This document shows positions 1-64,000 of a DNA stretch of 64,000 nt, piece by piece; position 1 is the first letter of the stretch; each line of letters opens with the position of its first letter. Origin of the DNA: Branchiostoma floridae (Eukaryota > Chordata > Leptocardii > Amphioxiformes > Branchiostomatidae); the NCBI RefSeq assembly GCF_000003815.2, contig NC_049980.1, forward strand, positions 20,745,609 to 20,809,608, in the 5' to 3' direction. Both the position numbers and the translations under genes were made by a program. Below the pieces are notes generated by a model. That model saw only the letters and a program-made list of their open reading frames with translations, was not told where the DNA came from and made no database searches.

Positions 1-45
1 GTTTTGGTATATGGAGTACATGTAAAAAGTAAAAAGGTTATGTAG

Positions 46-122
46 TAAAAGGGATTCGAACCCAGGACCACTGGGGTCTGGGGCAAACACCCTAAATGTT
101 ATAGCTAACAGGACGCCACCAT
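46..122 (-). mobile_element. tRNA-derived SINE fragment
   Basis: Read on the minus strand this starts GGTGGCGTCCTGTTAGC and ends with a T-arm-like GGTCCTGGGTTCGAATCCC (a good B box). The D and anticodon arms are degraded, so this is a SINE head in the CEP120 intron after exon 11 rather than a functional tRNA gene. Confidence 0.5.
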
Positions 123-207
123 CAAGAATCAATACCATCCACCCAGAAAGAAAAAGAGAGAAAAAGTTCAATACAGACCAATAACATGACCTCTCTTTCC
201 TCCTTAC

Positions 208-357
208 CGTGTGAATGTGTCTTGTAGCTGCTGTGGTGTTGAGGCAAAGTCAAAGGCACAGAAAGACTGCGGCAACAACACCTCCATGTTTCTCCTGATC
301 TCTACAGGTGGGTGGGTCAGAATGGGAGCTGCACTGCCGAAGAAGGGGTAGGTGTAC
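208..357 (-). CDS. CEP120: CEP120 coding exon 11 (last in window)
   Basis: Residues 505-554, [20 protein letters not shown] through [14 protein letters not shown], one of the most conserved stretches of the family. The donor GTAAGG lies below 208, phase 2, so the gene continues off the window. Confidence 0.96.
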
Positions 358-3300
358 CTGCGGCAAAAGAGCACATCAACAGTAGTGTTATAATTAGCAA
401 TTTCAATAGAGGAAAAATGGTTTGATCGCATGAAAAAATGTATGTAGACTAAAGGGTAACACTAATAGACTTGCAAGAGGGTCATTGATCTGCAACTGTT
501 TCATCATTAAATCTTACTCGTCACATACTTTGACCTTTCACATTCTCCTATGCAGCTCCTTGCCCACGACCTATATGTGTGTATGTAATGTACCTTGGGA
601 AGGTTCTGCTAAACTGGGCTGAGATTCCCAATACTGTTGGCATGGCCCTAGCTTAAGCTATCAAAAGAGAATTGCCTAAATGTTTTCTTTGAAATAAGCA
701 GCTAGCTGGGGGCAAGGCTCTATGTAGTCCTTACAAAGTATCATGGAAACTTTTTTAAGAGTGCGAAACCCTGTGTGGAAGATCTTATAACCACCTCAAG
801 AAGATGTAGAGTGGAGCACTCATGCTAGTTTCCACGTCTTGGATGCTCCTGAGGTCCAGGGAGAAACAGAAGTGGTGCGCGGCAGGAGGGATGGAGACGT
901 ACGGCTGGGATGTCGTGACAGAGCTGGGCGCCGAGTCTACAACTGGAGGCTTGGTTTCAGAACGCACTGCAATAGAATTAAGTGGATAAGCCTGGAGGAA
1001 ATCTTCATCAGTTGTACATAGCCACAGAGACTGGATATAATGTCCTATGCATTTACATGTAATTACACAGGCATATAGAACTAACAAGGTTTGGTTACAG
1101 TCATATGCCTGAAAAGCAACAGCAGAATCACTATTGGTGCATAGCATATGAGGTCAGCAAGTAAATTGGTAATGCAAGATATAATGGCTCTCAGGATTCG
1201 GATTCTCATGTACCTAAAACTATGAAAAGAACCATACACAAAAATGTACATCTACATATACAAACTGTATCTCAATCTGCTTATTGAACTTCATTCATTC
1301 CTTACCTTTTGTGGGCAAAGGAAATGTTGGCTCTTGCAGCTTTAGATCCTCTGTCCGTTTACCTTGTTTACCAGCTGTTTCATCTTCCCGCCTGTTCCCA
1401 TCCTCCCCCAAACTGCTCAGGCCTTGCTCCGTCTCCTGTGTATCACTGAGCAGGAAAGACAGTATCAGCCATAAAGTAGCTTAGATGTCAGTGTCAATTA
1501 TGAAATTGACTTCAACAAAAAGGAATGGTAAGCCAAACTTTGACTTTTTACTAACCTTGATGGGCTAACAGGTGGGGAACGTGGCAGCCTCTGGGGTGGG
1601 GTATGGCCCTGGGGAGGGGGTGGGGGCTGCTCCCCTGGGGGTGGTGTTTGTGATCTCTTGTCAGATGCCCGTGGCTCGCGTGGCTGGATGGGTGTGATGG
1701 GGTGCTCCTTTGGAGGAGTGGCTGGAGCTGATGGCTGGAAACAAATGTGCACAAAATGTACCAACATTGTAAATCTTGTATTAATATGGCAGCAGCTGAC
1801 TTTATCCCAAGCTTCATACTGCATGCTGGAATTGGTAGCATACGAAGTTAAATGTCAAATGCATATCTCTCAGGACTATAGTAGTATCCAGGATTACATA
1901 ATGGGTAAAATAAAGAGTTAGAACCAAGAATTCCAATTCTGCATTAAGATATGAATAGATGTGGCACTTTGTTGAAAGTAGCATAATTTGTGTAGTTGGT
2001 AGATTGAAGGAGCTTGAGGCTGAGAGTAGTACCTGAGAGGGGGCTCCACTCCCAGTGTCTTGCCGCAGTGTGATGGACACCCCCACACTGGGGACCATGT
2101 CACCCCCCACGGGTGGCAGCTGCTGCTTGACCCTGTTTGGGGGGTTCAGGACGAAGGACCCCTCCAGGCTGGCGGGTTTGTCCAACAGGTCGGAGGCTGA
2201 CTTCAGCAGGGTGTTGAGGGGGACCTCAGTGCTGCCCAGGGAGTGGTCTCCACAACACAGGTGAATCTACAGCATGGGAAAGGCTCACTTTTCAGTTTGA
2301 GGACAGTCCATAAAACATTACCCTCATCTGATTATTTCAGAACACAATTGTTCCATATCTAAGCTAACACGGTACTAAGCACGATAATAAATCCACCTGT
2401 AATTTCTGCCATTTTCCTTTTTGTTTAATCATCCTAATTCCTGAGAACACATTCTCCATGCAGACCGGGTGGTATTTTCTTGATTACAGAACATGGATGC
2501 ATGACCTGACCTGTAGTCCCGGCTGTGCTGCCAGGAAGAGACGGAGAACCTGCACACTGCTGCGCACACGGACGGACGCACGCTCCGCAGGGAAATCCGG
2601 GTTCAGCAAATTGTGGAAAGACTCGTTGGTGACATCGTTACCCAGGAGGGAGTAGTAAAAGAAGAACCCACTTTCTCTTGAAGGAAGGGGCATGGACATC
2701 GGAACAAGCTGAAAAATCATTGTCAAAAAAAACATTCAGCAGAGAAAAGTCAAGTAGAAACATGTATCTGCATCAGCAAATATAAACAGGTTTTTTGTTT
2801 TAGTGTAATTTATGCTGAGGAAAATTGTAAGTGGGGGATATAATTTGTATGTAGGTAAGGAGTGAACATGATATGTTCATATTGAGTACTATCTATAACA
2901 GGAACTTTCATATTTCAACACTATACAGTATTGGTGTTGAAGTTGTTATAAATTTCAAATCTGTTCCTTTATTTAGAAACATGATGGTACTGAAGCGCTG
3001 ACTAGTAATCCATGGCAATACTGCAGCTTGGAAGAATATACTAGAAAGAAGATGTCAGAATCCCAATATGGCAGCACCCATCTACAGTGAGTTTTAAACA
3101 GGTTCCAATATCCCGATCCTGTGATAAACACTAATGCTCTTGTATCACTTTCAAATGAATCTATGTTGAACTATCCTCTACATGTGCTGGGAGGTACAAC
3201 TGACTTATATAAAACAGAAGCACTGAGGACTGCCAGCCATCCGCCTACTGACTTAGGCTGGAACTACAGCAGTATGATCAATACATTTCAGAAATATGGC

Positions 3301-6300
3301 AGGCCACTGTGTCAAAATACAAGGAACCTGTTTCTCTTCACTGACAATAATGTACTAACAAAAATTATGACAAGCCTCTAATATGTAGGACCATCACATT
3401 ACATAGCAGTAGACCAGTAATATAGCTTGTTACAACTCAGAGCAGTTTGAAATGGAATGGAATACTAGTACCTCACTGCCATCATTATCTTTCTTATTCA
3501 GTTTAGAGTCGATTCCGAGTCACCGCGAGGGTTGCCATTGTCATCATTTACAAATGGTTTCAATTGTTTTCAAGTATATGTCCAGGAGATTTTATACTTT
3601 TGAAATATTTCTAATGCTATTTGAACTTTCTAAATATTTTCCCCGGTCTGTAAAACCTTCTTATTCACAATGTGGAACAGAATACTTCTAACAGTTTGTA
3701 AACAATGGTAACAGCATTTTGCCTTTATTTACCATTTTCTACCATTTTTTGTAATATTGGGTCAGTGGGCTAGGAAGAATGCAATTCACACATCCTTGCA
3801 AAGTACGACTGGGTGTCATGTCAATGGCCTGCCACAAAGGACCCACCAGTGCCCATCAGTGAAATCTAAAAATATACCAGGTAGACAAAAGGGGCTAACT
3901 TTTATGGGGCAATGAATTGATTCTACCATTTGGCAAGGTTTACCATTTTTTGTAACTATTTCGAAAAGTGAAAGAATCCTGCAGATGTTTGAAAATTATT
4001 GTAAATAAAGAGATTTTTGTGTGATCTCTTTCAAAATGTTTCCAAAGTATTAAAAGGAATTCAAATAGATTCAAAATTTCATATCAATATTTTTGAAAAA
4101 ATTATAATTATTGGGGCTTAGATATTCTTTTATTCAAAATAATTCCAACTTATTACAATTATTGTCTAAAAACCCTCATGGTGTCTCGGAATTGCCAAGT
4201 TATGAGGATATCAGTGGCTTCCATGGCGAGTGTCCTACATGCCTCACTAACAAGGTACTTCAGCCATTAATCCCAGGTTTAACCTACAGTACTAGTACTA
4301 CCGGCAGGTCAGGCTATTTCCTGATGATGCAATGTACAGGCTTCGGAGTTCCTACAATATCCTGCAACAGTTCCTACATCAGCCCATGAAGTATCCCAGG
4401 CATGTTCAAAGTAATCAAAGAACAGAATGCTTTGTTTATTCTAGACTAATTTCTACAGACATAACATACCATTGATACCTGAGTGCATTCTGGTTTAATG
4501 TGAGGTGTGTATTTTGTTACTTAAGAATTTGCAAACTGGTCATGACAGCTACATGACATACTTTGTCCTTGTAAGGTCAGTGGTGAAAATCCTCTGGGTA
4601 TTTCATAAAATCTACCATGTAATTCTTATCCATCTTGATAGGTGGGGATGCTGATCAAACAAGTAATTTGACATCCATAGCTCTCTAACTTACTTGCCTA
4701 AAGTTATGTAGGGCACAGGTTTTAAAGCTCAAATCACCATGGCTCCCAGAAGTTTCCATCCAGCAAGGTTCATATGCTTTTTTAATGGCACTAACAATTC
4801 ACTGAGACTCATGTAGTATCCGAAACCTTTCCATTTACCCACTTGGACCATTTGGCTGACACAATGTTTTCAGAATAAACATTAATAGCTGGGTTGTTCA
4901 TGGTAGTGTAAACAATCAGAGCCATAAATACCTGCGGCAAGTTGGAGGCGAATGCCACGGTGACAGAGAGTACAAAGTGTTGGGTACACCTGTCCGCAGG
5001 GCCGACCTGATAATATCCCTCCTCTTCATTCAGCCGAGCCTTCAGGGTACGTGGATCAATGTCTGAACCAGAGGTGTAGAAGGAGAGGGTGCTGTAAGGT
5101 TATAGAGGAGAAACTCACGGTCTGCTCAGTCACACTCAGCTTCAATGTGTACAGCATCTCCCACCATTATCATGCTAAGTTACCTTGCCCACCTTCCCTG
5201 AAACTGTACCATGCTCAACCATACTTAGTACTGTTATCTATTCTATCATAATTGAATTAATCCAAGTTAATAGGTTGGAATTGCTACCAGCAAATAAACA
5301 CTTATAACACAAAGATAAAATAATGTATTGTTTTACTACTATCTTAAAAGCATGCATCACTGAGTTTATGACATATCCATTGTACATGTAGCTAGCCCAA
5401 GTGCCATAAATCTACCATGACCAGGGGAAACATGGAAAAGTAGAGCTTGTTATTTTTTTCCATTAAGCTGGGAGGAAACATAAGAATTTTCCAGCCATAT
5501 TCTATTCTACAAGTATACATTTCTGTGTTGACGTCATTTGGCCAACCCACGCACACTTGAACACAAAATTATCTCTACCAATAGACCATTAAATGATACT
5601 ACATGAACATATGCTCTTACCATCTCTAGGAGGAGAATCCTTAGCCCTGAAGGAGATGTCTTTTTTATCAGCACTGTCTGTCTCTATGGAGATGCTGGCC
5701 CTGATCTCAGGCTTGTATCTGCTGTACTTGGAACTCAGAAGGCTGTACCATCGTGGGCTTGGTGTCTACGGGAAGTCAAACACATGTCGTTATCACTACA
5801 TCTCCCTTACTTACACAGGCAGTTTGCAACTCACCTTCCAATTTACAGGAAAATTTTACTGCTGCTTCGAAGTCCCAACGATCACTATCGTATCAAGAGT
5901 TGACTACTTTGCCTACAGGAATGGGCAATTTGAAATGCATATTGAGACAGAGTAGGCACACAAGAATGATTAACCACGTATTTGTTGGTCAGTTCATGTT
6001 ATTGGTTGCTTGAGACAAAACATAATGGTTTGGGGATAGTACAATGCAGCTTGGCCATGGCTATATTTTCAGCTAAGCACACCCTATTTCCAAACATGCT
6101 GTGGTTGATGTCTGAGGGTAACAGAGCAGCTTCAGACAAACTTAACATCTCATCCAAAAGACAAAAAATTTAACCCTAAGTCTAAACAGCCAAAGTTTGA
6201 GGCCACGTAGCATGGCTGTTTGGAGTTTGACTGAGTCAAACTCCCAATATAGCAAAGCAGTGTTTGAACCATATGGACATACCATAGCTATCAACTTTTT

Positions 6301-8890
6301 TCATCAATGTCAACTTACAATCATTTAATACATTGTATTGTACAGCAATGTCTCTCTAGGTTTCGTCAGTAAGTTTCATGTAAGGCTGACAGAAAGTTAA
6401 AGTATTTCCAAATCATAATAATTTCTAACTGAGTAAACTGACCCTAAATCATAATCAACAAATCATTTACTCTTTCCAGTTGCTAAAAGCACCAAAATCC
6501 ATGAGTTTCTAGTGATGGAATCTAGATTTTCAACTGTGTGACTAGGAAAGATCAATCATCAATGTTTATCATTCATACAGCACAATTGAGATTTCAATTC
6601 TCTCCAATTATGTTAAAATATATCATTTCATTATACTCATTTCCATCATACAGAATATATTTATTCCTCATCTCATCTCATCTCATCTTTAAACTCTACA
6701 AAACTAAAATCTATTCTAAATAGACATATTAATAAATTAAAATGTTCCTGAATTAAATGTTCTTGATACTGTTTCATTTTTTACCCTGAGTATCATCCTC
6801 CGCTGGCTCACGACTTTCGCTTGCTAATCGTGGTTAGAAAGCGAAAGTTGTGAGCCAGCGGTCACTACGGAGGATGATTTTCATTTTCAGGGGAAGGGGC
6901 AAATTTTCAACTTAGTTTATAATTTCATTTGTGGTGGACCTAAACTGTATTTACCTGAAAAATGACAACTAGTACTAGTTTTAACTTGTACATGTATATT
7001 GTATCATGTACATTAGGTACTTACTGGATCATCCTGTTTGGCTTGTCTGATGTCTATGATGACATATCCAACAGCCTCTTTAGCAGATGTAAGTGTGTCT
7101 ACAGCATAGCACTGGAGCTTGATGGGAGTTCTCTGTAACCTGAACCAACGAGAATATGCAAAATACGAAATCAAATTAAATTGACATAATATTTGAAATT
7201 CTTTAACAGCAACTGGAATTTTCCTCAACTGACAACATTTTGGTAGTCCTTCTGCTGGGTGAATGATGAGTTACTTCTTTTTCTGAGTAAAGTAACAGAA
7301 AGACTACCAAAGCAGTATTGCTGTTCACAGGAACATCCTGTCAATGGTGCAATAGTGCAAATATAGGAACAAGAAGCATAGGAATACCTTTCAATCAGTA
7401 AACAACCCAACAAAGCATATGAGCAATCCAGGTTTGTGCCTTGTGTGGTTAAAGAAATTTAATATTTACTGCCAGATGAAACTACAAGTCAAGTACTACT
7501 CTTGGATATCCTGAGAAAACAGTAAATAGCCTAAAGACAATGTCACGTTGGTCTTCAATTTCGGTAACATTAATAACATCGACCAATCAGGAGCCCTCAT
7601 TTGATATTGATATCATAACATCATCAGCCAGTCAACAAGTCCTGGGTTACCAGAATAGCTTGTTTGTACCATTACATTACAGGATCTATGATGATATAGC
7701 TACGGCCGCGTGGCGCGTTGGTACACCCGATCCCTTGATCTCGGAAGTTAAGCAACGCGCGGTCCGGACAGCACTTGGATGGGAGTCCCCCAAACAAGGA
7801 CGTTCGGATTGCTGTAGCCTCACGAAGCTTTCCACGAAATCGTCTTCCGGGAGGGTCGTAAAAGGGGGGTCCCGTGCTCGAGGAGGTGCCTCGACCACGT
7901 TAAACAGCCTCATTACCCACACTTTGGGTACCTACTGGCTGCAAAATACACCCGATGATAGAAAAATTCATATTTTGGTATAAATAAAGCATTTGAAATT
8001 GAATACAAAAAAATCAACAGAATGATTATTTGATAGTACAGTAGAAGCCAGGTAATTGAAAATCAGATAACTGCACACTTTGGTAAATTGCATGGAATCC
8101 CAAAATCCCAAACCGGCTCCCATTCACCCCATATATTTGTTCTTCAGGGACTTCACTGCACAACGAATACTTTTTTAGTGTAGTCACAAATGCCGGATAA
8201 TTACATGAAACATCGTCAAACATCGTTGACAAATGGACTGAAAATGCGTGCTAAAAATTGGTATACATTGGCTGTGTAAAGGTACAGTACCGAAAACATG
8301 TATGAAATTGTTTTTAGGAGCAAAAGAAAGCGATATTGTGGCAGTCAAACCTGTTCCAGTATTTAGACAGGACACTGCTCAAACCAGTAATCATTGACGT
8401 GTCACAGTGCACAATACGCTGTAACGTATATACTATACACTCCGACTGGGTAACTTCACATTACTGCACACGCCGGATAATAGCACGACATTATGGAAGA
8501 TGAAGATGAAGAAGACATAGTGATGCTGGATGGAAATCACCTGTGTTGGTGAAGTGACTTTTTGTTGAGTTCCCAGGCCAATTCGGTGTTCAAGTCAGGA
8601 GTCTCTGTATGGTCGACTGGATCTGTGGAAAGCAGCTCCCCATCAAACTTTGCCTCGACAACAATCTGGTGCCGCGAACGCTTTGGAAACTTGCGACCTG
8701 TTCGTGATCATGGAAGCAGAGATTGTTATGATAATCAAGACAAAAATCTGGCTTATCACAAACCCCGGAAGTAGGGTTAAAATAATGCACTGTGACTCCA
8801 AAGAACTTATGAATACCAATCTAAAAGTATATACACATATCTCTTACCTTCAAGGATACCTAAGACGACAAGAAACTGGTCTTTAACCAT
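208..8890 (-). CDS. CEP120: CEP120 homologue, 5' part (11 coding exons, truncated by window edge)
   Basis: Coding exons in transcription order: 8848-8890, 8541-8697, 7025-7139, 5621-5765, 4932-5062, 2511-2708, 2033-2266, 1556-1734, 1306-1445, 795-966, 208-357. Phases agree at every junction and give 554 complete codons; vertebrate CEP120 has close to 990 residues. The rest of the third C2 domain and the C-terminal coiled coil must lie left of the window. Known role: a daughter-centriole-enriched protein that binds tubulin and partners such as SPICE1 and CPAP for centriole elongation and ciliogenesis. Sequence support: an N-terminal C2 domain (residues 1-about 130, with VEAKFDGE and ELAWEL), a second C2 (about 150-340, with [15 protein letters not shown]), a proline-rich linker (about 345-450), and the start of a third C2 ([25 protein letters not shown]). 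The start is ATG at 8890 ([15 protein letters not shown]), colinear with vertebrate N termini. It is divergent from CSNK1G. Confidence 0.95.
795..966 (-). CDS. CEP120: CEP120 coding exon 10
   Basis: Residues 448-505, with [20 protein letters not shown] opening the third C2 domain. The acceptor is TCTATTGCAG. The donor is GTGGTT, weaker than its neighbours, but phase 2 fits the next exon exactly. Confidence 0.9.
1306..1445 (-). CDS. CEP120: CEP120 coding exon 9 (charged linker)
   Basis: Residues about 401-447, polar and charged ([20 protein letters not shown], then [15 protein letters not shown]). No recognisable domain. It is accepted because of a strong acceptor (CTTTCCTGCTCAG), a donor GTAAGG, and phase agreement with both neighbours. 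Confidence 0.8.
1556..1734 (-). CDS. CEP120: CEP120 coding exon 8 (proline-rich linker)
   Basis: Residues 342-about 401. About a third are proline ([20 protein letters not shown]). It is a disordered linker between C2B and C2C, weakly conserved in sequence but in the right position. The acceptor is TTTCCAG and the donor GTTAGT, phase 2. Confidence 0.85.
2033..2266 (-). CDS. CEP120: CEP120 coding exon 7
   Basis: Residues 264-341 ([44 protein letters not shown]), the end of C2B. The acceptor is TGCTGTAG and the donor GTACTA, phase 0. Confidence 0.95.
2511..2708 (-). CDS. CEP120: CEP120 coding exon 6
   Basis: Residues 198-263, [20 protein letters not shown] through [12 protein letters not shown]. 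It contains the nearly invariant [12 protein letters not shown] and [11 protein letters not shown] blocks of CEP120 C2B. Phase 0 at both ends. Confidence 0.96.
2709..4931. other. CEP120 intron 5, no gene
   Basis: A 2.2 kb AT-rich intron. It holds recurrent ACCATTTTTTGTAA words around 3740 and 3940. No coding similarity or structured repeat was recognised. Confidence 0.6.
4932..5062 (-). CDS. CEP120: CEP120 coding exon 5
   Basis: Residues 154-197, [20 protein letters not shown] to [13 protein letters not shown], the start of C2B. The acceptor was chosen after a long pyrimidine tract (GGTTCAG). An alternative acceptor 27 bases further 5' in the transcript would break phase. Confidence 0.9.
5621..5765 (-). 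CDS. CEP120: CEP120 coding exon 4
   Basis: Residues 106-153 start [20 protein letters not shown] and end [11 protein letters not shown]. The acceptor is TTCCCGTAG and the donor GTAAGA. It covers the end of C2A and the hinge to C2B. Confidence 0.93.
5766..7024. other. CEP120 intron 3 with a TCATC microsatellite and a palindromic element
   Basis: Mostly AT-rich unique sequence. A short (TCATC)n run is near 6668-6690 and the inverted-repeat element at 6792-6878 is listed separately. No exon is supported. Confidence 0.6.
6792..6878. repeat. 87 bp palindromic MITE-like element
   Basis: The outer arms ATCATCCTCCG / CGGAGGATGAT are perfect. The inner arms (6801-6821 and 6840-6860) begin CGCTGGCTCACGACTTTCGC and pair with one mismatch around an 18-base loop. 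The right arm has a short insertion between the two blocks. Confidence 0.8.
7025..7139 (-). CDS. CEP120: CEP120 coding exon 3
   Basis: Residues 67-105 ([20 protein letters not shown], then [12 protein letters not shown]). This is the best-conserved part of C2A. The donor is a perfect GTAAGT and phase 0 follows. Confidence 0.95.
7699..8012 (+). mobile_element. 5S rRNA-derived SINE
   Basis: 7699-7818 is recognisably 5S rRNA: GCTACGGCC start, TGATCTCGGAAGTTAAGCA (box A region), CACTTGGATGGGAG (box C region) and a GCTGTAGCC end. Internal substitutions make it unlikely to be a functional 5S gene. It is fused to about 190 bp of unrelated body and an AT-rich tail ending near AAATTGAATACAAAAAAA. That is the architecture of 5S-headed SINEs (SINE3 class; amniote AmnSINE1 is a related design). 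It lies in CEP120 intron 2. Confidence 0.8.
8038..8240 (+). mobile_element. possible pogo/Tigger-like terminal fragment
   Basis: Begins TA then CAGTAGAAGCCAGGTAATTG, like pogo/Tigger ends (CAGTNGA after a TA target). Similar GGATAATTRCA words recur at about 8190 and 8470. I could not find the opposite terminus, so this is tentative. Confidence 0.3.
8541..8697 (-). CDS. CEP120: CEP120 coding exon 2
   Basis: Residues 15-67 ([20 protein letters not shown] through [10 protein letters not shown]) continue C2A. The acceptor AACAG lies above 8697, the donor GTGATT below 8541, phase 2. Confidence 0.92.
8848..8890 (-). CDS. CEP120: CEP120 coding exon 1
   Basis: ATG at 8890-8888 followed by [14 protein letters not shown], the first beta strand of C2A. 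The donor is GTAAGA directly below 8848, phase 1. The open frame does not join exon 2 directly (a TGA intervenes), so the intron at 8698-8847 is required. Confidence 0.88.
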
Positions 8891-9860
8891 TGTTTTTCAG
8901 CGTTTTCTGTCGTCTTTCATCGTCGCAAGTTTGAAACCGCCGCCATATTTGTCCGTTTGCGCAGGCCCAGAAGACCGGAAGTGACGTAAGGGCGGCCATC
9001 TTACCGGAAACCAGGCCCGATCAGACTATGTGACGTCACGAGCTGGTTTGGAACACGGAGGAGTTTGGCGCCCAGGTATTCAAATCACAAACTATATTTT
9101 CTGTTTTATATCTACCCGATTTCGCCCTTTTCTTGTGCTTTAGTCTCCTAGTGAGCTCCGCACACCAGCCTTCGTTGCTATGTTGTGAGAAAACATCCCG
9201 CCCATCAGCTTGGCGACGGGAATTCACCTGCCATGCGCAGGGAAGAAGTGACCCGACAGCCTGCACTGTTTACCGCCTTGATCAGCTAACCCAGGCCCTG
9301 TCCAAGAAAACGTACCAAAAGCACGCTTTGCAACCAGTTTGGCATGTAATCGCCTACAGGTTTGATCCATATATTTCTTATTTAGGTATGTAGACCAATG
9401 ACGAGTTGTTTTGTGCTCAGGAAATACCAGAAAGGGGCCTAAAGTAATGTCGGGTTTTGCTGGTCCGCCACTGGGCAACCGGTTTCGAAAATGGTTCCTG
9501 ACACCCAGGTATATTTCCTGCTCCTTTCTACCGTAATGTTTACGACATTCTTCCCTTCCCTACAGGAATAACAGACCATAGAACATCCTAGATTCTATCG
9601 GAAGGCTCCATGTCGCAATATTTGCTACCAAGAATGGGGAGAAACGCCATAAGATAACGCAGTGTTGGAAGGGGAAATCATCTCAGCCGCACCGCTGTAG
9701 TGCAGGAGGCTTGTTGGAGAGAAAAGGTCGAGGGGCAAGAGGAAGATTTATTTGCTGGGTGCTGCTGGCCGGCATCGGGACAAATAAGCGAAAAAGCTAA
9801 TCAGCTGCCTAGCGTCATTTCTAGGACCGTGCTTTTCTATGTGTGGCCATGCACAAGAGG
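8891..9860. promoter_or_regulatory. divergent promoter / 5' UTR region of CEP120 and CSNK1G
   Basis: 971 bp separate the two start codons. Visible motifs: a perfect palindromic CRE TGACGTCA at 9031-9038; ETS-type ACCGGAAGTGACG at 8974-8986, overlapping a second CRE-like TGACGTAAG; a second ACCGGAAA at 9003-9010; and YY1-like GCCATATTTG (8942-8951) and GGCCATCTT (8994-9002). There is no TATA box near either start. This fits a CpG/ETS/YY1 housekeeping bidirectional promoter. The transcription starts and any noncoding first exon are not resolvable by eye. Confidence 0.7.
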
Positions 9861-10026
9861 ATGGATCATGATCGGGACAGAATCGCTGCTGACAGAAAGC
9901 AGTCGAAGTCGAGTGGGGGGCGCAGTCGAACCCATAACCCTTCCAACTCTGGGGTACTCATGGTTGGGCCCAACTTCAGAGTCGGCAAGAAAATTGGATG
10001 TGGAAATTTTGGAGAATTAAGATTAG
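9861..10026 (+). CDS. CSNK1G: CSNK1G coding exon 1
   Basis: Residues 1-55: a Ser/Arg-rich variable N terminus, then [20 protein letters not shown] and GELRL, including the ATP-binding glycine loop. The donor GTGAGA follows, phase 1. Confidence 0.93.
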
Positions 10027-13000
10027 GTGAGAAATCTTGTCTTAATCCCCCTTCTTGATTATGTGCACTATGTTCAGCTGTTTGTCTTTTTGTGGTTGAT
10101 TTGGCAATGACTCATGTGCATATGCATTGTCTGGTGATGCAAATATTGGGAAAAAAGAAATATAAACATTCAGCTGACATTTTGGGTGTGATATTTCTCC
10201 ACAGGGAAGAACTTGTACAACAATGAGCATGTGGCCATCAAGCTGGTAAGGATTGTTTGCTCTTCAGCCATTTTTGTGTTATGGAATTTTGGCAGTGGCC
10301 ATTTTGCTTCTGTACTGCCATTGTTATTTGCTGACCATTGTTTGCTTACTTAATGGTTGCCAATAGCTGCGTCCTCACATCCTTTTTTACGTGCTTAATT
10401 CATTTTTTTCCAGGAACCAATGAAATCCAGAGCACCACAGTTGCATCTGGAATATAGGTTTTACAAGGCACTCGGCCAAGCCGGTAAGTATGTTTCTTCT
10501 TTGAATTTCTTAAGTTACATTTACCTATGCATCAGCCATATCTCACTCTTTTATTCTTCTAATCTAACAGGTGCTATAATTTCTGAATGTTGCTCATGTT
10601 ATGTATATTATGTATATTGATAGGTAAGATATGCCCCTCCACAGGGTTACATGTACATGCAAGCTCTAGTCAAAGTGGATGGTCCCTCAGGGCACGTGTT
10701 GGCTTCTGTGTACTTACAATTACATGTATTCCTGCCTTGTAGCTTTCACAGTGAAGCCATGTCTAACTTGGCTCTACGATTGTATCAGAAAATGGTTGGG
10801 GGGCAAGAAGGTGTAGTCAGTGAGACTGGCTGGAAAGTGTTGTACATTCACCATTTTTTGTTGCTCATTTACAAGCCATGTTAAAGGAAAGAAGACTTGA
10901 GAAATAGATATCAATACTGTGACTGTAATTAGAAAAAAATGGTATCATATTTGCTGAAACATTTTGGTTATATCACAAAGATAACAGTAAGCGTCATATA
11001 CAGCAATAAGCAGCTGTTTGTACACCCGCCAGGAAAGTGGGACAATTAATGTGCACAGTCATGGGTGTGGCTTGGGGGCAAAGTTCAACCATCAAATGTC
11101 TCCATGTTGTTTCAACTGACCACCATGTTGTCCCATATAGCTGATATATGCTAAGAATGATGGGTGTTGGTTACATTTGCTTCATTGTTGGTGACATTTT
11201 GTCTTTGCCCTGATGATATGGGAACATATTACAGTGTTTTGGTGATGTTTTTTCCCCAAGTCGTGTTACTGTTTGTGGTAATGTTCCACATGTGTGCATT
11301 TTGCCTAGGGCCATCAGTAAGTTGTGTTTCCCACACAATAGGAAGGGTACATGTAAGTTAATTCTAATTGCAGTCGCTATTGAAATTACATTCTTTTTAG
11401 TGGAATCTGTCAAAACTTGCCCCCACCTTTTGCCCGTGTTTATGATTATATTCATATCATGTAATATAGCTTCTGTTCTTGTTGGTGCTGTTCATTACAA
11501 GCCATGTTATATCTTACAGCTTAAGAAAAGCAAGCAAAAAAGAAAATCTATAATTGATAGATTCTCAGTTCTGCATTTTTAAAAGATTTGTATGATCTTG
11601 AACAGTAAGAAAGTCTAATTTTTGGTATATGTTGAGCATTCCTTGTGTTGCATAAATTTACTTACTCTTGTAATGTGATGTGGAACTAGCCAAATCTGGG
11701 TTTGGAGTTTTTGCTAATTATTTACATATGAAGCTCAAGCATATCTAATCAGTCTTTAAGGTAGTGACTAACTTAGCGAGTAACAATGTCCCGGCTATGA
11801 TGTAGCATTGTGGGTACAGTAAGTAAAAACTAAATAGCCTGTACTGTATCTGACCAATACTATACATGTAGGGCATTAGTTACTGTCCTGGTATTTACAG
11901 GAAATGCATTCTTATGGTTGGATGGATAACAAGGTCAAAGGTCAGGTTCAGTCAGCTGTTGATAAGTGACCACTTAAACGACTTTGCCTGGCTGCTCTGT
12001 GGCAAATGATATGAGGTCACAAGATCCCATGGAAACCTCAGACCCACACATGTTCAGCCCCAGCTGTAGTACAAGTGTATGACTTGCATTTTAATCTACT
12101 TTCACCCCGTTTTCTTAAGACTTTCCCTCTTACACACAGTCAAGAGGGGGGAAAGGTGCAGATTGAAATACAAGCCATGCAAGGAAAGTGAGTGTGGGAA
12201 ACTGGCAACAAATAGACCCTATTATTAGTATTAGATCCTTTTTTGTTGTGAAAGATGGCCCTTCATATATTAATCAGCAGTCATAAATTGAACATAGAAA
12301 CAGGCAGATATCATAATGTAGCGCCTGCCCAAAGGTTTTGCCTATTTTGTCCAAAGCAAATTGAAGATGAATTTCACTTTGTCATGATGTGCAGTAGGTA
12401 CAATGTTTCACGTAATGAGTTATTCACATTCCTTGAATCAAATACAACAGATTTTAAGAGACTCAATGATACAGACAGATTTGATTATATATTCAGATGT
12501 AACAACTCCCACAATGCTAAAATAGGTAAATATATAAAAGACTGCTTTGTCATAAGAAAAAATGCCGAAACTCATAATTAGACCCACTCGATTGTAATAC
12601 AATATCAATGATTTAGGCTAGCTCTTATTGTTCTAGAAATTAGGATGCCAATTTCATTCTATATTCATAATCTGCATATGTACTAAGTTTGATACTTGTT
12701 TTAGAAATTAGGATGATAAGTTTGTTTCTTCTTCTTTTTTTGCCATACATTGTACCGTGTACGATCGTTCTTTAGGGCTCTCCCCAAAAATGAACCTTTT
12801 GACAGAAGTATTGCTTTTGAAAATTGACTACATCCCTGAAGTGCAATAGTAGGTGCCTGATATATTTTTGTTGCTATCTCTGCTAAGGATGTTATCTTTT
12901 TAATTGTAGCATGACTCATGGATCATTTTTCTACATTTTGATGTTTGGAATAATCTTGATCAAGCAATGGCTGTTGTCAAATGGGGGTGGTGTAAAGAAA

Positions 13001-16000
13001 GACATGGAATCCAGATCAGTGGTAAATAGTGGCAGAGGGAGGGTGCTGTATGAAGCAAAGGCCTAAGAATAAGTAGAATGTATTTTTCATGGGTGCCTAC
13101 ATGAACTATACCCTAGTTTTTACTACCAGTACCCTGACTTAAGTGTGTCTGGGGACATGTCACTGCTACCATTTACAGCTGTTACATCATTCCAACATGT
13201 AACCCACTTGCAAACACATGTGATATTCCTTTTTATTTACCCCACCATCAGCATTAGCACGGCATTTTCGACCACCTGTTTGCTAGCTATTCTTGTATTT
13301 GTTCTGACCTGTTTCCATTGATACAGCAGTGTTTAACCAAGCCCTCTTTGCAGATGCTGGCAACATAGAATTTCATTGATTTTGGGCCGTGTTGTAAGGT
13401 GCAGGGTAAACATCTTACTTAGCAGACCTCTGCTTGACTGGAATTAGCACAGTGGGACTAGGGCAACACAGGGCATTGGTAACTTGAAACATTTCAGAAC
13501 TCTAGTGATCTTTTCATCCCAGTTAGTAGGTTATGGTATTTTCCTTGTTTAACCACAGCCTATCACCCCACCCCCTATATGGAGTTTACCACAATCATAG
13601 TAAAAAAATTCTATAGGAAAGACATCTTAGGCAGCAGTAAACCGCTTGTTAATCTGCTCAGCCAGGAATGATGAGCTGAATGATGTCTGCCTGGAACACC
13701 TGCTTTGACATGAAAGGTTTGGAAATTGTGCAGCCAAATGGGGAAAATGCATATACGTAGTAATCAGGGTCAGCATTGGCTGACCATGCCAACCATCGGT
13801 ACCCGCAAGAATTTCTCTCCATCTACTCAGTCATTATGTGCAGAAGTTATAGAAGTACACAACTCAAATCACAATCCCCGAGCATGTTCATTCCAATAGT
13901 GCAGTGTCATAGGTATTAACACGACATTGATGGTGGATCACAATAAGAGGCTTAGTTTCCAGTACTAGTGAACTTGGCTTAATTATGTTAACATTCTTGT
14001 CTCTAGTTTTATACTATAGTCAGCTTGTCCACAGTTAGCCTTTTTAAAGGTATTTTGCATTAGCCCCACCTTAATCAAAAGGTAAGGTTCTTTAAGGAAT
14101 GTCTTGAAAATGTATGATTTGCACCTCTATCCTACAATGTCTAGGCCACTAAGTCTATAATGGTGTGATTTTTACTGGATGTACGATAGACTATCATTTT
14201 TTTTAGCTTTTGTACACCCTGGTCATCTATCCTACGATGTCTAGGACATACTAAGTAAAAACTGTGTGATTTTTACTGGATGTGCGATAGACCATCATGA
14301 CCTTATCAATATGTATGCTCTTCTCATCTATCCTATGATGTCTAGGGCATACTAAGTACAAACTGTAACTGTGTGATTTTTACTGAATGTACGATTTACA
14401 ATCATTTTTTGACCTTATGTATGGTGGTGGCCTGTGTGTGGGGAGGTCCTGTTTGTTCTGGGCATCCATGTGGAATGTTGGGCTGGTCACCAAAGCCATA
14501 ACCAACAGTTTACTGAGTGTCGAAGTAGGCCAGTGGAGGCTATTCCTGGTATCTTCTGTCAGGAAAATTTATCATTTCCCTTTCAAAACTACAAACGAGG
14601 GCATTTGGCTTCAAATGATCCCGAAATGTTTCTTAAAGGGAATGTTGACCACATTTCTCTTGTTTTAGCTCTATAGTACTATAGTAGCAGAAATCAACCT
14701 ATACGTAGGATACAAAGGTGCGGATGCAAGTGTCTGTCCAATGACTTTGTCTTCTTTATTCCCATAGAATGAATTAGAAGTAACAGTATGTGCAGTAGTT
14801 ACTACAGAAGCAGCTGATCTGATGGCATGTTGTTACGTATGTGACATTACCAGACAAATTAAGTTGGTGGCATTTCAACCATTCTGATTGGTTAGCCTAT
14901 TCAAGGAAGCAGAAAATATCAAGTATGTGGTCAGGACGTGGATACAAACCACCTATGGTACAGTTAACACTCCTGATTTGATCCTGATTGAAATGTATAC
15001 ACAGACTTGCAGTCACGTAGACCAGTATCTATGACTATGCATGAAAAAATGATGATGGCCAGATCGGGCCAATGTATACTGGCCTGATTGGCCTTTCCAC
15101 TGGCCGTGGGCCATTTGACCCATGACCTTGTCAAACCTGTGCCTTGTTGCTGGCTTGAAAGTTCACCTGTTGTGGTAGAATGCATTATGAAGAAGGATTT
15201 CTAACTGCGATTTACAATACAAAGAATTGGTTTATGCACACTCTAAAATTTGAGTAAGTGAAGTCCAATTCTTTGGGTTGTAGCTGAAAAGTCCTTCTTT
15301 ATGATGCCTTATTACTTGATAACCTGAAATCCTCTTTAGCCAGTAGGACCCGACAGTCTTTCACTCTTTAGCTACATGTAGGTGTGTACTCCCAGCAGAA
15401 AGTCTTTATCTGCTTCTGTAGGTTATGTAAGAATTTTCAAGGCTGTAACTGACTTAACCCCCCTCCCAAAAAAACGGTATTGTTGAAATGAAAGTTGAGT
15501 AATAAGTACAACAATGCTTTTATGATTTTGTGTCTAACCAAATTTGNNNNNNNNNNNNNNNNNNNNNNNNNNNNNNNNNNNNNNNNNNNNNNNNNNNNNN
15601 NNNNNNNNNNNNNNNNNNNNNNNNNNNNNNNNNNNNNNNNNNNNNNTGGAAATATTCTTTGCATGCTACCCAGATAAGGAAGGTATGTTTATCAACTTTA
15701 TGGCAAGGCTGACGGGGTGTTGACCTGTCAGTGTGTCTCAATATTGTTTAGTTTGGCCTTGTCTCTGGCACACTTGTTATTATGTTAGGTTTGTATCATG
15801 TTACAACTTTGTATTGTATTAGCGTCTTCCTCCTGGCATTATGATATATGGCCTTGTGTAAGCATAGGCTGTATTATTGTGCAGTTTGTGCTGCTTTAAT
15901 AAGAGAACATGATACCAGATACTTCTTAATACTTTCATTCCTGTTCACCTGGCTCCTTTTCAATGACATTTGTAATCCGGTATTTTTAATTAGTCATTAT

Positions 16001-19000
16001 TAGAAAAATCTATACATGTACATGCAAATAGAAAACCACTAGCAGGGTTCAACATGCTGGGTACAGGAGCTGTGTACCTAATTTTTGACTGGGGCTGACT
16101 GTGCGCCAGTATAAGAAAACATTTGTCGTATTACTTGTTAAGAATTTTGAAGTACGCCGTAGAATTTGGGTTCATCTACATTCTGAGATTGTGGATGAAC
16201 CCAAATTCTACGGCTAATCTGCATATTTTTTGCACATTTGGACATTATTTGCATAAATTAAACAAATGTAGATTGTTTGCATACTGGGCAACAGTATGAA
16301 GGTGAGAACAGATGTATTGTAGTGTAACTGTTACACACTATGGTAGCAGATAAAAAGGAAAACATCCAGTTGCATGATGAGATTATAATAACTGTTATTC
16401 TGAAAGGAATCCTTCCTGGGCTGCCTCTTGTGTTCATTGTTAGTTGCAGGGCTAATTAACATGTTGGGCAAGGTGACCCTACAGATTCAGCTGGCTCCAT
16501 GCCTGCAGCATTGATAGCACGTATGATATATTGTACAATATTATTATAATGATCACAATTCTCAGTCTTGCAGACTTCTTTCCCTTACAAGTCACACATC
16601 CTCCAAATCATCGTAATATACACTGTCAATTTATGCAGCTATAGGGATGTCATAGCAAGCAATGTGGATATAATACTATACTTAATTCCTTCCATTTAGC
16701 TGGTGTGTATCTGTTACTCCAAAGGATGGTTATACTGGCTTTACAGGTCCTGATATTTCTCAGTCTGGTCCCAACTTTAGATACTGATGTCAAGAAATAG
16801 ACGCCATAAAGCTGTGCAATTAAAACTGCAATGAACGGGGGACATGAAAGGCCTGTGAAAAGAAGAACGTCCATTTTAGAGGCACATAAAACACTGCTTG
16901 TAGAAAGACGAGCAGTTTGGTGGGATGGGAGCACCATGGGTTTGGCAGTAAATTCACCCTAAAACCTTCTTAATAGGTGCTTAATATAATATGCACTGCT
17001 CGCATGTATAAAACGTGGCATTAGCTTCAATTCAAAGCTGTGTTTTGGCTTGTCAGTCCATTAGCACACAGTTAGGTAGGCATGTTCACATTTCCCTTCC
17101 CTATGGTGAGAAATGGAAATGTGCTCAAGGTTGTTTTGAGAATTTCTTATGGCACTTTTGTGCTTAGGAGGAATTCCTAACTTGGAGGAGATAGATGGGT
17201 TGTTGAAGGAACTACACAAGTGTTATGTGCTACCTAAATATGTATGCTTATAGTATTGGTTGGTCTACATGTAACAAGGATACTCTTTTCCCTAGTGCAA
17301 AATGTATATCTCTATTAGCTGTTCTATATGTTACATGAACCATCACATGATGGGGTCATGCACATCTATTTTATCATGGACATTATGGCGAGGTAAACAT
17401 AAAGCCAAGTGAGGGGTCCTGACGCCTATTGAAATGTGATTATCACATATTGGTAATGTTAACTTTATAAAGGACTTTACGTCATCATGTACCAGGCATG
17501 ACAAAACACCACTGATTGAATGAATGAATAGCCAAGGATACCACGCCTAGGTTAACACGTTGTGTGATTGTTCTCACTTGTTTTCCATCGTCCTGACGAC
17601 CAAACAAAGGCCTTGGGTACAGGTGACCAGTTGCCCCCATATCCTTTACCTGGCCTCACTAGACAGTTCATGTTGTTTGTCATGGGGAAAAAAGACGTGA
17701 CCTTGTTGTTGTCCCTGGAGGTGAACCAACACTTACTGACAATCTAAGATTGCAAGGCCATAGTTGTAATGGGTGGATAGTACACTGTGAATGAGCCAAA
17801 TTAGATGTCCCCAAAGGGATGTCTTCACTCAGGTTTTGATTTTGCTTGAACCTGTGGAGGAAGAAAAAGATAATAGTTTTGTTTGCAAGTAAAAAAAAAC
17901 AACTACATCTACCTGGTATTTGGACCAGGTCAATAACATAATTATACTAATTACTATACCATTAGGTATTGTGTGGGAGTACAAAACAACAACTTAATTT
18001 ACATTATACAGCTACTATAGAACCTAAGCTATGATTGGCTACTGACAGAAAAAGAAGAAAGACACCAGCAAAACAATATGTTTTTTTCTAAGGGGAAACA
18101 GTGTATGTCTATAGTGTGACATACATTGTAAATGTAATACAGTTGGTGGAAGTCCAAATACATAGTCAAATGCCATATCAGGAAATCTATTTCTAATGCT
18201 TTATCTATTGCAGCTGATGCTGTGCCTGTGTTTGTTTTCTCTTACATGTAATCAGTGTACAGTCTCAATATTATACTCTTGTTACGTTGGAGTAAACTGA
18301 ACTGACATCATTAGGCTAATTTATTAGAGGAAAGAACAGGGTCGACATGCTGAAGATAGGAACTTGATAAGTCACTGATTACCTTGGCTTGCACAAACTA
18401 GCTTGAGCCAACAGTGCCTGCTATCGTGCAAAGTGCTCAGTAACATTTGTGTACATGTACATCGCAGGGTTGGGTCCAGCTTGGTTTTTTTTTTACTCAA
18501 TGGTCACCACGTAACAAGGCCTGAAGGCCACTCAATGTTACGGGTTACATGATTGGAACTGTAACAGCAACTCATCGCCCTAGGTCAGAAACATCATGAT
18601 TGAGACCAGCCCAATTGCTCACTATGAGTGAGGACTAACTGACCCAATGGTTTAGGTATATCATGTAGACTGTGGGCAAGAGTAGGGTACTATTCTTCCC
18701 TCCTACTGAGATGATGTTTACATGTATGTCTGTCCTCCTGTCCATATGCATGGCATGAGCAGTAACGCCTACATGACCTTGTGGAATATTCCACCTGTAT
18801 GATTCCACCTGAGAGTTCTGTCGGATTTGTGTTCGCATTCATAGCGTATTAAACATTTGAAGATTGTGTCGCTTTTGGTGACACCTCGGGCAGAGCCTTT
18901 TCAACTGTAACATTATACTTTCCATTTTAGCATACATGTAACTTCAACATCTAGTATATACTGCATGGAATCAAGTTTATTTCATTATTACACACCCATA

Positions 19001-22000
19001 CTAAAACCCTAATGCGGGTATCACACCACTGTTTGTTGTTAACACCTCTCTTCTCTGCGGACTGGCCCTGTCCCGGATGCTCCAACTCCTCCATCTCATC
19101 AAGGCCCCAAAAGCCGATGGACTTTGCCCCGGTTCTCGGGGAGGGACGGTACTGTATCCCCCCATGCCAGTTACCATGGCAACAAGCTTGTTAATCTCAC
19201 CTACCCCACCAAAGTCTTCTGCGACATACGGCTTCTTTTGTCTTCTTTCTGACTACCAACTGTTCCAAAGCTTGTGTGGGAACGTTTTTCTGTTCATGAC
19301 AGGCTTGTTTTCTTTGTTGTAGATGAAACTATTGGTATAAGTTTGCATATTCATTATATATTTATCATCATCATCGGTCGACTTTTTTTATAGACACCTA
19401 TAAAAATAAATCTACTGTGATATAGTTACTTGCAACCTTACATTTTGAGTCAGTTGATGGAATTTGATATTTTAGTTCAAATGCCTTCTCCTACTCTTTG
19501 GTTCTCATTGATGTTGCATTATTTTTATTCTTTAACTGTGAGGAGAAACATACAGCAGATTTTACTAATGCCACACCCTCCCTTAAACTTCACAGCACGT
19601 ACCCACAGTAGAAGGTTATTTCGTATTTAAAGTTTTCCCAGGGTATGTATACTTAGTCTAGCATAGTGAATTCAGCATTGATCTTGATTAGAAAAGAATA
19701 ATAATTTCCATGACGTACTACTAAATGCAGAAAAATACATGTATCATGGGAAGTACTTAGTGGCTTAAGTAATAACCACAGCAACTGAGGTGTTTATTAG
19801 ACATGTCTACTCTCCAAGCAGACCTTAAAGGCTTTTTTTGATCAAATCTGATTCTAGTAGTCTTGGCTCTGTCCTGTTGAAAGACCAACACTTTTGGACA
19901 ACGGTTCTGCTTGGAGATAAAGTCATGTAACCTTTTCCACAAAGGCATGACTCACTCTACATGTAGATAGACAACTTCCACTGTCCCACAACCCTGCAAT
20001 TGCAAATACTCTGCTTGGTTATGGCATGATCAACTGTGCATTAGTCTTCCTCAAACTGACTTGCATGATTCCCAGAACTCAGACTTGAAGGTGTGGCTTC
20101 TGATTTTGAAGCAAAGTTTATTGGGGTACTGTTGCTCTTATAAGCCTATTGGCTATAGCAGTTTGTATTCAGATGACTGTGGTATTGTTATTATAATAGA
20201 TGTGTGGTTACAAAGACTTTTTTCTTCGTGCCACATCAAATGATTTCTTGGTTGTCAGTTTTTTTTCATAAAGATTTAGCAAGAAGTTATCATGAACACA
20301 GAGGGCCATGAGGAAAACTTGCATCAAAATAATATCACTTACTGATACTTTGTTCATCAAAGTACAGACCTTTCCCTCAGATTGTTTTCATGTTCAGTTC
20401 AGCATTATTTCTAAGATCCTAAAACCAAGAAAATTGATGTGGCATGCTGTTATAGAATATCTGATATCTGTTCTTATAGCCATGACTAATGCGCCCTCCC
20501 CATCTTGTTTTGCAGAGGGCATTCCTCAGGTCCATTACTTCGGCCCATGTGGCAAGTATAATGCAATGGTCCTGGAGCTGCTGGGACCCAGCCTGGAGGA
20601 CCTCTTCGATCTCTGTGATAGGCAGTTCTCATTAAAGACTGTTCTCATCATAGCAATTCAGTTGGTAAGTAGCTTTACATTTTTTCAGGGTTCCAACTAC
20701 TCATTCCTATATACATGGGGCAGCACAGGAAGCAAAGTACCTGTACAAACTACCTACATTGTCTATTTTCATTTCATCAGATTGAGGTTGTAGAAAGCTG
20801 GTTTCACTCTATTACTATGAGTGGAAACAATTAATTTTCCATATTACAAAAAATGACAATCAAAAGGACAAACAAAAATTCACACAGTGAATTCCCAATA
20901 CAATAACTGGTACCGGTTAGGTACGCATATGGGTAGATATCAGACATATCTGCACAATTCTAATGTCACCAGTACTGTATAACCTGCATGTGCAGGGGGT
21001 ATTTTCAGCACTGTCATTACAGTCTGTTTCCTTTTACTTTCTGGGGAATCAAGTGGTACAGTCAAGAAGCAGTAAATGCCAAGTGTTGTGTGAATGGCCC
21101 TTCATTTTGCAGATCATGGGTCTCAACAAAACCCTGGGACATGTTATCACCACTTATACTATGGAAGATAATAAAAAACATCTGTGTCTTTGATGTCATC
21201 TTTGACATGTACGGAACCATTATTTCAGCGCCTTTCTTTCACTGATTGATCATTTTCATACATTATATATTCATGAAATCAAGAAGCCTTACAGTTACAC
21301 TTGAATTCTAGATGGTGCCCTCTAATGGCCTACATTCTAATAAGTACATGATGATTGGTGAGCAAACAGGTTTCTACCAATTAGAAGCTTAAACTAGTAA
21401 CACTTCAAAAATGAACTGAGGTGCATCCCTCATTTGACATTTGCAACTGTTTTCATGACAAAATCAAAACAAAGGAGGAAAGAAATCTTGAGAATTTTAT
21501 GTGAATTAGATTTTCATTGCATTGCATTGTACCATCTGACAAACCCTGCCTAATTAGTAATTTACCCCCCCCCCCTCTCTTTCTCTCCCATCCCTGTGAT
21601 GTGGCTGATATGAAGGGGATGATTAGATAGGGTGCAGTCAGGGGTTTATTCGCCTGTAGTATAACCTATTAATGAGGTGCAGAGAGTACTACTTCACTCC
21701 AGCAGATTTGATGTGGTTACTTTGATGTGTCTATAAATAACTGGGGGACCACAGTAAGGATGACCGGCCTAATGGCCACTCTAGTGGACTGAATGGTTAT
21801 TTTGGTCCGTTGAGATATTCTTCCATCTGTAAGTGGTGTGAACACTATCTTATGTTGAATATATAATTGGTATTCTTGCTACATTGCTTGATATGAAAAG
21901 GATATTACATGATTTCACACTTTTTCTCACAATCAAGAGAAATGATAGGTGCAGATTTTGCCTTGTTTTCCATATGAATAATTACCAAGCCTAAGGCAAC

Positions 22001-25000
22001 AATGTTGCTTGCTCGCCTTGGATTCCAAGACTAAAATGGAAGGCAATTTTATTACATGCTCTGTAATATATTTCCTTCACTGATGAAGTGAAGTTTCACA
22101 TGTACATGGTATATGAATCAGACCAACACTAGCATGCATGTTATGCTTTCATCATCAGTGTTGATCCATTTATCAGCTTGTTAATCCAGCTACAGCATTA
22201 CAGGATTATCTTGGTTCTCTCTGCACAGGATCTAATCCAGCACTGACCTGTTTTCAGGTGATGATGGCATTATGGCCATGCACTCCTAGATTACATGGAA
22301 AAGGGAAAGTAATACTGATTGGGAGCTGCTGTCAGCACAGTGCATGTTATGTGGCCAACATACAATGGCTTGGTTAATGAAACCAATGACTTGTCTTTAG
22401 TGTAACAATTTGGTGTGATACCCTGATACGTGTATTTTTTCATGACAAGATAGGTTCTACATGTATAATGTAGTATAGCCAATAAAACAGGTATTGTTTG
22501 CCTGTGCATTATGTGGGGTTTGTGAAAGGAAGGGCTGACTAGTATTTTTAGCTAGAAATGTTTGCAATCATTATTAGCCAGCAATCATATATTAAAAGTC
22601 ATGCATCAAATAGCAAGGCTTATNNNNNNNNNNNNNNNNNNNNNNNNNNNNNNNNNNNNNNNNNNNNNNNNNNNNNNNNNNNNNNNNNNNNNNNNNNNNN
22701 NNNNNNNNNNNNNNNNNNNNNNNNNNNNNNNNNNNNNNNNNNNNNNNNNNNNNNNNNNNNNNNNNNNNNNNNNNNNNNNNNNNNNNNNNNNNNNNNNNNN
22801 NNNNNNNNNNNNNNNNNNNNNNNNNNNNNNNNNNNNNNNNNNNNNNNNNNNNNNNNNNNNNNNNNNNNNNNNNNNNNNNNNNNNNNNNNNNNNNNNNNNN
22901 NNNNNACGATATTCCCACGGACATGTTTCAAGAAAATACCCGGTAAAAACCGCTGTTCCGCGTCAGATTCCATTCTTTAAAACATGTGGGACTCCGTGTT
23001 ACAGTCTAATAAATATTTTGTAGAAGCACCGCTGTGGGAAAGAAAGTCCAAGGAATGTAATATTACGTTGAAGTTCGCTGTAAACTTGCACACGGCACAT
23101 GACTGAAACTGTAAACAACAGCCGCGTTTGATTGATAGCCGGCGGCCCTTTGATCAAATCGGAAAGGTGCCGATACTGCCCTGGCGGTTTGTGGGCGGGG
23201 CCACAAGGGGAGGCTTGTCGGCGAAACTATTATTAAAACGCCCGGGTTTTATATACAAACTTACGATGGTTTGTATCTTGCGAATGCCGATACAAAGAGC
23301 TTCAAATTTAGAACAGGAATTTTGGGAAAGCGACCCGCTCTTGCTCCAGAATTATGTCGGAAAGAATTGATTCTATTTCCAGCGCTGAAGTAAAAATTAC
23401 GCAACTATCAGTAACAGCCTATGTTGGTCAACCCAGCTCCCCAAATAAGGGCATTCCCCGGGAACTGGCTGTTCCGGGGAGATATCCCACCCCACTGATC
23501 ACTCGCAGCACACGCGCTACTCATTTTATTTTATTTTTTTGGCACGAACGCAGGGCGGCACACGCAAAATTTAGAACAGGAAACTTTGGAACGCGACCCG
23601 TTCTTGCTCTAGAAATGTGTCAGAAATAATTGATTCTATTTTCCGTACTGAAAAAGAAAGACGCAACTGCTAGTAACAGCCTCTGTTTATCAACGCCGCT
23701 GTTCCGGCTGTTCCGGGGAGAGATCCCACCCCGCTAATCACGTGCGGGCAAGGCCCTCTCGCGTCTGTGTTTACATTTCCGCGCGCGGGAAACGCAGGGT
23801 GGGAAGGGCTGCGAAACAGCGGTACGGCGGGTCGGTGCTGTAAAACACCTCACTTTGAGCTGATAACTTCCTGAAACAGCGACTCCTAGATTAATGGAAA
23901 AGGGAAAGTAATACTGATTGGGAGCTGCTGTCAGCACAGTGCATGTTATGTGGCCAACATACAATGGCTTGGTTAATGAAACCAATGACTTGTCTTTAGT
24001 GTAACAATTTGGTGTGATACCCTGATACGTGTATTTTTTCATGACAAGATAGGTTCTACATGTATAATGTAGTATAGCCAATAAAACAGGTATTGTTTGC
24101 CTGTGCATTATGTGGGGTTTGTGAAAGGAAGGGCTGACTAGTATTTTTAGCTAGAAATGTTTGCAATCATTATTAGCCAGCAATCATATATTAAAAGTCA
24201 TGCATCAAATAGCCATCCGTCTTGTTAAAACTTTTCTTATGATCAACACCGCAACAGCTTTATATGTAAATCTACATGTTAGTGGCCCAACCGTGGAACT
24301 TAGTTATAGCCTTATAGGTACCATAAATAATATCTTCAGTGGCTGTGTAGCCTTCACAGTGATTCTCACTACCTCACCGTACAAATGGCATGCCATGGAA
24401 ATTGTATACACTGTCTGTACATGTAAAGATGGTTAGTAATTCTTGGCCATAGACAAAAACATCCATAGTCCCTAGTGTTCATCACCAAATTAACACAAGC
24501 CAGGCTCTGTAATGGGCAACTGTCATCTTTTGACATTCAAGAAAATCCAATTTACTGCTTACACATCTGAAGTCAAAATGATAATATACATGTAACATGC
24601 TTGCTGTTTGCAGGTCAGCCATGTTTTGGAGGTGCAGAAGTGTGGTGCACTGGTTATTCACAGTAAGCATCATGGGATGCTTCCAAACACTCCCCTGAAC
24701 CTGCAGATAACTTTTATAATACTGTCTTCTTTTTGCCTCTACAGATAACAAGGATAGAATATGTCCACTCCAAACACCTCATCTACAGGGATGTGAAACC
24801 GGAGAATTTCCTCATAGGACGACAGTCCACCAAGAACCAAAACATCATCCACATTATTGACTTTGGGCTGGCCAAAGAGTACATTGACCCAGAGACTCAC
24901 AAACACATCCCTTATCGGGAACACAAGAGTCTGACGGGGACAGCGAGATATATGAGCATCAATACTCACTTAGGCAAAGGTAAGGACATTGCCTTTGATT

Positions 25001-28000
25001 GGTCAGTTTGTAATGTTTCTGTGTCAAACAAGAAAAACATGCCATTGAAAACTGTGAATGTTACTATGCATGTTTTATCCTGAAGTGTCATTTCATACCT
25101 AAACAGATTCTGTATACTGTACACGTGTAGCCATCATAAGATAGATTACTGTTTTTCATTTGGAACAAATAAGGATGGAAGAACATGTGCACAGCTGGTT
25201 GTATGTGAATGTTCAATTAAGAGCAAAACAAAGCTAGTCCCACAAGAAAATTGAAAGGTTGTGGATAATAAAAGACCAGCTGCATTGTCAAAGTAACCTG
25301 CATTTAAACATGTAAATCATTGAAGCACTGAGGCCTCTTAGCCAATATAACTACTTGATTACAATTATTGAATGAAGTAGACTAGTTGACTTCCTTTATT
25401 ATTTGCAATGATTGCATGTTGTGAAAAAAAGTGCACGTGGACAGATGTTGTTCCTCTTCCTTCTCAGAGCAAAGCCGAAGAGATGACCTAGAAGCGTTAG
25501 GACACATGTTTATGTACTTCCTAAGAGGTAGTCTACCATGGCAGGGATTGAAAGTAAGTAACCTTTCTTGCCTTATATTGGACAACATCAGTTGGCCACA
25601 AGCATAAAAATGGTAAACTTGTATAAGACCAAATGTCCAGTGTCCTTGTGGAAAATATCAATTTTAATTTCAGCTTTCTTTATGCAAAACCAGGATACTG
25701 TTGTGACAATGCCACTTCTAGAATGTTATTTGCTTTAAGCCCAAAAGACAATGATTTTTTAGTTGTTTTTTTTCTAACCCTAAGGATATTTTGTATGTTT
25801 AACAGGCAGACACATTGAAGGAACGGTACCAAAAGATAGGGGAAGTAAAGAGAGCTACCCCTATAGAGGTGCTGTGTGAGGGATACCCAGGTAAGAACCA
25901 ACTTTTCATACACGCCCTACATCCTTTCCAAAGGCTCATGCAGCAGCAGTTTGGATGTTGAGTTGTTTAAACTAATTTGCCTGTATGAAATAACATACTG
26001 TGCTGAGAACAACACCAACAGAAAAACAAAAGATTATGTGCAAGTCTGGAAACCTTGATGAGAGACTGTTTTGGTGGTCTACGAATATAGAAAACTTAAC
26101 CATGCAAAAGACCTGTCTTGCTCCCCATCCCATGTTCTGACACCATGTCTGGAATAAAAACTATTCCCCCTCTGTATAGAAGAGATGGCCACGTACCTGC
26201 GCTATGTGCGGAGATTGGACTTCTTCGAGACGCCAGACTACGACTACTTGAGGAAACTGTTCCAGGACCTGATGGACAGGAAGGGGTGGAAGAACGACGG
26301 GGAGTTTGATTGGACAGGAAGGCAGCTGGTATTTAACTTCATCTTCACCTTCTTTCTGTATATTCTGGGGAAAGGATGACTTCTTACTAATCTTAGTGAT
26401 GTAGTGAGAGGGTATTAGCTACAGCAAATTGTATCTACTTAGCAAGGAGATCTATTGCATATTGAATGTGTTATGTTGATATGTTTGATTAATATGAGAT
26501 AAATTTCCTTCCACTTTGCTTTGACATAGTGTGTATGATTATCATGAATGATACGATAAAAAAGATACAGTTTGCAATTAAGACCATATTTGTGCCACAT
26601 TTTCTGTGAAAACATAAGTTGTGTACAATGAATGATTGAACAAATCTGTATTTTAAACCAGTCCACGCCTGTTGGCTCCATTCAGAGCCACACCAATGAT
26701 GGACCGCTGTCACCAATCCAGCCTGAAATTGCACGCAGAGACAAGCAAAGCAAGCCCAGAGAGGTACATTGTGTATTGTCTTTGTAATACAGCTCCAGTA
26801 GTGTCAGGTACTCTGAGATACAGAGATTTTGTAGGATTTTGAGATTTTGTAGAATTTATTTTAGACAAACCCTTTATGTATGTACCAGATTCGCTTTAAA
26901 AGACATGCCAATGTTTGCCTGGTGGTGGACAATCATGCCGTGTTTTCCTTTTGTAACAGAGGGCATGGGAGCAACAGAGGACCAACTTGATGGTCCCCAA
27001 CCGTGACCTTGGCGGCTCCGTCCAAGTTGTCAGCTCCACGAACGGCGAGCTGAACAACGACGACCCGACGGCCGGCCACTCCAACGCCCCCATCACCCAG
27101 CAGGCTGACGTGGAGGTGGTGGATGAGACCAAGTATGAGAAACTGTACTGGCCGTTCCTTTCCTTCCTTGTTCTCTTTCTGCTGTGTGTTTTTGTGCATG
27201 CCCCACGCTGTACAAGCCAAGGAGCTCCCCCAGAAGTCATGGTTCACCATATCTCAGATAGGTGAACAGATAAAAGGCACAACAGTTAACTGATAGGTGA
27301 CAAAGTCATACAATGCTGTACACAGGTACAGAATGCATCCGTCTTTGCTTTGTTGTAAATTGTCATGTTACTGAACAGCAAATGCCTTTTCTTTTTTATT
27401 TACGATTCTGAGGGAAGCATGATCTTGTAGAAAATCCTTGTTCACAAGTTCTATGGAGAGTTCTTGGCTTGTGCAGCTCCATGATTTTGTGCATGCTAGT
27501 ACATGTAGGTTTGCCACCGTTTCTGTCTCCATAGTGATGCATGCTGCAACACGATGTACAAGAGACAACCAATGTACATGGATCCAAAATTAATCACAAT
27601 AAAAATTGAGTACACATGTTTAGTAGTTGCATGATGACGACACATTGCCTGGCTCAAAGGTCTTGTGCCATACTTATGTACACTATGGTACCGCTGTTGA
27701 TTCTAAAAACATGTATACTTCTGCCCTGCATAAAATTTTATGGTATAAATATTTTGAAGTCGCTGTTCGGCTACATTAATTTTCATTAGAATTAAGACGC
27801 TTGGTTAACTCTCAAGCAAGGACATTTGAGCAAGGCACATTGGATACATACTTTAAATGAGATAAATAATGCATAGTAGATCAAGTCTTAGATTTGATAT
27901 AATATTTTGATTCAGGGATTCACATTGAACTGATTTCTGGAATCCTTTCACTCATCTATCTCCATTGTTCCTGGTCCCTAATTTTTGTTTCTCTATTCCC

Positions 28001-28303
28001 TTTTCCCCCCTTCCACTCTGATTTTTTTAATGTCTATTTACATGTGTGTCTATTTTCTGTCTCTGCTATACTCGTCCTTACCCCTTTGGATACTGTTGTC
28101 CATATGCTGACACACACATTCTTGTTTGTTGTGTCTCTGCTTTAACTGTTCTGCCATCCTCCTGTCTCTTTAATGCCCCACGTATGTACCTGCCCAGCCT
28201 CTCTCCCAGCAACCCGTCAATCACTTTGTCCGTGTGCCTACCCCGTAGGTGCTGCTGCTTCTTCAAGCGGAGACGGAAGAAGGCCGGCACCCGCCGCAAA
28301 TGA
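9861..28303 (+). CDS. CSNK1G: casein kinase 1 gamma, complete (11 coding exons, 436 aa)
   Basis: Exons: 9861-10026, 10205-10245, 10414-10483, 20516-20664, 24745-24979, 25468-25553, 25806-25890, 26180-26328, 26662-26763, 26960-27132, 28249-28303. The total of 1311 nt is in frame. It is a Ser/Thr kinase of the CK1 family; gamma isoforms are tethered to the plasma membrane by C-terminal palmitoylation and phosphorylate Wnt co-receptor LRP6, among other substrates. Visible residues: glycine loop IGCGNFGE (45-52), VAIK lysine 68, YRDVKPEN with catalytic Asp158, DFG at 181-183, and the CK1 signature [14 protein letters not shown] in place of APE. The C-terminal [12 protein letters not shown] (419-430) is the lipidation site plus basic tail. 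Start: ATG 9861 (A at -3, G at +4) aligns with vertebrate MDH; an in-frame ATG at 9849 would add four residues. Vertebrates have G1, G2 and G3; this is the single pre-duplication copy. Confidence 0.97.
10205..10245 (+). CDS. CSNK1G: CSNK1G coding exon 2
   Basis: A 41 bp exon encoding [13 protein letters not shown] with the ATP-anchoring lysine. The acceptor is CTCCACAG and the donor GTAAGG, phase 0. Confidence 0.95.
10414..10483 (+). CDS. CSNK1G: CSNK1G coding exon 3
   Basis: Encodes [20 protein letters not shown] then GQA (alpha-C region). The donor is GTAAGT, phase 1. The junction with exon 4 reads AEGIP, one residue shorter than the SAGEGLP I recall in vertebrates. Confidence 0.94.
12255..12581 (+). 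pseudogene. non-LTR retrotransposon (LINE) ORF2 C-terminal remnant
   Basis: A 108-codon open stretch with [16 protein letters not shown] then [20 protein letters not shown]. This matches the pattern (L-I-SHxLxIExGRY..CxxC...EDExHFxxxC) found after the reverse transcriptase domain of many invertebrate LINEs. No RT or endonuclease domain lies upstream in either strand nearby, so it is a 5'-truncated dead copy inserted in intron 3. Family not determined. Confidence 0.75.
14126..14420 (+). repeat. three-copy tandem repeat, about 105 bp unit
   Basis: The block CATCTATCCTACGATGTCTA followed by ACTAAGT and GTGTGATTTTTACTGGATGT recurs starting near 14126, 14223 and 14325. Units diverge by several substitutions and small indels. 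Confidence 0.8.
15547..15646. other. assembly gap (100 N)
   Basis: Exactly 100 Ns, the usual placeholder for a gap of unknown size, in CSNK1G intron 3. Confidence 0.99.
16156..16214. repeat. perfect inverted repeat, 21 bp arms, 17-base loop
   Basis: The arms GCCGTAGAATTTGGGTTCAT+C (16156-16176) and its exact reverse complement (16194-16214) would fold into a mismatch-free hairpin in the CSNK1G pre-mRNA. MITE remnant or small hairpin locus; I cannot tell which. Confidence 0.9.
20516..20664 (+). CDS. CSNK1G: CSNK1G coding exon 4
   Basis: Residues 93-142, [20 protein letters not shown] to [11 protein letters not shown], the hinge and alpha-D/E region. The acceptor is TTTTGCAG and the donor GTAAGT, phase 0. 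Confidence 0.97.
22282..22614 (+). repeat. first copy of a near-identical 333 bp duplication
   Basis: Almost base-for-base identical to 23882-24213 (a TTACATGG / TTAATGG single-base indel is the only difference I found). It ends nine bases before the N gap. Confidence 0.95.
22624..22905. other. assembly gap (282 N)
   Basis: An N run directly beside the duplicated block, suggesting a sized gap inferred from read pairs. Confidence 0.99.
22906..23880. mobile_element. GC-rich insert between duplicated blocks, with internal tandem repeat
   Basis: Composition differs sharply from the surrounding AT-rich intron. Two diverged units of about 263 bp start at AAATTTAGAACAGG (23304 and 23567). Both continue through GCGACCCG, AATTGATTCTATTT and CTGTTCCGGGGAGA to ATCCCACCCC. 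No terminal repeats or coding region are identifiable, partly because of the gap. Confidence 0.5.
23882..24213 (+). repeat. second copy of the 333 bp duplication
   Basis: Matches 22282-22614. It resumes unique intron sequence at CATCCGTCTTG. Confidence 0.95.
24745..24979 (+). CDS. CSNK1G: CSNK1G coding exon 5 (catalytic core)
   Basis: Residues 143-220: [57 protein letters not shown]. It contains the catalytic Asp158, the DFG motif and the CK1 signature. The donor is GTAAGG, phase 1. Confidence 0.98.
25468..25553 (+). CDS. CSNK1G: CSNK1G coding exon 6
   Basis: [20 protein letters not shown] then GSLPWQGLK (alpha-F region). The acceptor is CTTCTCAG and the donor GTAAGT, phase 0. Confidence 0.97.
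25806..25890 (+). CDS. CSNK1G: CSNK1G coding exon 7
   Basis: [20 protein letters not shown] then EVLCEGYP. The acceptor is TTTAACAG and the donor GTAAGA, phase 1. Confidence 0.96.
26180..26328 (+). CDS. CSNK1G: CSNK1G coding exon 8
   Basis: [20 protein letters not shown] to EFDWTGRQL, the end of the kinase domain. The acceptor is CTGTATAG and the donor GTATTT, phase 0. Confidence 0.96.
26662..26763 (+). CDS. CSNK1G: CSNK1G coding exon 9
   Basis: [20 protein letters not shown] then [14 protein letters not shown], a polar tail resembling vertebrate CK1 gamma TPVGSVHV. The acceptor is TTAAACCAG and the donor GTACAT, phase 0. Possibly alternatively spliced, as tail exons are in vertebrates. Confidence 0.88.
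26960..27132 (+). CDS. CSNK1G: CSNK1G coding exon 10
   Basis: [57 protein letters not shown]. The [10 protein letters not shown] and SNAPIT blocks match vertebrate gamma tails closely. It is GC-rich relative to flanking intron. The donor is GTATGA, phase 2. Confidence 0.96.
28249..28303 (+). CDS. CSNK1G: CSNK1G coding exon 11 (palmitoylated C terminus)
   Basis: Encodes [18 protein letters not shown] and then TGA at 28301. The acceptor is ACCCCGTAG. The Cys cluster plus basic residues is the membrane anchor known for gamma isoforms. Confidence 0.97.
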
Positions 28304-31300
28304 CTGGTAGCCATCTACAGGCCCGACCAACGGAGCCTGATCTCCAACGAGCCCACGCAATAACGTCTACACCGAGCCTTCCCAGTCCAACCACTCCATG
28401 CCATGTGATCTACCTGCCGTCTATCCCGTACAGCCGCCACCACCGCTCCCACTCCTTTAGATGGAGATTTGGCCATTGGTTTGACATCACGAAATGTCCT
28501 TACATAATGCACAAATGTATGTTCAATACAAAACTATGCTATGCCATAAGTCTGGTCCGACAGTGGCTGCTGTACTGGAAAGATTTTACATAATTAATGT
28601 ATAGAACTGAATTACAGCAATTGAGAAATTCCTGCACCGATACCCAGAGAAACATTGAAACATTGAGTGGTGTTTGAGAACTATCCCCTGCCTCTGTGTG
28701 CTTCTAGTTCTCTAGTGTTCTTGTAATCATTAGTGGTCAAGACAAGGTCTGGAAAACTTCTCTTATGCCTCATCATTTTTTTTATCATGAAAAGGGATTG
28801 TGCAGAAATTTCTTAATTGCCTGTGGAAGTAATCCTACTAGCTTGAGTTGTTGGAGATCTGGTCCCCCTTCCCTACCATGTACAAAATACCTGCTGCTGT
28901 CTGCTAAAGGAGTGCTCTTGGAAGTTTGGAATTTTTCCACTTGATTGTCAACCTTTCAAAGTATGCCTATCTCTGGATTGCATTGAGACTAAGAATTGAA
29001 AATTGACTAAACCCCATATCCGTCAATGCAGGGGTACAGCTTTGTTGTTCCCATAGAGCTTTGAAGGAAGGGCCTGTAGATTTGAATACCTTCATTTGGA
29101 AAATTGTCTGAACTTCGAGGCAATCCATGGTACGTGTAAATTTGATGTCAGTACATGTGTGTGTGTGCTGAAAACCCCATGGGTGCCGAGATTTGCAGAT
29201 CTTTAAGTCCTAGTGTACTAGGTGTAAATGTATATCACTTGTGGACAGCTTGATTTTTAACATTCCTCCTTGAGTTGTGGTCGAGTCGTGGGTGACAACG
29301 TTTCCTGGACTGATTTTAGCCGTCAAGTTGTCATATCTGCGGACCAACCACACAAAATAGCATAGCTTTTTTTGAGACCATTCAGGTTGTCTTTGTACTG
29401 TTAATGGTTTCGTCAAATGGAGAATAAATGTAGCAAGCAGCAGTGTCCACGATAGCACTCCACCATAGCCTTCATCTCTGTGGCTCTGGGATATGGAAGT
29501 TTAAGAACTACCCAAGTTACAGTACAGGCAAATGGGGATGAAAGGAACCAGTACTAATGAAGCCGTGTTCTACATGTGTGGTTAGCCGACACAGTCAACC
29601 CAGTTCTTGCAGCATATTGATATTTTGCATAACTGCTAGATTTCTGCCTTCTGAAATGAAATGGAATGTTATGAAAAAGGAGGAATTTAGACAGCATGTG
29701 TTCCATGACAGAAATTGGAATGTGCTCTATTGCTAAAACTGGTACAAAGCGACCCAAGCGGTAAAGTTGCAATATGATTACAAGTGCTGCAGGGATGTCA
29801 GGCATGGCTTCAAAAGTACACTGTATTCAACACAGTAGGAAATATGCCGCAGAAGTAGGCACCAGTTTTCCTGTCTTGTAGCATTAATGTTGGATCATTC
29901 CTCAATTAAACATTTGCTTTTCGAGTGGTGTTGAGACACCAAATTGCCTAAATGTCACAACATTGTTTGTGACATGACACACTTGTACAATACTGTAGCA
30001 TGTTTGCTTTTTTTAGTTTTTTTCTTCATTTTTTTGTTGCAAACGAAGGACACTGTATAGGTGCAATCATCTGAGACTTTGTACAGAACTTTTCGTCAGC
30101 ACCTATGAAAAATGTCAAGCTTGTTATATAGTCTCTTTTCTCTTAAACAGATTTTTGAGATTTTTCTTTTCAACTCAAGCAGAGAAGAAGCATGTTCACT
30201 GTTGTTGCTGCTTGTGAGACCACCATGTGATCTTAAGGAACAAAATATGTAAAGAAAACAAAAATACTTTGTCATTGACTATACATGTGCCCATATAATC
30301 TGTTCCATGTCCTTGTCAAGCAATCAGAAACCTCAGCTTCTAGTGACTGCTCAATGCTACCACCTTATTGTGTGCAGCTGATCTCAGAGCACGTTTTGAT
30401 GTTTTTAAATCTGTGCCGACCCAGTTGATGAGATAAACTGCCAAAATCACATTGTACTACATGTAGGCACTGGGATGACATGTCAAAGAGAGGACTTGTA
30501 GTTGGCTCAGGGGCCTGGCGCTGCCTTGGGGTGGGAAATGTTCATTCTGACTACACAGCATCGCATTGTTGGCACTTAAAGCCCTGAGAACATGACATTG
30601 CAGGTATCATAATGATTGACACCTAATGCCTACATACCATCTTTTGACAAATATTTTGTGACTGTTTCAAATAGCAACATTTGAATTTTCATGTGATGTC
30701 CTATCAGTCAAGTGGTATGCAGTACAGAACCCTTACAAGTGGTGGTTTCTCTGAGGTTTTGCTGTTGATCCTCCCATTCATTGTGTTTCCAAAATGGTCT
30801 ATATTCTCAGCACCACCCAGGGGGTAGTTGACAGAAGTAACTTGTGCCTGTGTATAGCCATCAGAAGGGTGCTCTTCTTACAAGACACATTACATTGTAC
30901 AGTATATGATGTATGTTGATGTAGCATTCTACTGAGTTTGCTCCAAGCTCTGTACACACAGTAGCAGGCTTGCCTTCATGTAGGGTATTGTTACAAGTCA
31001 GATGAACCGTGCAGAACTTCCTGAAAGTTTGTTACCCTGCAAAAATATCCAAGGTTGTTTTTCATTTATACAAATTTCCCCACTTGTGACCAAGTATCAA
31101 TGCCCAGTTCTGTTTCCTTTTGTAGAATATGTACTTTGATGCCAAACCCATGCTTTGCTCCAAAACAATGTGTATGTGAATCGTTATTTTCACCTCAATT
31201 TTATTCTTTACCATTGGCTCCTCAAGTCTGGTGTTTTTAATACTGACCATTAGCCTGGGAGCAGCATTCAAAGATGCATCTATGAAGACGTGAATGTGGA

Positions 31301-32040
31301 CATTTTTACAGGGAATGCTGGGATGTGAGTGGGTATGATTTTTTTATTACATATTTTTACCACTCAAGAATGATAAAAACCACTGAAAGTTAAACACCAC
31401 TGGAGGAGAGGTTAAGTTCTGGTTGGCTGTGAGGTTTACCAGTGACATGAAAGCCTTTAGTTGTACCAAACCCTACATTATGGCAAGACTTCGCTGGAAG
31501 GATAGGACTATTTTCCTGCAGAGCATATAATTGGTAATGACAGTTAACAATTTTGTGAACTACAGATTTGTAGATGTGTCAAGTCAGAAGCGATACAAAT
31601 CCAAGAGGAAATTCAACTGCGGCATCTTTGTATTTTGACAGGCTGTTCTAGCTGAGGAGTCAATTTTGCTCATGTGCACCGAGCTGTGTGCAAACGTGCA
31701 TTTCTTGTGAGATGTATTCAAAGGCGTTTTAGCTTGTATCTGCCAGGCTTTACAAGACTGGAATGTAGCAGTGATGACAGGAATACAAATTAGATAAATC
31801 AGTGCTTGTAACAACCAAATTTCGTTCCAAACTTTCATACCAAGTTCAGCATTTTCAAAGATGTAATGATCACATGATGACCTGTTCCCCACTTGTGTCT
31901 CTGATCTCAGAAAAGACTTTGTACATTAATTGTAGAATTCTTTGCTCTCTACATGAAGTTTTTGTTTGAGCTATTCTTGGTCACAATAGTGTCATATTTT
32001 TTGTGCAGCTCCTTTTAGTGAATAAACAATGAGAAGATGG
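28304..32040 (+). other. CSNK1G: CSNK1G 3' UTR (probable)
   Basis: 3.7 kb without coding potential. It ends with AATAAA at 32021-32026 followed by GT-rich sequence. An earlier AATAAA occurs at about 29424, so shorter isoforms are possible. Confidence 0.55.
32021..32026 (+). terminator. polyadenylation signal for CSNK1G
   Basis: Canonical AATAAA with a T/G-rich stretch (TTTTCATTTGTGCTTTTC) about 20 bases downstream. It is the last good signal before the convergent PCLAF 3' end. Confidence 0.55.
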
Positions 32041-32632
32041 GACATTTTCATTTGTGCTTTTCATTCTGGTGCCTCTGTGAAAAGGACATGTGGGTTTCAA
32101 AATGATGCTTGCTGGCAGATCTACGCAACCCACAGCTGTTACTCAAATACCCAGTCTTACACGCTGAAGATCAACTAAAGTATGCTTTCTTTTTACTGAA
32201 CATTATTACCTTGAGTTTCCTGTTTCCCCTTTTATGGTTGGATGACTCGACTGACTTGTTCTGGAGACCATTTCTGCACCAACAGATATTCTACAAAACC
32301 TTACCCCACATGCTACCCCCCTTCCTGCATTCAGTGGTATCTTAAACCATGCAGGGCAGGTAGAGGTAAGAGCACACAGACATTTTATAAAGCAGTAATG
32401 ACATTGGCATCCTCTTATTACCTGATCTGTCCTTGGTATTACATGAAGGCATTACATCATGCAGTCCACAAATGTACCTCTAAGGAGTTCAAGGATCAAC
32501 AATAGCTGTATACCTGAGTTTTACACCATGGCCTGACTCGTAAAACTTACCAGGCCAAGCAATTTTCTCTGAACAGGTTTTCATTTCTGTTCTAGAAAAA
32601 TACAACAAAAACTACCGTAGAAATGTATAATT

Positions 32633-32638
32633 TTTATT
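32633..32638 (-). terminator. polyadenylation signal for PCLAF
   Basis: Minus-strand AATAAATAAA (plus TTTATTTATT at 32633-32642), about 1.0 kb after the PCLAF stop. The two convergent signals are about 600 bp apart, and nothing else was recognised between them. Confidence 0.5.
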
Positions 32639-33666
32639 TATTGAATTCCAAACTAGTACTGTAATATAGGTTAACACCAGAAGCACAATCCTGTCACTAA
32701 AAAGACATGGAACACATTCCACCTTTCAATATGTCCCCTATTAAACTAACAATCACAAAATGATTCCAGAATAGTGGTCCCATTTCATTACCAGCAAGTG
32801 CTTCTAAAACATCCCTGTGCCCATTTGCTGAAGGCTTTTTTACCTGTTGTAATTAACTTGTACACCGAATGACTATGTCTATGGAAGCATTGTTTACTGT
32901 AAAATTATGTTATGAATCTTTGAAACCTCTGCAGCTGTGCAATGGCCAGCCAAGTGAAACATACATGAATCCTGACCTGTAAAGCACCACCTTGTGGTTT
33001 TCTCTGAATGGCTCCTACCTGGATACCTGACCTTATCACTATTATATCAGTAACCCTTACAAGAACACTGCCATATTCTGCACAATAACCGCATTATCTT
33101 TGCAACCAGTTTTAAGTTCTTACAAAAGAAAAACCTAATTTAAGTTAGTTAGATCATTGGTTGTTTCTACAGTAGGGTCAAGGAAACTCGGTACATGTAT
33201 TACAATTTTGTTATGTTGAGATGTAGAAAAAAATACTGGTTTGTTATACACACTTCAATACATGCTCAATATACTTTTCCAATACTAGGGGACCTAAATT
33301 AAAGTCAGCCTATCATATAACTGGGCTGTACTCTTTACAGTTACAAGATAATTCTCAAGCCAAACTTTTGAATTTGATGCAGAGAATTCATTACTTAGAA
33401 TACACATAAATTTGAAATCCAACTTACTGTACAATCAGTGCATGTGGCCAAGCAATGAAAAACACCAGAATACCCACAGTTAGCTAAGCTTTTCAGAAAA
33501 CACACTAGGTAGTTGGTACATACAGCTTTTTTCATTCCCTTCAACCTAATGTATCATTTTTTAAGTATAGACAGCCATGGGAAATGAGGAGCACAAATCT
33601 TGTACAAGCACGTAGCTGCCAAGTTGGCAATAATCTAGCATATTTATGAACAACTATCTCCGAGTT

Positions 33667-33718
33667 TTAGTCTTCCTCTGTGATGCCTTCGTCCATATCC
33701 GCCACACAGTTACTAGCA
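33667..33718 (-). CDS. PCLAF: PCLAF exon 4
   Basis: SASNCVADMDEGITEED then TAA: an acidic C terminus like the vertebrate DEKE end. The acceptor is CTTCCCTCCAG. Confidence 0.85.
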
Positions 33719-35223
33719 CTGGAGGGAAGAAAAACAGATCAGAAGCATACATGGCTAAAGAAAAGGGAGAGAATACAACAAAATATTTTACAGGAGAACA
33801 CCTAACAGTACAATTAATACTGAAGTACATGTTCTCATTACAAAGCAATAAAAAGAAGCTATTAATATCCTACCTTGAGCTGGTTCCAGTGCCCTGGCCC
33901 TCGTCATGAGGTGTTCTGTTGTCCTTGCTGACCCCTTGGCTGAAGAAGTTCCCGATGCCTTTCTGCCACGCAGGGGTTGGTCTGGGACACACTGGGTTAC
34001 CTCCTGCATACTTGGAACTGGCACCACTACCTGCTGTGAGTGAGAGGGGGAATGAATGGAGTACACTCATGAATTAATGGAAAAAAACATTATTATTGCA
34101 CTGTATTCACACGAGTTCACAAAGAAATAAACAAAAAATAGCACAAATACAAATATACATACATATGTACATGTAGAATACTAGTTCTGTTTGGGCTACA
34201 CTAGGCTACTGTGCCTGTACAAATTATGATCTAGATAGTCTACATTCCAAAATAACACAATACTCATATACATTCATACTTACGCAGTACTTGAAGTACA
34301 CGTATGTGTGTGTGTATGTGTAGAAAAATTCAAATTGCATACGTATACTCTTCTTGACCTCCACAACATCAGACATTCTGTGACAGAAACCTGTATATAC
34401 ATCTGGAGATCTTGCGGGTAAATCTAGTACCTACCAGGAGATCCCGGTGTGAAGTTACTGCTGGGTGCCGAGACAAGAGCTTTCCTGGGTGCCTTCGCTG
34501 CTACAGCTGTAGGTATATCATGGGGAGAGAATATGCAGAATGAGACCAAGGACGTTGATGAGACATAATAATAAATTTTAATATCTGAACGCAGCGAGCT
34601 GTTTCATTTTCTCAATTACCACCTTCAAAGCACTGCCAAATAATTCATAGTTTTTGGGTCCTTTTATTAAAATCAAAGGGAAATTTTCAAGCAACCTGTA
34701 ACGTTAATTAGAAGGGAAAAAAATCAAGATTGCTGTATAATTTGTATGTGAAAAAAAATAAATCACCCTTAAGTCTAGTATCAGTAACAGTCCTGAAATG
34801 CTAGTATATTTTCATAATGTGTTCGGTTGTATGTTTATAGTTAGATAAATGGTATTGTAAAAACTTTGAAAAGGCAAAGTGTACCTAAAACAGGGGGGAG
34901 GGGGGCAGCATAGCACGAATGGCTGGTACGTAAATGATGATTTCGAGAAAACGTAAGAGGCTAGAGAAATGTTACAGGCTCGTTGTACAGACGAACGTAT
35001 TCCCGCACTTCTATATTTATACAAGGAGCTGAACAACGAAAGCAAGCAAAATTTTGACGGATATCTACTATCTCTGATACGACGACGGACAAAAACCGCG
35101 CGAACCAAGCCACTCTTATAAATCGCCATTAATCGCTAATTCCCCTTCCAATATTGAGCTATAAGAACATTTTGGGCAATATTTACCTTTGGTACCACTG
35201 TTGCTACCTTTGGTTCGCACCAT
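33667..35223 (-). CDS. PCLAF: PCNA-associated factor PCLAF/PAF15, complete (4 exons, 106 aa)
   Basis: Exons in transcription order: 35187-35223, 34435-34506, 33874-34033, 33667-33718; 321 nt in frame. It is a small disordered nuclear protein that binds PCNA; in vertebrates its ubiquitinated form regulates translesion synthesis and recruits DNMT1/UHRF1 at replication forks. Visible: N terminus MVRTK mimicking the histone H3 tail; AAKAPRK (residues 15-21) carrying the equivalent of a vertebrate mono-ubiquitinated lysine; SKYAGGNPVCPRPTPAWQ, the family signature; and PIP box QKGIGNFF (60-67). The vertebrate KEN degron position reads KDN (73-75). The length is close to human (111 aa). It is divergent from TRIP4 across 348 bp and convergent with CSNK1G. 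Confidence 0.96.
33874..34033 (-). CDS. PCLAF: PCLAF exon 3 (PCNA-binding)
   Basis: AGSGASSKYAGGNPVCPRPT, PAWQKGIGNFFSQGVSKDNR, then an acidic/polar tail. The acceptor is a CAGCAG tandem (NAGNAG), so one residue near position 37 may be optional. Phase 2 at the donor. Confidence 0.95.
34435..34506 (-). CDS. PCLAF: PCLAF exon 2
   Basis: AVAAKAPRKALVSAPSSNFT then PGSP. The acceptor is CCTACAG and the donor GTAGGT, phase 1. A second AG five bases in would shift frame and is not used. Confidence 0.9.
35187..35223 (-). CDS. PCLAF: PCLAF exon 1
   Basis: MVRTKGSNSGTK. ATG at 35223; the donor GTAAAT lies below 35187, phase 1. Confidence 0.93.
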
Positions 35224-35571
35224 GTTGGTCTGAAGGTGAAAAATACGCCAGGAACAGCAGAAAAATGCAGAGCTCGGTAAATCACGTCTCTCCTTCTTGG
35301 CTTCTTATCAAGACTGTATTTCCCGCGTTTTTTTCCCGGCAGTCACGAACTTAACCGGCCGACACCGAAGATTTCCGAAGTAATAAACTTGGTGATTTTA
35401 TTTTATAATTTCCCATCCTAGGAATTATTAATTAATCAGTGAGCATTTTTCTACAATTGATATATTTTGAAAAAGTTCCTGGAGGATAATACTCGCATTA
35501 TTGCCTAGCATGCAGTTTCCGTAGTTTTCCGTACATATTCGGAAACCTTCGGTTATCAACAAAGTGACAAG
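35224..35571. promoter_or_regulatory. divergent promoter of PCLAF and TRIP4
   Basis: 348 bp between two start codons. A perfect E2F site TTTCCCGC is at 35319-35326, about 100 bp from the PCLAF ATG, with a second TTTCCCGG at 35333-35340. This suits PCLAF, an S-phase/E2F target in vertebrates. CGGAAACC at 35540-35547 is ETS-like. No TATA box. Confidence 0.65.
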
Positions 35572-35579
35572 ATGGCGAC
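35568..35579 (+). promoter_or_regulatory. TISU-like initiator around the TRIP4 start codon
   Basis: CAAGATGGCGAC matches the TISU consensus SAASATGGCGGC at 11 of 12 positions. It combines a YY1 site with an initiation codon used on very short 5' leaders. Confidence 0.6.
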
Positions 35580-35654
35580 GCCTGAGTTGGTGCAGTGGTG
35601 CTGCAGGGAACTTTCTAAACTCCTACAGATCGAGGCGTCCGAGGACATTGCCAG
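35572..35654 (+). CDS. TRIP4: TRIP4 exon 1
   Basis: MATPELVQWCCRELSKLLQI then EASEDIA. The leader part is shorter than the human N terminus. The donor is GTGTGG, phase 2. Confidence 0.93.
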
Positions 35655-38600
35655 GTGTGGGTTTTATTATCATATGTATAGATCGTTCTATTTTTGCCCC
35701 TGTTTGTGTGGGTGTTTCTTTGTTATCTCCTGGAGCCTGGCCACGTATGTAATACGTGTTCAAACATGGGGAGGGGGGCTAGCGGCTCATGCCTTATCCA
35801 AGTGTGTGATTGCATAACACTAAGCAATATTCTACGTGTCAAATACATAGCGTATATGTATGTATATATATATATTTAGGTTGAATCAAAATGTACCACA
35901 GTAGTACTGTACTTCATGTCTTAACGTTAAAGCAAGGACATTATTATTATGGCCTTATTATAATGTTTATGTGCAGAAAGTTTTTCCAAATTGCAAGTAG
36001 ATTTTCTAATTTTCTGGTAACTTGCAAGATTGCTGGAAACCGAAATAAACGTATTTGAGCCTTGTTAAACATAACACGTTATTCACAGTTGTCATTTATT
36101 CCTTTAAGTCTTAAAATGTTTATTTTGTGTGTTTTTTTGCAGTGACCTCTTTATTGCAAAATCATGACAGGCGGGCGAATATGTTTACTAAATTTCCGTT
36201 TGTAGTAACGTTACTACTGCACAACTGAATCATTTCAGACACATACGTAAAACACATAAAAAATATCCTTGATTGTCCTCTGACTCTGAAAATAAAGGAA
36301 CTGACAGTTCTGTTGTTTTCATAGCTACATGTTATCCATGGAGAGCAGCCGTGACCTGGAAGACTACCTGTTGGAGTTGCTGGATGGATCCGACCCCAAG
36401 AATAGAAAGTTTCTGGACGAGTTATTGAAAAGATGGAAACCTGCTGTCAAACAACCAGAGGTTCCAGAAAATGTCACAGTTTACAAGAAGTCTTCAGGGG
36501 CAGGTGTGTTAGACCAAGATGTAGATGCACATTGATGACAATTAAGTCTTTAGCCAAGTACTCTTCAAGTAAGACTAAGAGCAAAATATATAGCCTCCAT
36601 ACTAGTAGCAGGCTCTCTGGGGCCTTTTTGCGGCTCATAATACACCTTTGCTGGCCATTTCTTGTTGTACTTGGTCGCTGATTGCCGGCCGCCACTGATT
36701 CATTGGCCCATAAATCAGCAAAAGTGTATTAATTATGACAATGAGCCGAAAAAAGGCCCCAGAGAGCCTGCTGAGAAGGCTAGGGCAAGGAGGTATTCCA
36801 GAAACATCTGTGTGGGGGAGGTTGGATGTCATTAATAAGTCATTGTTTCTGCATATGTAGAAGTCTCAGAAAAAGACCCCTACACACATTGCTCAAAACA
36901 GCATTATGGTTTAATAACCTCAGTATTAGATGGCTGCTGTACCTTAAACTTTATGTTTCCTTTTTACATGCAACTTAAGACGAGCAATCCGGTATTCTGG
37001 AGAAGAAGAAAAAGAAGAAGCCAAAGGAGAAGCAGAAGTACACAGGAGTGTCTGCTGGTCCAGCAGATGAGGAGGAGGTATCTGCAGTGGATTCTTACAT
37101 GCAAATCGGTTTTAAGTAGTTGTAGTTTTCTGTGAAAATGGAGGTATTTTGATAAGTCAGTGTGCTTTTTTGGCAGTTATGTGGCCTCTGCATTATGGCA
37201 TCTGAGCAGGAAATATGGTTTGGCTCAGTTTCAATGAAATTGTAGCTGAGAGCAGGGATGTCTCATGGCTACACCTACACATGTAATGTCAGGTCATTTG
37301 GGGTACCCACTTAAATCTTGTTCAGCTAATTGTTTCAGGCTGTTATGTTTTCATATAGCATTGTAGTGAAAGGGGCTTATTTGGTATGTGTCTATATGAT
37401 GCATATACATTTGTATCTGTTGTGTTACCAAGAAACTATGTAGGCAACTGTGTAGTAAAACTAAAAGCAATGTAAGACATAATGTGGATTTAATTTTGTC
37501 AAATATGTATGTAAATGTGGTGAATTAGTTCCTGAAATTAATATGTACCTGCTCAGTCCTGCTGTCTCAGAATTCACCAGGTTAGCTTGCAGCAAGCTGC
37601 TTTTGATGCACAAAGGTTCTGACCACTTGGTCATTGTAACAGACAGAAATCTTTGTGTCATGATGTGGAAAAGATGTTGGCTAAGACTTGTATCAAATAA
37701 GATCAGATCAAAGCAGTATAGCATGCCTTTGATAGAACCTTATGACTCCTTCACTTTTTTAGGAAGAAAACCAGCCTCCCACCACCGGTCTCCACTTCCA
37801 GAAGCCCAGTAGTGGGAAGACCAAATGGAAGAGTCTATATGGAGAGGATGGGGAGGACCATCTGACAGCAGTGATGTTACCAGGGAGACATCCCTGTGAG
37901 TGTTTAGGACAGAAACACAGACTTGTCAACAACTGTCTGACCTGCGGGAGGATCGTCTGTGAGCAGGAAGGCTCAGGGCCATGTCTCTTCTGTGGAGCTT
38001 TGGTACGTTCGTTTGTATTGTGTGGTGAACTACCATACCACCACTTGTTAAGTTTGTACTTGCTCTGTAAAACTAGACTGATAGGGTTGATCCACTCACA
38101 CGGGGATGGATCACCCTGTTGATAGCATGCTAAGTTCATAGAGTTGTAGCTCTCCTCAGAGGATTTCTGGCTTTCCATCCCATCTGACAGAATGTCCATA
38201 ACCAAAGCTGGTAATCCGAGAACAATGCACGACTTATTACACAAGAACACACTTTTTGAATGCCTTTTTTCTAGGTTTGCACCAAGGAAGAGATGGAGGT
38301 TCTGTCCAGGAATTCCAACAAGAGCGAGCGATTACGGAGAAAGCTGCTAGGGGGCCTGGATGAACAGGGAGGGCGGAGACTACTGCCTCATGAGGAGGCC
38401 CGCTTGCTGGAGGGGAAGGACAAAGCAGAGGCTCATAAGAACAAGCTGTTGGAGTATGATAGAACAAGGTACGTGTTTTCATTTCATTTCATTTATGTGT
38501 ATGTAGCTATTTCATGAAATCTTGGCTCAAGTTGCTAAGACACGATGTAGCTACTACTAGTATCTGCTTTAATGTAGGTGGGGACGCTTGTTTCTGTAAT

Positions 38601-41600
38601 CATCATCAATTGATTGTTACAGATTCGGACAAGTTTTCGAATATTCCATGGCCCTACTGGATAAGTACAACATGGTCATTTCTATTTGCCCAAACCAACT
38701 TTTTACTAGACCCAAATATCAATATCATATATTTCCATTTTTACCAAAAGAAAAGAATTTTTTTTTTATTGTTCAGTAAAGAAAAAGCTCTTTGATTTAA
38801 GACACGTAACAATGTTTTAACTACATGACTGCCAGGCCGCTGGGAGTGTGATTTATTCAGGCCAGTATAACAGTATCTACCCAAATTACAGTGGATCCTC
38901 CGGGCAAGTACAGGATGGCATGTACTTGCCCGATTATCACTGTCACTTACCCAGCCAATGGACTTGTACAACCTTGTCTTGTATCGTTTCTTTCAATTTT
39001 TTTAAAACTATTTGCCTGTCAGATTGCTGCCAAACATCTAAGATAGGAAATCATAAGAATAAAGACATCAAATGGATTTGACCCTCACTTGTATTTTCTC
39101 TTGGTATTATATTCTAATACACCTTGTACTTTTTCTAACAGCGCCAAACGTACTCAGGTCCTTGATGACGAGGCAGACTACTTCAGTGTGGAAAACCAGT
39201 GGTTGTCCAAGGAGGAGCGAGAAGCTTTAAAAAAGCGAGAAGACGAGCTTCGCGAGCAGCGGTTTGGTTCACGATTGAACAAGAAAGTCACGCTGGACTT
39301 TGCTGGAAGACGGGTTATCGAGGATGACTCGGTGGTTGATGTGTACAACAGGGAGGATGAAGTTGTACAAAGAACAAACTTTGGGGTGAACAGGAAGGGA
39401 AAGGGTGGTGCAACACAGGAGGGCCACAGTGGCATTGTCAATCCTAATATCAAAATACAACCTCCAAAGGTGAGACCAGTTGGCAGCTTACAAATAAAGG
39501 TTCTAGAAAGCTAAGCTGTAACTGTATCTGTAACACAGTGCTGCCCATTACCCACAAATTTCTTTGTTTCGATTTATGTGTCTTCAACGAGTGATGGGTT
39601 CTTGATCTTGAATGTACATGAGAAAACATTCCATTTCTTGAGCTGATATTACTCCATCCTTGTTATGTCTTGTTATTTTGTACATCATGCGATGTTTAGA
39701 TATTTTTACTCTGCTTTTGAGTGACATGGACTTCAAAAAAGTTATCCGTGGACCAAATAGTATGTATTCCTTCCGACAATAAGAAAGAAGTTTATTTCTT
39801 TTTTCGATAGTTTGTCCCAGCAGCAGAGTCAGAAGGGAGGAGACCTCCTGCTCCGCTGAGTTCCCAGGGTGATGACAGGGAGAAGCACAGGACCAACATG
39901 AGGATCCAGGATAGGGAGCTACAGGAGATGAGAGATGACGGCATGTGTCTCAGCATGCACCAGCCGTGGGCATCACTGCTGGTCCTCGGCATCAAAAAGT
40001 AAGGACGAGAGGAGATGGAGAAGGAAATAACTGGTTATCTACACTGAGAATGTATGTACAAGTATGTGTGCATTTGTGTGTTTGCATGTGTACGTGTGTG
40101 TCCATGCGTGTGTGCATGTGTGTGTGTGTGTGTGTGTGCGCGTGTCTGTGTGATCTATTTATCTATGTATGTATCAATTCATTGATCCATTCAGTCCCCT
40201 GTCTAAGTCTAACAAAACCAGCTCAGTCGACCACACCTCCGTTGTGACTTGTCCTTTGTACCTGTGCAGGCACGAGGGGAGGACCTGGTACTCGCCACAC
40301 CGCGGCCGACTCTGGATAGCAGCAGCCAGCAAGCAGCCGTCCCAGGAGGAAGTGGCTGAGGTGGAGAACGCACATCGCATCATCGCAAACGGTGGGTCCA
40401 TGTGATCATCAATGGGTTCAGAAACAATCCTCAACTGTCCATTAGTATCAGTAACACAAGTAGTTTACAAAATGTAGGGGTGCATGTGGTCCTCTTTGTA
40501 TAAACTTCTAGTTTTGTTACCTTGTTGATGTTATTATCAGTCAATTGATTTCGAATTCAACAAATGCTGAGGATTATTGCACAGGCAGTACTGCTTTTCA
40601 TCATGTAGAAAGAGTAGCATAGACCCTTTGATATATGTACAATGATATCTATGTGCCTTGTTCTTTCTAGAGCCTAACCTCCAGTTCCCCAAAGAGTACC
40701 CTGTGGCATGCCTGTTGGGGTGTGTGGACGTAGCTGATGTTCTACCACAGGAGGAGTACAGGGAACAGGTATGACAGTCATCTATCAAGTCTACTTCTTT
40801 CCCTTAGGGACCTGACGATATTTACCCGGGGGGGAGGGCTGGTGCATAGGTGGGGGGGGGGGGCCATTGAAAAAATTTTTGAGCCAAGGGGGGGGCATTG
40901 AAAAATTTTTTGAGCCGAGGGGGGGGCCATTGAAAAAAAATTGCCTTAGGGGCCATGATAAATACAAGCAAAATGTGCCCCTGAAATGCAGGAAATGAAG
41001 TTTCAGATGGTCAAGATTTCAATTCGCGCACACAACACTTCGGCACTCGTCGCCATCAAAAATCTCTTCCTCTGACAGAAAATTGTCATTACATTTAGCA
41101 TAGTCTACCAGCGAAGTTTATCCCTCAAAATGCAGAAAACCGTGTCTCAGAGGGTCCAAACTTCATCATTTGAATGACATTTCTCCAGACTTACCTTGCG
41201 ACGGCTCGTGCCATGCCCGGCGCTCGAAATCGTGGAAATACGTTGGGGGCGTCGTCGCCCTCAAAACCATGTGAAGTTCTAATAGAAAGGCTATTAAACT
41301 TAGCTTAGTCTGCCAGCAAATTTTGCCCATCAAAATTTAGGAAAGATCGTTTCAGATAGTCAAGATTTCCAAATTTTCCCGGGGGAGCATGCCCCCGGAC
41401 CCCCCAAGGATTACGTTCGCCCTCCCCATACTGGGAAATTTTCTGCAGCTGCCTCTGTCGTGTGGTTCCATGTTCGCACGAAGTTTAAGAAAACTATAGA
41501 AACTAAAATTGGTATAAATATCAATCCTGCGTGCATCTGTTCTTTGTATACGGAATGGTTCACGGACGGCAACGGGATAAAACATTGCGATGTTTACTTT

Positions 41601-44487
41601 CGTGACAGTGGGCTCTCTGCTGCATATGACGTTATCATGGTGGCGCGAAATTTTTTTGGCAAGTTTGTAGGTTGCAATTGGCCAAAATAACTCCCATTTT
41701 GGAAAGATTGAAGCAGTCTTGAAGCGGTTTTCGTAACGATAGCGCTAAAATGTACCCAAGTCTCTTCCAACTACAACATTAATTTGTTTTCTTTTGAGTA
41801 AATTTTGTACGTGTAGTGGAAAAGATCGCCTTGGATTACTGCCCTCCCCGCCCGCTTTTCTCTTCGTTGATGTGGACGCATAAAATCCACATTTTTTTTG
41901 CCTCACAGAATGCGGGAAATTTCGTTTTAGAGGGTCAAAAATATCAAAATTTCCCGGGTAGCATGCCCCTAACCCCCGAGACCGGTCGGGCCTTTGGCCC
42001 TCCGATCCCTGGACGGCCTTTAACAGCTAGCCGTCGGTCTGGCGGAAACGCTCAGTTTCGTGATCTTGCGTATTAAAGTTTAAACGTTACCAGAGACTTT
42101 TTTCATGTAGATTGGAGAAGTGATATCAGACAAGGTAAGTCTTATAACCGTTGCAGCGTGAGTGTAACAACATCAAGTGCTACATGTTTGTATATATGTC
42201 ATCAAAATGAAAACTTGGCTGTTGTAAAACTTTGGGAGATAACATATGCCCCAGCACTGGACTCCAACGTGCGCAATTTGTTGACGCGCGGGTCTTGACA
42301 CCCCGATCGTCGTCACGTTCAAACAATGCTACCGCTATTGTTATTGCTATATTATTTAATGACAGACTGTGTGTAATGAAAAGGCAAGGAAAAATTTGGG
42401 GGGGGGCATTGAAAAATTTTTTGGGGTGGGGGGAGGGCCATAGAAAAATTTTTTGGGGCGGGGGGGGGGGGGCATTGAAAAAATTTTTACCAGACCTATT
42501 TTGCACCAGCCCCCTCCCCCCAGTAAATAACGTCAGGTCCCTTCCCTTAGAGTGGCTTAGCGACATTTTACTTTCAAACATTTGGCAAGGTCATACATCA
42601 CAGAGTGAAAGGCGATCCCGGCCGACCCAGGCGGCGGATTCTCGTTGGAGCTCAAGGGTCACTTCCTTCAGTATAATTCCACACGATTGCTCTACTAGCA
42701 ATCCTACCATGAAAACTTGCTGCTTGTGTTGACATATTTCGCCCAATACTACATGTATGTATCATGCATGTTTATGACTTAGACTATATTGGGGTAAAAA
42801 AAAGTACCTGAAAGCTGAGCCCATGTGTCAAGTCCTGTAACATCAAGCTCCTGAAGCAGTGTTCTTTCCTGTTGCAGTACCCAGATGGGGAGTCAGGATC
42901 AGATTTTGTCTTCATCTGTGAGAACTTCCAAGAGCTCATCATCAAGTTTCCCATCAAGGGGAAGCACAAGATCTGTAAGTACAGACCACTCAGAACTGAG
43001 GTTCTATTGGTGTTTGTAGTTTGTACTTGACCTTTTGAATTATAGCCACAAAATCTTAACCACTCAAAAGTTGAGGTGAGGCATGCAGTACCCAGAAAGG
43101 GAGATAGGGGGTGTTTTTGTACCACAGGATGTTTCCCAGGGCCACCCCACTCCAGGATTAGATAGTATTGATCCACCCCTTCCTCTTGCTGACAAAAGCG
43201 GGTGAAGGACAGACAAGGTCACTGCTCCCCTGGGAGGATCCCTGTTCATCCCACACTGATTAGAGGTGCTTGCACAGGCTTGCAGGGCCTCCAGTGATTG
43301 TAGGACTGTACATTTTGGTAAGGGAGAGGTCCCCAACCCTTACTGATGAAGGAAATATAACATGAAGATGGATGCCCATGCTCACAGCTCATCGATGACA
43401 CGGCATCTCGCTATATTGCTTCCACTGTAGGGGACATACGTGGCTTAATATCACAGTCAACACCAGGATTTCCATTATACCAAGCAATCAGCTGTTGAGA
43501 ATATGTCTTCATTCTAATCTCATCCTGCTGACAGACAGTAGGAATGGATGGGAGATGCAATCTGTAAGACCCGGTAAAGGCAAATGTCACAGCGCAATTA
43601 TTTAATGAAAAGTGTGTGCATGCTTTTGCATAATTTATATATACTTTACACAGTGTTGAATGACAAGAACTTAGTGTTTCTGTTACATACACTTCACTTG
43701 ACAGCAGATGTGTTGAATTTAGGTACCATGCAGTTCAAGCTGCAAGGTGAAATTGATTTTTATCATTTTAGTATCTTTTAATCGTTAAGATAATCACAAA
43801 CATCATGAAATACATGCTTATTGATATGATGAACACATTGTTCCGTAACAAGACAAATATACTGTACGTAATAAAACCGTGCATTAAATCCTAATTTAAT
43901 GATGTCTAATTTGATCATGAAGGTAAAGAGAATAGTTAATATTTTGTACATGTATTTACGTGGAACATGAATATTGTATCGATTAACCAAGTCGTATAAC
44001 AGATGTCTCAATGGTGGTAATGACACACAAGTGAAATTTGAACTACTGCAGATTTTCGGTCTGTAGTATTAGGACCTTAAGCGATACATAATAAAATTTA
44101 CATCTTAAAATACTCAGCACGGAAAGTGCTTATTAGAGCATGACTAAATCTTGACTAAATATCATGTCTAGTTTTCGTCAAGGAGGTTAAAAAACCTCAT
44201 TGTTTTCGTCAAAGGTGTAACATACTCAGATTAAAGGACAGTCCATGTTTTTATTTTTCAACTGAGATTTTCGAGCTGACAGATGGGTCAAAAAGATCTG
44301 TGTTGATTGGCTGCATATTGTTTGTCAGTACTTCAGTCTGCAATTACTACTAACAAAGAGAAGATATGTCTGTATGTATAATATCCTAGCAGATGAGTCC
44401 AAAGAGTTTTCCACATATTCAGATGGTGTTTGTATGTTTTTCTAGCAGTCCACACAGATGCTAGAACTACATGTAGTTACTACTAAG

Positions 44488-44544
<57 letters not shown>

Positions 44545-47108
44545 AAAGACCTGTGTACAACACTGCTTTCTTCTTTCATTTTGAGGCTACAAACTTCAAC
44601 TTGCTGAAGACCTTTGTAGCCTATATACTCATTTTTCACTTGAGTGAAGTGAGGAAAGTCGTGTAAAGTGCCTTTCCCACGGGCACAAGATCGGTGACAC
44701 GGCGGGGTTCGAACTCAGGACCTTCTGGACCTGAGTCAAACATGCTGCCAATTGCGCCACACGGTCCCACTGCCTGCTGTACCCTACATCTGCTTGGAGA
44801 TAATGTGCGGAGTCCTCAGAGAGTAGTACAATGTAGATAGACTGTCTACTGGTTATGTTACCAGTCTGCTTCTTCTCCCTGCTTTCACCAATATTGGTCA
44901 TGGCAACAAGCCAAACGATTTAATATGGTACAATTCATGACATATTCCCCGTCTTGTCCAAAGTTATTAGTCACCTGTATATTTATGTGTCCTTCTGACT
45001 GTTAACGATACTTCTGAGGAGACATTTGGTTAGATTTACATTCAAATTCAGACCTGGGCTCCCATGCCTTCATCTGTGGGTGGTTAAGATGCATGGGGAA
45101 GGTTTGAGTTGACTGTACTAAACATTTATCTTTGTTGGACATGGGGGAAGATAGGATCTCTATGGAACATTCATACTTGTTCAGGGGCTTGCCTTCTACA
45201 TCCATGGAGGCTTGCCAAAATAAAGACATTTCTGCTGTAGTTGTAAATCCACATGGAAAGTACAGCTGTTGGGACCGGAGGAATCCAGGAGTGAAGGGGA
45301 AGGGTGAACAGGAGGGAGGGATTTTGCTGCGGTGCCTGAGGCAGCTTGTGCGTGTTCTCTCAAGGTCACAGGCTGGGCTACCTGCATAAAATGCTGAATG
45401 TCAACGGCATAAATGATGTGTTAAAGAATTAAATTGACAGCACCATCCCCTGCTGTAGGTTGAATAATGCACACTCCATTTGCAAGATTTATTGAATTAG
45501 GTTGAATTGCCTTTACCTGAAAATTGTACAGTCTGTCAAGATAATCCAGCTATTTGTTAGCTTACCTTGATTACACAAACCCTTGTCAAATATTTAGCCT
45601 GACATCACATGGGGTTACATGGGGTGTCTTGGTGTTACAAATCATAGCACTCTGCTGTATACTAGTAATATGTATAAAATGCCTAAGGATTTGACACTAT
45701 ATTGCTGTGTTATCTATCAGCAGCAAGGTACTTGTTGGCAAATGGTATTCCAATTCTTGAGCTTGCTCCTGAATAAATAGAGGCAACCTGTATATGTGCA
45801 ATGTTTATACTGTAGTGACTGATAGTGCCTTAGCTGCTTACCAAGAGGTCTGTGTGTGTGTCTGTGTGTTTAGGTCATGAGTTTAGACAGGGTCAAGAAG
45901 ATAAGAATGGATTGCAGTGCAGTTTGGCCTTGTTCTAATGAAGAAATTTTTTTTGCCACAACTTCTGTTTTTTTATTTCTTGAAAATTTATTGAAGGTAT
46001 TATTTTTGGCATATCTGTCTGTCTGTGTTTCCTGGTCAATATAACTTAAAAACCTCAAGATGGATGAATTGTAATGATATTCAATATAGAACAGATGTAG
46101 GTTCAATTTTGCCCCCCCCCCCCCTGTGTGTAACCTTGTTATGGCAGAAGAACTCCGTCCACCCCACAATAACATATGACTTTGATATTGATAATAAATA
46201 ATGTTTAAAGAAACCTAAATGCTAATTAAGATGCACCATGTGGCCCTTACATACCTTTCATCTGTGGCACATAACAAGGTCCAGTTCTATTGGGGCCATC
46301 AGAAACATACCACTCGTTTTACAACTAACTGTGCTGGTAAAATCATAGAACAAACATCGTCAGTAAAACTATTACTGGTCGCAGATATTTAGCATCATTT
46401 TGTTAAAGTCAATTGTATTAACTTGTTTTCCACACCAGCATTTGACCCCCATATGAGAATCCCAAGGTAACCTTGCAGAGGCTCCAGCAGTCTAACTCCA
46501 CCTGTGTGTTTCCATTGTCTGGCTGACTGCCAGCTCACCCTCTCAGATTGGGAAGCAGTCATTAGCGAGGCTCAGCCAGTGAGAGTAAATATGCTGACAG
46601 CTAACCGCAGCTATTACCTTTGTGGCTCCAGTTGTCACCTGTGTGAACATAAAGCTGAGCAGTGCCATCCTGTTCTGCAGATAACTGGAAATGTGACAAG
46701 AGCTTTGTGCAAGTTTCTTGCCAACAATGATTGTAATTATAGAATGGGTTCCTGTTGTGATATTGTGGCCTCATTAGTTTTAATGGCTTAGAATCTTTTC
46801 CTTTTCCTTCACAGGCCCCAATGCTGGAAAGGTATTTTTGAATACACCAAATTAATATCACATGTCAGAAATCAAATGGGAATTATTATAATACATTTTC
46901 CTTCATGTTTTTAATTTTTTTGTTTAATCCTGATTTCTAGCCCAGTCTGCTTCTGATTGTATTCTATTGTTTGCCTTTAAGCATGCTGTAGTCGATCTTG
47001 AATGTTGTTTTACACAACAACTGTGTTGCTACCACAGGGAGACTGGATCCTACCACTCACAAGGCAGCCAAGAAGGGGCTGAGGCCAGTCGTCAGGAAGG
47101 TCTTCTAA
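35572..47108 (+). CDS. TRIP4: TRIP4/ASC-1 (activating signal cointegrator 1), complete (11 exons, 565 aa)
   Basis: Exons: 35572-35654, 36325-36503, 36980-37077, 37763-38002, 38275-38468, 39142-39469, 39811-39998, 40270-40391, 40671-40768, 42878-42974, 47038-47108; 1698 nt in frame. In animals ASC-1 is part of the ASCC complex with ASCC1-3, acting as a transcription coactivator and in disassembly of collided ribosomes. Domains: an N-terminal helical region (1-87); a lysine-rich segment (about 96-106) likely to be an NLS; a C2HC5-type zinc finger with cysteines 165, 167, 178, 181, 186, 194, 197 and 202; a coiled charged segment (270-330) with KKVTLDFAGRRVIED; and a C-terminal ASCH domain (about 420-545, MCLSMHQPWASLL, WYSPHRGRLWIAA, FPIKGKHKIW). 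Human TRIP4 is 581 aa. Intron 9 carries a DNA transposon and intron 10 is 4 kb. No clear AATAAA follows; ATTAAA at 47852 is a candidate. Confidence 0.97.
36325..36503 (+). CDS. TRIP4: TRIP4 exon 2
   Basis: YMLSMESSRDLEDYLLELLD, GSDPKNRKFLDELLKRWKP and a variable tail. It matches the human YVLSIES/ELITKW region. The donor is GTGTGT, phase 1. Confidence 0.93.
36607..36772. mobile_element. 166 bp MITE with long inverted termini
   Basis: Left arm AGCAGGCTCTCTGGGGCC... (from 36607) and right arm ...GGCCCCAGAGAGCCTGCT (to 36772) pair over about 30 bp with one mismatch. A second paired block is CAGCAAAGGTGTATT / AATACACTTTTGCTG. No clear target duplication. In TRIP4 intron 2. Confidence 0.85.
36980..37077 (+). 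CDS. TRIP4: TRIP4 exon 3 (basic, NLS-like)
   Basis: DEQSGILEKKKKKKPKEKQK then YTGVSAGPADEEE. The acceptor AACTTAAG is atypical (AAG), but phase agrees on both sides and the KKGR-like block matches the human position. Confidence 0.85.
37763..38002 (+). CDS. TRIP4: TRIP4 exon 4 (zinc finger)
   Basis: Residues 121-200. VMLPGRHPCECLGQKHRL, NNCLTCGRIVCEQEGSGPCL and FCGAL are nearly identical to vertebrate ASC-1. Seven of eight zinc-finger cysteines lie here. Phase 0 both ends. Confidence 0.98.
38275..38468 (+). CDS. TRIP4: TRIP4 exon 5
   Basis: VCTKEEMEVLSRNSNKSERL to HKNKLLEYDRT. It supplies the last zinc-finger cysteine (202) and the start of the helical charged region. The donor is GTACGT, phase 2. 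Confidence 0.95.
38888..38943. repeat. hairpin-forming inverted repeat in TRIP4 intron 5
   Basis: Outer arms ACAGTG / CACTGT and inner perfect arms CGGGCAAGTAC (38901-38911) / GTACTTGCCCG (38922-38932) around a 10-base loop, with unequal unpaired segments between. Confidence 0.75.
39142..39469 (+). CDS. TRIP4: TRIP4 exon 6
   Basis: Residues 265-374: AKRTQVLDDEADYFSVENQW, LSKEEREALKKREDELREQR, NKKVTLDFAGRRVIEDDS, GIVNPNIKIQPPK. Strongly conserved. The acceptor is TTTCTAACAG and the donor GTGAGA. Confidence 0.97.
39811..39998 (+). CDS. TRIP4: TRIP4 exon 7 (ASCH start)
   Basis: A variable linker, then RIQDRELQEMRDDGMCLSMH and QPWASLLVLGIK, the first strand and helix of ASCH. The donor is GTAAGG, phase 2. 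Confidence 0.96.
40068..40152 (+). repeat. (GT)n microsatellite
   Basis: An imperfect TG/GT tract with a pure core of about ten GT units near 40118-40140, in TRIP4 intron 7. Confidence 0.9.
40270..40391 (+). CDS. TRIP4: TRIP4 exon 8 (ASCH core)
   Basis: HEGRTWYSPHRGRLWIAAAS then KQPSQEEVAEVENAHRIIAN. It contains the ASCH motif GRxWYxPHRGRLWIAA. The donor is GTGGGT, phase 1. Confidence 0.97.
40671..40768 (+). CDS. TRIP4: TRIP4 exon 9
   Basis: EPNLQFPKEYPVACLLGCVD then VADVLPQEEYREQ. The acceptor is TTTCTAG and the donor GTATGA, phase 0. Confidence 0.96.
40807..42541. mobile_element. 1.7 kb non-autonomous DNA transposon, hAT-like, with 8-bp TSD
   Basis: Ends GGGACCTGACG (40807) and CGTCAGGTCCC (42541) are perfect inverse complements, continued imperfectly (TATTTAC..GGGGGGAGGG, CTGGTGCA). 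They are bracketed by the identical octamer TTCCCTTA at 40799-40806 and 42542-42549. An 8-bp duplication suits hAT-class insertion. Inside, G-runs joined to CATTGAAAAATTTTTT recur in the same orientation near both ends. A diverged unit (ATGCAGGAAA..TTTCAGATGGTCAAGATTTC) recurs at about 41000, 41120, 41325 and 41910. There is no transposase coding capacity. Confidence 0.9.
42878..42974 (+). CDS. TRIP4: TRIP4 exon 10
   Basis: YPDGESGSDFVFICENFQEL then IIKFPIKGKHKI, the end of ASCH. The acceptor is CTGTTGCAG and the donor GTAAGT, phase 1. Confidence 0.97.
44489..44544 (+). repeat. (ACT)n microsatellite
   Basis: About 18 uninterrupted ACT/TAC triplets. Confidence 0.97.
44596..44769 (-). mobile_element. 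tRNA-derived SINE with snap-back tail
   Basis: The minus strand begins GGGACCGTGTGGCGCAATTG with an A-box-like TGGCGCAATTGG and ends its head with B box GAGTTCGAACC. This is followed by CCGTGGGAAAGGCACTTTAC and a tail whose AGGCTACAAA / TTTGTAGCCT arms form a hairpin at 44584-44623. The acceptor stem is poorly paired, so it is a SINE rather than a tRNA gene. Confidence 0.65.
47038..47108 (+). CDS. TRIP4: TRIP4 exon 11 (terminal)
   Basis: Completes W, then RLDPTTHKAAKKGLRPVVRK and VF, then TAA. It matches the human WKLDSKIHQGAKKGL ending. The acceptor is GCTACCACAG. It lies 4 kb from exon 10, so it is easily missed. Confidence 0.94.
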
Positions 47109-50100
47109 ACAAAGCCATTGTCTCCAGACCGCCTGCCGTCTGTGAGCGTGGATTGGAGCACAGTTGTAGAAGGATTTTCAGAAGCAATGTGGGGGACAAT
47201 GTATGTATGTGCATTCCCACATAGAATACAGTGTTGGCCACAACATTGCATTTGCCTGTTTGGGAACTGAGAAGACATCAAGTAATACGCATACCGGTAT
47301 GTGCTGTTGCAGAATGAAAAGTGCAATCGGTGATTGTGTAAGCTAAGGAATGTTCCACCTTAACATGCCAATGGAGGTTATAGAAATTTCTGCCACTTGA
47401 AATGTAGTTATAACTCTAGGCTGAACATCTGCTGAAGTTCCTTGATTGAAGGTTTGTTGAATACAGGCTTGGTAAGGATTAATAAGATGGCTTGTTCATA
47501 AATGAATACTGGTACTGCAGATGAATTCCCACTAGTGCCACTCAAGCACTTAGTTAGTGTCTGGATAAGAGATTGCTAATACTTGGTCAAACTTTGATGA
47601 TGGCACTATATAGCTAAAAATTAATGGCAGATTCTCCAGGTTACGTTGACCCGTCTGCCGTAGGAGTTGGTGATTAGATGCACCATGGTTCAATACAAAG
47701 ACAATCCTGTTGTCAAAGTTGAAGATGAGCAGATCGATATGACTTACCTGTGAAGAGACAGATGGCATCTTGTGAAAGCTTACATCACATAGATGGGTAC
47801 TAAATATATATATTGATGATATCCAATGTGACATTGGTGACTAAGGTCAATATTAAAGATATTGATGCTTGCCTCATTGACATTATATGTATAAAGTGTT
47901 TATTTTTTGTGTCCCGTGGGATGCAAAGTGACCATGTCATAGAACTGTAAAGTATCGGCTGTAGTGTACATTTCTGCACACAATCATTTGTTATTCATGA
48001 CGTGCCAAAACGTATCACTACATGTATCAGCTATGAGGGATCATTAATGAAGTAGGTGTAATGGTTTTTCGTTTTTCCTAGGAATACGTGGTGGTACCGA
48101 AGTTGTCAATGACTGGTCAGTGCAGAGTATATGTTGCGGGTAAAATATAGTTGCTTCCGAATTACCTCTCCTCCCACCACAGCCAACCGTCGCGCCTCTG
48201 GTTTTATGTATGGCGTTTTAAAATTCGCCATTTACTGGGAATTCCTATCACATATTCTGTCTATAGGGACTTTGTGATGGGAAATCTATATCCTCGCACG
48301 TGTATCCCATACACGCTCTTGGAGTCATTAGTATTCCCGGCATCACCGTACGATGGACTGATGTACCTATTGATGGATCTACCACGGAAAGAGGTGACGC
48401 TACATTTGAGGAACACTGACACCGAAATTTAATATCTCGCCCTTTCCGATGGTTTCTACTGTTGACTGTGGTGAATTGTACTTCCAACCAAAGTCGTAAC
48501 CTGTAAGTCGGCAAGATGCTAAATTTTGCATGATATGCTCTAGCCTGGTAAGATATTTCTACATTACACTTTAATCGTGTATACCGTTTCACTGGACCGT
48601 TTTAATGTGCAAGTTTCCTAGCTCGGGATAGCGGGGTTTGATGGACAACATCGACAGGCAACATCAGGAGGCATGGGGGAAGATGTATGACCTAGCAGAC
48701 CTTCACTTGAGCTTTCCAGTTTTCCAAGTTGATGAGAGCTTTGAAGAAGTACATTTTATCAAAATCCAATTAAAGATGTTGTGAGATGACGGCGAGACGG
48801 CTAATCGCTCTCTGGCCTGTCTTCTTTTTATCGTCTGATTCAACCTTGAGGAGATCCGCGAGGCACCTCACCCCGCGCACCCCGAACGCGAATCATCAAA
48901 GTTTGATAAATGTAGGAGATTTGCCGTTTTCCACGGAGAGCTTCTGATTGCATTTGGCGGTACAAATTAGGCGCCAAGATAGCAGGGCGCAGCTGGCAGA
49001 GATGGATGGCACATCGCGGGGCTGCCGGGCGTTTAACTCAACAACTTGTCGGGAATTAGCTTTTCAGGAACGGCGGAGGGTTCGCACTCGATTGTTAGCG
49101 AACAGTAAGGTCGCCTACTACACCACGGACTTCGTATTTCCTCCGCCCGCCATTTCTGTCTCATCAAGCAACGCAGGCTGAAATGAGATTTAGTTCGATC
49201 AGTAGTAAATGCAAATGCTGCTACGTTTTGGCTGTCTATAAAACCTCATCAGGTTAAACACAGACAAGCGATCTGCACGATGTCCTGCCTTCAGAATTAG
49301 GAAGTAAAAGGTAAATCATGAAAAGTACCTTGTACGCACATGTAGTTGGCTAAAGTAGACAGTGGTTAAAACCGGATTCCGATCGGTGTGGAATAGCGTA
49401 ACCTTATATTAAGGGGCGACTTCCGGCACCGCAGCAGATCACAGTTGAGGAACCTTGGTCACAGCAAGGAGTTTAATAAAGTCTTTTCCCAACCAACCTC
49501 CTTGATCACAGTCATCACCGCAAATCATGCATCGGTGTTTTTTCTTGCAACGTCTTTCGAATGTCTTCAATCAGCATATCAAACCCTGGAACTTCTCTGT
49601 AGACCGTTTCAATGTTGATCAGTAAAGTTGTATCGGGAAAATCGAAAAGTTTTATCCTTTTTATATGCATCCACGTACCTTTCCTTGGCTAACTCAACGT
49701 ATGGCGCCATACTATCACATCCTTTCAACTTCTTTACGAGCCCCTATATCACGATAGACCATCAGTACCACCTATCTACCTTTTGAAAGAGATAAAAAGT
49801 GTGGCCACGCTGTTTCTCCATTATAGCTCTCCAATGGTAAGCGTCCATCCTACCCCAAAGTCGTGTGCACATCCGTTCTAACGCAACGTAATGCTTAATA
49901 AGGTAAGCCCCATTCCCAGTGAATAAGTGATGGAATTTTCGGACACCACCCAAATTCACGCCGAACGGATTTGCTCCTCTGCCGGGAAAATCCCCTAACT
50001 GATAGCACCATCTCTCGATAATGCCCGGCAAAGCTCTTGGCATCATCTGTTTTTCCCGAGTTATCGCTCCCGTCTCCGGGTAGACTGTAAATCTCTCTTC

Positions 50101-53100
50101 CGCATGTCATCAATCCAGCAGATTCACGGCGGAACTGTGATCGGAGAGTCTGAGGACGATGGGGAGTGGGAGGGGCTCCAGGGAAGTGTAGAGCTGATTT
50201 CATTGGCCAGAGTTTGTCTTCATCTGCCATCAGGGCGACCGGGTATAGACTTCACATATTCACCTGTTGTCAACCTCCTTTTTTGACCGGAATTCAAAAG
50301 TAAAACTGACATTTGATATACCACGAACGTGGAGTTTTCTTTTACTATAAGATGATAGCCAACTTGTCTCTTATTGTATTCAGCATCTCCCATTCATATA
50401 TGATGTTGGACTGGATTAAAAGAAAAAGATGATGACATGATGTCCAAATATTCAATTTTATCTAGATTGCAGTGATATTATATCGTTGATAATTCTTTTT
50501 TTGCGCAAAGAGAGACACATCATCATTATCATCAACATCTTCTTGGTCTGTATCTACAGCCTTGGAAACAACCTACGACTGCAATCAGTCAATCGTCATT
50601 TTTGTTGCACTGCGCGTCTTGCATCTTGCAAGCCCCCTAAGCCCTCAGAGTGCGTTTGCCATTATAATGGACCTACTGTAATCTTCATGTCCGTCTCCAG
50701 CAAACTGGGTAGGTTTGTACTGAGTGTCGTCCTGGCATCTGTTGGAGCTCCAACATGCCCTCCAACTGTACAATACCGCCATACGGGAAAATCTCCAGAC
50801 AACCTTCCAAGCTTGAATTTAAAATCTTTGCCAAGAATTAACATATTTCTCAGTGCCGTATTAGTAACCTTCAGTCATAGACTAAGTTCACTACACGTAG
50901 CACCGGGCCTTATGTGAAAACCAAGCCGTCTAGCTATGCCAGCAACTTGTTTCAAAACAACGCCACGTATCCATCTCTTTCTGCAATATTGATTTTTTCC
51001 TTCCGGCTTAACAACTTTTAGAAGGCCTGTATAGTTGAGGTGGATAAGGGGGTAAATCTCCATAGCATTACCCCTGCGCTGTCTCGCCGGGCGTCCCTGC
51101 GCTCTGCTTGCTGCCCAGGCGAGTTTGATTGACGCCGTCCAACTTGAGATACCGGGCAGTGTATTGTCAGAGTGACAGTCATGGGTGGGAACAAATTGCA
51201 GCTCGTATTAGCTCAACTTGAACTGTTTGTCTTTATTCATGTAATGCACCAAATGAAGAAAATGAAGATATTCAAGAAAAACTAGAATCTGGGAGCCAGG
51301 GTGTTAACTGATTTGTTCCCTCCTTGTCAGACGTGTTAGGTCCAATTTCTATGATGTGTAGGAGCTCATGTGGACGTTTGACTGTATCCTTCGCCGCCGA
51401 AAGATCGATAAGAACTAATACAGCAATCCGACAACTGGACGTTGATGTAGATTCATCTCATGTGACAGTGACCTACGGGGATTAGATTTCTGAACAAGTA
51501 AGTAAAGGACGCCGAATGTTGTAGATGTCCTTCAAGACTTGTGTCCTGAGTAACCAGTCCAAGATGGCGGAATTCTCAATGTATCTGGTGTTTACTCAAG
51601 AACACTAGGGTACACCAGATTTATTCTTTATCATGTGATGTAACGAAATACAGGAAAAGTACATCACTAACAGAACACTGACTTCCCTTTCTGTGTCACG
51701 TTCTTTAAATCCCGAATCACATTGGCTACCGCGAATTGAAACGTCACTTCAGATCGCAAAGACCCCATTGATATTTGGGAGTAAGATCTGCTTTATTGAC
51801 TATCAAGACACTCGGGTCATGCCGACAGCCGATTGGACTGTGAGGGTTGATGAATGGATTGATTTTGATAAATATCTTCCAGAAAAAGAACTGGATCGAT
51901 TCTGAATATATTAAGAATACGGCGAGTTTCGTATTATAGTGAGATTCATTTCTTACGCTGTCTTGTTTGAAGATGTAAGGCAAGTGTTACAGCACACACT
52001 AATGCAGAACATTCTAAGAAAAAGAAACAGTATAGACCGATATCATGAGACTTTATCATGTAATTATTGACTGAAAAACAAGCTGAGATACTCTGAAACC
52101 TTTGTTAACAGCTCCTTATCATCACACCTTACAAATAACCAACAAACATTCCAACAACACGAGTAAGGAAATGATATTTAGTATCATATCCACAGTGTGG
52201 ACGTTATATGATATGTTAGATGTTGTTCCAATGAGAGCGTCACCAGTTCTTCACCTTTTTTGTTGCTTAGGCGAAGACAATTTCTCATCAAAGCGAATGT
52301 CGTGTGGTTACGCTTGGTTTCGTTTAGTCAATACCAGAATGTGACATATGTAATGTAAGTATCGCGATAGGCTAGAAAATGCCCTCGTCCACCTCGCTGA
52401 AAGAGTCGTAAAGTGTTCACCAGCAGTATTGTAGAACGTGTCGTGAATGTGCAGCTGTACTTCGTATGGCTGTCGTAAAACGGCTGTTTCTTTACAACAC
52501 GATTTGGTCATAGTCGTAAATACTACCCATATGGCCTTTACCTCCCGGTGCGAGGAAGATTGCTCCCCGTCCGCGTGTCGTCTTCGTGCAGTTAGATCTC
52601 TCGCCAGCGGACACGAGTGCCCACGAAAGGCCCATTCTCACCACCTTTTCGAAGCAGCTGGGTATGCATGAAACTAGACTAAAAGTTGTGGTGCTTTAGA
52701 CGCCAGCTTTGGTGTTATTTTTCTATCCATTCCGAATACTATATATGACTCTGACTGCTCGCCCTATAGAGTGCCGCTTAGCCACCAAGCCTGAGCGGTT
52801 TTGTTCACAACCATTTCAAGGAGCGGAGCCTGCAAAATTTAGCACTGACATGGTCTGGTGTGCCAAGACACAAGATGGACATTTAACAGGAGCCCAACCT
52901 ACTCAGAAATTACAAGTACTAGTACTTACACTCGAGACGAAGAAATGCACCCTTAACTACACAGATGCAGGCAAGTAGGGCGAAGAACAGTATTAAGTTT
53001 GTAACTTATGTGGAGATGGGTCATGTTAGAAAATGGTCACAGTTTACTAGTATGACTAGATAGAGGCATCTGTAGACAAGATGCTTGCTGATTGGATCAG

Positions 53101-55924
53101 TGGGGTAATTAATGGTCACAATGGCCAGGTGACACAGGTGATCACCAGTCCAGACTTGACAGTCCTATGTAATATTGATTTCATGTACACGTATCTAACA
53201 GGAAACGTGTAGCTTACTATGGGTTTGATGCAAATGTAATAGTCAATCCTTGTTTATCGATGCGGCCATGAATACTCATTTGCAAAGGATTCGGCCATGT
53301 AGAGGTTTAGTAGTGGCGTTTGCTGAATGAATGTTTCCATTGGTGAGACTATATCATGTCCTATTGTAAAGGTAGAATGATGCACGACCAGCCTCGGCCA
53401 AGTGACCGGAGTAGGAGATAGGTGGTATACCTAAGTATAAGATGGTACAAATCAATACAGGGGTCAAAAATAACTATGAAATTCGGCTCACCATTCTGAT
53501 TCAATAAGGAAATGATTGAAAAGAGCCGCAGGTATATTAGCATATAGCACATTTTGTTGTCTTTCATCGTTATCATCATCGCGCCACCTTACATGTAAGA
53601 TGAGGGCAGTGATTCTCCACTGTCCCTTGGCCACAGGGCGCTTTGTTTGTTGTTGCACTTTCCTCTGTCGCTCCCCGTCTCTCTCTTGCATGTACATCGC
53701 TCCCCTCCACTTCTAGATTTGCAATATCTGGCTTGTGGTTCATCCTGTTACGCGTGACCTACATCCCACCCTATCCACCGTATCGCAGTATTGTATTCCA
53801 GTCACGGTGAAGGCGGCATGCTCAAGTCTCTACAGCCTTGAAATGGGGCGCAGGGCCCTCTCAACCAACACCCCACTCTTACAGCATCCTCGATAATACT
53901 CGTAGGAAGGTGGCCACCTTCCGTCGGTAGAAGTCGTGCGAGCGGAATACTCTTCTCTACTGGCGTACAGCTTCCTCGAGGGCAGCCAATCGGCTGCCGT
54001 GATTTCCAATTCCACTGTTCTCATTGGCCATGTGGCTTGTAGCATGTTTTTGTACGAACAGTTCGAAATACCTTCCAAAGTTATGATTCTCAAAGTTTAG
54101 TATTTGGGCAGAGTGTCTCTCATTGGACTTGAGAAATATCTTCCACACATTTTGATCTGTTACTGCTCACAAACTGTACACGGAAATAAAGCAAACTTTC
54201 CAGCTTTGTTCGACAACATTGATTAAATCAAAATTCAAATAAACCATAGTTTTGCAAAGTAGGATATACATCTGAAATCTGTTTTGTGTAATCTATGGGT
54301 TTTGGAATATCAATTTGCTAATTTGCATAGATCCATCTTCACATTTCTTTTCGTATAGTTTGCCATTATCTTCATGCAAAATTTGAGCATATTTTGTGCA
54401 TATTACGTCTGACGTCCGAAAACTATTACGTCATTTGGGCTGTTGATTGCTTGTATAAATACTCAAAAAGTCGATATTTTGATACCTTATCAACTATTCA
54501 TGGTTCATCCCCACACAGGGAATTCTGTGCCTACATGTGCACACGCTAAGAACCATTTGCGCGCACGTAAGACCCAGCCCAGCAAATCCCTTTTTTCAAT
54601 GCATCCCTCCACCAAGCCGCAAAGCCTCCAATATTGTTACTCAGAATCCGTTTGTGCCGAACGCGTCACTGGAGACTTGAGCTTTAGATTCCGTCCGCCC
54701 GCTCAATACAGCCCTTTTGACGCCGCTGCCTACCATTTCCCCATCACGGCCGTGCGTTTATCAATAGCTGCATGTACGTGGGCTTGCGCGTTTCCGTGCT
54801 TCGCATTTTCACCAAGCCTTCGTGCGTGGAACTTCGCTTTATCTTGGTGAAATCAATTTGTAGGGAAGATCCAATCCATTTCAATAGCAGCCCCAGACAG
54901 ATGGTTATCTAGCTTCGGCAGCACTCTATCGATTTCCCAGAGCTCGGTCTAATCTCTATAGCACACATATTCTATTGTGTTCGTCTCATCTTAACTGCAC
55001 TTCTCCCTTTCTCTCTCATATACTCCGTTCTTAGATTTTGCGCTGTATCTTAGAGGCTATTCTAGACGTAACGCATGGAAGAGGGTTGCAAATGACCGTG
55101 CATTTTTCTTTAATTGCCTGCATTTGTTTTTCGCCATCTTTTTTAAAAATTTGTTGTGTAAGTTTGTGGTCAAAAATAATACAACCTACGATGGCAATAT
55201 TGTCCAAAGTAAAGACAGTCGGGCTGAATATTTGCAGTTCGCCACCTCAGCTCCTCTCGTAGCGGTAGTCTGTTAAGAGTCAACTTTCCGCGGACCTGGT
55301 ACAGTAATAAAGTACGGCATTATCAGGACGCCTCCTCCCGGGTCGATATGCACGGCGCTACTGTCGATGCCCGGCGTCATCTGCTGAAAGTGCTGTTAAT
55401 CAGCGGCTATCCCAACTGGCCACAACCAACCAACCCTACCAGACATCCCGTCTGTCAAGCCCTGCCCGCTCCGACCCAATCTATCCGCACAACCCGTGAG
55501 AGAACGCGGCGCTTCACGGCAGATCAAAACTACTCTTGCAAAAGGGCAGTGGAGTTGCATAATGACTAGAGAAGGCTCCACAGCTCCGGTCACTGTCTTT
55601 TCCACGCATCTCTCATTTTAGAGCGCTTAACTCCCCTCAGTCTAGTATGAATAACATGTACAGGTGCAAAACATCATATCTACTTCTCACTCCTCAAACG
55701 AGAGTATAAGCCCTCTTCTAGGATGAGAAACTGATTTGATACTATGCTTTACTCGAAATGAACTGATGTCTGATAAAAGCTCCTTGCTCACATCAAGGAA
55801 GGTTTAGAAAGTTGATTCATGAAATGACTGTTATTTGATCGTTAGATTTTAATGTACGGCTAGTTTTAAGCAGGAAAAAATCCCTACTAAGTCACTGTAG
55901 CTTTCCTGTCCCCCCATACAGTTT

Positions 55925-55995
55925 CATTCTATTGTTCTTGTACATTGTCATGTGTGCTATCTTGATATGTGCAAAATGAATAAATCAAATCAAAC
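55925..55995 (+). mobile_element. possible LINE/SINE 3' tail
   Basis: GCAAAATGAATAAATCAAAT after a T-rich segment resembles retroposon 3' ends with a short simple tail. No body identified. Confidence 0.25.
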
Positions 55996-56817
55996 GGACT
56001 GTAAATTGCAAGTCGACGATACCTGACTACCGGGCTATATCCCCGCCGCATCGGTCGTTTGTTTCTCCTGTACAAACATTTCATGCTAGACTTGCAAGTA
56101 TTCAGATATGAAGCAAGTGCTCACTGAGCCCAGTCTAGGATGAAATTGGTAAGGCAGTGTAGCATGGAGTAGTGTCACCGCTAAGATCGTCGGCGACATA
56201 ACGATTTCTGATGGCTGATAGAAGACAAGGCGATATGGCGCCCAAACGGCTTTTATTTTCTTGTCAGTACTACCGTAATAACCTTTATCACGCGGGGCTG
56301 CGGAGCAAGGTCATGAAGGAGAGCCCGAACAAACGCCATCAACGCAGTATATTTACAGAATCTGCGATGATTAGTAATTGTAATCATGCGTTGGATTTGT
56401 GAGGCAAGATAGATTACACATTAAACAAGAGTTCGAAGATCTCGATCATGCCTCATAGTCATATTTGGTGTTATGGACAAATTGTTGATTTATTGAGGAC
56501 TGCATTGATCATCCTATCTAGTACAATATATATCCGCTGATAGTCTTTCCTAACCAAACTACATTTGTCGTAAGTGTGAAGGTGCCAGTTTTTTTCTTCT
56601 GCTTTTCTTTTCGTCAGCATTGCCCGGATATCGATTACATGAACAGGTGCTGTCACCTGCATCAAGTTTCACCATCCATGCCATCGTACCATGGCTACTC
56701 GTCATTGGACTTGGATAACTGATGTCAAGTGATACCTACTACGTGAGATTCAGATAATGGCAAGGTCTATAAGAAGAACAACTAGGAAAAACAGCAAATA
56801 ATTCCTTTTGGTTTGTA

Positions 56818-57060
56818 AGCGCCTTGATTTTGTTGTCAGGTTGATTTTGAAGTCACTTTGATTTTGTAGCTGCTTGGTTTTTGTAGGCACTTGGATTTTG
56901 ATGTGGTCATTTGGATTTTATAGCTAACGGTTACTTGAGTTTGGTAAACGCTTGGATTTTTTAGTCTCTCAGATTAAAATGCACTTGGATGTTGCAGTCA
57001 TTTGTACTTTGTACGTACATCCATTTTGTAGCTATAGGCACTTCGATTTTTGTGATATGC
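56818..57060 (+). repeat. degenerate tandem repeat, about 20-25 bp unit
   Basis: Ten or so variants of GCACTTGGATTTTGTAGCT follow each other with drifting spacing. An old minisatellite. Confidence 0.75.
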
Positions 57061-60000
57061 AATGTGGTATTTGAGGGTTTTGTACACAGCAAAAACAAAA
57101 ACGTGTGCATGTATTCTGATGATCGTTGGCTTCAGACCTGTTCAGCCTAGTTCAAGCTTGTCTAGAAGAAATCTGTGCCCTGTCGTGAAAACCTCATCTG
57201 TGTTCACCGTAACACCTCTTGCTCATATGGTGAGCGGAAATAAACAAATGCGTCCCCAAGTACTGCCGTCTGGTTTCTGTGAACTAGTATCATAACATTC
57301 AGCCGCAGCCATTCTCTTACACTTGTGCCACTACAGCGTTTGTCAAGGGAATAATCCTTGTTGTTTGGACGATTTAAGGCTGGTCGTTAGATTTGAGAAT
57401 GTTGATTGGTGCTCAACGAAGTGAACTTTCTCTCTCCTCTGAATGCGCATATGACAATGTATACTGTTTTTAGATCATTATGTGATAGATATGTACGTAA
57501 GGAAAGGGAGGCTATTTTGAATACTAAGACGCCGAGGTGAGGAAGATCATAGAACTTCTGTCTGAAATTACAAAGACTTGGACAGATGGCGGCAGTTATA
57601 AGGGTGAATCACTGTCAGGTGTGATGTTGTGCAATGATGTGTCAATCAAATTTATCCCCTTTAGCTTGTTCAATGTAGGTAATCATTTTCCTCATTTCCA
57701 ATAAGACATTCATTTCTTCAATATTGATTACAACGAAGTTGCCACAGGAATACCGTCCCAACAGAAAGTGAGACGTGGCGTTATTCCCTTGCTCAGGGTC
57801 CGTGCAATGAGGTACCACGAAGGCGGCACCAACCTAGAGCTGCTGGATTAAAACTGGCTATATTGCATATTGGTAATACCGTCGTGTCGGTCCAAATTTG
57901 TGACCGTTATCCATGGCACGTTCCCTGCATGTTTAACGATACTTGCAATGCTCGGAGCGCTTTGTCTCCAGTAAAAAATGGATGCAGCTCCATACTAAAT
58001 GTCCTCCAGTTGATCAATAGCTGGAATGCAGAAGCTGCCGCTGGTGGCGATCTGCCAGTTGAGATTCACAAGCCTCAGGTAATTACGTCTGCAAATGGCG
58101 CTCAACCTCACGGCTCAGCATGAGTAAGAGGCGTAATGGCTCTGTTTTGTTGAAGGCAAGCTATGATAGCAGACCGACAAATATCGTTAACCATAGTAAT
58201 CTTCCCCGAGTGAACCACAGTCTCAGGCATGCAGAGGCGTGTCCAGGTCACAGGTCACTATCTTTGGGCAAGTGAAGAAGTTATCTCTTCACTCATTTTA
58301 TGGAGACTAGGGGAAAATATCTACCCGAGAAAGCTCTCCTACACAACAACCATCTTCAGGGACATCGAGATTGAAGACTTGGGATTGGCTGGCAGCTGTA
58401 GAGGGATGTTGTGTAGAGTCTTACCCCGTCCACAAACTCTTACTTCAGATGATGATGATGATGGTTACGTTCTTTTACATAACTTGATGGAGATGGGATA
58501 TCCGAATAGAGTAAAAACGAAAGATTATAGCTATAGTTGTACAGTGAAAGTAGCGTTGTCAACGAACACACCATGCACATCTTTTCAACAGAATCGTGTT
58601 TTTTGTCAACAGAAGGGCTGGAACGTGGCTACAAGGAAGGGAATTATAAAATAAAAACAATGGATGTCATTATCTACACAATCTCTAGCCCTCAAGTCAA
58701 GGTTCCCAAACTAGAAGTGTTCTTTTGCCCAAGAGTTATTGAGTTACCATCGGGCCATGTCTACCTTCCTGCTATCTCTTAATGACTGCAGTCCTTCATA
58801 TATCCCCCGGCACTGCTTGTAATGGTTTCAAAATCTGAATCCAGATCGTTTGGTGCGTTGAGGTCTGTGTTAGCTCATGATCTGGACCCTCTGTGGTAAT
58901 TGAAGAAAGCATTACGTAAGAATCTGATTCATCTTTATCAACCTTTGAGACTCCTCAGAACTTGTATATTGAAAATAGGTTAATTGTATACGTAGACACC
59001 ACAAAGTAGTTAAATCTTCGAGCGCAGGTGATAAAGTTAGAGTAACTGGTTTTGGGTAGTAGGATGATATACTTCTTTATACGCCGCATCCGGAGTGTCA
59101 CCGGTGTTTCATTTTTATCCGACGGGCACAAGAATTAAACGATTACACGATTGCGCATGCATGTCCGTGAGGGCTCCATCGAATGTCTCGTCACTGATGA
59201 CTTCCATCAAGGCACACCGCATATTACTCTAAGATCCTTAGGATGTGCACGGGGTCTGTAGTCCGGAAGCAGGCGGACACAGGGAAGTCGACAGCGAAGC
59301 AATTTACTGAGCTGTCTGCTGATCCCGTCCTGGGAGGCTTTCCAGTCCATCCATCGATCTTCATCATGGAGATGCGCGATGCCTGTGAATACTAATGCTG
59401 GCAATGTCGCCGTCCTCTTCCAACCGGGTACAAACGCAAAGGTCGATGTCTGTCTCGTTTTGGGCGATATGGAACATTTGGCAATGCGCGTAACTCTCAC
59501 TCGTGTCAAATTTCCTGACGCATGGGGTGGCAGATACGACCGAAAATGCCCTAAGAATGGAATTTTATCTCACAGTTTTACTCTAAGGCACGAGACAAAG
59601 AAATACAAAATTTGTCTTTTCCAGACCATCCGTCTTGCCATCCGGCCCATTCACTGATTCCGCAGGGTAGCTTGTTGTTGCTTCCCAAAGCTCTATAGTA
59701 TAACAGTTCAACAGCGTCGAAGCGTGAACACCCTGTTATGTGCACCATATATTATAGTCAGATGACGCCCGGTCATAATAATTTTGATCTGACACACTGT
59801 TCAGTTGTGCGTTCAGCACCGCAAATTTATTTTAAAAAAAACACCTAATTGAGTATATATGAAGCTTTATTATAAGTATTAAACATTTGTTCTTATGTCA
59901 ATGCGAATAATACCTACTAGTGCTTGCCTGTCTGAAACAGATTACTTGTTATCTAGACGAAGGTAAAATGTTAAGCTATGTGTGTACTGCCACCTTTAAC

Positions 60001-60145
60001 ATGGTTGAACCTAAGAGAGACAGATCTATTACTGCTGTAACGTAATCGTATGGTGTGTTCGTATGTCATGGCCCTGTGACTGTAGGCAATCAAAGTTACA
60101 TGTACGATTTCAATTTTACCCGGCAACTTCCAGGTTTAACCCTCA

Positions 60146-60188
60146 AACATGGCGGACAACTCTTGACTTGACGTGACGTGACGTGACG
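60146..60188. promoter_or_regulatory. YY1-like site plus four tandem TGACG half-sites
   Basis: AACATGGCGGAC (YY1-like) at 60147-60158, then four direct TGACG copies at 5-bp spacing (60169-60188). This is the binding core of CREB/ATF factors. No transcript is visible nearby. Confidence 0.4.
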
Positions 60189-61494
60189 GCAAACCCGCCA
60201 TACATGATTGATCATGTCATGACCATAATATACCAGTTCCTCTCACGCTGTTTACCCCAATACACATTGATCTCCACAAGGAGAATTACTGATCGAACAC
60301 AGTTACTGTAGTATGTGCAGGACTGATCATTGATATCGATATATCAGGTGACAGCATCATCTGAAGAAGACGTATAGTTATTTAGTCTTTTTGTCTCCCT
60401 TTTTCAAGAATCTTAGCTCTTGTAGTCTTGTATCACAAATCTCAAAAGCCATGTTGCCTAGCGCACATGACAGACTCGCCCAGTGAAAAGGTAAGAAAAT
60501 TAACGTTTCCCGTTTTCACCCGAGGACGGTGTTTTCTCTCTGTCATCACTGAAGACTGGAGGCCGACAAGAGGCCGAAGCTTAAGGTTCGCCGTTTTGCC
60601 GAATATCTCCAGGTATGTCTCTACCATCCATCAGCCCGGGCCCTCCGCGACGTGATCCCTCCGATGTGCGCCACTCCGACCCGGATTCCACAGTCAATAT
60701 TAGCAGGCGGAGGAGATTACGATTACTGGGATATTGGGGTGAGGAAAATTGGTAAGGGTGTCACGATGGTGATGCGAAAGGTTGTTTCGCTTGCAGTGAT
60801 TTGCGGCTACTCGGGTAGAGGATTAGGGTTTCTCCGGAGTGGAATCAATGAATCTGACACGATAATCAGGACTGGGGGAGTCCAGTCAGAGAGGAATGTG
60901 GAGGCCAGCTCAGGTTTTCTCTCTATCTGTTATTCTATTTCATTGTATTTCCAAATCTTAGATCATTTTGTCTTATACTGTTTTTCCTTTTTCTTTCCAA
61001 TTTGTTGTACTTGCTTTCCTTTTTTGACATTCTTTCTTTTCTTTTGTTTGTAATTCCCACTCTACCTCAAATGTTAGTCTGATATTTCATTATTTGAAAC
61101 ATTACGATAATTCACATGAGGTACTAGTAAATGAAATTGACTTTTAACTACAAAATCTAGTAAAGTATTTATTTCACTCAGACCATCTTCTGTTACAGTA
61201 GGTAATCATTCAGCAGACGCGATGACTGTAGACGCTTACTGATAGTTGAATATTTATAATCGCAAGCTTTACGCGAAATCCCACATCTCGGAGTGTCATG
61301 GGGCCGCTTAAGCACTTAATTATGTTCAAAATGCTCATGACGCTGTCCACCCGATAAATTCCGAAATGTCGATGAGAAAAAAATGTTTCTAGTGACATTC
61401 GCACAATTGCAATATATGTTTTTTACTAATTGTGTATTTTGGTCATTGAGTGGATGTCGTTTCACTAGCTTTGATTAGGACTAGCAAATAACAC

Positions 61495-62803
61495 TCAACA
61501 CACACAAACGCACTTGTCCTTGGTGCTGAACACCAACCATTTACAACAGAACTTTCTTTCATGGTGCTGAACACCAATCACTTACTAGCACAACTTTCTT
61601 TCATGGTACTTACTAACACAACTTTTTACAAACACACCTGTTATCGATGCTTAACACTACCCACTTACTAGCACAGCTTTCTTTCATGGTGCTGAACACC
61701 AACCACTTACTAGCACAACTTTTTTGTTGGTATTGAACAACATCCGCTTACAAACAAACCTGTTATTTGTGCTGAACACCACCCACTTACGAACACAACT
61801 TTCTTTCTTTGTGCTGAAGAACCCCCGCTTACAAACCCACCTGTACTTGGTGCTGAACACCACCCAGTTATTAACCCACCTGTCCTTGGTGCTGAACACC
61901 ACCCACTTATTAACACACCTGTCCTTGGTGCTGAACACCACTCAGTTATCAACACCCCTGTACTTGGTGCTGAACACCACCCACTTATTAACACACCTGT
62001 CCTTGGTGCTGAACACCACTCACTTATCAACCCACCTGTCCTTGGTGCTGAACACCACTCACTTATCAACACCCCTGTACTTGGTGCTGAACACCACCCA
62101 ATTATTAACACACCTGTCCTTGGTGCTGAACACCACTCACTTATTAACACACCTGTACTTGGTGCTGAACACCACCCAGTTATTAACACACCTGTACTTG
62201 GTGCTGAACACCACCCACTTATTAACACACCTGTCCTTGGTGCTGAACACCCATTTATCAACCCACCTGTACTTGGTGCTGAACACCACCCACTTATCAA
62301 CCCACCTGTCCTTGGTGCTGAACACCACCCAATTATTAACCCACCTGTCCTTGGTGCTGAACACCACTCACTTATTATCACACCTGTCCTTGGTGCTGAA
62401 CACCACTCACTTATTAACACACCACAACTTGGTGCTGAACACCACCCAATTATTAACACACCTGTCCTTGGTGCTGAACACCACTCACTTATCAACACCC
62501 CTGTACTTGGTGCTGAACACCACCCACTTATTAACACACCTGTCCTTTGTGCTGAACACCACTCACTAATTAACCCACCTGTACTTGGTGCTGAACACCA
62601 CTCACTTATCAACCCACCTGTACTTGGTGCTGAACACCACCCACTTATTAAACCACCTGTCCTTGGTACTGAACACCCACCTATATACCCACCTGTCCTT
62701 GGTGCTGAACACCACTCACTTATTAACACACCTGTCCTTGGTGCTAAGCACCACTCACTTATTTACCCACCTGTCCTTGGTGCTGAACACCACTCACTTG
62801 TGC
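61495..62803. repeat. 39-bp minisatellite, about 30 copies
   Basis: The unit starts CTTGGTGCTGAACACCAC and continues through CACTTATTAACACACCTGT. The first 350 bp are diverged, while 61840-62800 is highly regular. Because 39 is a multiple of 3 and the unit lacks stops in several frames, open frames of up to 339 codons appear on both strands; they are not genes. Confidence 0.97.
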
Positions 62804-63012
62804 TAGGGTCACATTTCCCAACCGTTTGCGGAAACGAAAAATTAAAAGTATATATCAATCAATGTCTACAAATTATACTCTTCAATAATCTTTGAGACAT
62901 TTTGTGTTTCTTTGTTGTCTTTTATACTATACTTTTCGTTCCCCAAACTACCCGGTCGGCCCTCTATTTGGAAAAGGGACCATAGCATAACTAACCAATC
63001 TTTCTTTTTTAG
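62804..63012. mobile_element. unrelated 0.2 kb segment interrupting the minisatellite
   Basis: Begins GGGTCACATTTCCCAACCG and ends in CTATTTGGAAAAGGGACC, a possible imperfect inverted terminus (GGGTCACATTTCC / GGTCCCTTTTCC). Minisatellite units resume on the far side. Confidence 0.4.
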
Positions 63013-63272
63013 TGATGAACAAAATCCACTTACAAACACACATATCCTTGGTGCTGAACACTATTCACTTACAAACACATATGTCTTTATTGGTACCGAA
63101 CACCATTCACATACAAAACATACCTGTCCTTGGTGCTGAACACCATCCACATACAAACACACCTGCCCTTGATGCTGAATTCGAACACCATCTACCCCAA
63201 ACACAGATGTCCTTATTGGTGCTGTACACCATTCACTTACAAACATACCTGTCCTTGGTGCTGATTTGGAAC
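63013..63272. repeat. second block of the same minisatellite, diverged
   Basis: About six to seven copies of the TTGGTGCTGAACACCAT unit with more variation and some longer units. Confidence 0.9.
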
Positions 63273-64000
63273 CATTTGTAAATTAAACGCTATTTTCTGC
63301 TTAACTTTAGAGCGCTTTGTGCACACTCGTATTGCTTTTATGTTTAGCTTCTCACAAAATGTGTGTATGGATTTTTGATGCCGCTGCATGCTACAAACTA
63401 ATAGAAGTCTTATTCTCTCGACTCTTACTGACCTCCCACCGTGACTTCTCTTAGTGAACATCTGAATCAACATCTTCATAGTTTTGTCGTCAGTGATGAG
63501 AAGTTGCCGGTTCCTTCCGGCCCAGTAACAGCAGCTCCATTAGCGTCAAGAAGAGAAGCCTTGGCAGCGGCCGGAATTACCGATTTCTGCGAGCCGAGTG
63601 TCAGGCGCGATGGCAGCGATAGAGGGATCTTGGAAGGTTTCTCGAGCGCGCGTCTAGATACCCTTCACATAAAGATGCCCGACAAACGTAACGGCGCGCT
63701 TAACATCTCAAGTAGCATTTGAATATAGGGAAGAACTCGCCTGCCCTTTGCATTTGAAGTACATTTGGCCAAGCATGCTAGAGATAGACAATGACATGCT
63801 ATTCTCTATTCAATTGAAAACGTCTGTTGATGTTTTATGGACATTAATTGTTTAGTGTGTGTAAGACAGAGAGGGTATACTTTAACGATGGACAATTCTG
63901 TTGTTATATGGCGGTACATCGTCGCATTTTGATTATCATCTTGCATGAAGTTGAAGGTCATTTTGTACATTACTTGTAATTCTGAGTCGCTGCGCCGGAG
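63273..64000. other. window end, no gene recognised
   Basis: A GC-richer stretch at 63500-63680 has an open plus-strand frame but no recognisable domain or splice context. Confidence 0.5.

Follow-up and report, generated by a model that had tools for sequence, protein, structure and literature searches.

Amphioxus–vertebrate synteny typically sets one unduplicated amphioxus segment against several vertebrate segments that have kept complementary genes, the paralogons of the two rounds of genome duplication (2R); one precedent places an amphioxus scaffold against four human chromosomes (PMC6292497, in the sections drawn on here). The same sections assign 25% of neighbouring amphioxus genes (3,950/15,884) to bidirectional promoters, and describe 372 putatively ancestral bidirectional promoters, most of which vertebrates have not retained (54.5% disappeared in stem vertebrates). 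Human PCLAF (KIAA0101) and TRIP4 are nearest neighbours in divergent orientation; head-and-neck tumour data show their co-expression, and the pair is reported to be ELK1-responsive (PMC7185143, excerpted text).

The locus described here, in a 64,000-nucleotide stretch of amphioxus DNA (the window), resembles each of these systems. Like the published paralogons, it is a single amphioxus segment whose genes are divided among vertebrate segments, although the excerpted synteny analysis is genome-wide and does not single out this block by name, and ours is microsynteny at the level of genes, with defined strands and gaps (PMC6292497). As with the ancestral bidirectional promoters and their disentanglement outlined there, two head-to-head pairs are separated by short gaps, one of them divergent in human and the other apparently separated; here the pairs are known from their arrangement. 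One pair consists of the same two genes, divergent and nearest neighbours, as the human PCLAF/TRIP4 pair. Unlike the human pair as described in the excerpt (PMC7185143), it is adjoined tail to tail by CSNK1G, with CEP120 beyond.

Frame-consistent splice-site models give the order CEP120(−), CSNK1G(+), PCLAF(−), TRIP4(+) (Table 1). The four genes, order and strands agree with a preliminary description of this DNA, and all four have strong protein or domain matches. The limits proposed there, 208 and 47108, correspond to the GTAAGG donor of the leftmost CEP120 exon and the last base of the TRIP4 stop codon.

Table 1. Gene models and intergenic intervals of the four-gene block (window coordinates)
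Feature	Coordinates	Strand	Description
CEP120, 5′ part	208..8890	−	10 exons, 512-residue model; cut by left window edge, remainder to left
CEP120 exons 1–5	8848–8890, 8541–8697, 7025–7139, 5621–5765, 4843–5062	−	Gene model
CEP120 exons 6–10	2511–2676, 2033–2266, 1556–1734, 795–923, 210–357 (donor at 208)	−	Gene model
CEP120/CSNK1G interval	8891..9860	.	970 bp between start codons (958 bp with the alternative CSNK1G start at 9849); putative bidirectional promoter
CSNK1G (casein kinase 1 gamma)	9861..28303	+	10-exon model, 9861–10026 to 28210–28303; last junctions uncertain
PCLAF (PCNA-associated factor, PAF15)	33667..35223	−	Four exons; start codon 35223, stop 33667
PCLAF/TRIP4 interval	35224..35571	.	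348 bp between start codons; putative shared promoter
TRIP4 (ASC-1)	35572..47108	+	11-exon model, complete from start to stop; 537 residues

The CEP120 model matches three separate solved N-terminal pieces of CEP120 in the PDB, the third partly, and Pfam family PF12416 at 202 bits. The 3′ end of exon 5 is doubtful, as a stretch of residues modelled there fails to align with solved CEP120. CEP120 presumably comprises three C2 domains and a C-terminal coiled coil, the latter of which would fall outside the window. For CSNK1G, an in-frame ATG at 9849 provides an alternative start, and a further likely exon lies at ∼26662–26763, beyond the 10-exon model. Its kinase region scores 603 bits against CK1 gamma-3, 591 against gamma-2, 567 against gamma-1 (a shorter construct) and 574 against Gilgamesh, compared to only ∼394–399 for CK1 delta/epsilon (all PDB). 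Together with the Pfam matches, PF00069 and PF12605 (CK1gamma_C; 62.6 bits, cut-off 21.2), these scores place it in the CK1 gamma family. PCLAF is identified by PF15715 (99.2 bits, cut-off 23.4) and by PDB peptides of PCNA-associated factor, which fits a PAF domain with a PIP box; exon 3 (∼33874–34033) encodes a PIP-box-like QKGIGNFF, exon 4 lies at ∼33667–33718, and the 5′ end of exon 2 is uncertain. TRIP4 matches Activating signal cointegrator 1 (PDB 8alz) at 534 bits and carries TRI4_N, zf-C2HC5, TRIP4_3rd and ASCH in the order expected of TRIP4/ASC-1. In a six-frame search of the window, short motifs from CSNK1G, TRIP4 and PCLAF (n = 6) occurred once each, and this CSNK1G was the sole copy seen.

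The window contains two runs of N, at 15547–15646 (100 bases) and 22624–22905 (282 bases), and a mis-join at either could in principle have produced the gene order. Both runs lie within CSNK1G introns, however, and the exons on their three sides (exons 1–3, exon 4, and exon 5 onward) stay in frame and form one kinase. Moreover, CEP120 shares a gap-free stretch with CSNK1G exon 1, as do PCLAF and TRIP4 with the last CSNK1G exons. We therefore consider a scaffolding artefact extremely unlikely.

For comparison, vertebrate gene orders were taken from published lists. Human adjacencies cited in the preliminary description can be found there: CEP120-CSNK1G3 within SNX2-PPIC-PRDM6-CEP120-CSNK1G3 on 5q (PMC9318831, gene table), and CSNK1G1-KIAA0101(PCLAF)-TRIP4-ZNF609 on chromosome 15 (PMC3397127, in excerpt). 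PRDM6 separates PPIC from CEP120 in the 5q list; SNX24 and ZNF608 appear in a second sub-list, and hence the adjacency of ZNF608 to CSNK1G3 is not given by that table. On cattle chromosome 10, the order is ZNF609-TRIP4-[unnamed]-PCLAF-CSNK1G1-[unnamed]-PPIB-SNX22-SNX1 (PMC10048491, in excerpt), with only 21 kb from TRIP4 to CSNK1G1 (PMC9850537). As far as these lists extend, one vertebrate CSNK1G copy has CEP120 on its PPI/SNX side, and the other has PCLAF/TRIP4 on its ZNF side. In the window, a single CSNK1G carries both flanks, as reciprocal loss after duplication predicts. The two vertebrate segments, we assume, share the paralogue pairs SNX2/SNX1, SNX24/SNX22 and PPIC/PPIB on one side and ZNF608/ZNF609 on the other; the amphioxus order fits between these, which supports duplication of a block.

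Set against the published lists, the window thus unites orthologues of genes now on two vertebrate paralogous segments, as expected of a pre-duplication (2R) amphioxus block. We conclude that this segment very probably keeps a chordate order, CEP120-CSNK1G-PCLAF-TRIP4, that predates the vertebrate whole-genome duplications and was later divided by reciprocal loss. The polarity of the change is assigned by parsimony, in a comparison of amphioxus with vertebrates only. The block would have been duplicated in vertebrates, after which the copy at human 5q23 would have kept CEP120 beside CSNK1G3 and lost PCLAF and TRIP4, while the copy at 15q22 would have kept PCLAF and TRIP4 beside CSNK1G1 and lost CEP120. 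The documented human and cattle orders, to the extent that the sources present them, support this core proposal of the preliminary description, namely one unduplicated block split by reciprocal loss.

Could the amphioxus order instead be secondary? The chordate ancestor might have carried separate CSNK1G loci next to CEP120 and next to PCLAF/TRIP4; fusion of the two in amphioxus would then have come with loss of one kinase copy. This scenario adds an ancient duplication to the history and needs a precise fusion as well as a loss. The paralogues common to both vertebrate segments in the partial lists (SNX1/2, SNX22/24, PPIB/C and ZNF608/609) are what whole-genome duplication of one block would leave. 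In addition, the amphioxus kinase shows about the same similarity to each of the three vertebrate copies (∼2.0 bits per aligned residue to gamma-1, -2 and -3 alike), which also speaks against a fusion, although these bit scores are weak evidence because Gilgamesh scores almost as high overall. Taken together, these considerations make a secondary fusion very unlikely. That conserved genes came to lie side by side by chance, with no shared ancestry behind the arrangement, has a probability of ∼9e-12 for the vertebrate pairings, or 2e-9 when up to five intervening genes are allowed (a crude analytic estimate assuming random order of 20,000 genes); we found no point in its favor, and regard it as extremely improbable.

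Under the pre-duplication reading, two statements of the preliminary description need adjustment. It had called the block ancestral to two human segments, both of which appear in the published lists, and had overlooked CSNK1G2. The gamma-2 protein is matched by the amphioxus kinase and its gene, at 19p13.3, is a third vertebrate copy; the ancestral block would thus relate to at least three segments. It had also stated that both head-to-head pairs survive in human. This is correct for PCLAF/TRIP4, which is still divergent (PMC7185143, excerpted text). CEP120 and CSNK1G3, on the other hand, seem to have become separated (‘disentangled’) in vertebrates. We take them to be head to head on 5q, CEP120(−) and CSNK1G3(+), but separated by ∼90 kb, such that this pair would survive at most in orientation and would no longer share a promoter. 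On 15q, CSNK1G1 appears to have changed orientation.

In both amphioxus pairs, the start codons lie less than ∼1 kb apart, a spacing typical of bidirectional pairs, as judged on start codons rather than transcription start sites. Based on this spacing and the arrangement, each pair is probably driven by a bidirectional promoter. CpG observed/expected is 1.21 in the 348-bp gap; 17 of 1252 sliding windows are at least as high, and equally CpG-rich windows occur at sites with no known promoter (e.g. 23501, 41451, 52301 and 56176). The 970-bp gap is unremarkable overall (0.84, reached by 210 of 1215 windows), with a richer stretch on its CEP120 side (8891–9190; 1.15, reached by 75 of 2508). Consensus motifs were counted in both gaps, with expectations taken from window density without a shuffle control, and matches are not regarded as evidence of function. 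Observed (expected) counts in the 970-bp gap were 4 (1.44) for CHR-like, 3 (0.27) for TGACGT, 1 (0.11) for ETS, 1 (0.23) for E2F, 1 (1.94) for CCAAT and 1 (0.97) for TATA-like motifs. Near the CEP120 start, there are consensus matches CCGGAAGTGACG (ETS/CRE-like) at 8975 and TGACGTCA at 9031; the former, a composite spotted by eye and counted afterwards, occurs once in the window, and the latter in two places. The corresponding counts in the 348-bp gap were 1 (0.52) for CHR-like, 1 (0.08) for E2F and 1 (0.35) for TATA-like motifs, with consensus matches including TTTGAA at 35466 and an E2F-like site at 35320; CCAAT, ETS and TGACGT were absent from this gap by the same count. NRF1, YY1 and GFY consensus motifs had zero matches in either gap.

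The right part of the window (47–64 kb) was also searched for genes. The Pfam scan covered 16 of its 180 open-frame pieces (≥42 aa, outside a 39-bp repeat array) along with 4 other pieces; among the 16, every score stayed below the family cut-offs. One of the 4 other pieces, a frame through the array (61713–62762), matched Beta-Casp at 29.5 bits (cut-off 27.7) with no stretch significant alone, and this match was taken to be a repeat artefact. Matches to Rfam "mir-2060" in the window are pieces of this 39-bp minisatellite; the DNA was assigned to amphioxus on the basis of the mir-2060 match, together with the use of mir-2060 in an amphioxus paper. A codon-usage scan, for which the four gene models themselves served as the training set, put some unmodelled pieces (19029–19163, 55324–55554) on a par with weak real exons, and the window may contain further exons.

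A broader reading would make this block the center of an eight-gene ancestral chordate neighborhood, SNX1/2-SNX22/24-PPIB/C-CEP120-CSNK1G-PCLAF-TRIP4-ZNF608/609. Regulatory constraint, through shared promoters and through distant ZNF608/609 control elements among the neighbors, would then have preserved its order for >500 million years, rather than slow drift. We consider this doubtful. If true, PPI/SNX genes are expected to the left of the window in amphioxus, and a ZNF608/609 gene to its right.

A literature search of main texts yielded, among the matches listed, no paper on this block in amphioxus, and the block may well be included in a supplementary table. It is a new, clean example of a well-established pattern. 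The block offers a compact and checkable case of reciprocal loss, in which two vertebrate copies retained different flanks of one kinase gene. It also provides a natural test of the retention of head-to-head pairs, with PCLAF/TRIP4 divergent in human and CEP120/CSNK1G3 seemingly separated.

Gene models were built from a six-frame translation of the window, with donor and acceptor sites picked to hold frame between exon cores. The splice-consistent models reproduce the gene order and strands of the preliminary description, CEP120(-), CSNK1G(+), PCLAF(-), TRIP4(+), and its block limits of 208 and 47108 are right, since a GTAAGG donor abuts the leftmost CEP120 exon exactly at the former and the TRIP4 stop codon ends exactly at the latter. 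Junctions are uncertain at the start of PCLAF exon 2, in the last CSNK1G exons and in exon 5 of CEP120; within that exon 5, a run of modelled residues lacks alignment to solved CEP120 in the PDB comparison. PCLAF exon 4 lies near 33667-33718, and an additional CSNK1G exon is likely near 26662-26763. Two runs of N occur in the window (15547-15646 and 22624-22905). Because both lie in CSNK1G introns and the three exon groups that they separate form one kinase in frame, the gene order is independent of these gaps.

Genes of the block and the tandem array to their right
Feature	Position	Strand	Details	Basis
CEP120	208-8890	-	10 exons, cut off at the left edge of the window	frame-consistent splice model
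CSNK1G	9861-28303	+	alternative start, in-frame ATG at 9849	frame-consistent splice model
PCLAF	33667-35223	-		frame-consistent splice model
TRIP4	35572-47108	+	11 exons	frame-consistent splice model
39-bp minisatellite	61502-63264	-	unit with near-palindrome GGTGCTGAACACC, 26 exact copies	

Identities rest on PDB comparison (labels are PDB molecule names) and Pfam. The TRIP4 model reaches 534 bits against Activating signal cointegrator 1, with four Pfam domains in order; the CEP120 model matches three solved CEP120 pieces and PF12416; and the PCLAF model matches PF15715 and PCNA-associated factor peptides. For the CSNK1G kinase region, scores are 603 bits to CK1 gamma-3, 591 to gamma-2, 567 to gamma-1 and 574 to Gilgamesh, with CK1 delta and epsilon lower (about 394-399 bits); Pfam also matches the CK1 gamma C-terminal family. 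Per aligned residue, pairwise scores place gamma-1, -2 and -3 about equally close to CSNK1G, which would fit separation before duplication of the three vertebrate copies, a weak argument because Gilgamesh is nearly as close. The C-terminus (28210-28303) reads CCCFF, then a basic tail; in vertebrate CK1 gamma, these C-terminal cysteines are the membrane anchor.

Several introns carry repeats. CEP120 intron 2 holds a 5S rRNA-like element (7698-7820, plus strand, antisense to CEP120; 46.3 bits), possibly a 5S pseudogene or 5S-derived SINE. A tandem repeat with a 101-bp unit in 2.7 copies lies in CSNK1G intron 3 (14126-14406), and TRIP4 intron 9 contains two short tandem arrays (40857-40938 and 42397-42468) whose G-run/GAAAAATTTTT units, each about 31-32 bp long, resemble one another.

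Right of TRIP4, no gene was recognised over about 14 kb (47109-61500; the scan covered 16 of the 180 open pieces in 47.1-64 kb), where small exons might still be present, judging by codon-usage scores. The sole above-threshold Rfam microRNA match, mir-2060 (63073-63162), lies inside the 39-bp minisatellite (about 61.5-63.3 kb). At E up to 0.01, the family was found at ten places in the whole window, all in 61502-63162 and nine of them under the Rfam gathering score; a search restricted to 61400-64000 likewise gave ten. The 19-base core of bbe-miR-2060c-3p (sequence from PMC5650284) has 13 copies in the window, confined to the minus strand (61879-63141), compared with 0 in 100 shuffles. A similar hairpin forms when two consensus units are folded (-22.3 versus -22.0 kcal/mol, without shuffle control). 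Since family matches and core copies all fall in the array and the hairpin is similar, the mir-2060 'microRNA' sequence at this locus is, from sequence comparison, the minisatellite unit; the amphioxus family may be minisatellite-derived. Long open frames at 61655-62566 (+) and 61713-62762 (-) seemingly arise as a side effect of the 39-bp (13-codon) array; we rejected them as genes, taking one Beta-Casp score just over the cut-off as spurious.

The block comprises two head-to-head pairs placed tail to tail. Start codons are 970 bp apart for CEP120-CSNK1G and 348 bp apart for PCLAF-TRIP4, and the CSNK1G and PCLAF stops are about 5.4 kb apart. Both gaps are putative bidirectional promoters. CpG observed/expected is 1.21 in the 348-bp gap (17/1252 sliding windows as high) and 0.84 overall in the 970-bp gap (210/1215), rising to 1.15 in its CEP120-side 300 bp (75/2508); windows equally rich in CpG are also found away from any known promoter, e.g. 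23501, 41451, 52301 and 56176. A CCGGAAGTGACG site at 8975 is the single occurrence in the window. Gap lengths, CpG and this site are compatible with bidirectional promoters, without proving them.

Both pairs had been said to survive in human. About 90 kb separates human CEP120 from CSNK1G3, so their head-to-head arrangement would persist at most as an orientation and no longer as a tight promoter. Human PCLAF and TRIP4 are documented as nearest neighbours in divergent orientation; they are co-expressed in data from head-and-neck tumours and reportedly ELK1-responsive (PMC7185143). CSNK1G1, which in the preliminary description seems to have flipped on 15q, may have changed strand. Bidirectional promoters involve 3,950 of 15,884 neighbouring genes in B. 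lanceolatum, and vertebrates have lost most of the 372 that are putatively ancestral, with 54.5% lost in stem vertebrates (PMC6292497); one kept and one apparently separated pair fit that picture.

SNX2/SNX1, SNX24/SNX22, PPIC/PPIB, CSNK1G3/CSNK1G1 and ZNF608/ZNF609 are paralogue pairs, of which the two vertebrate segments carry matching series in published lists. Human 5q appears in one table as two sub-lists, each seemingly position-sorted: SNX2, PPIC, PRDM6, CEP120, CSNK1G3, ALDH7A1, and SNX24, LOC105379152, LINC01170, ZNF608 (PMC9318831). Cattle chromosome 10 is listed as OAZ2, ZNF609, TRIP4, an unnamed gene, PCLAF, CSNK1G1, an unnamed gene, PPIB, SNX22, SNX1 (PMC10048491), with 21 kb between TRIP4 and CSNK1G1 (PMC9850537); a human listing runs CSNK1G1, KIAA0101 (PCLAF), TRIP4, ZNF609 (PMC3397127). 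By these lists, one segment retained CEP120 on the PPI side and the other PCLAF/TRIP4 on the ZNF side. In the window, a single CSNK1G gene carries both flanks. By a crude estimate, the probability of the adjacencies under random order is 9e-12, or 2e-9 allowing five intervening genes.

One ancestral block, duplicated and then reciprocally reduced by loss, as the preliminary description proposed, is the simplest reading. The complementary flanks in the published lists support it; CSNK1G2, a third vertebrate copy, was left out of that account. No paper on the CEP120-CSNK1G-PCLAF-TRIP4 block was found among the matches listed, whose scope stopped short of supplementary tables. That vertebrate paralogons have their unduplicated counterpart in amphioxus is already established (PMC6292497), amphioxus also serves as an outgroup for vertebrate ancestral chromosomes (PMC10927551), and we rate the block as a further example of this established pattern.
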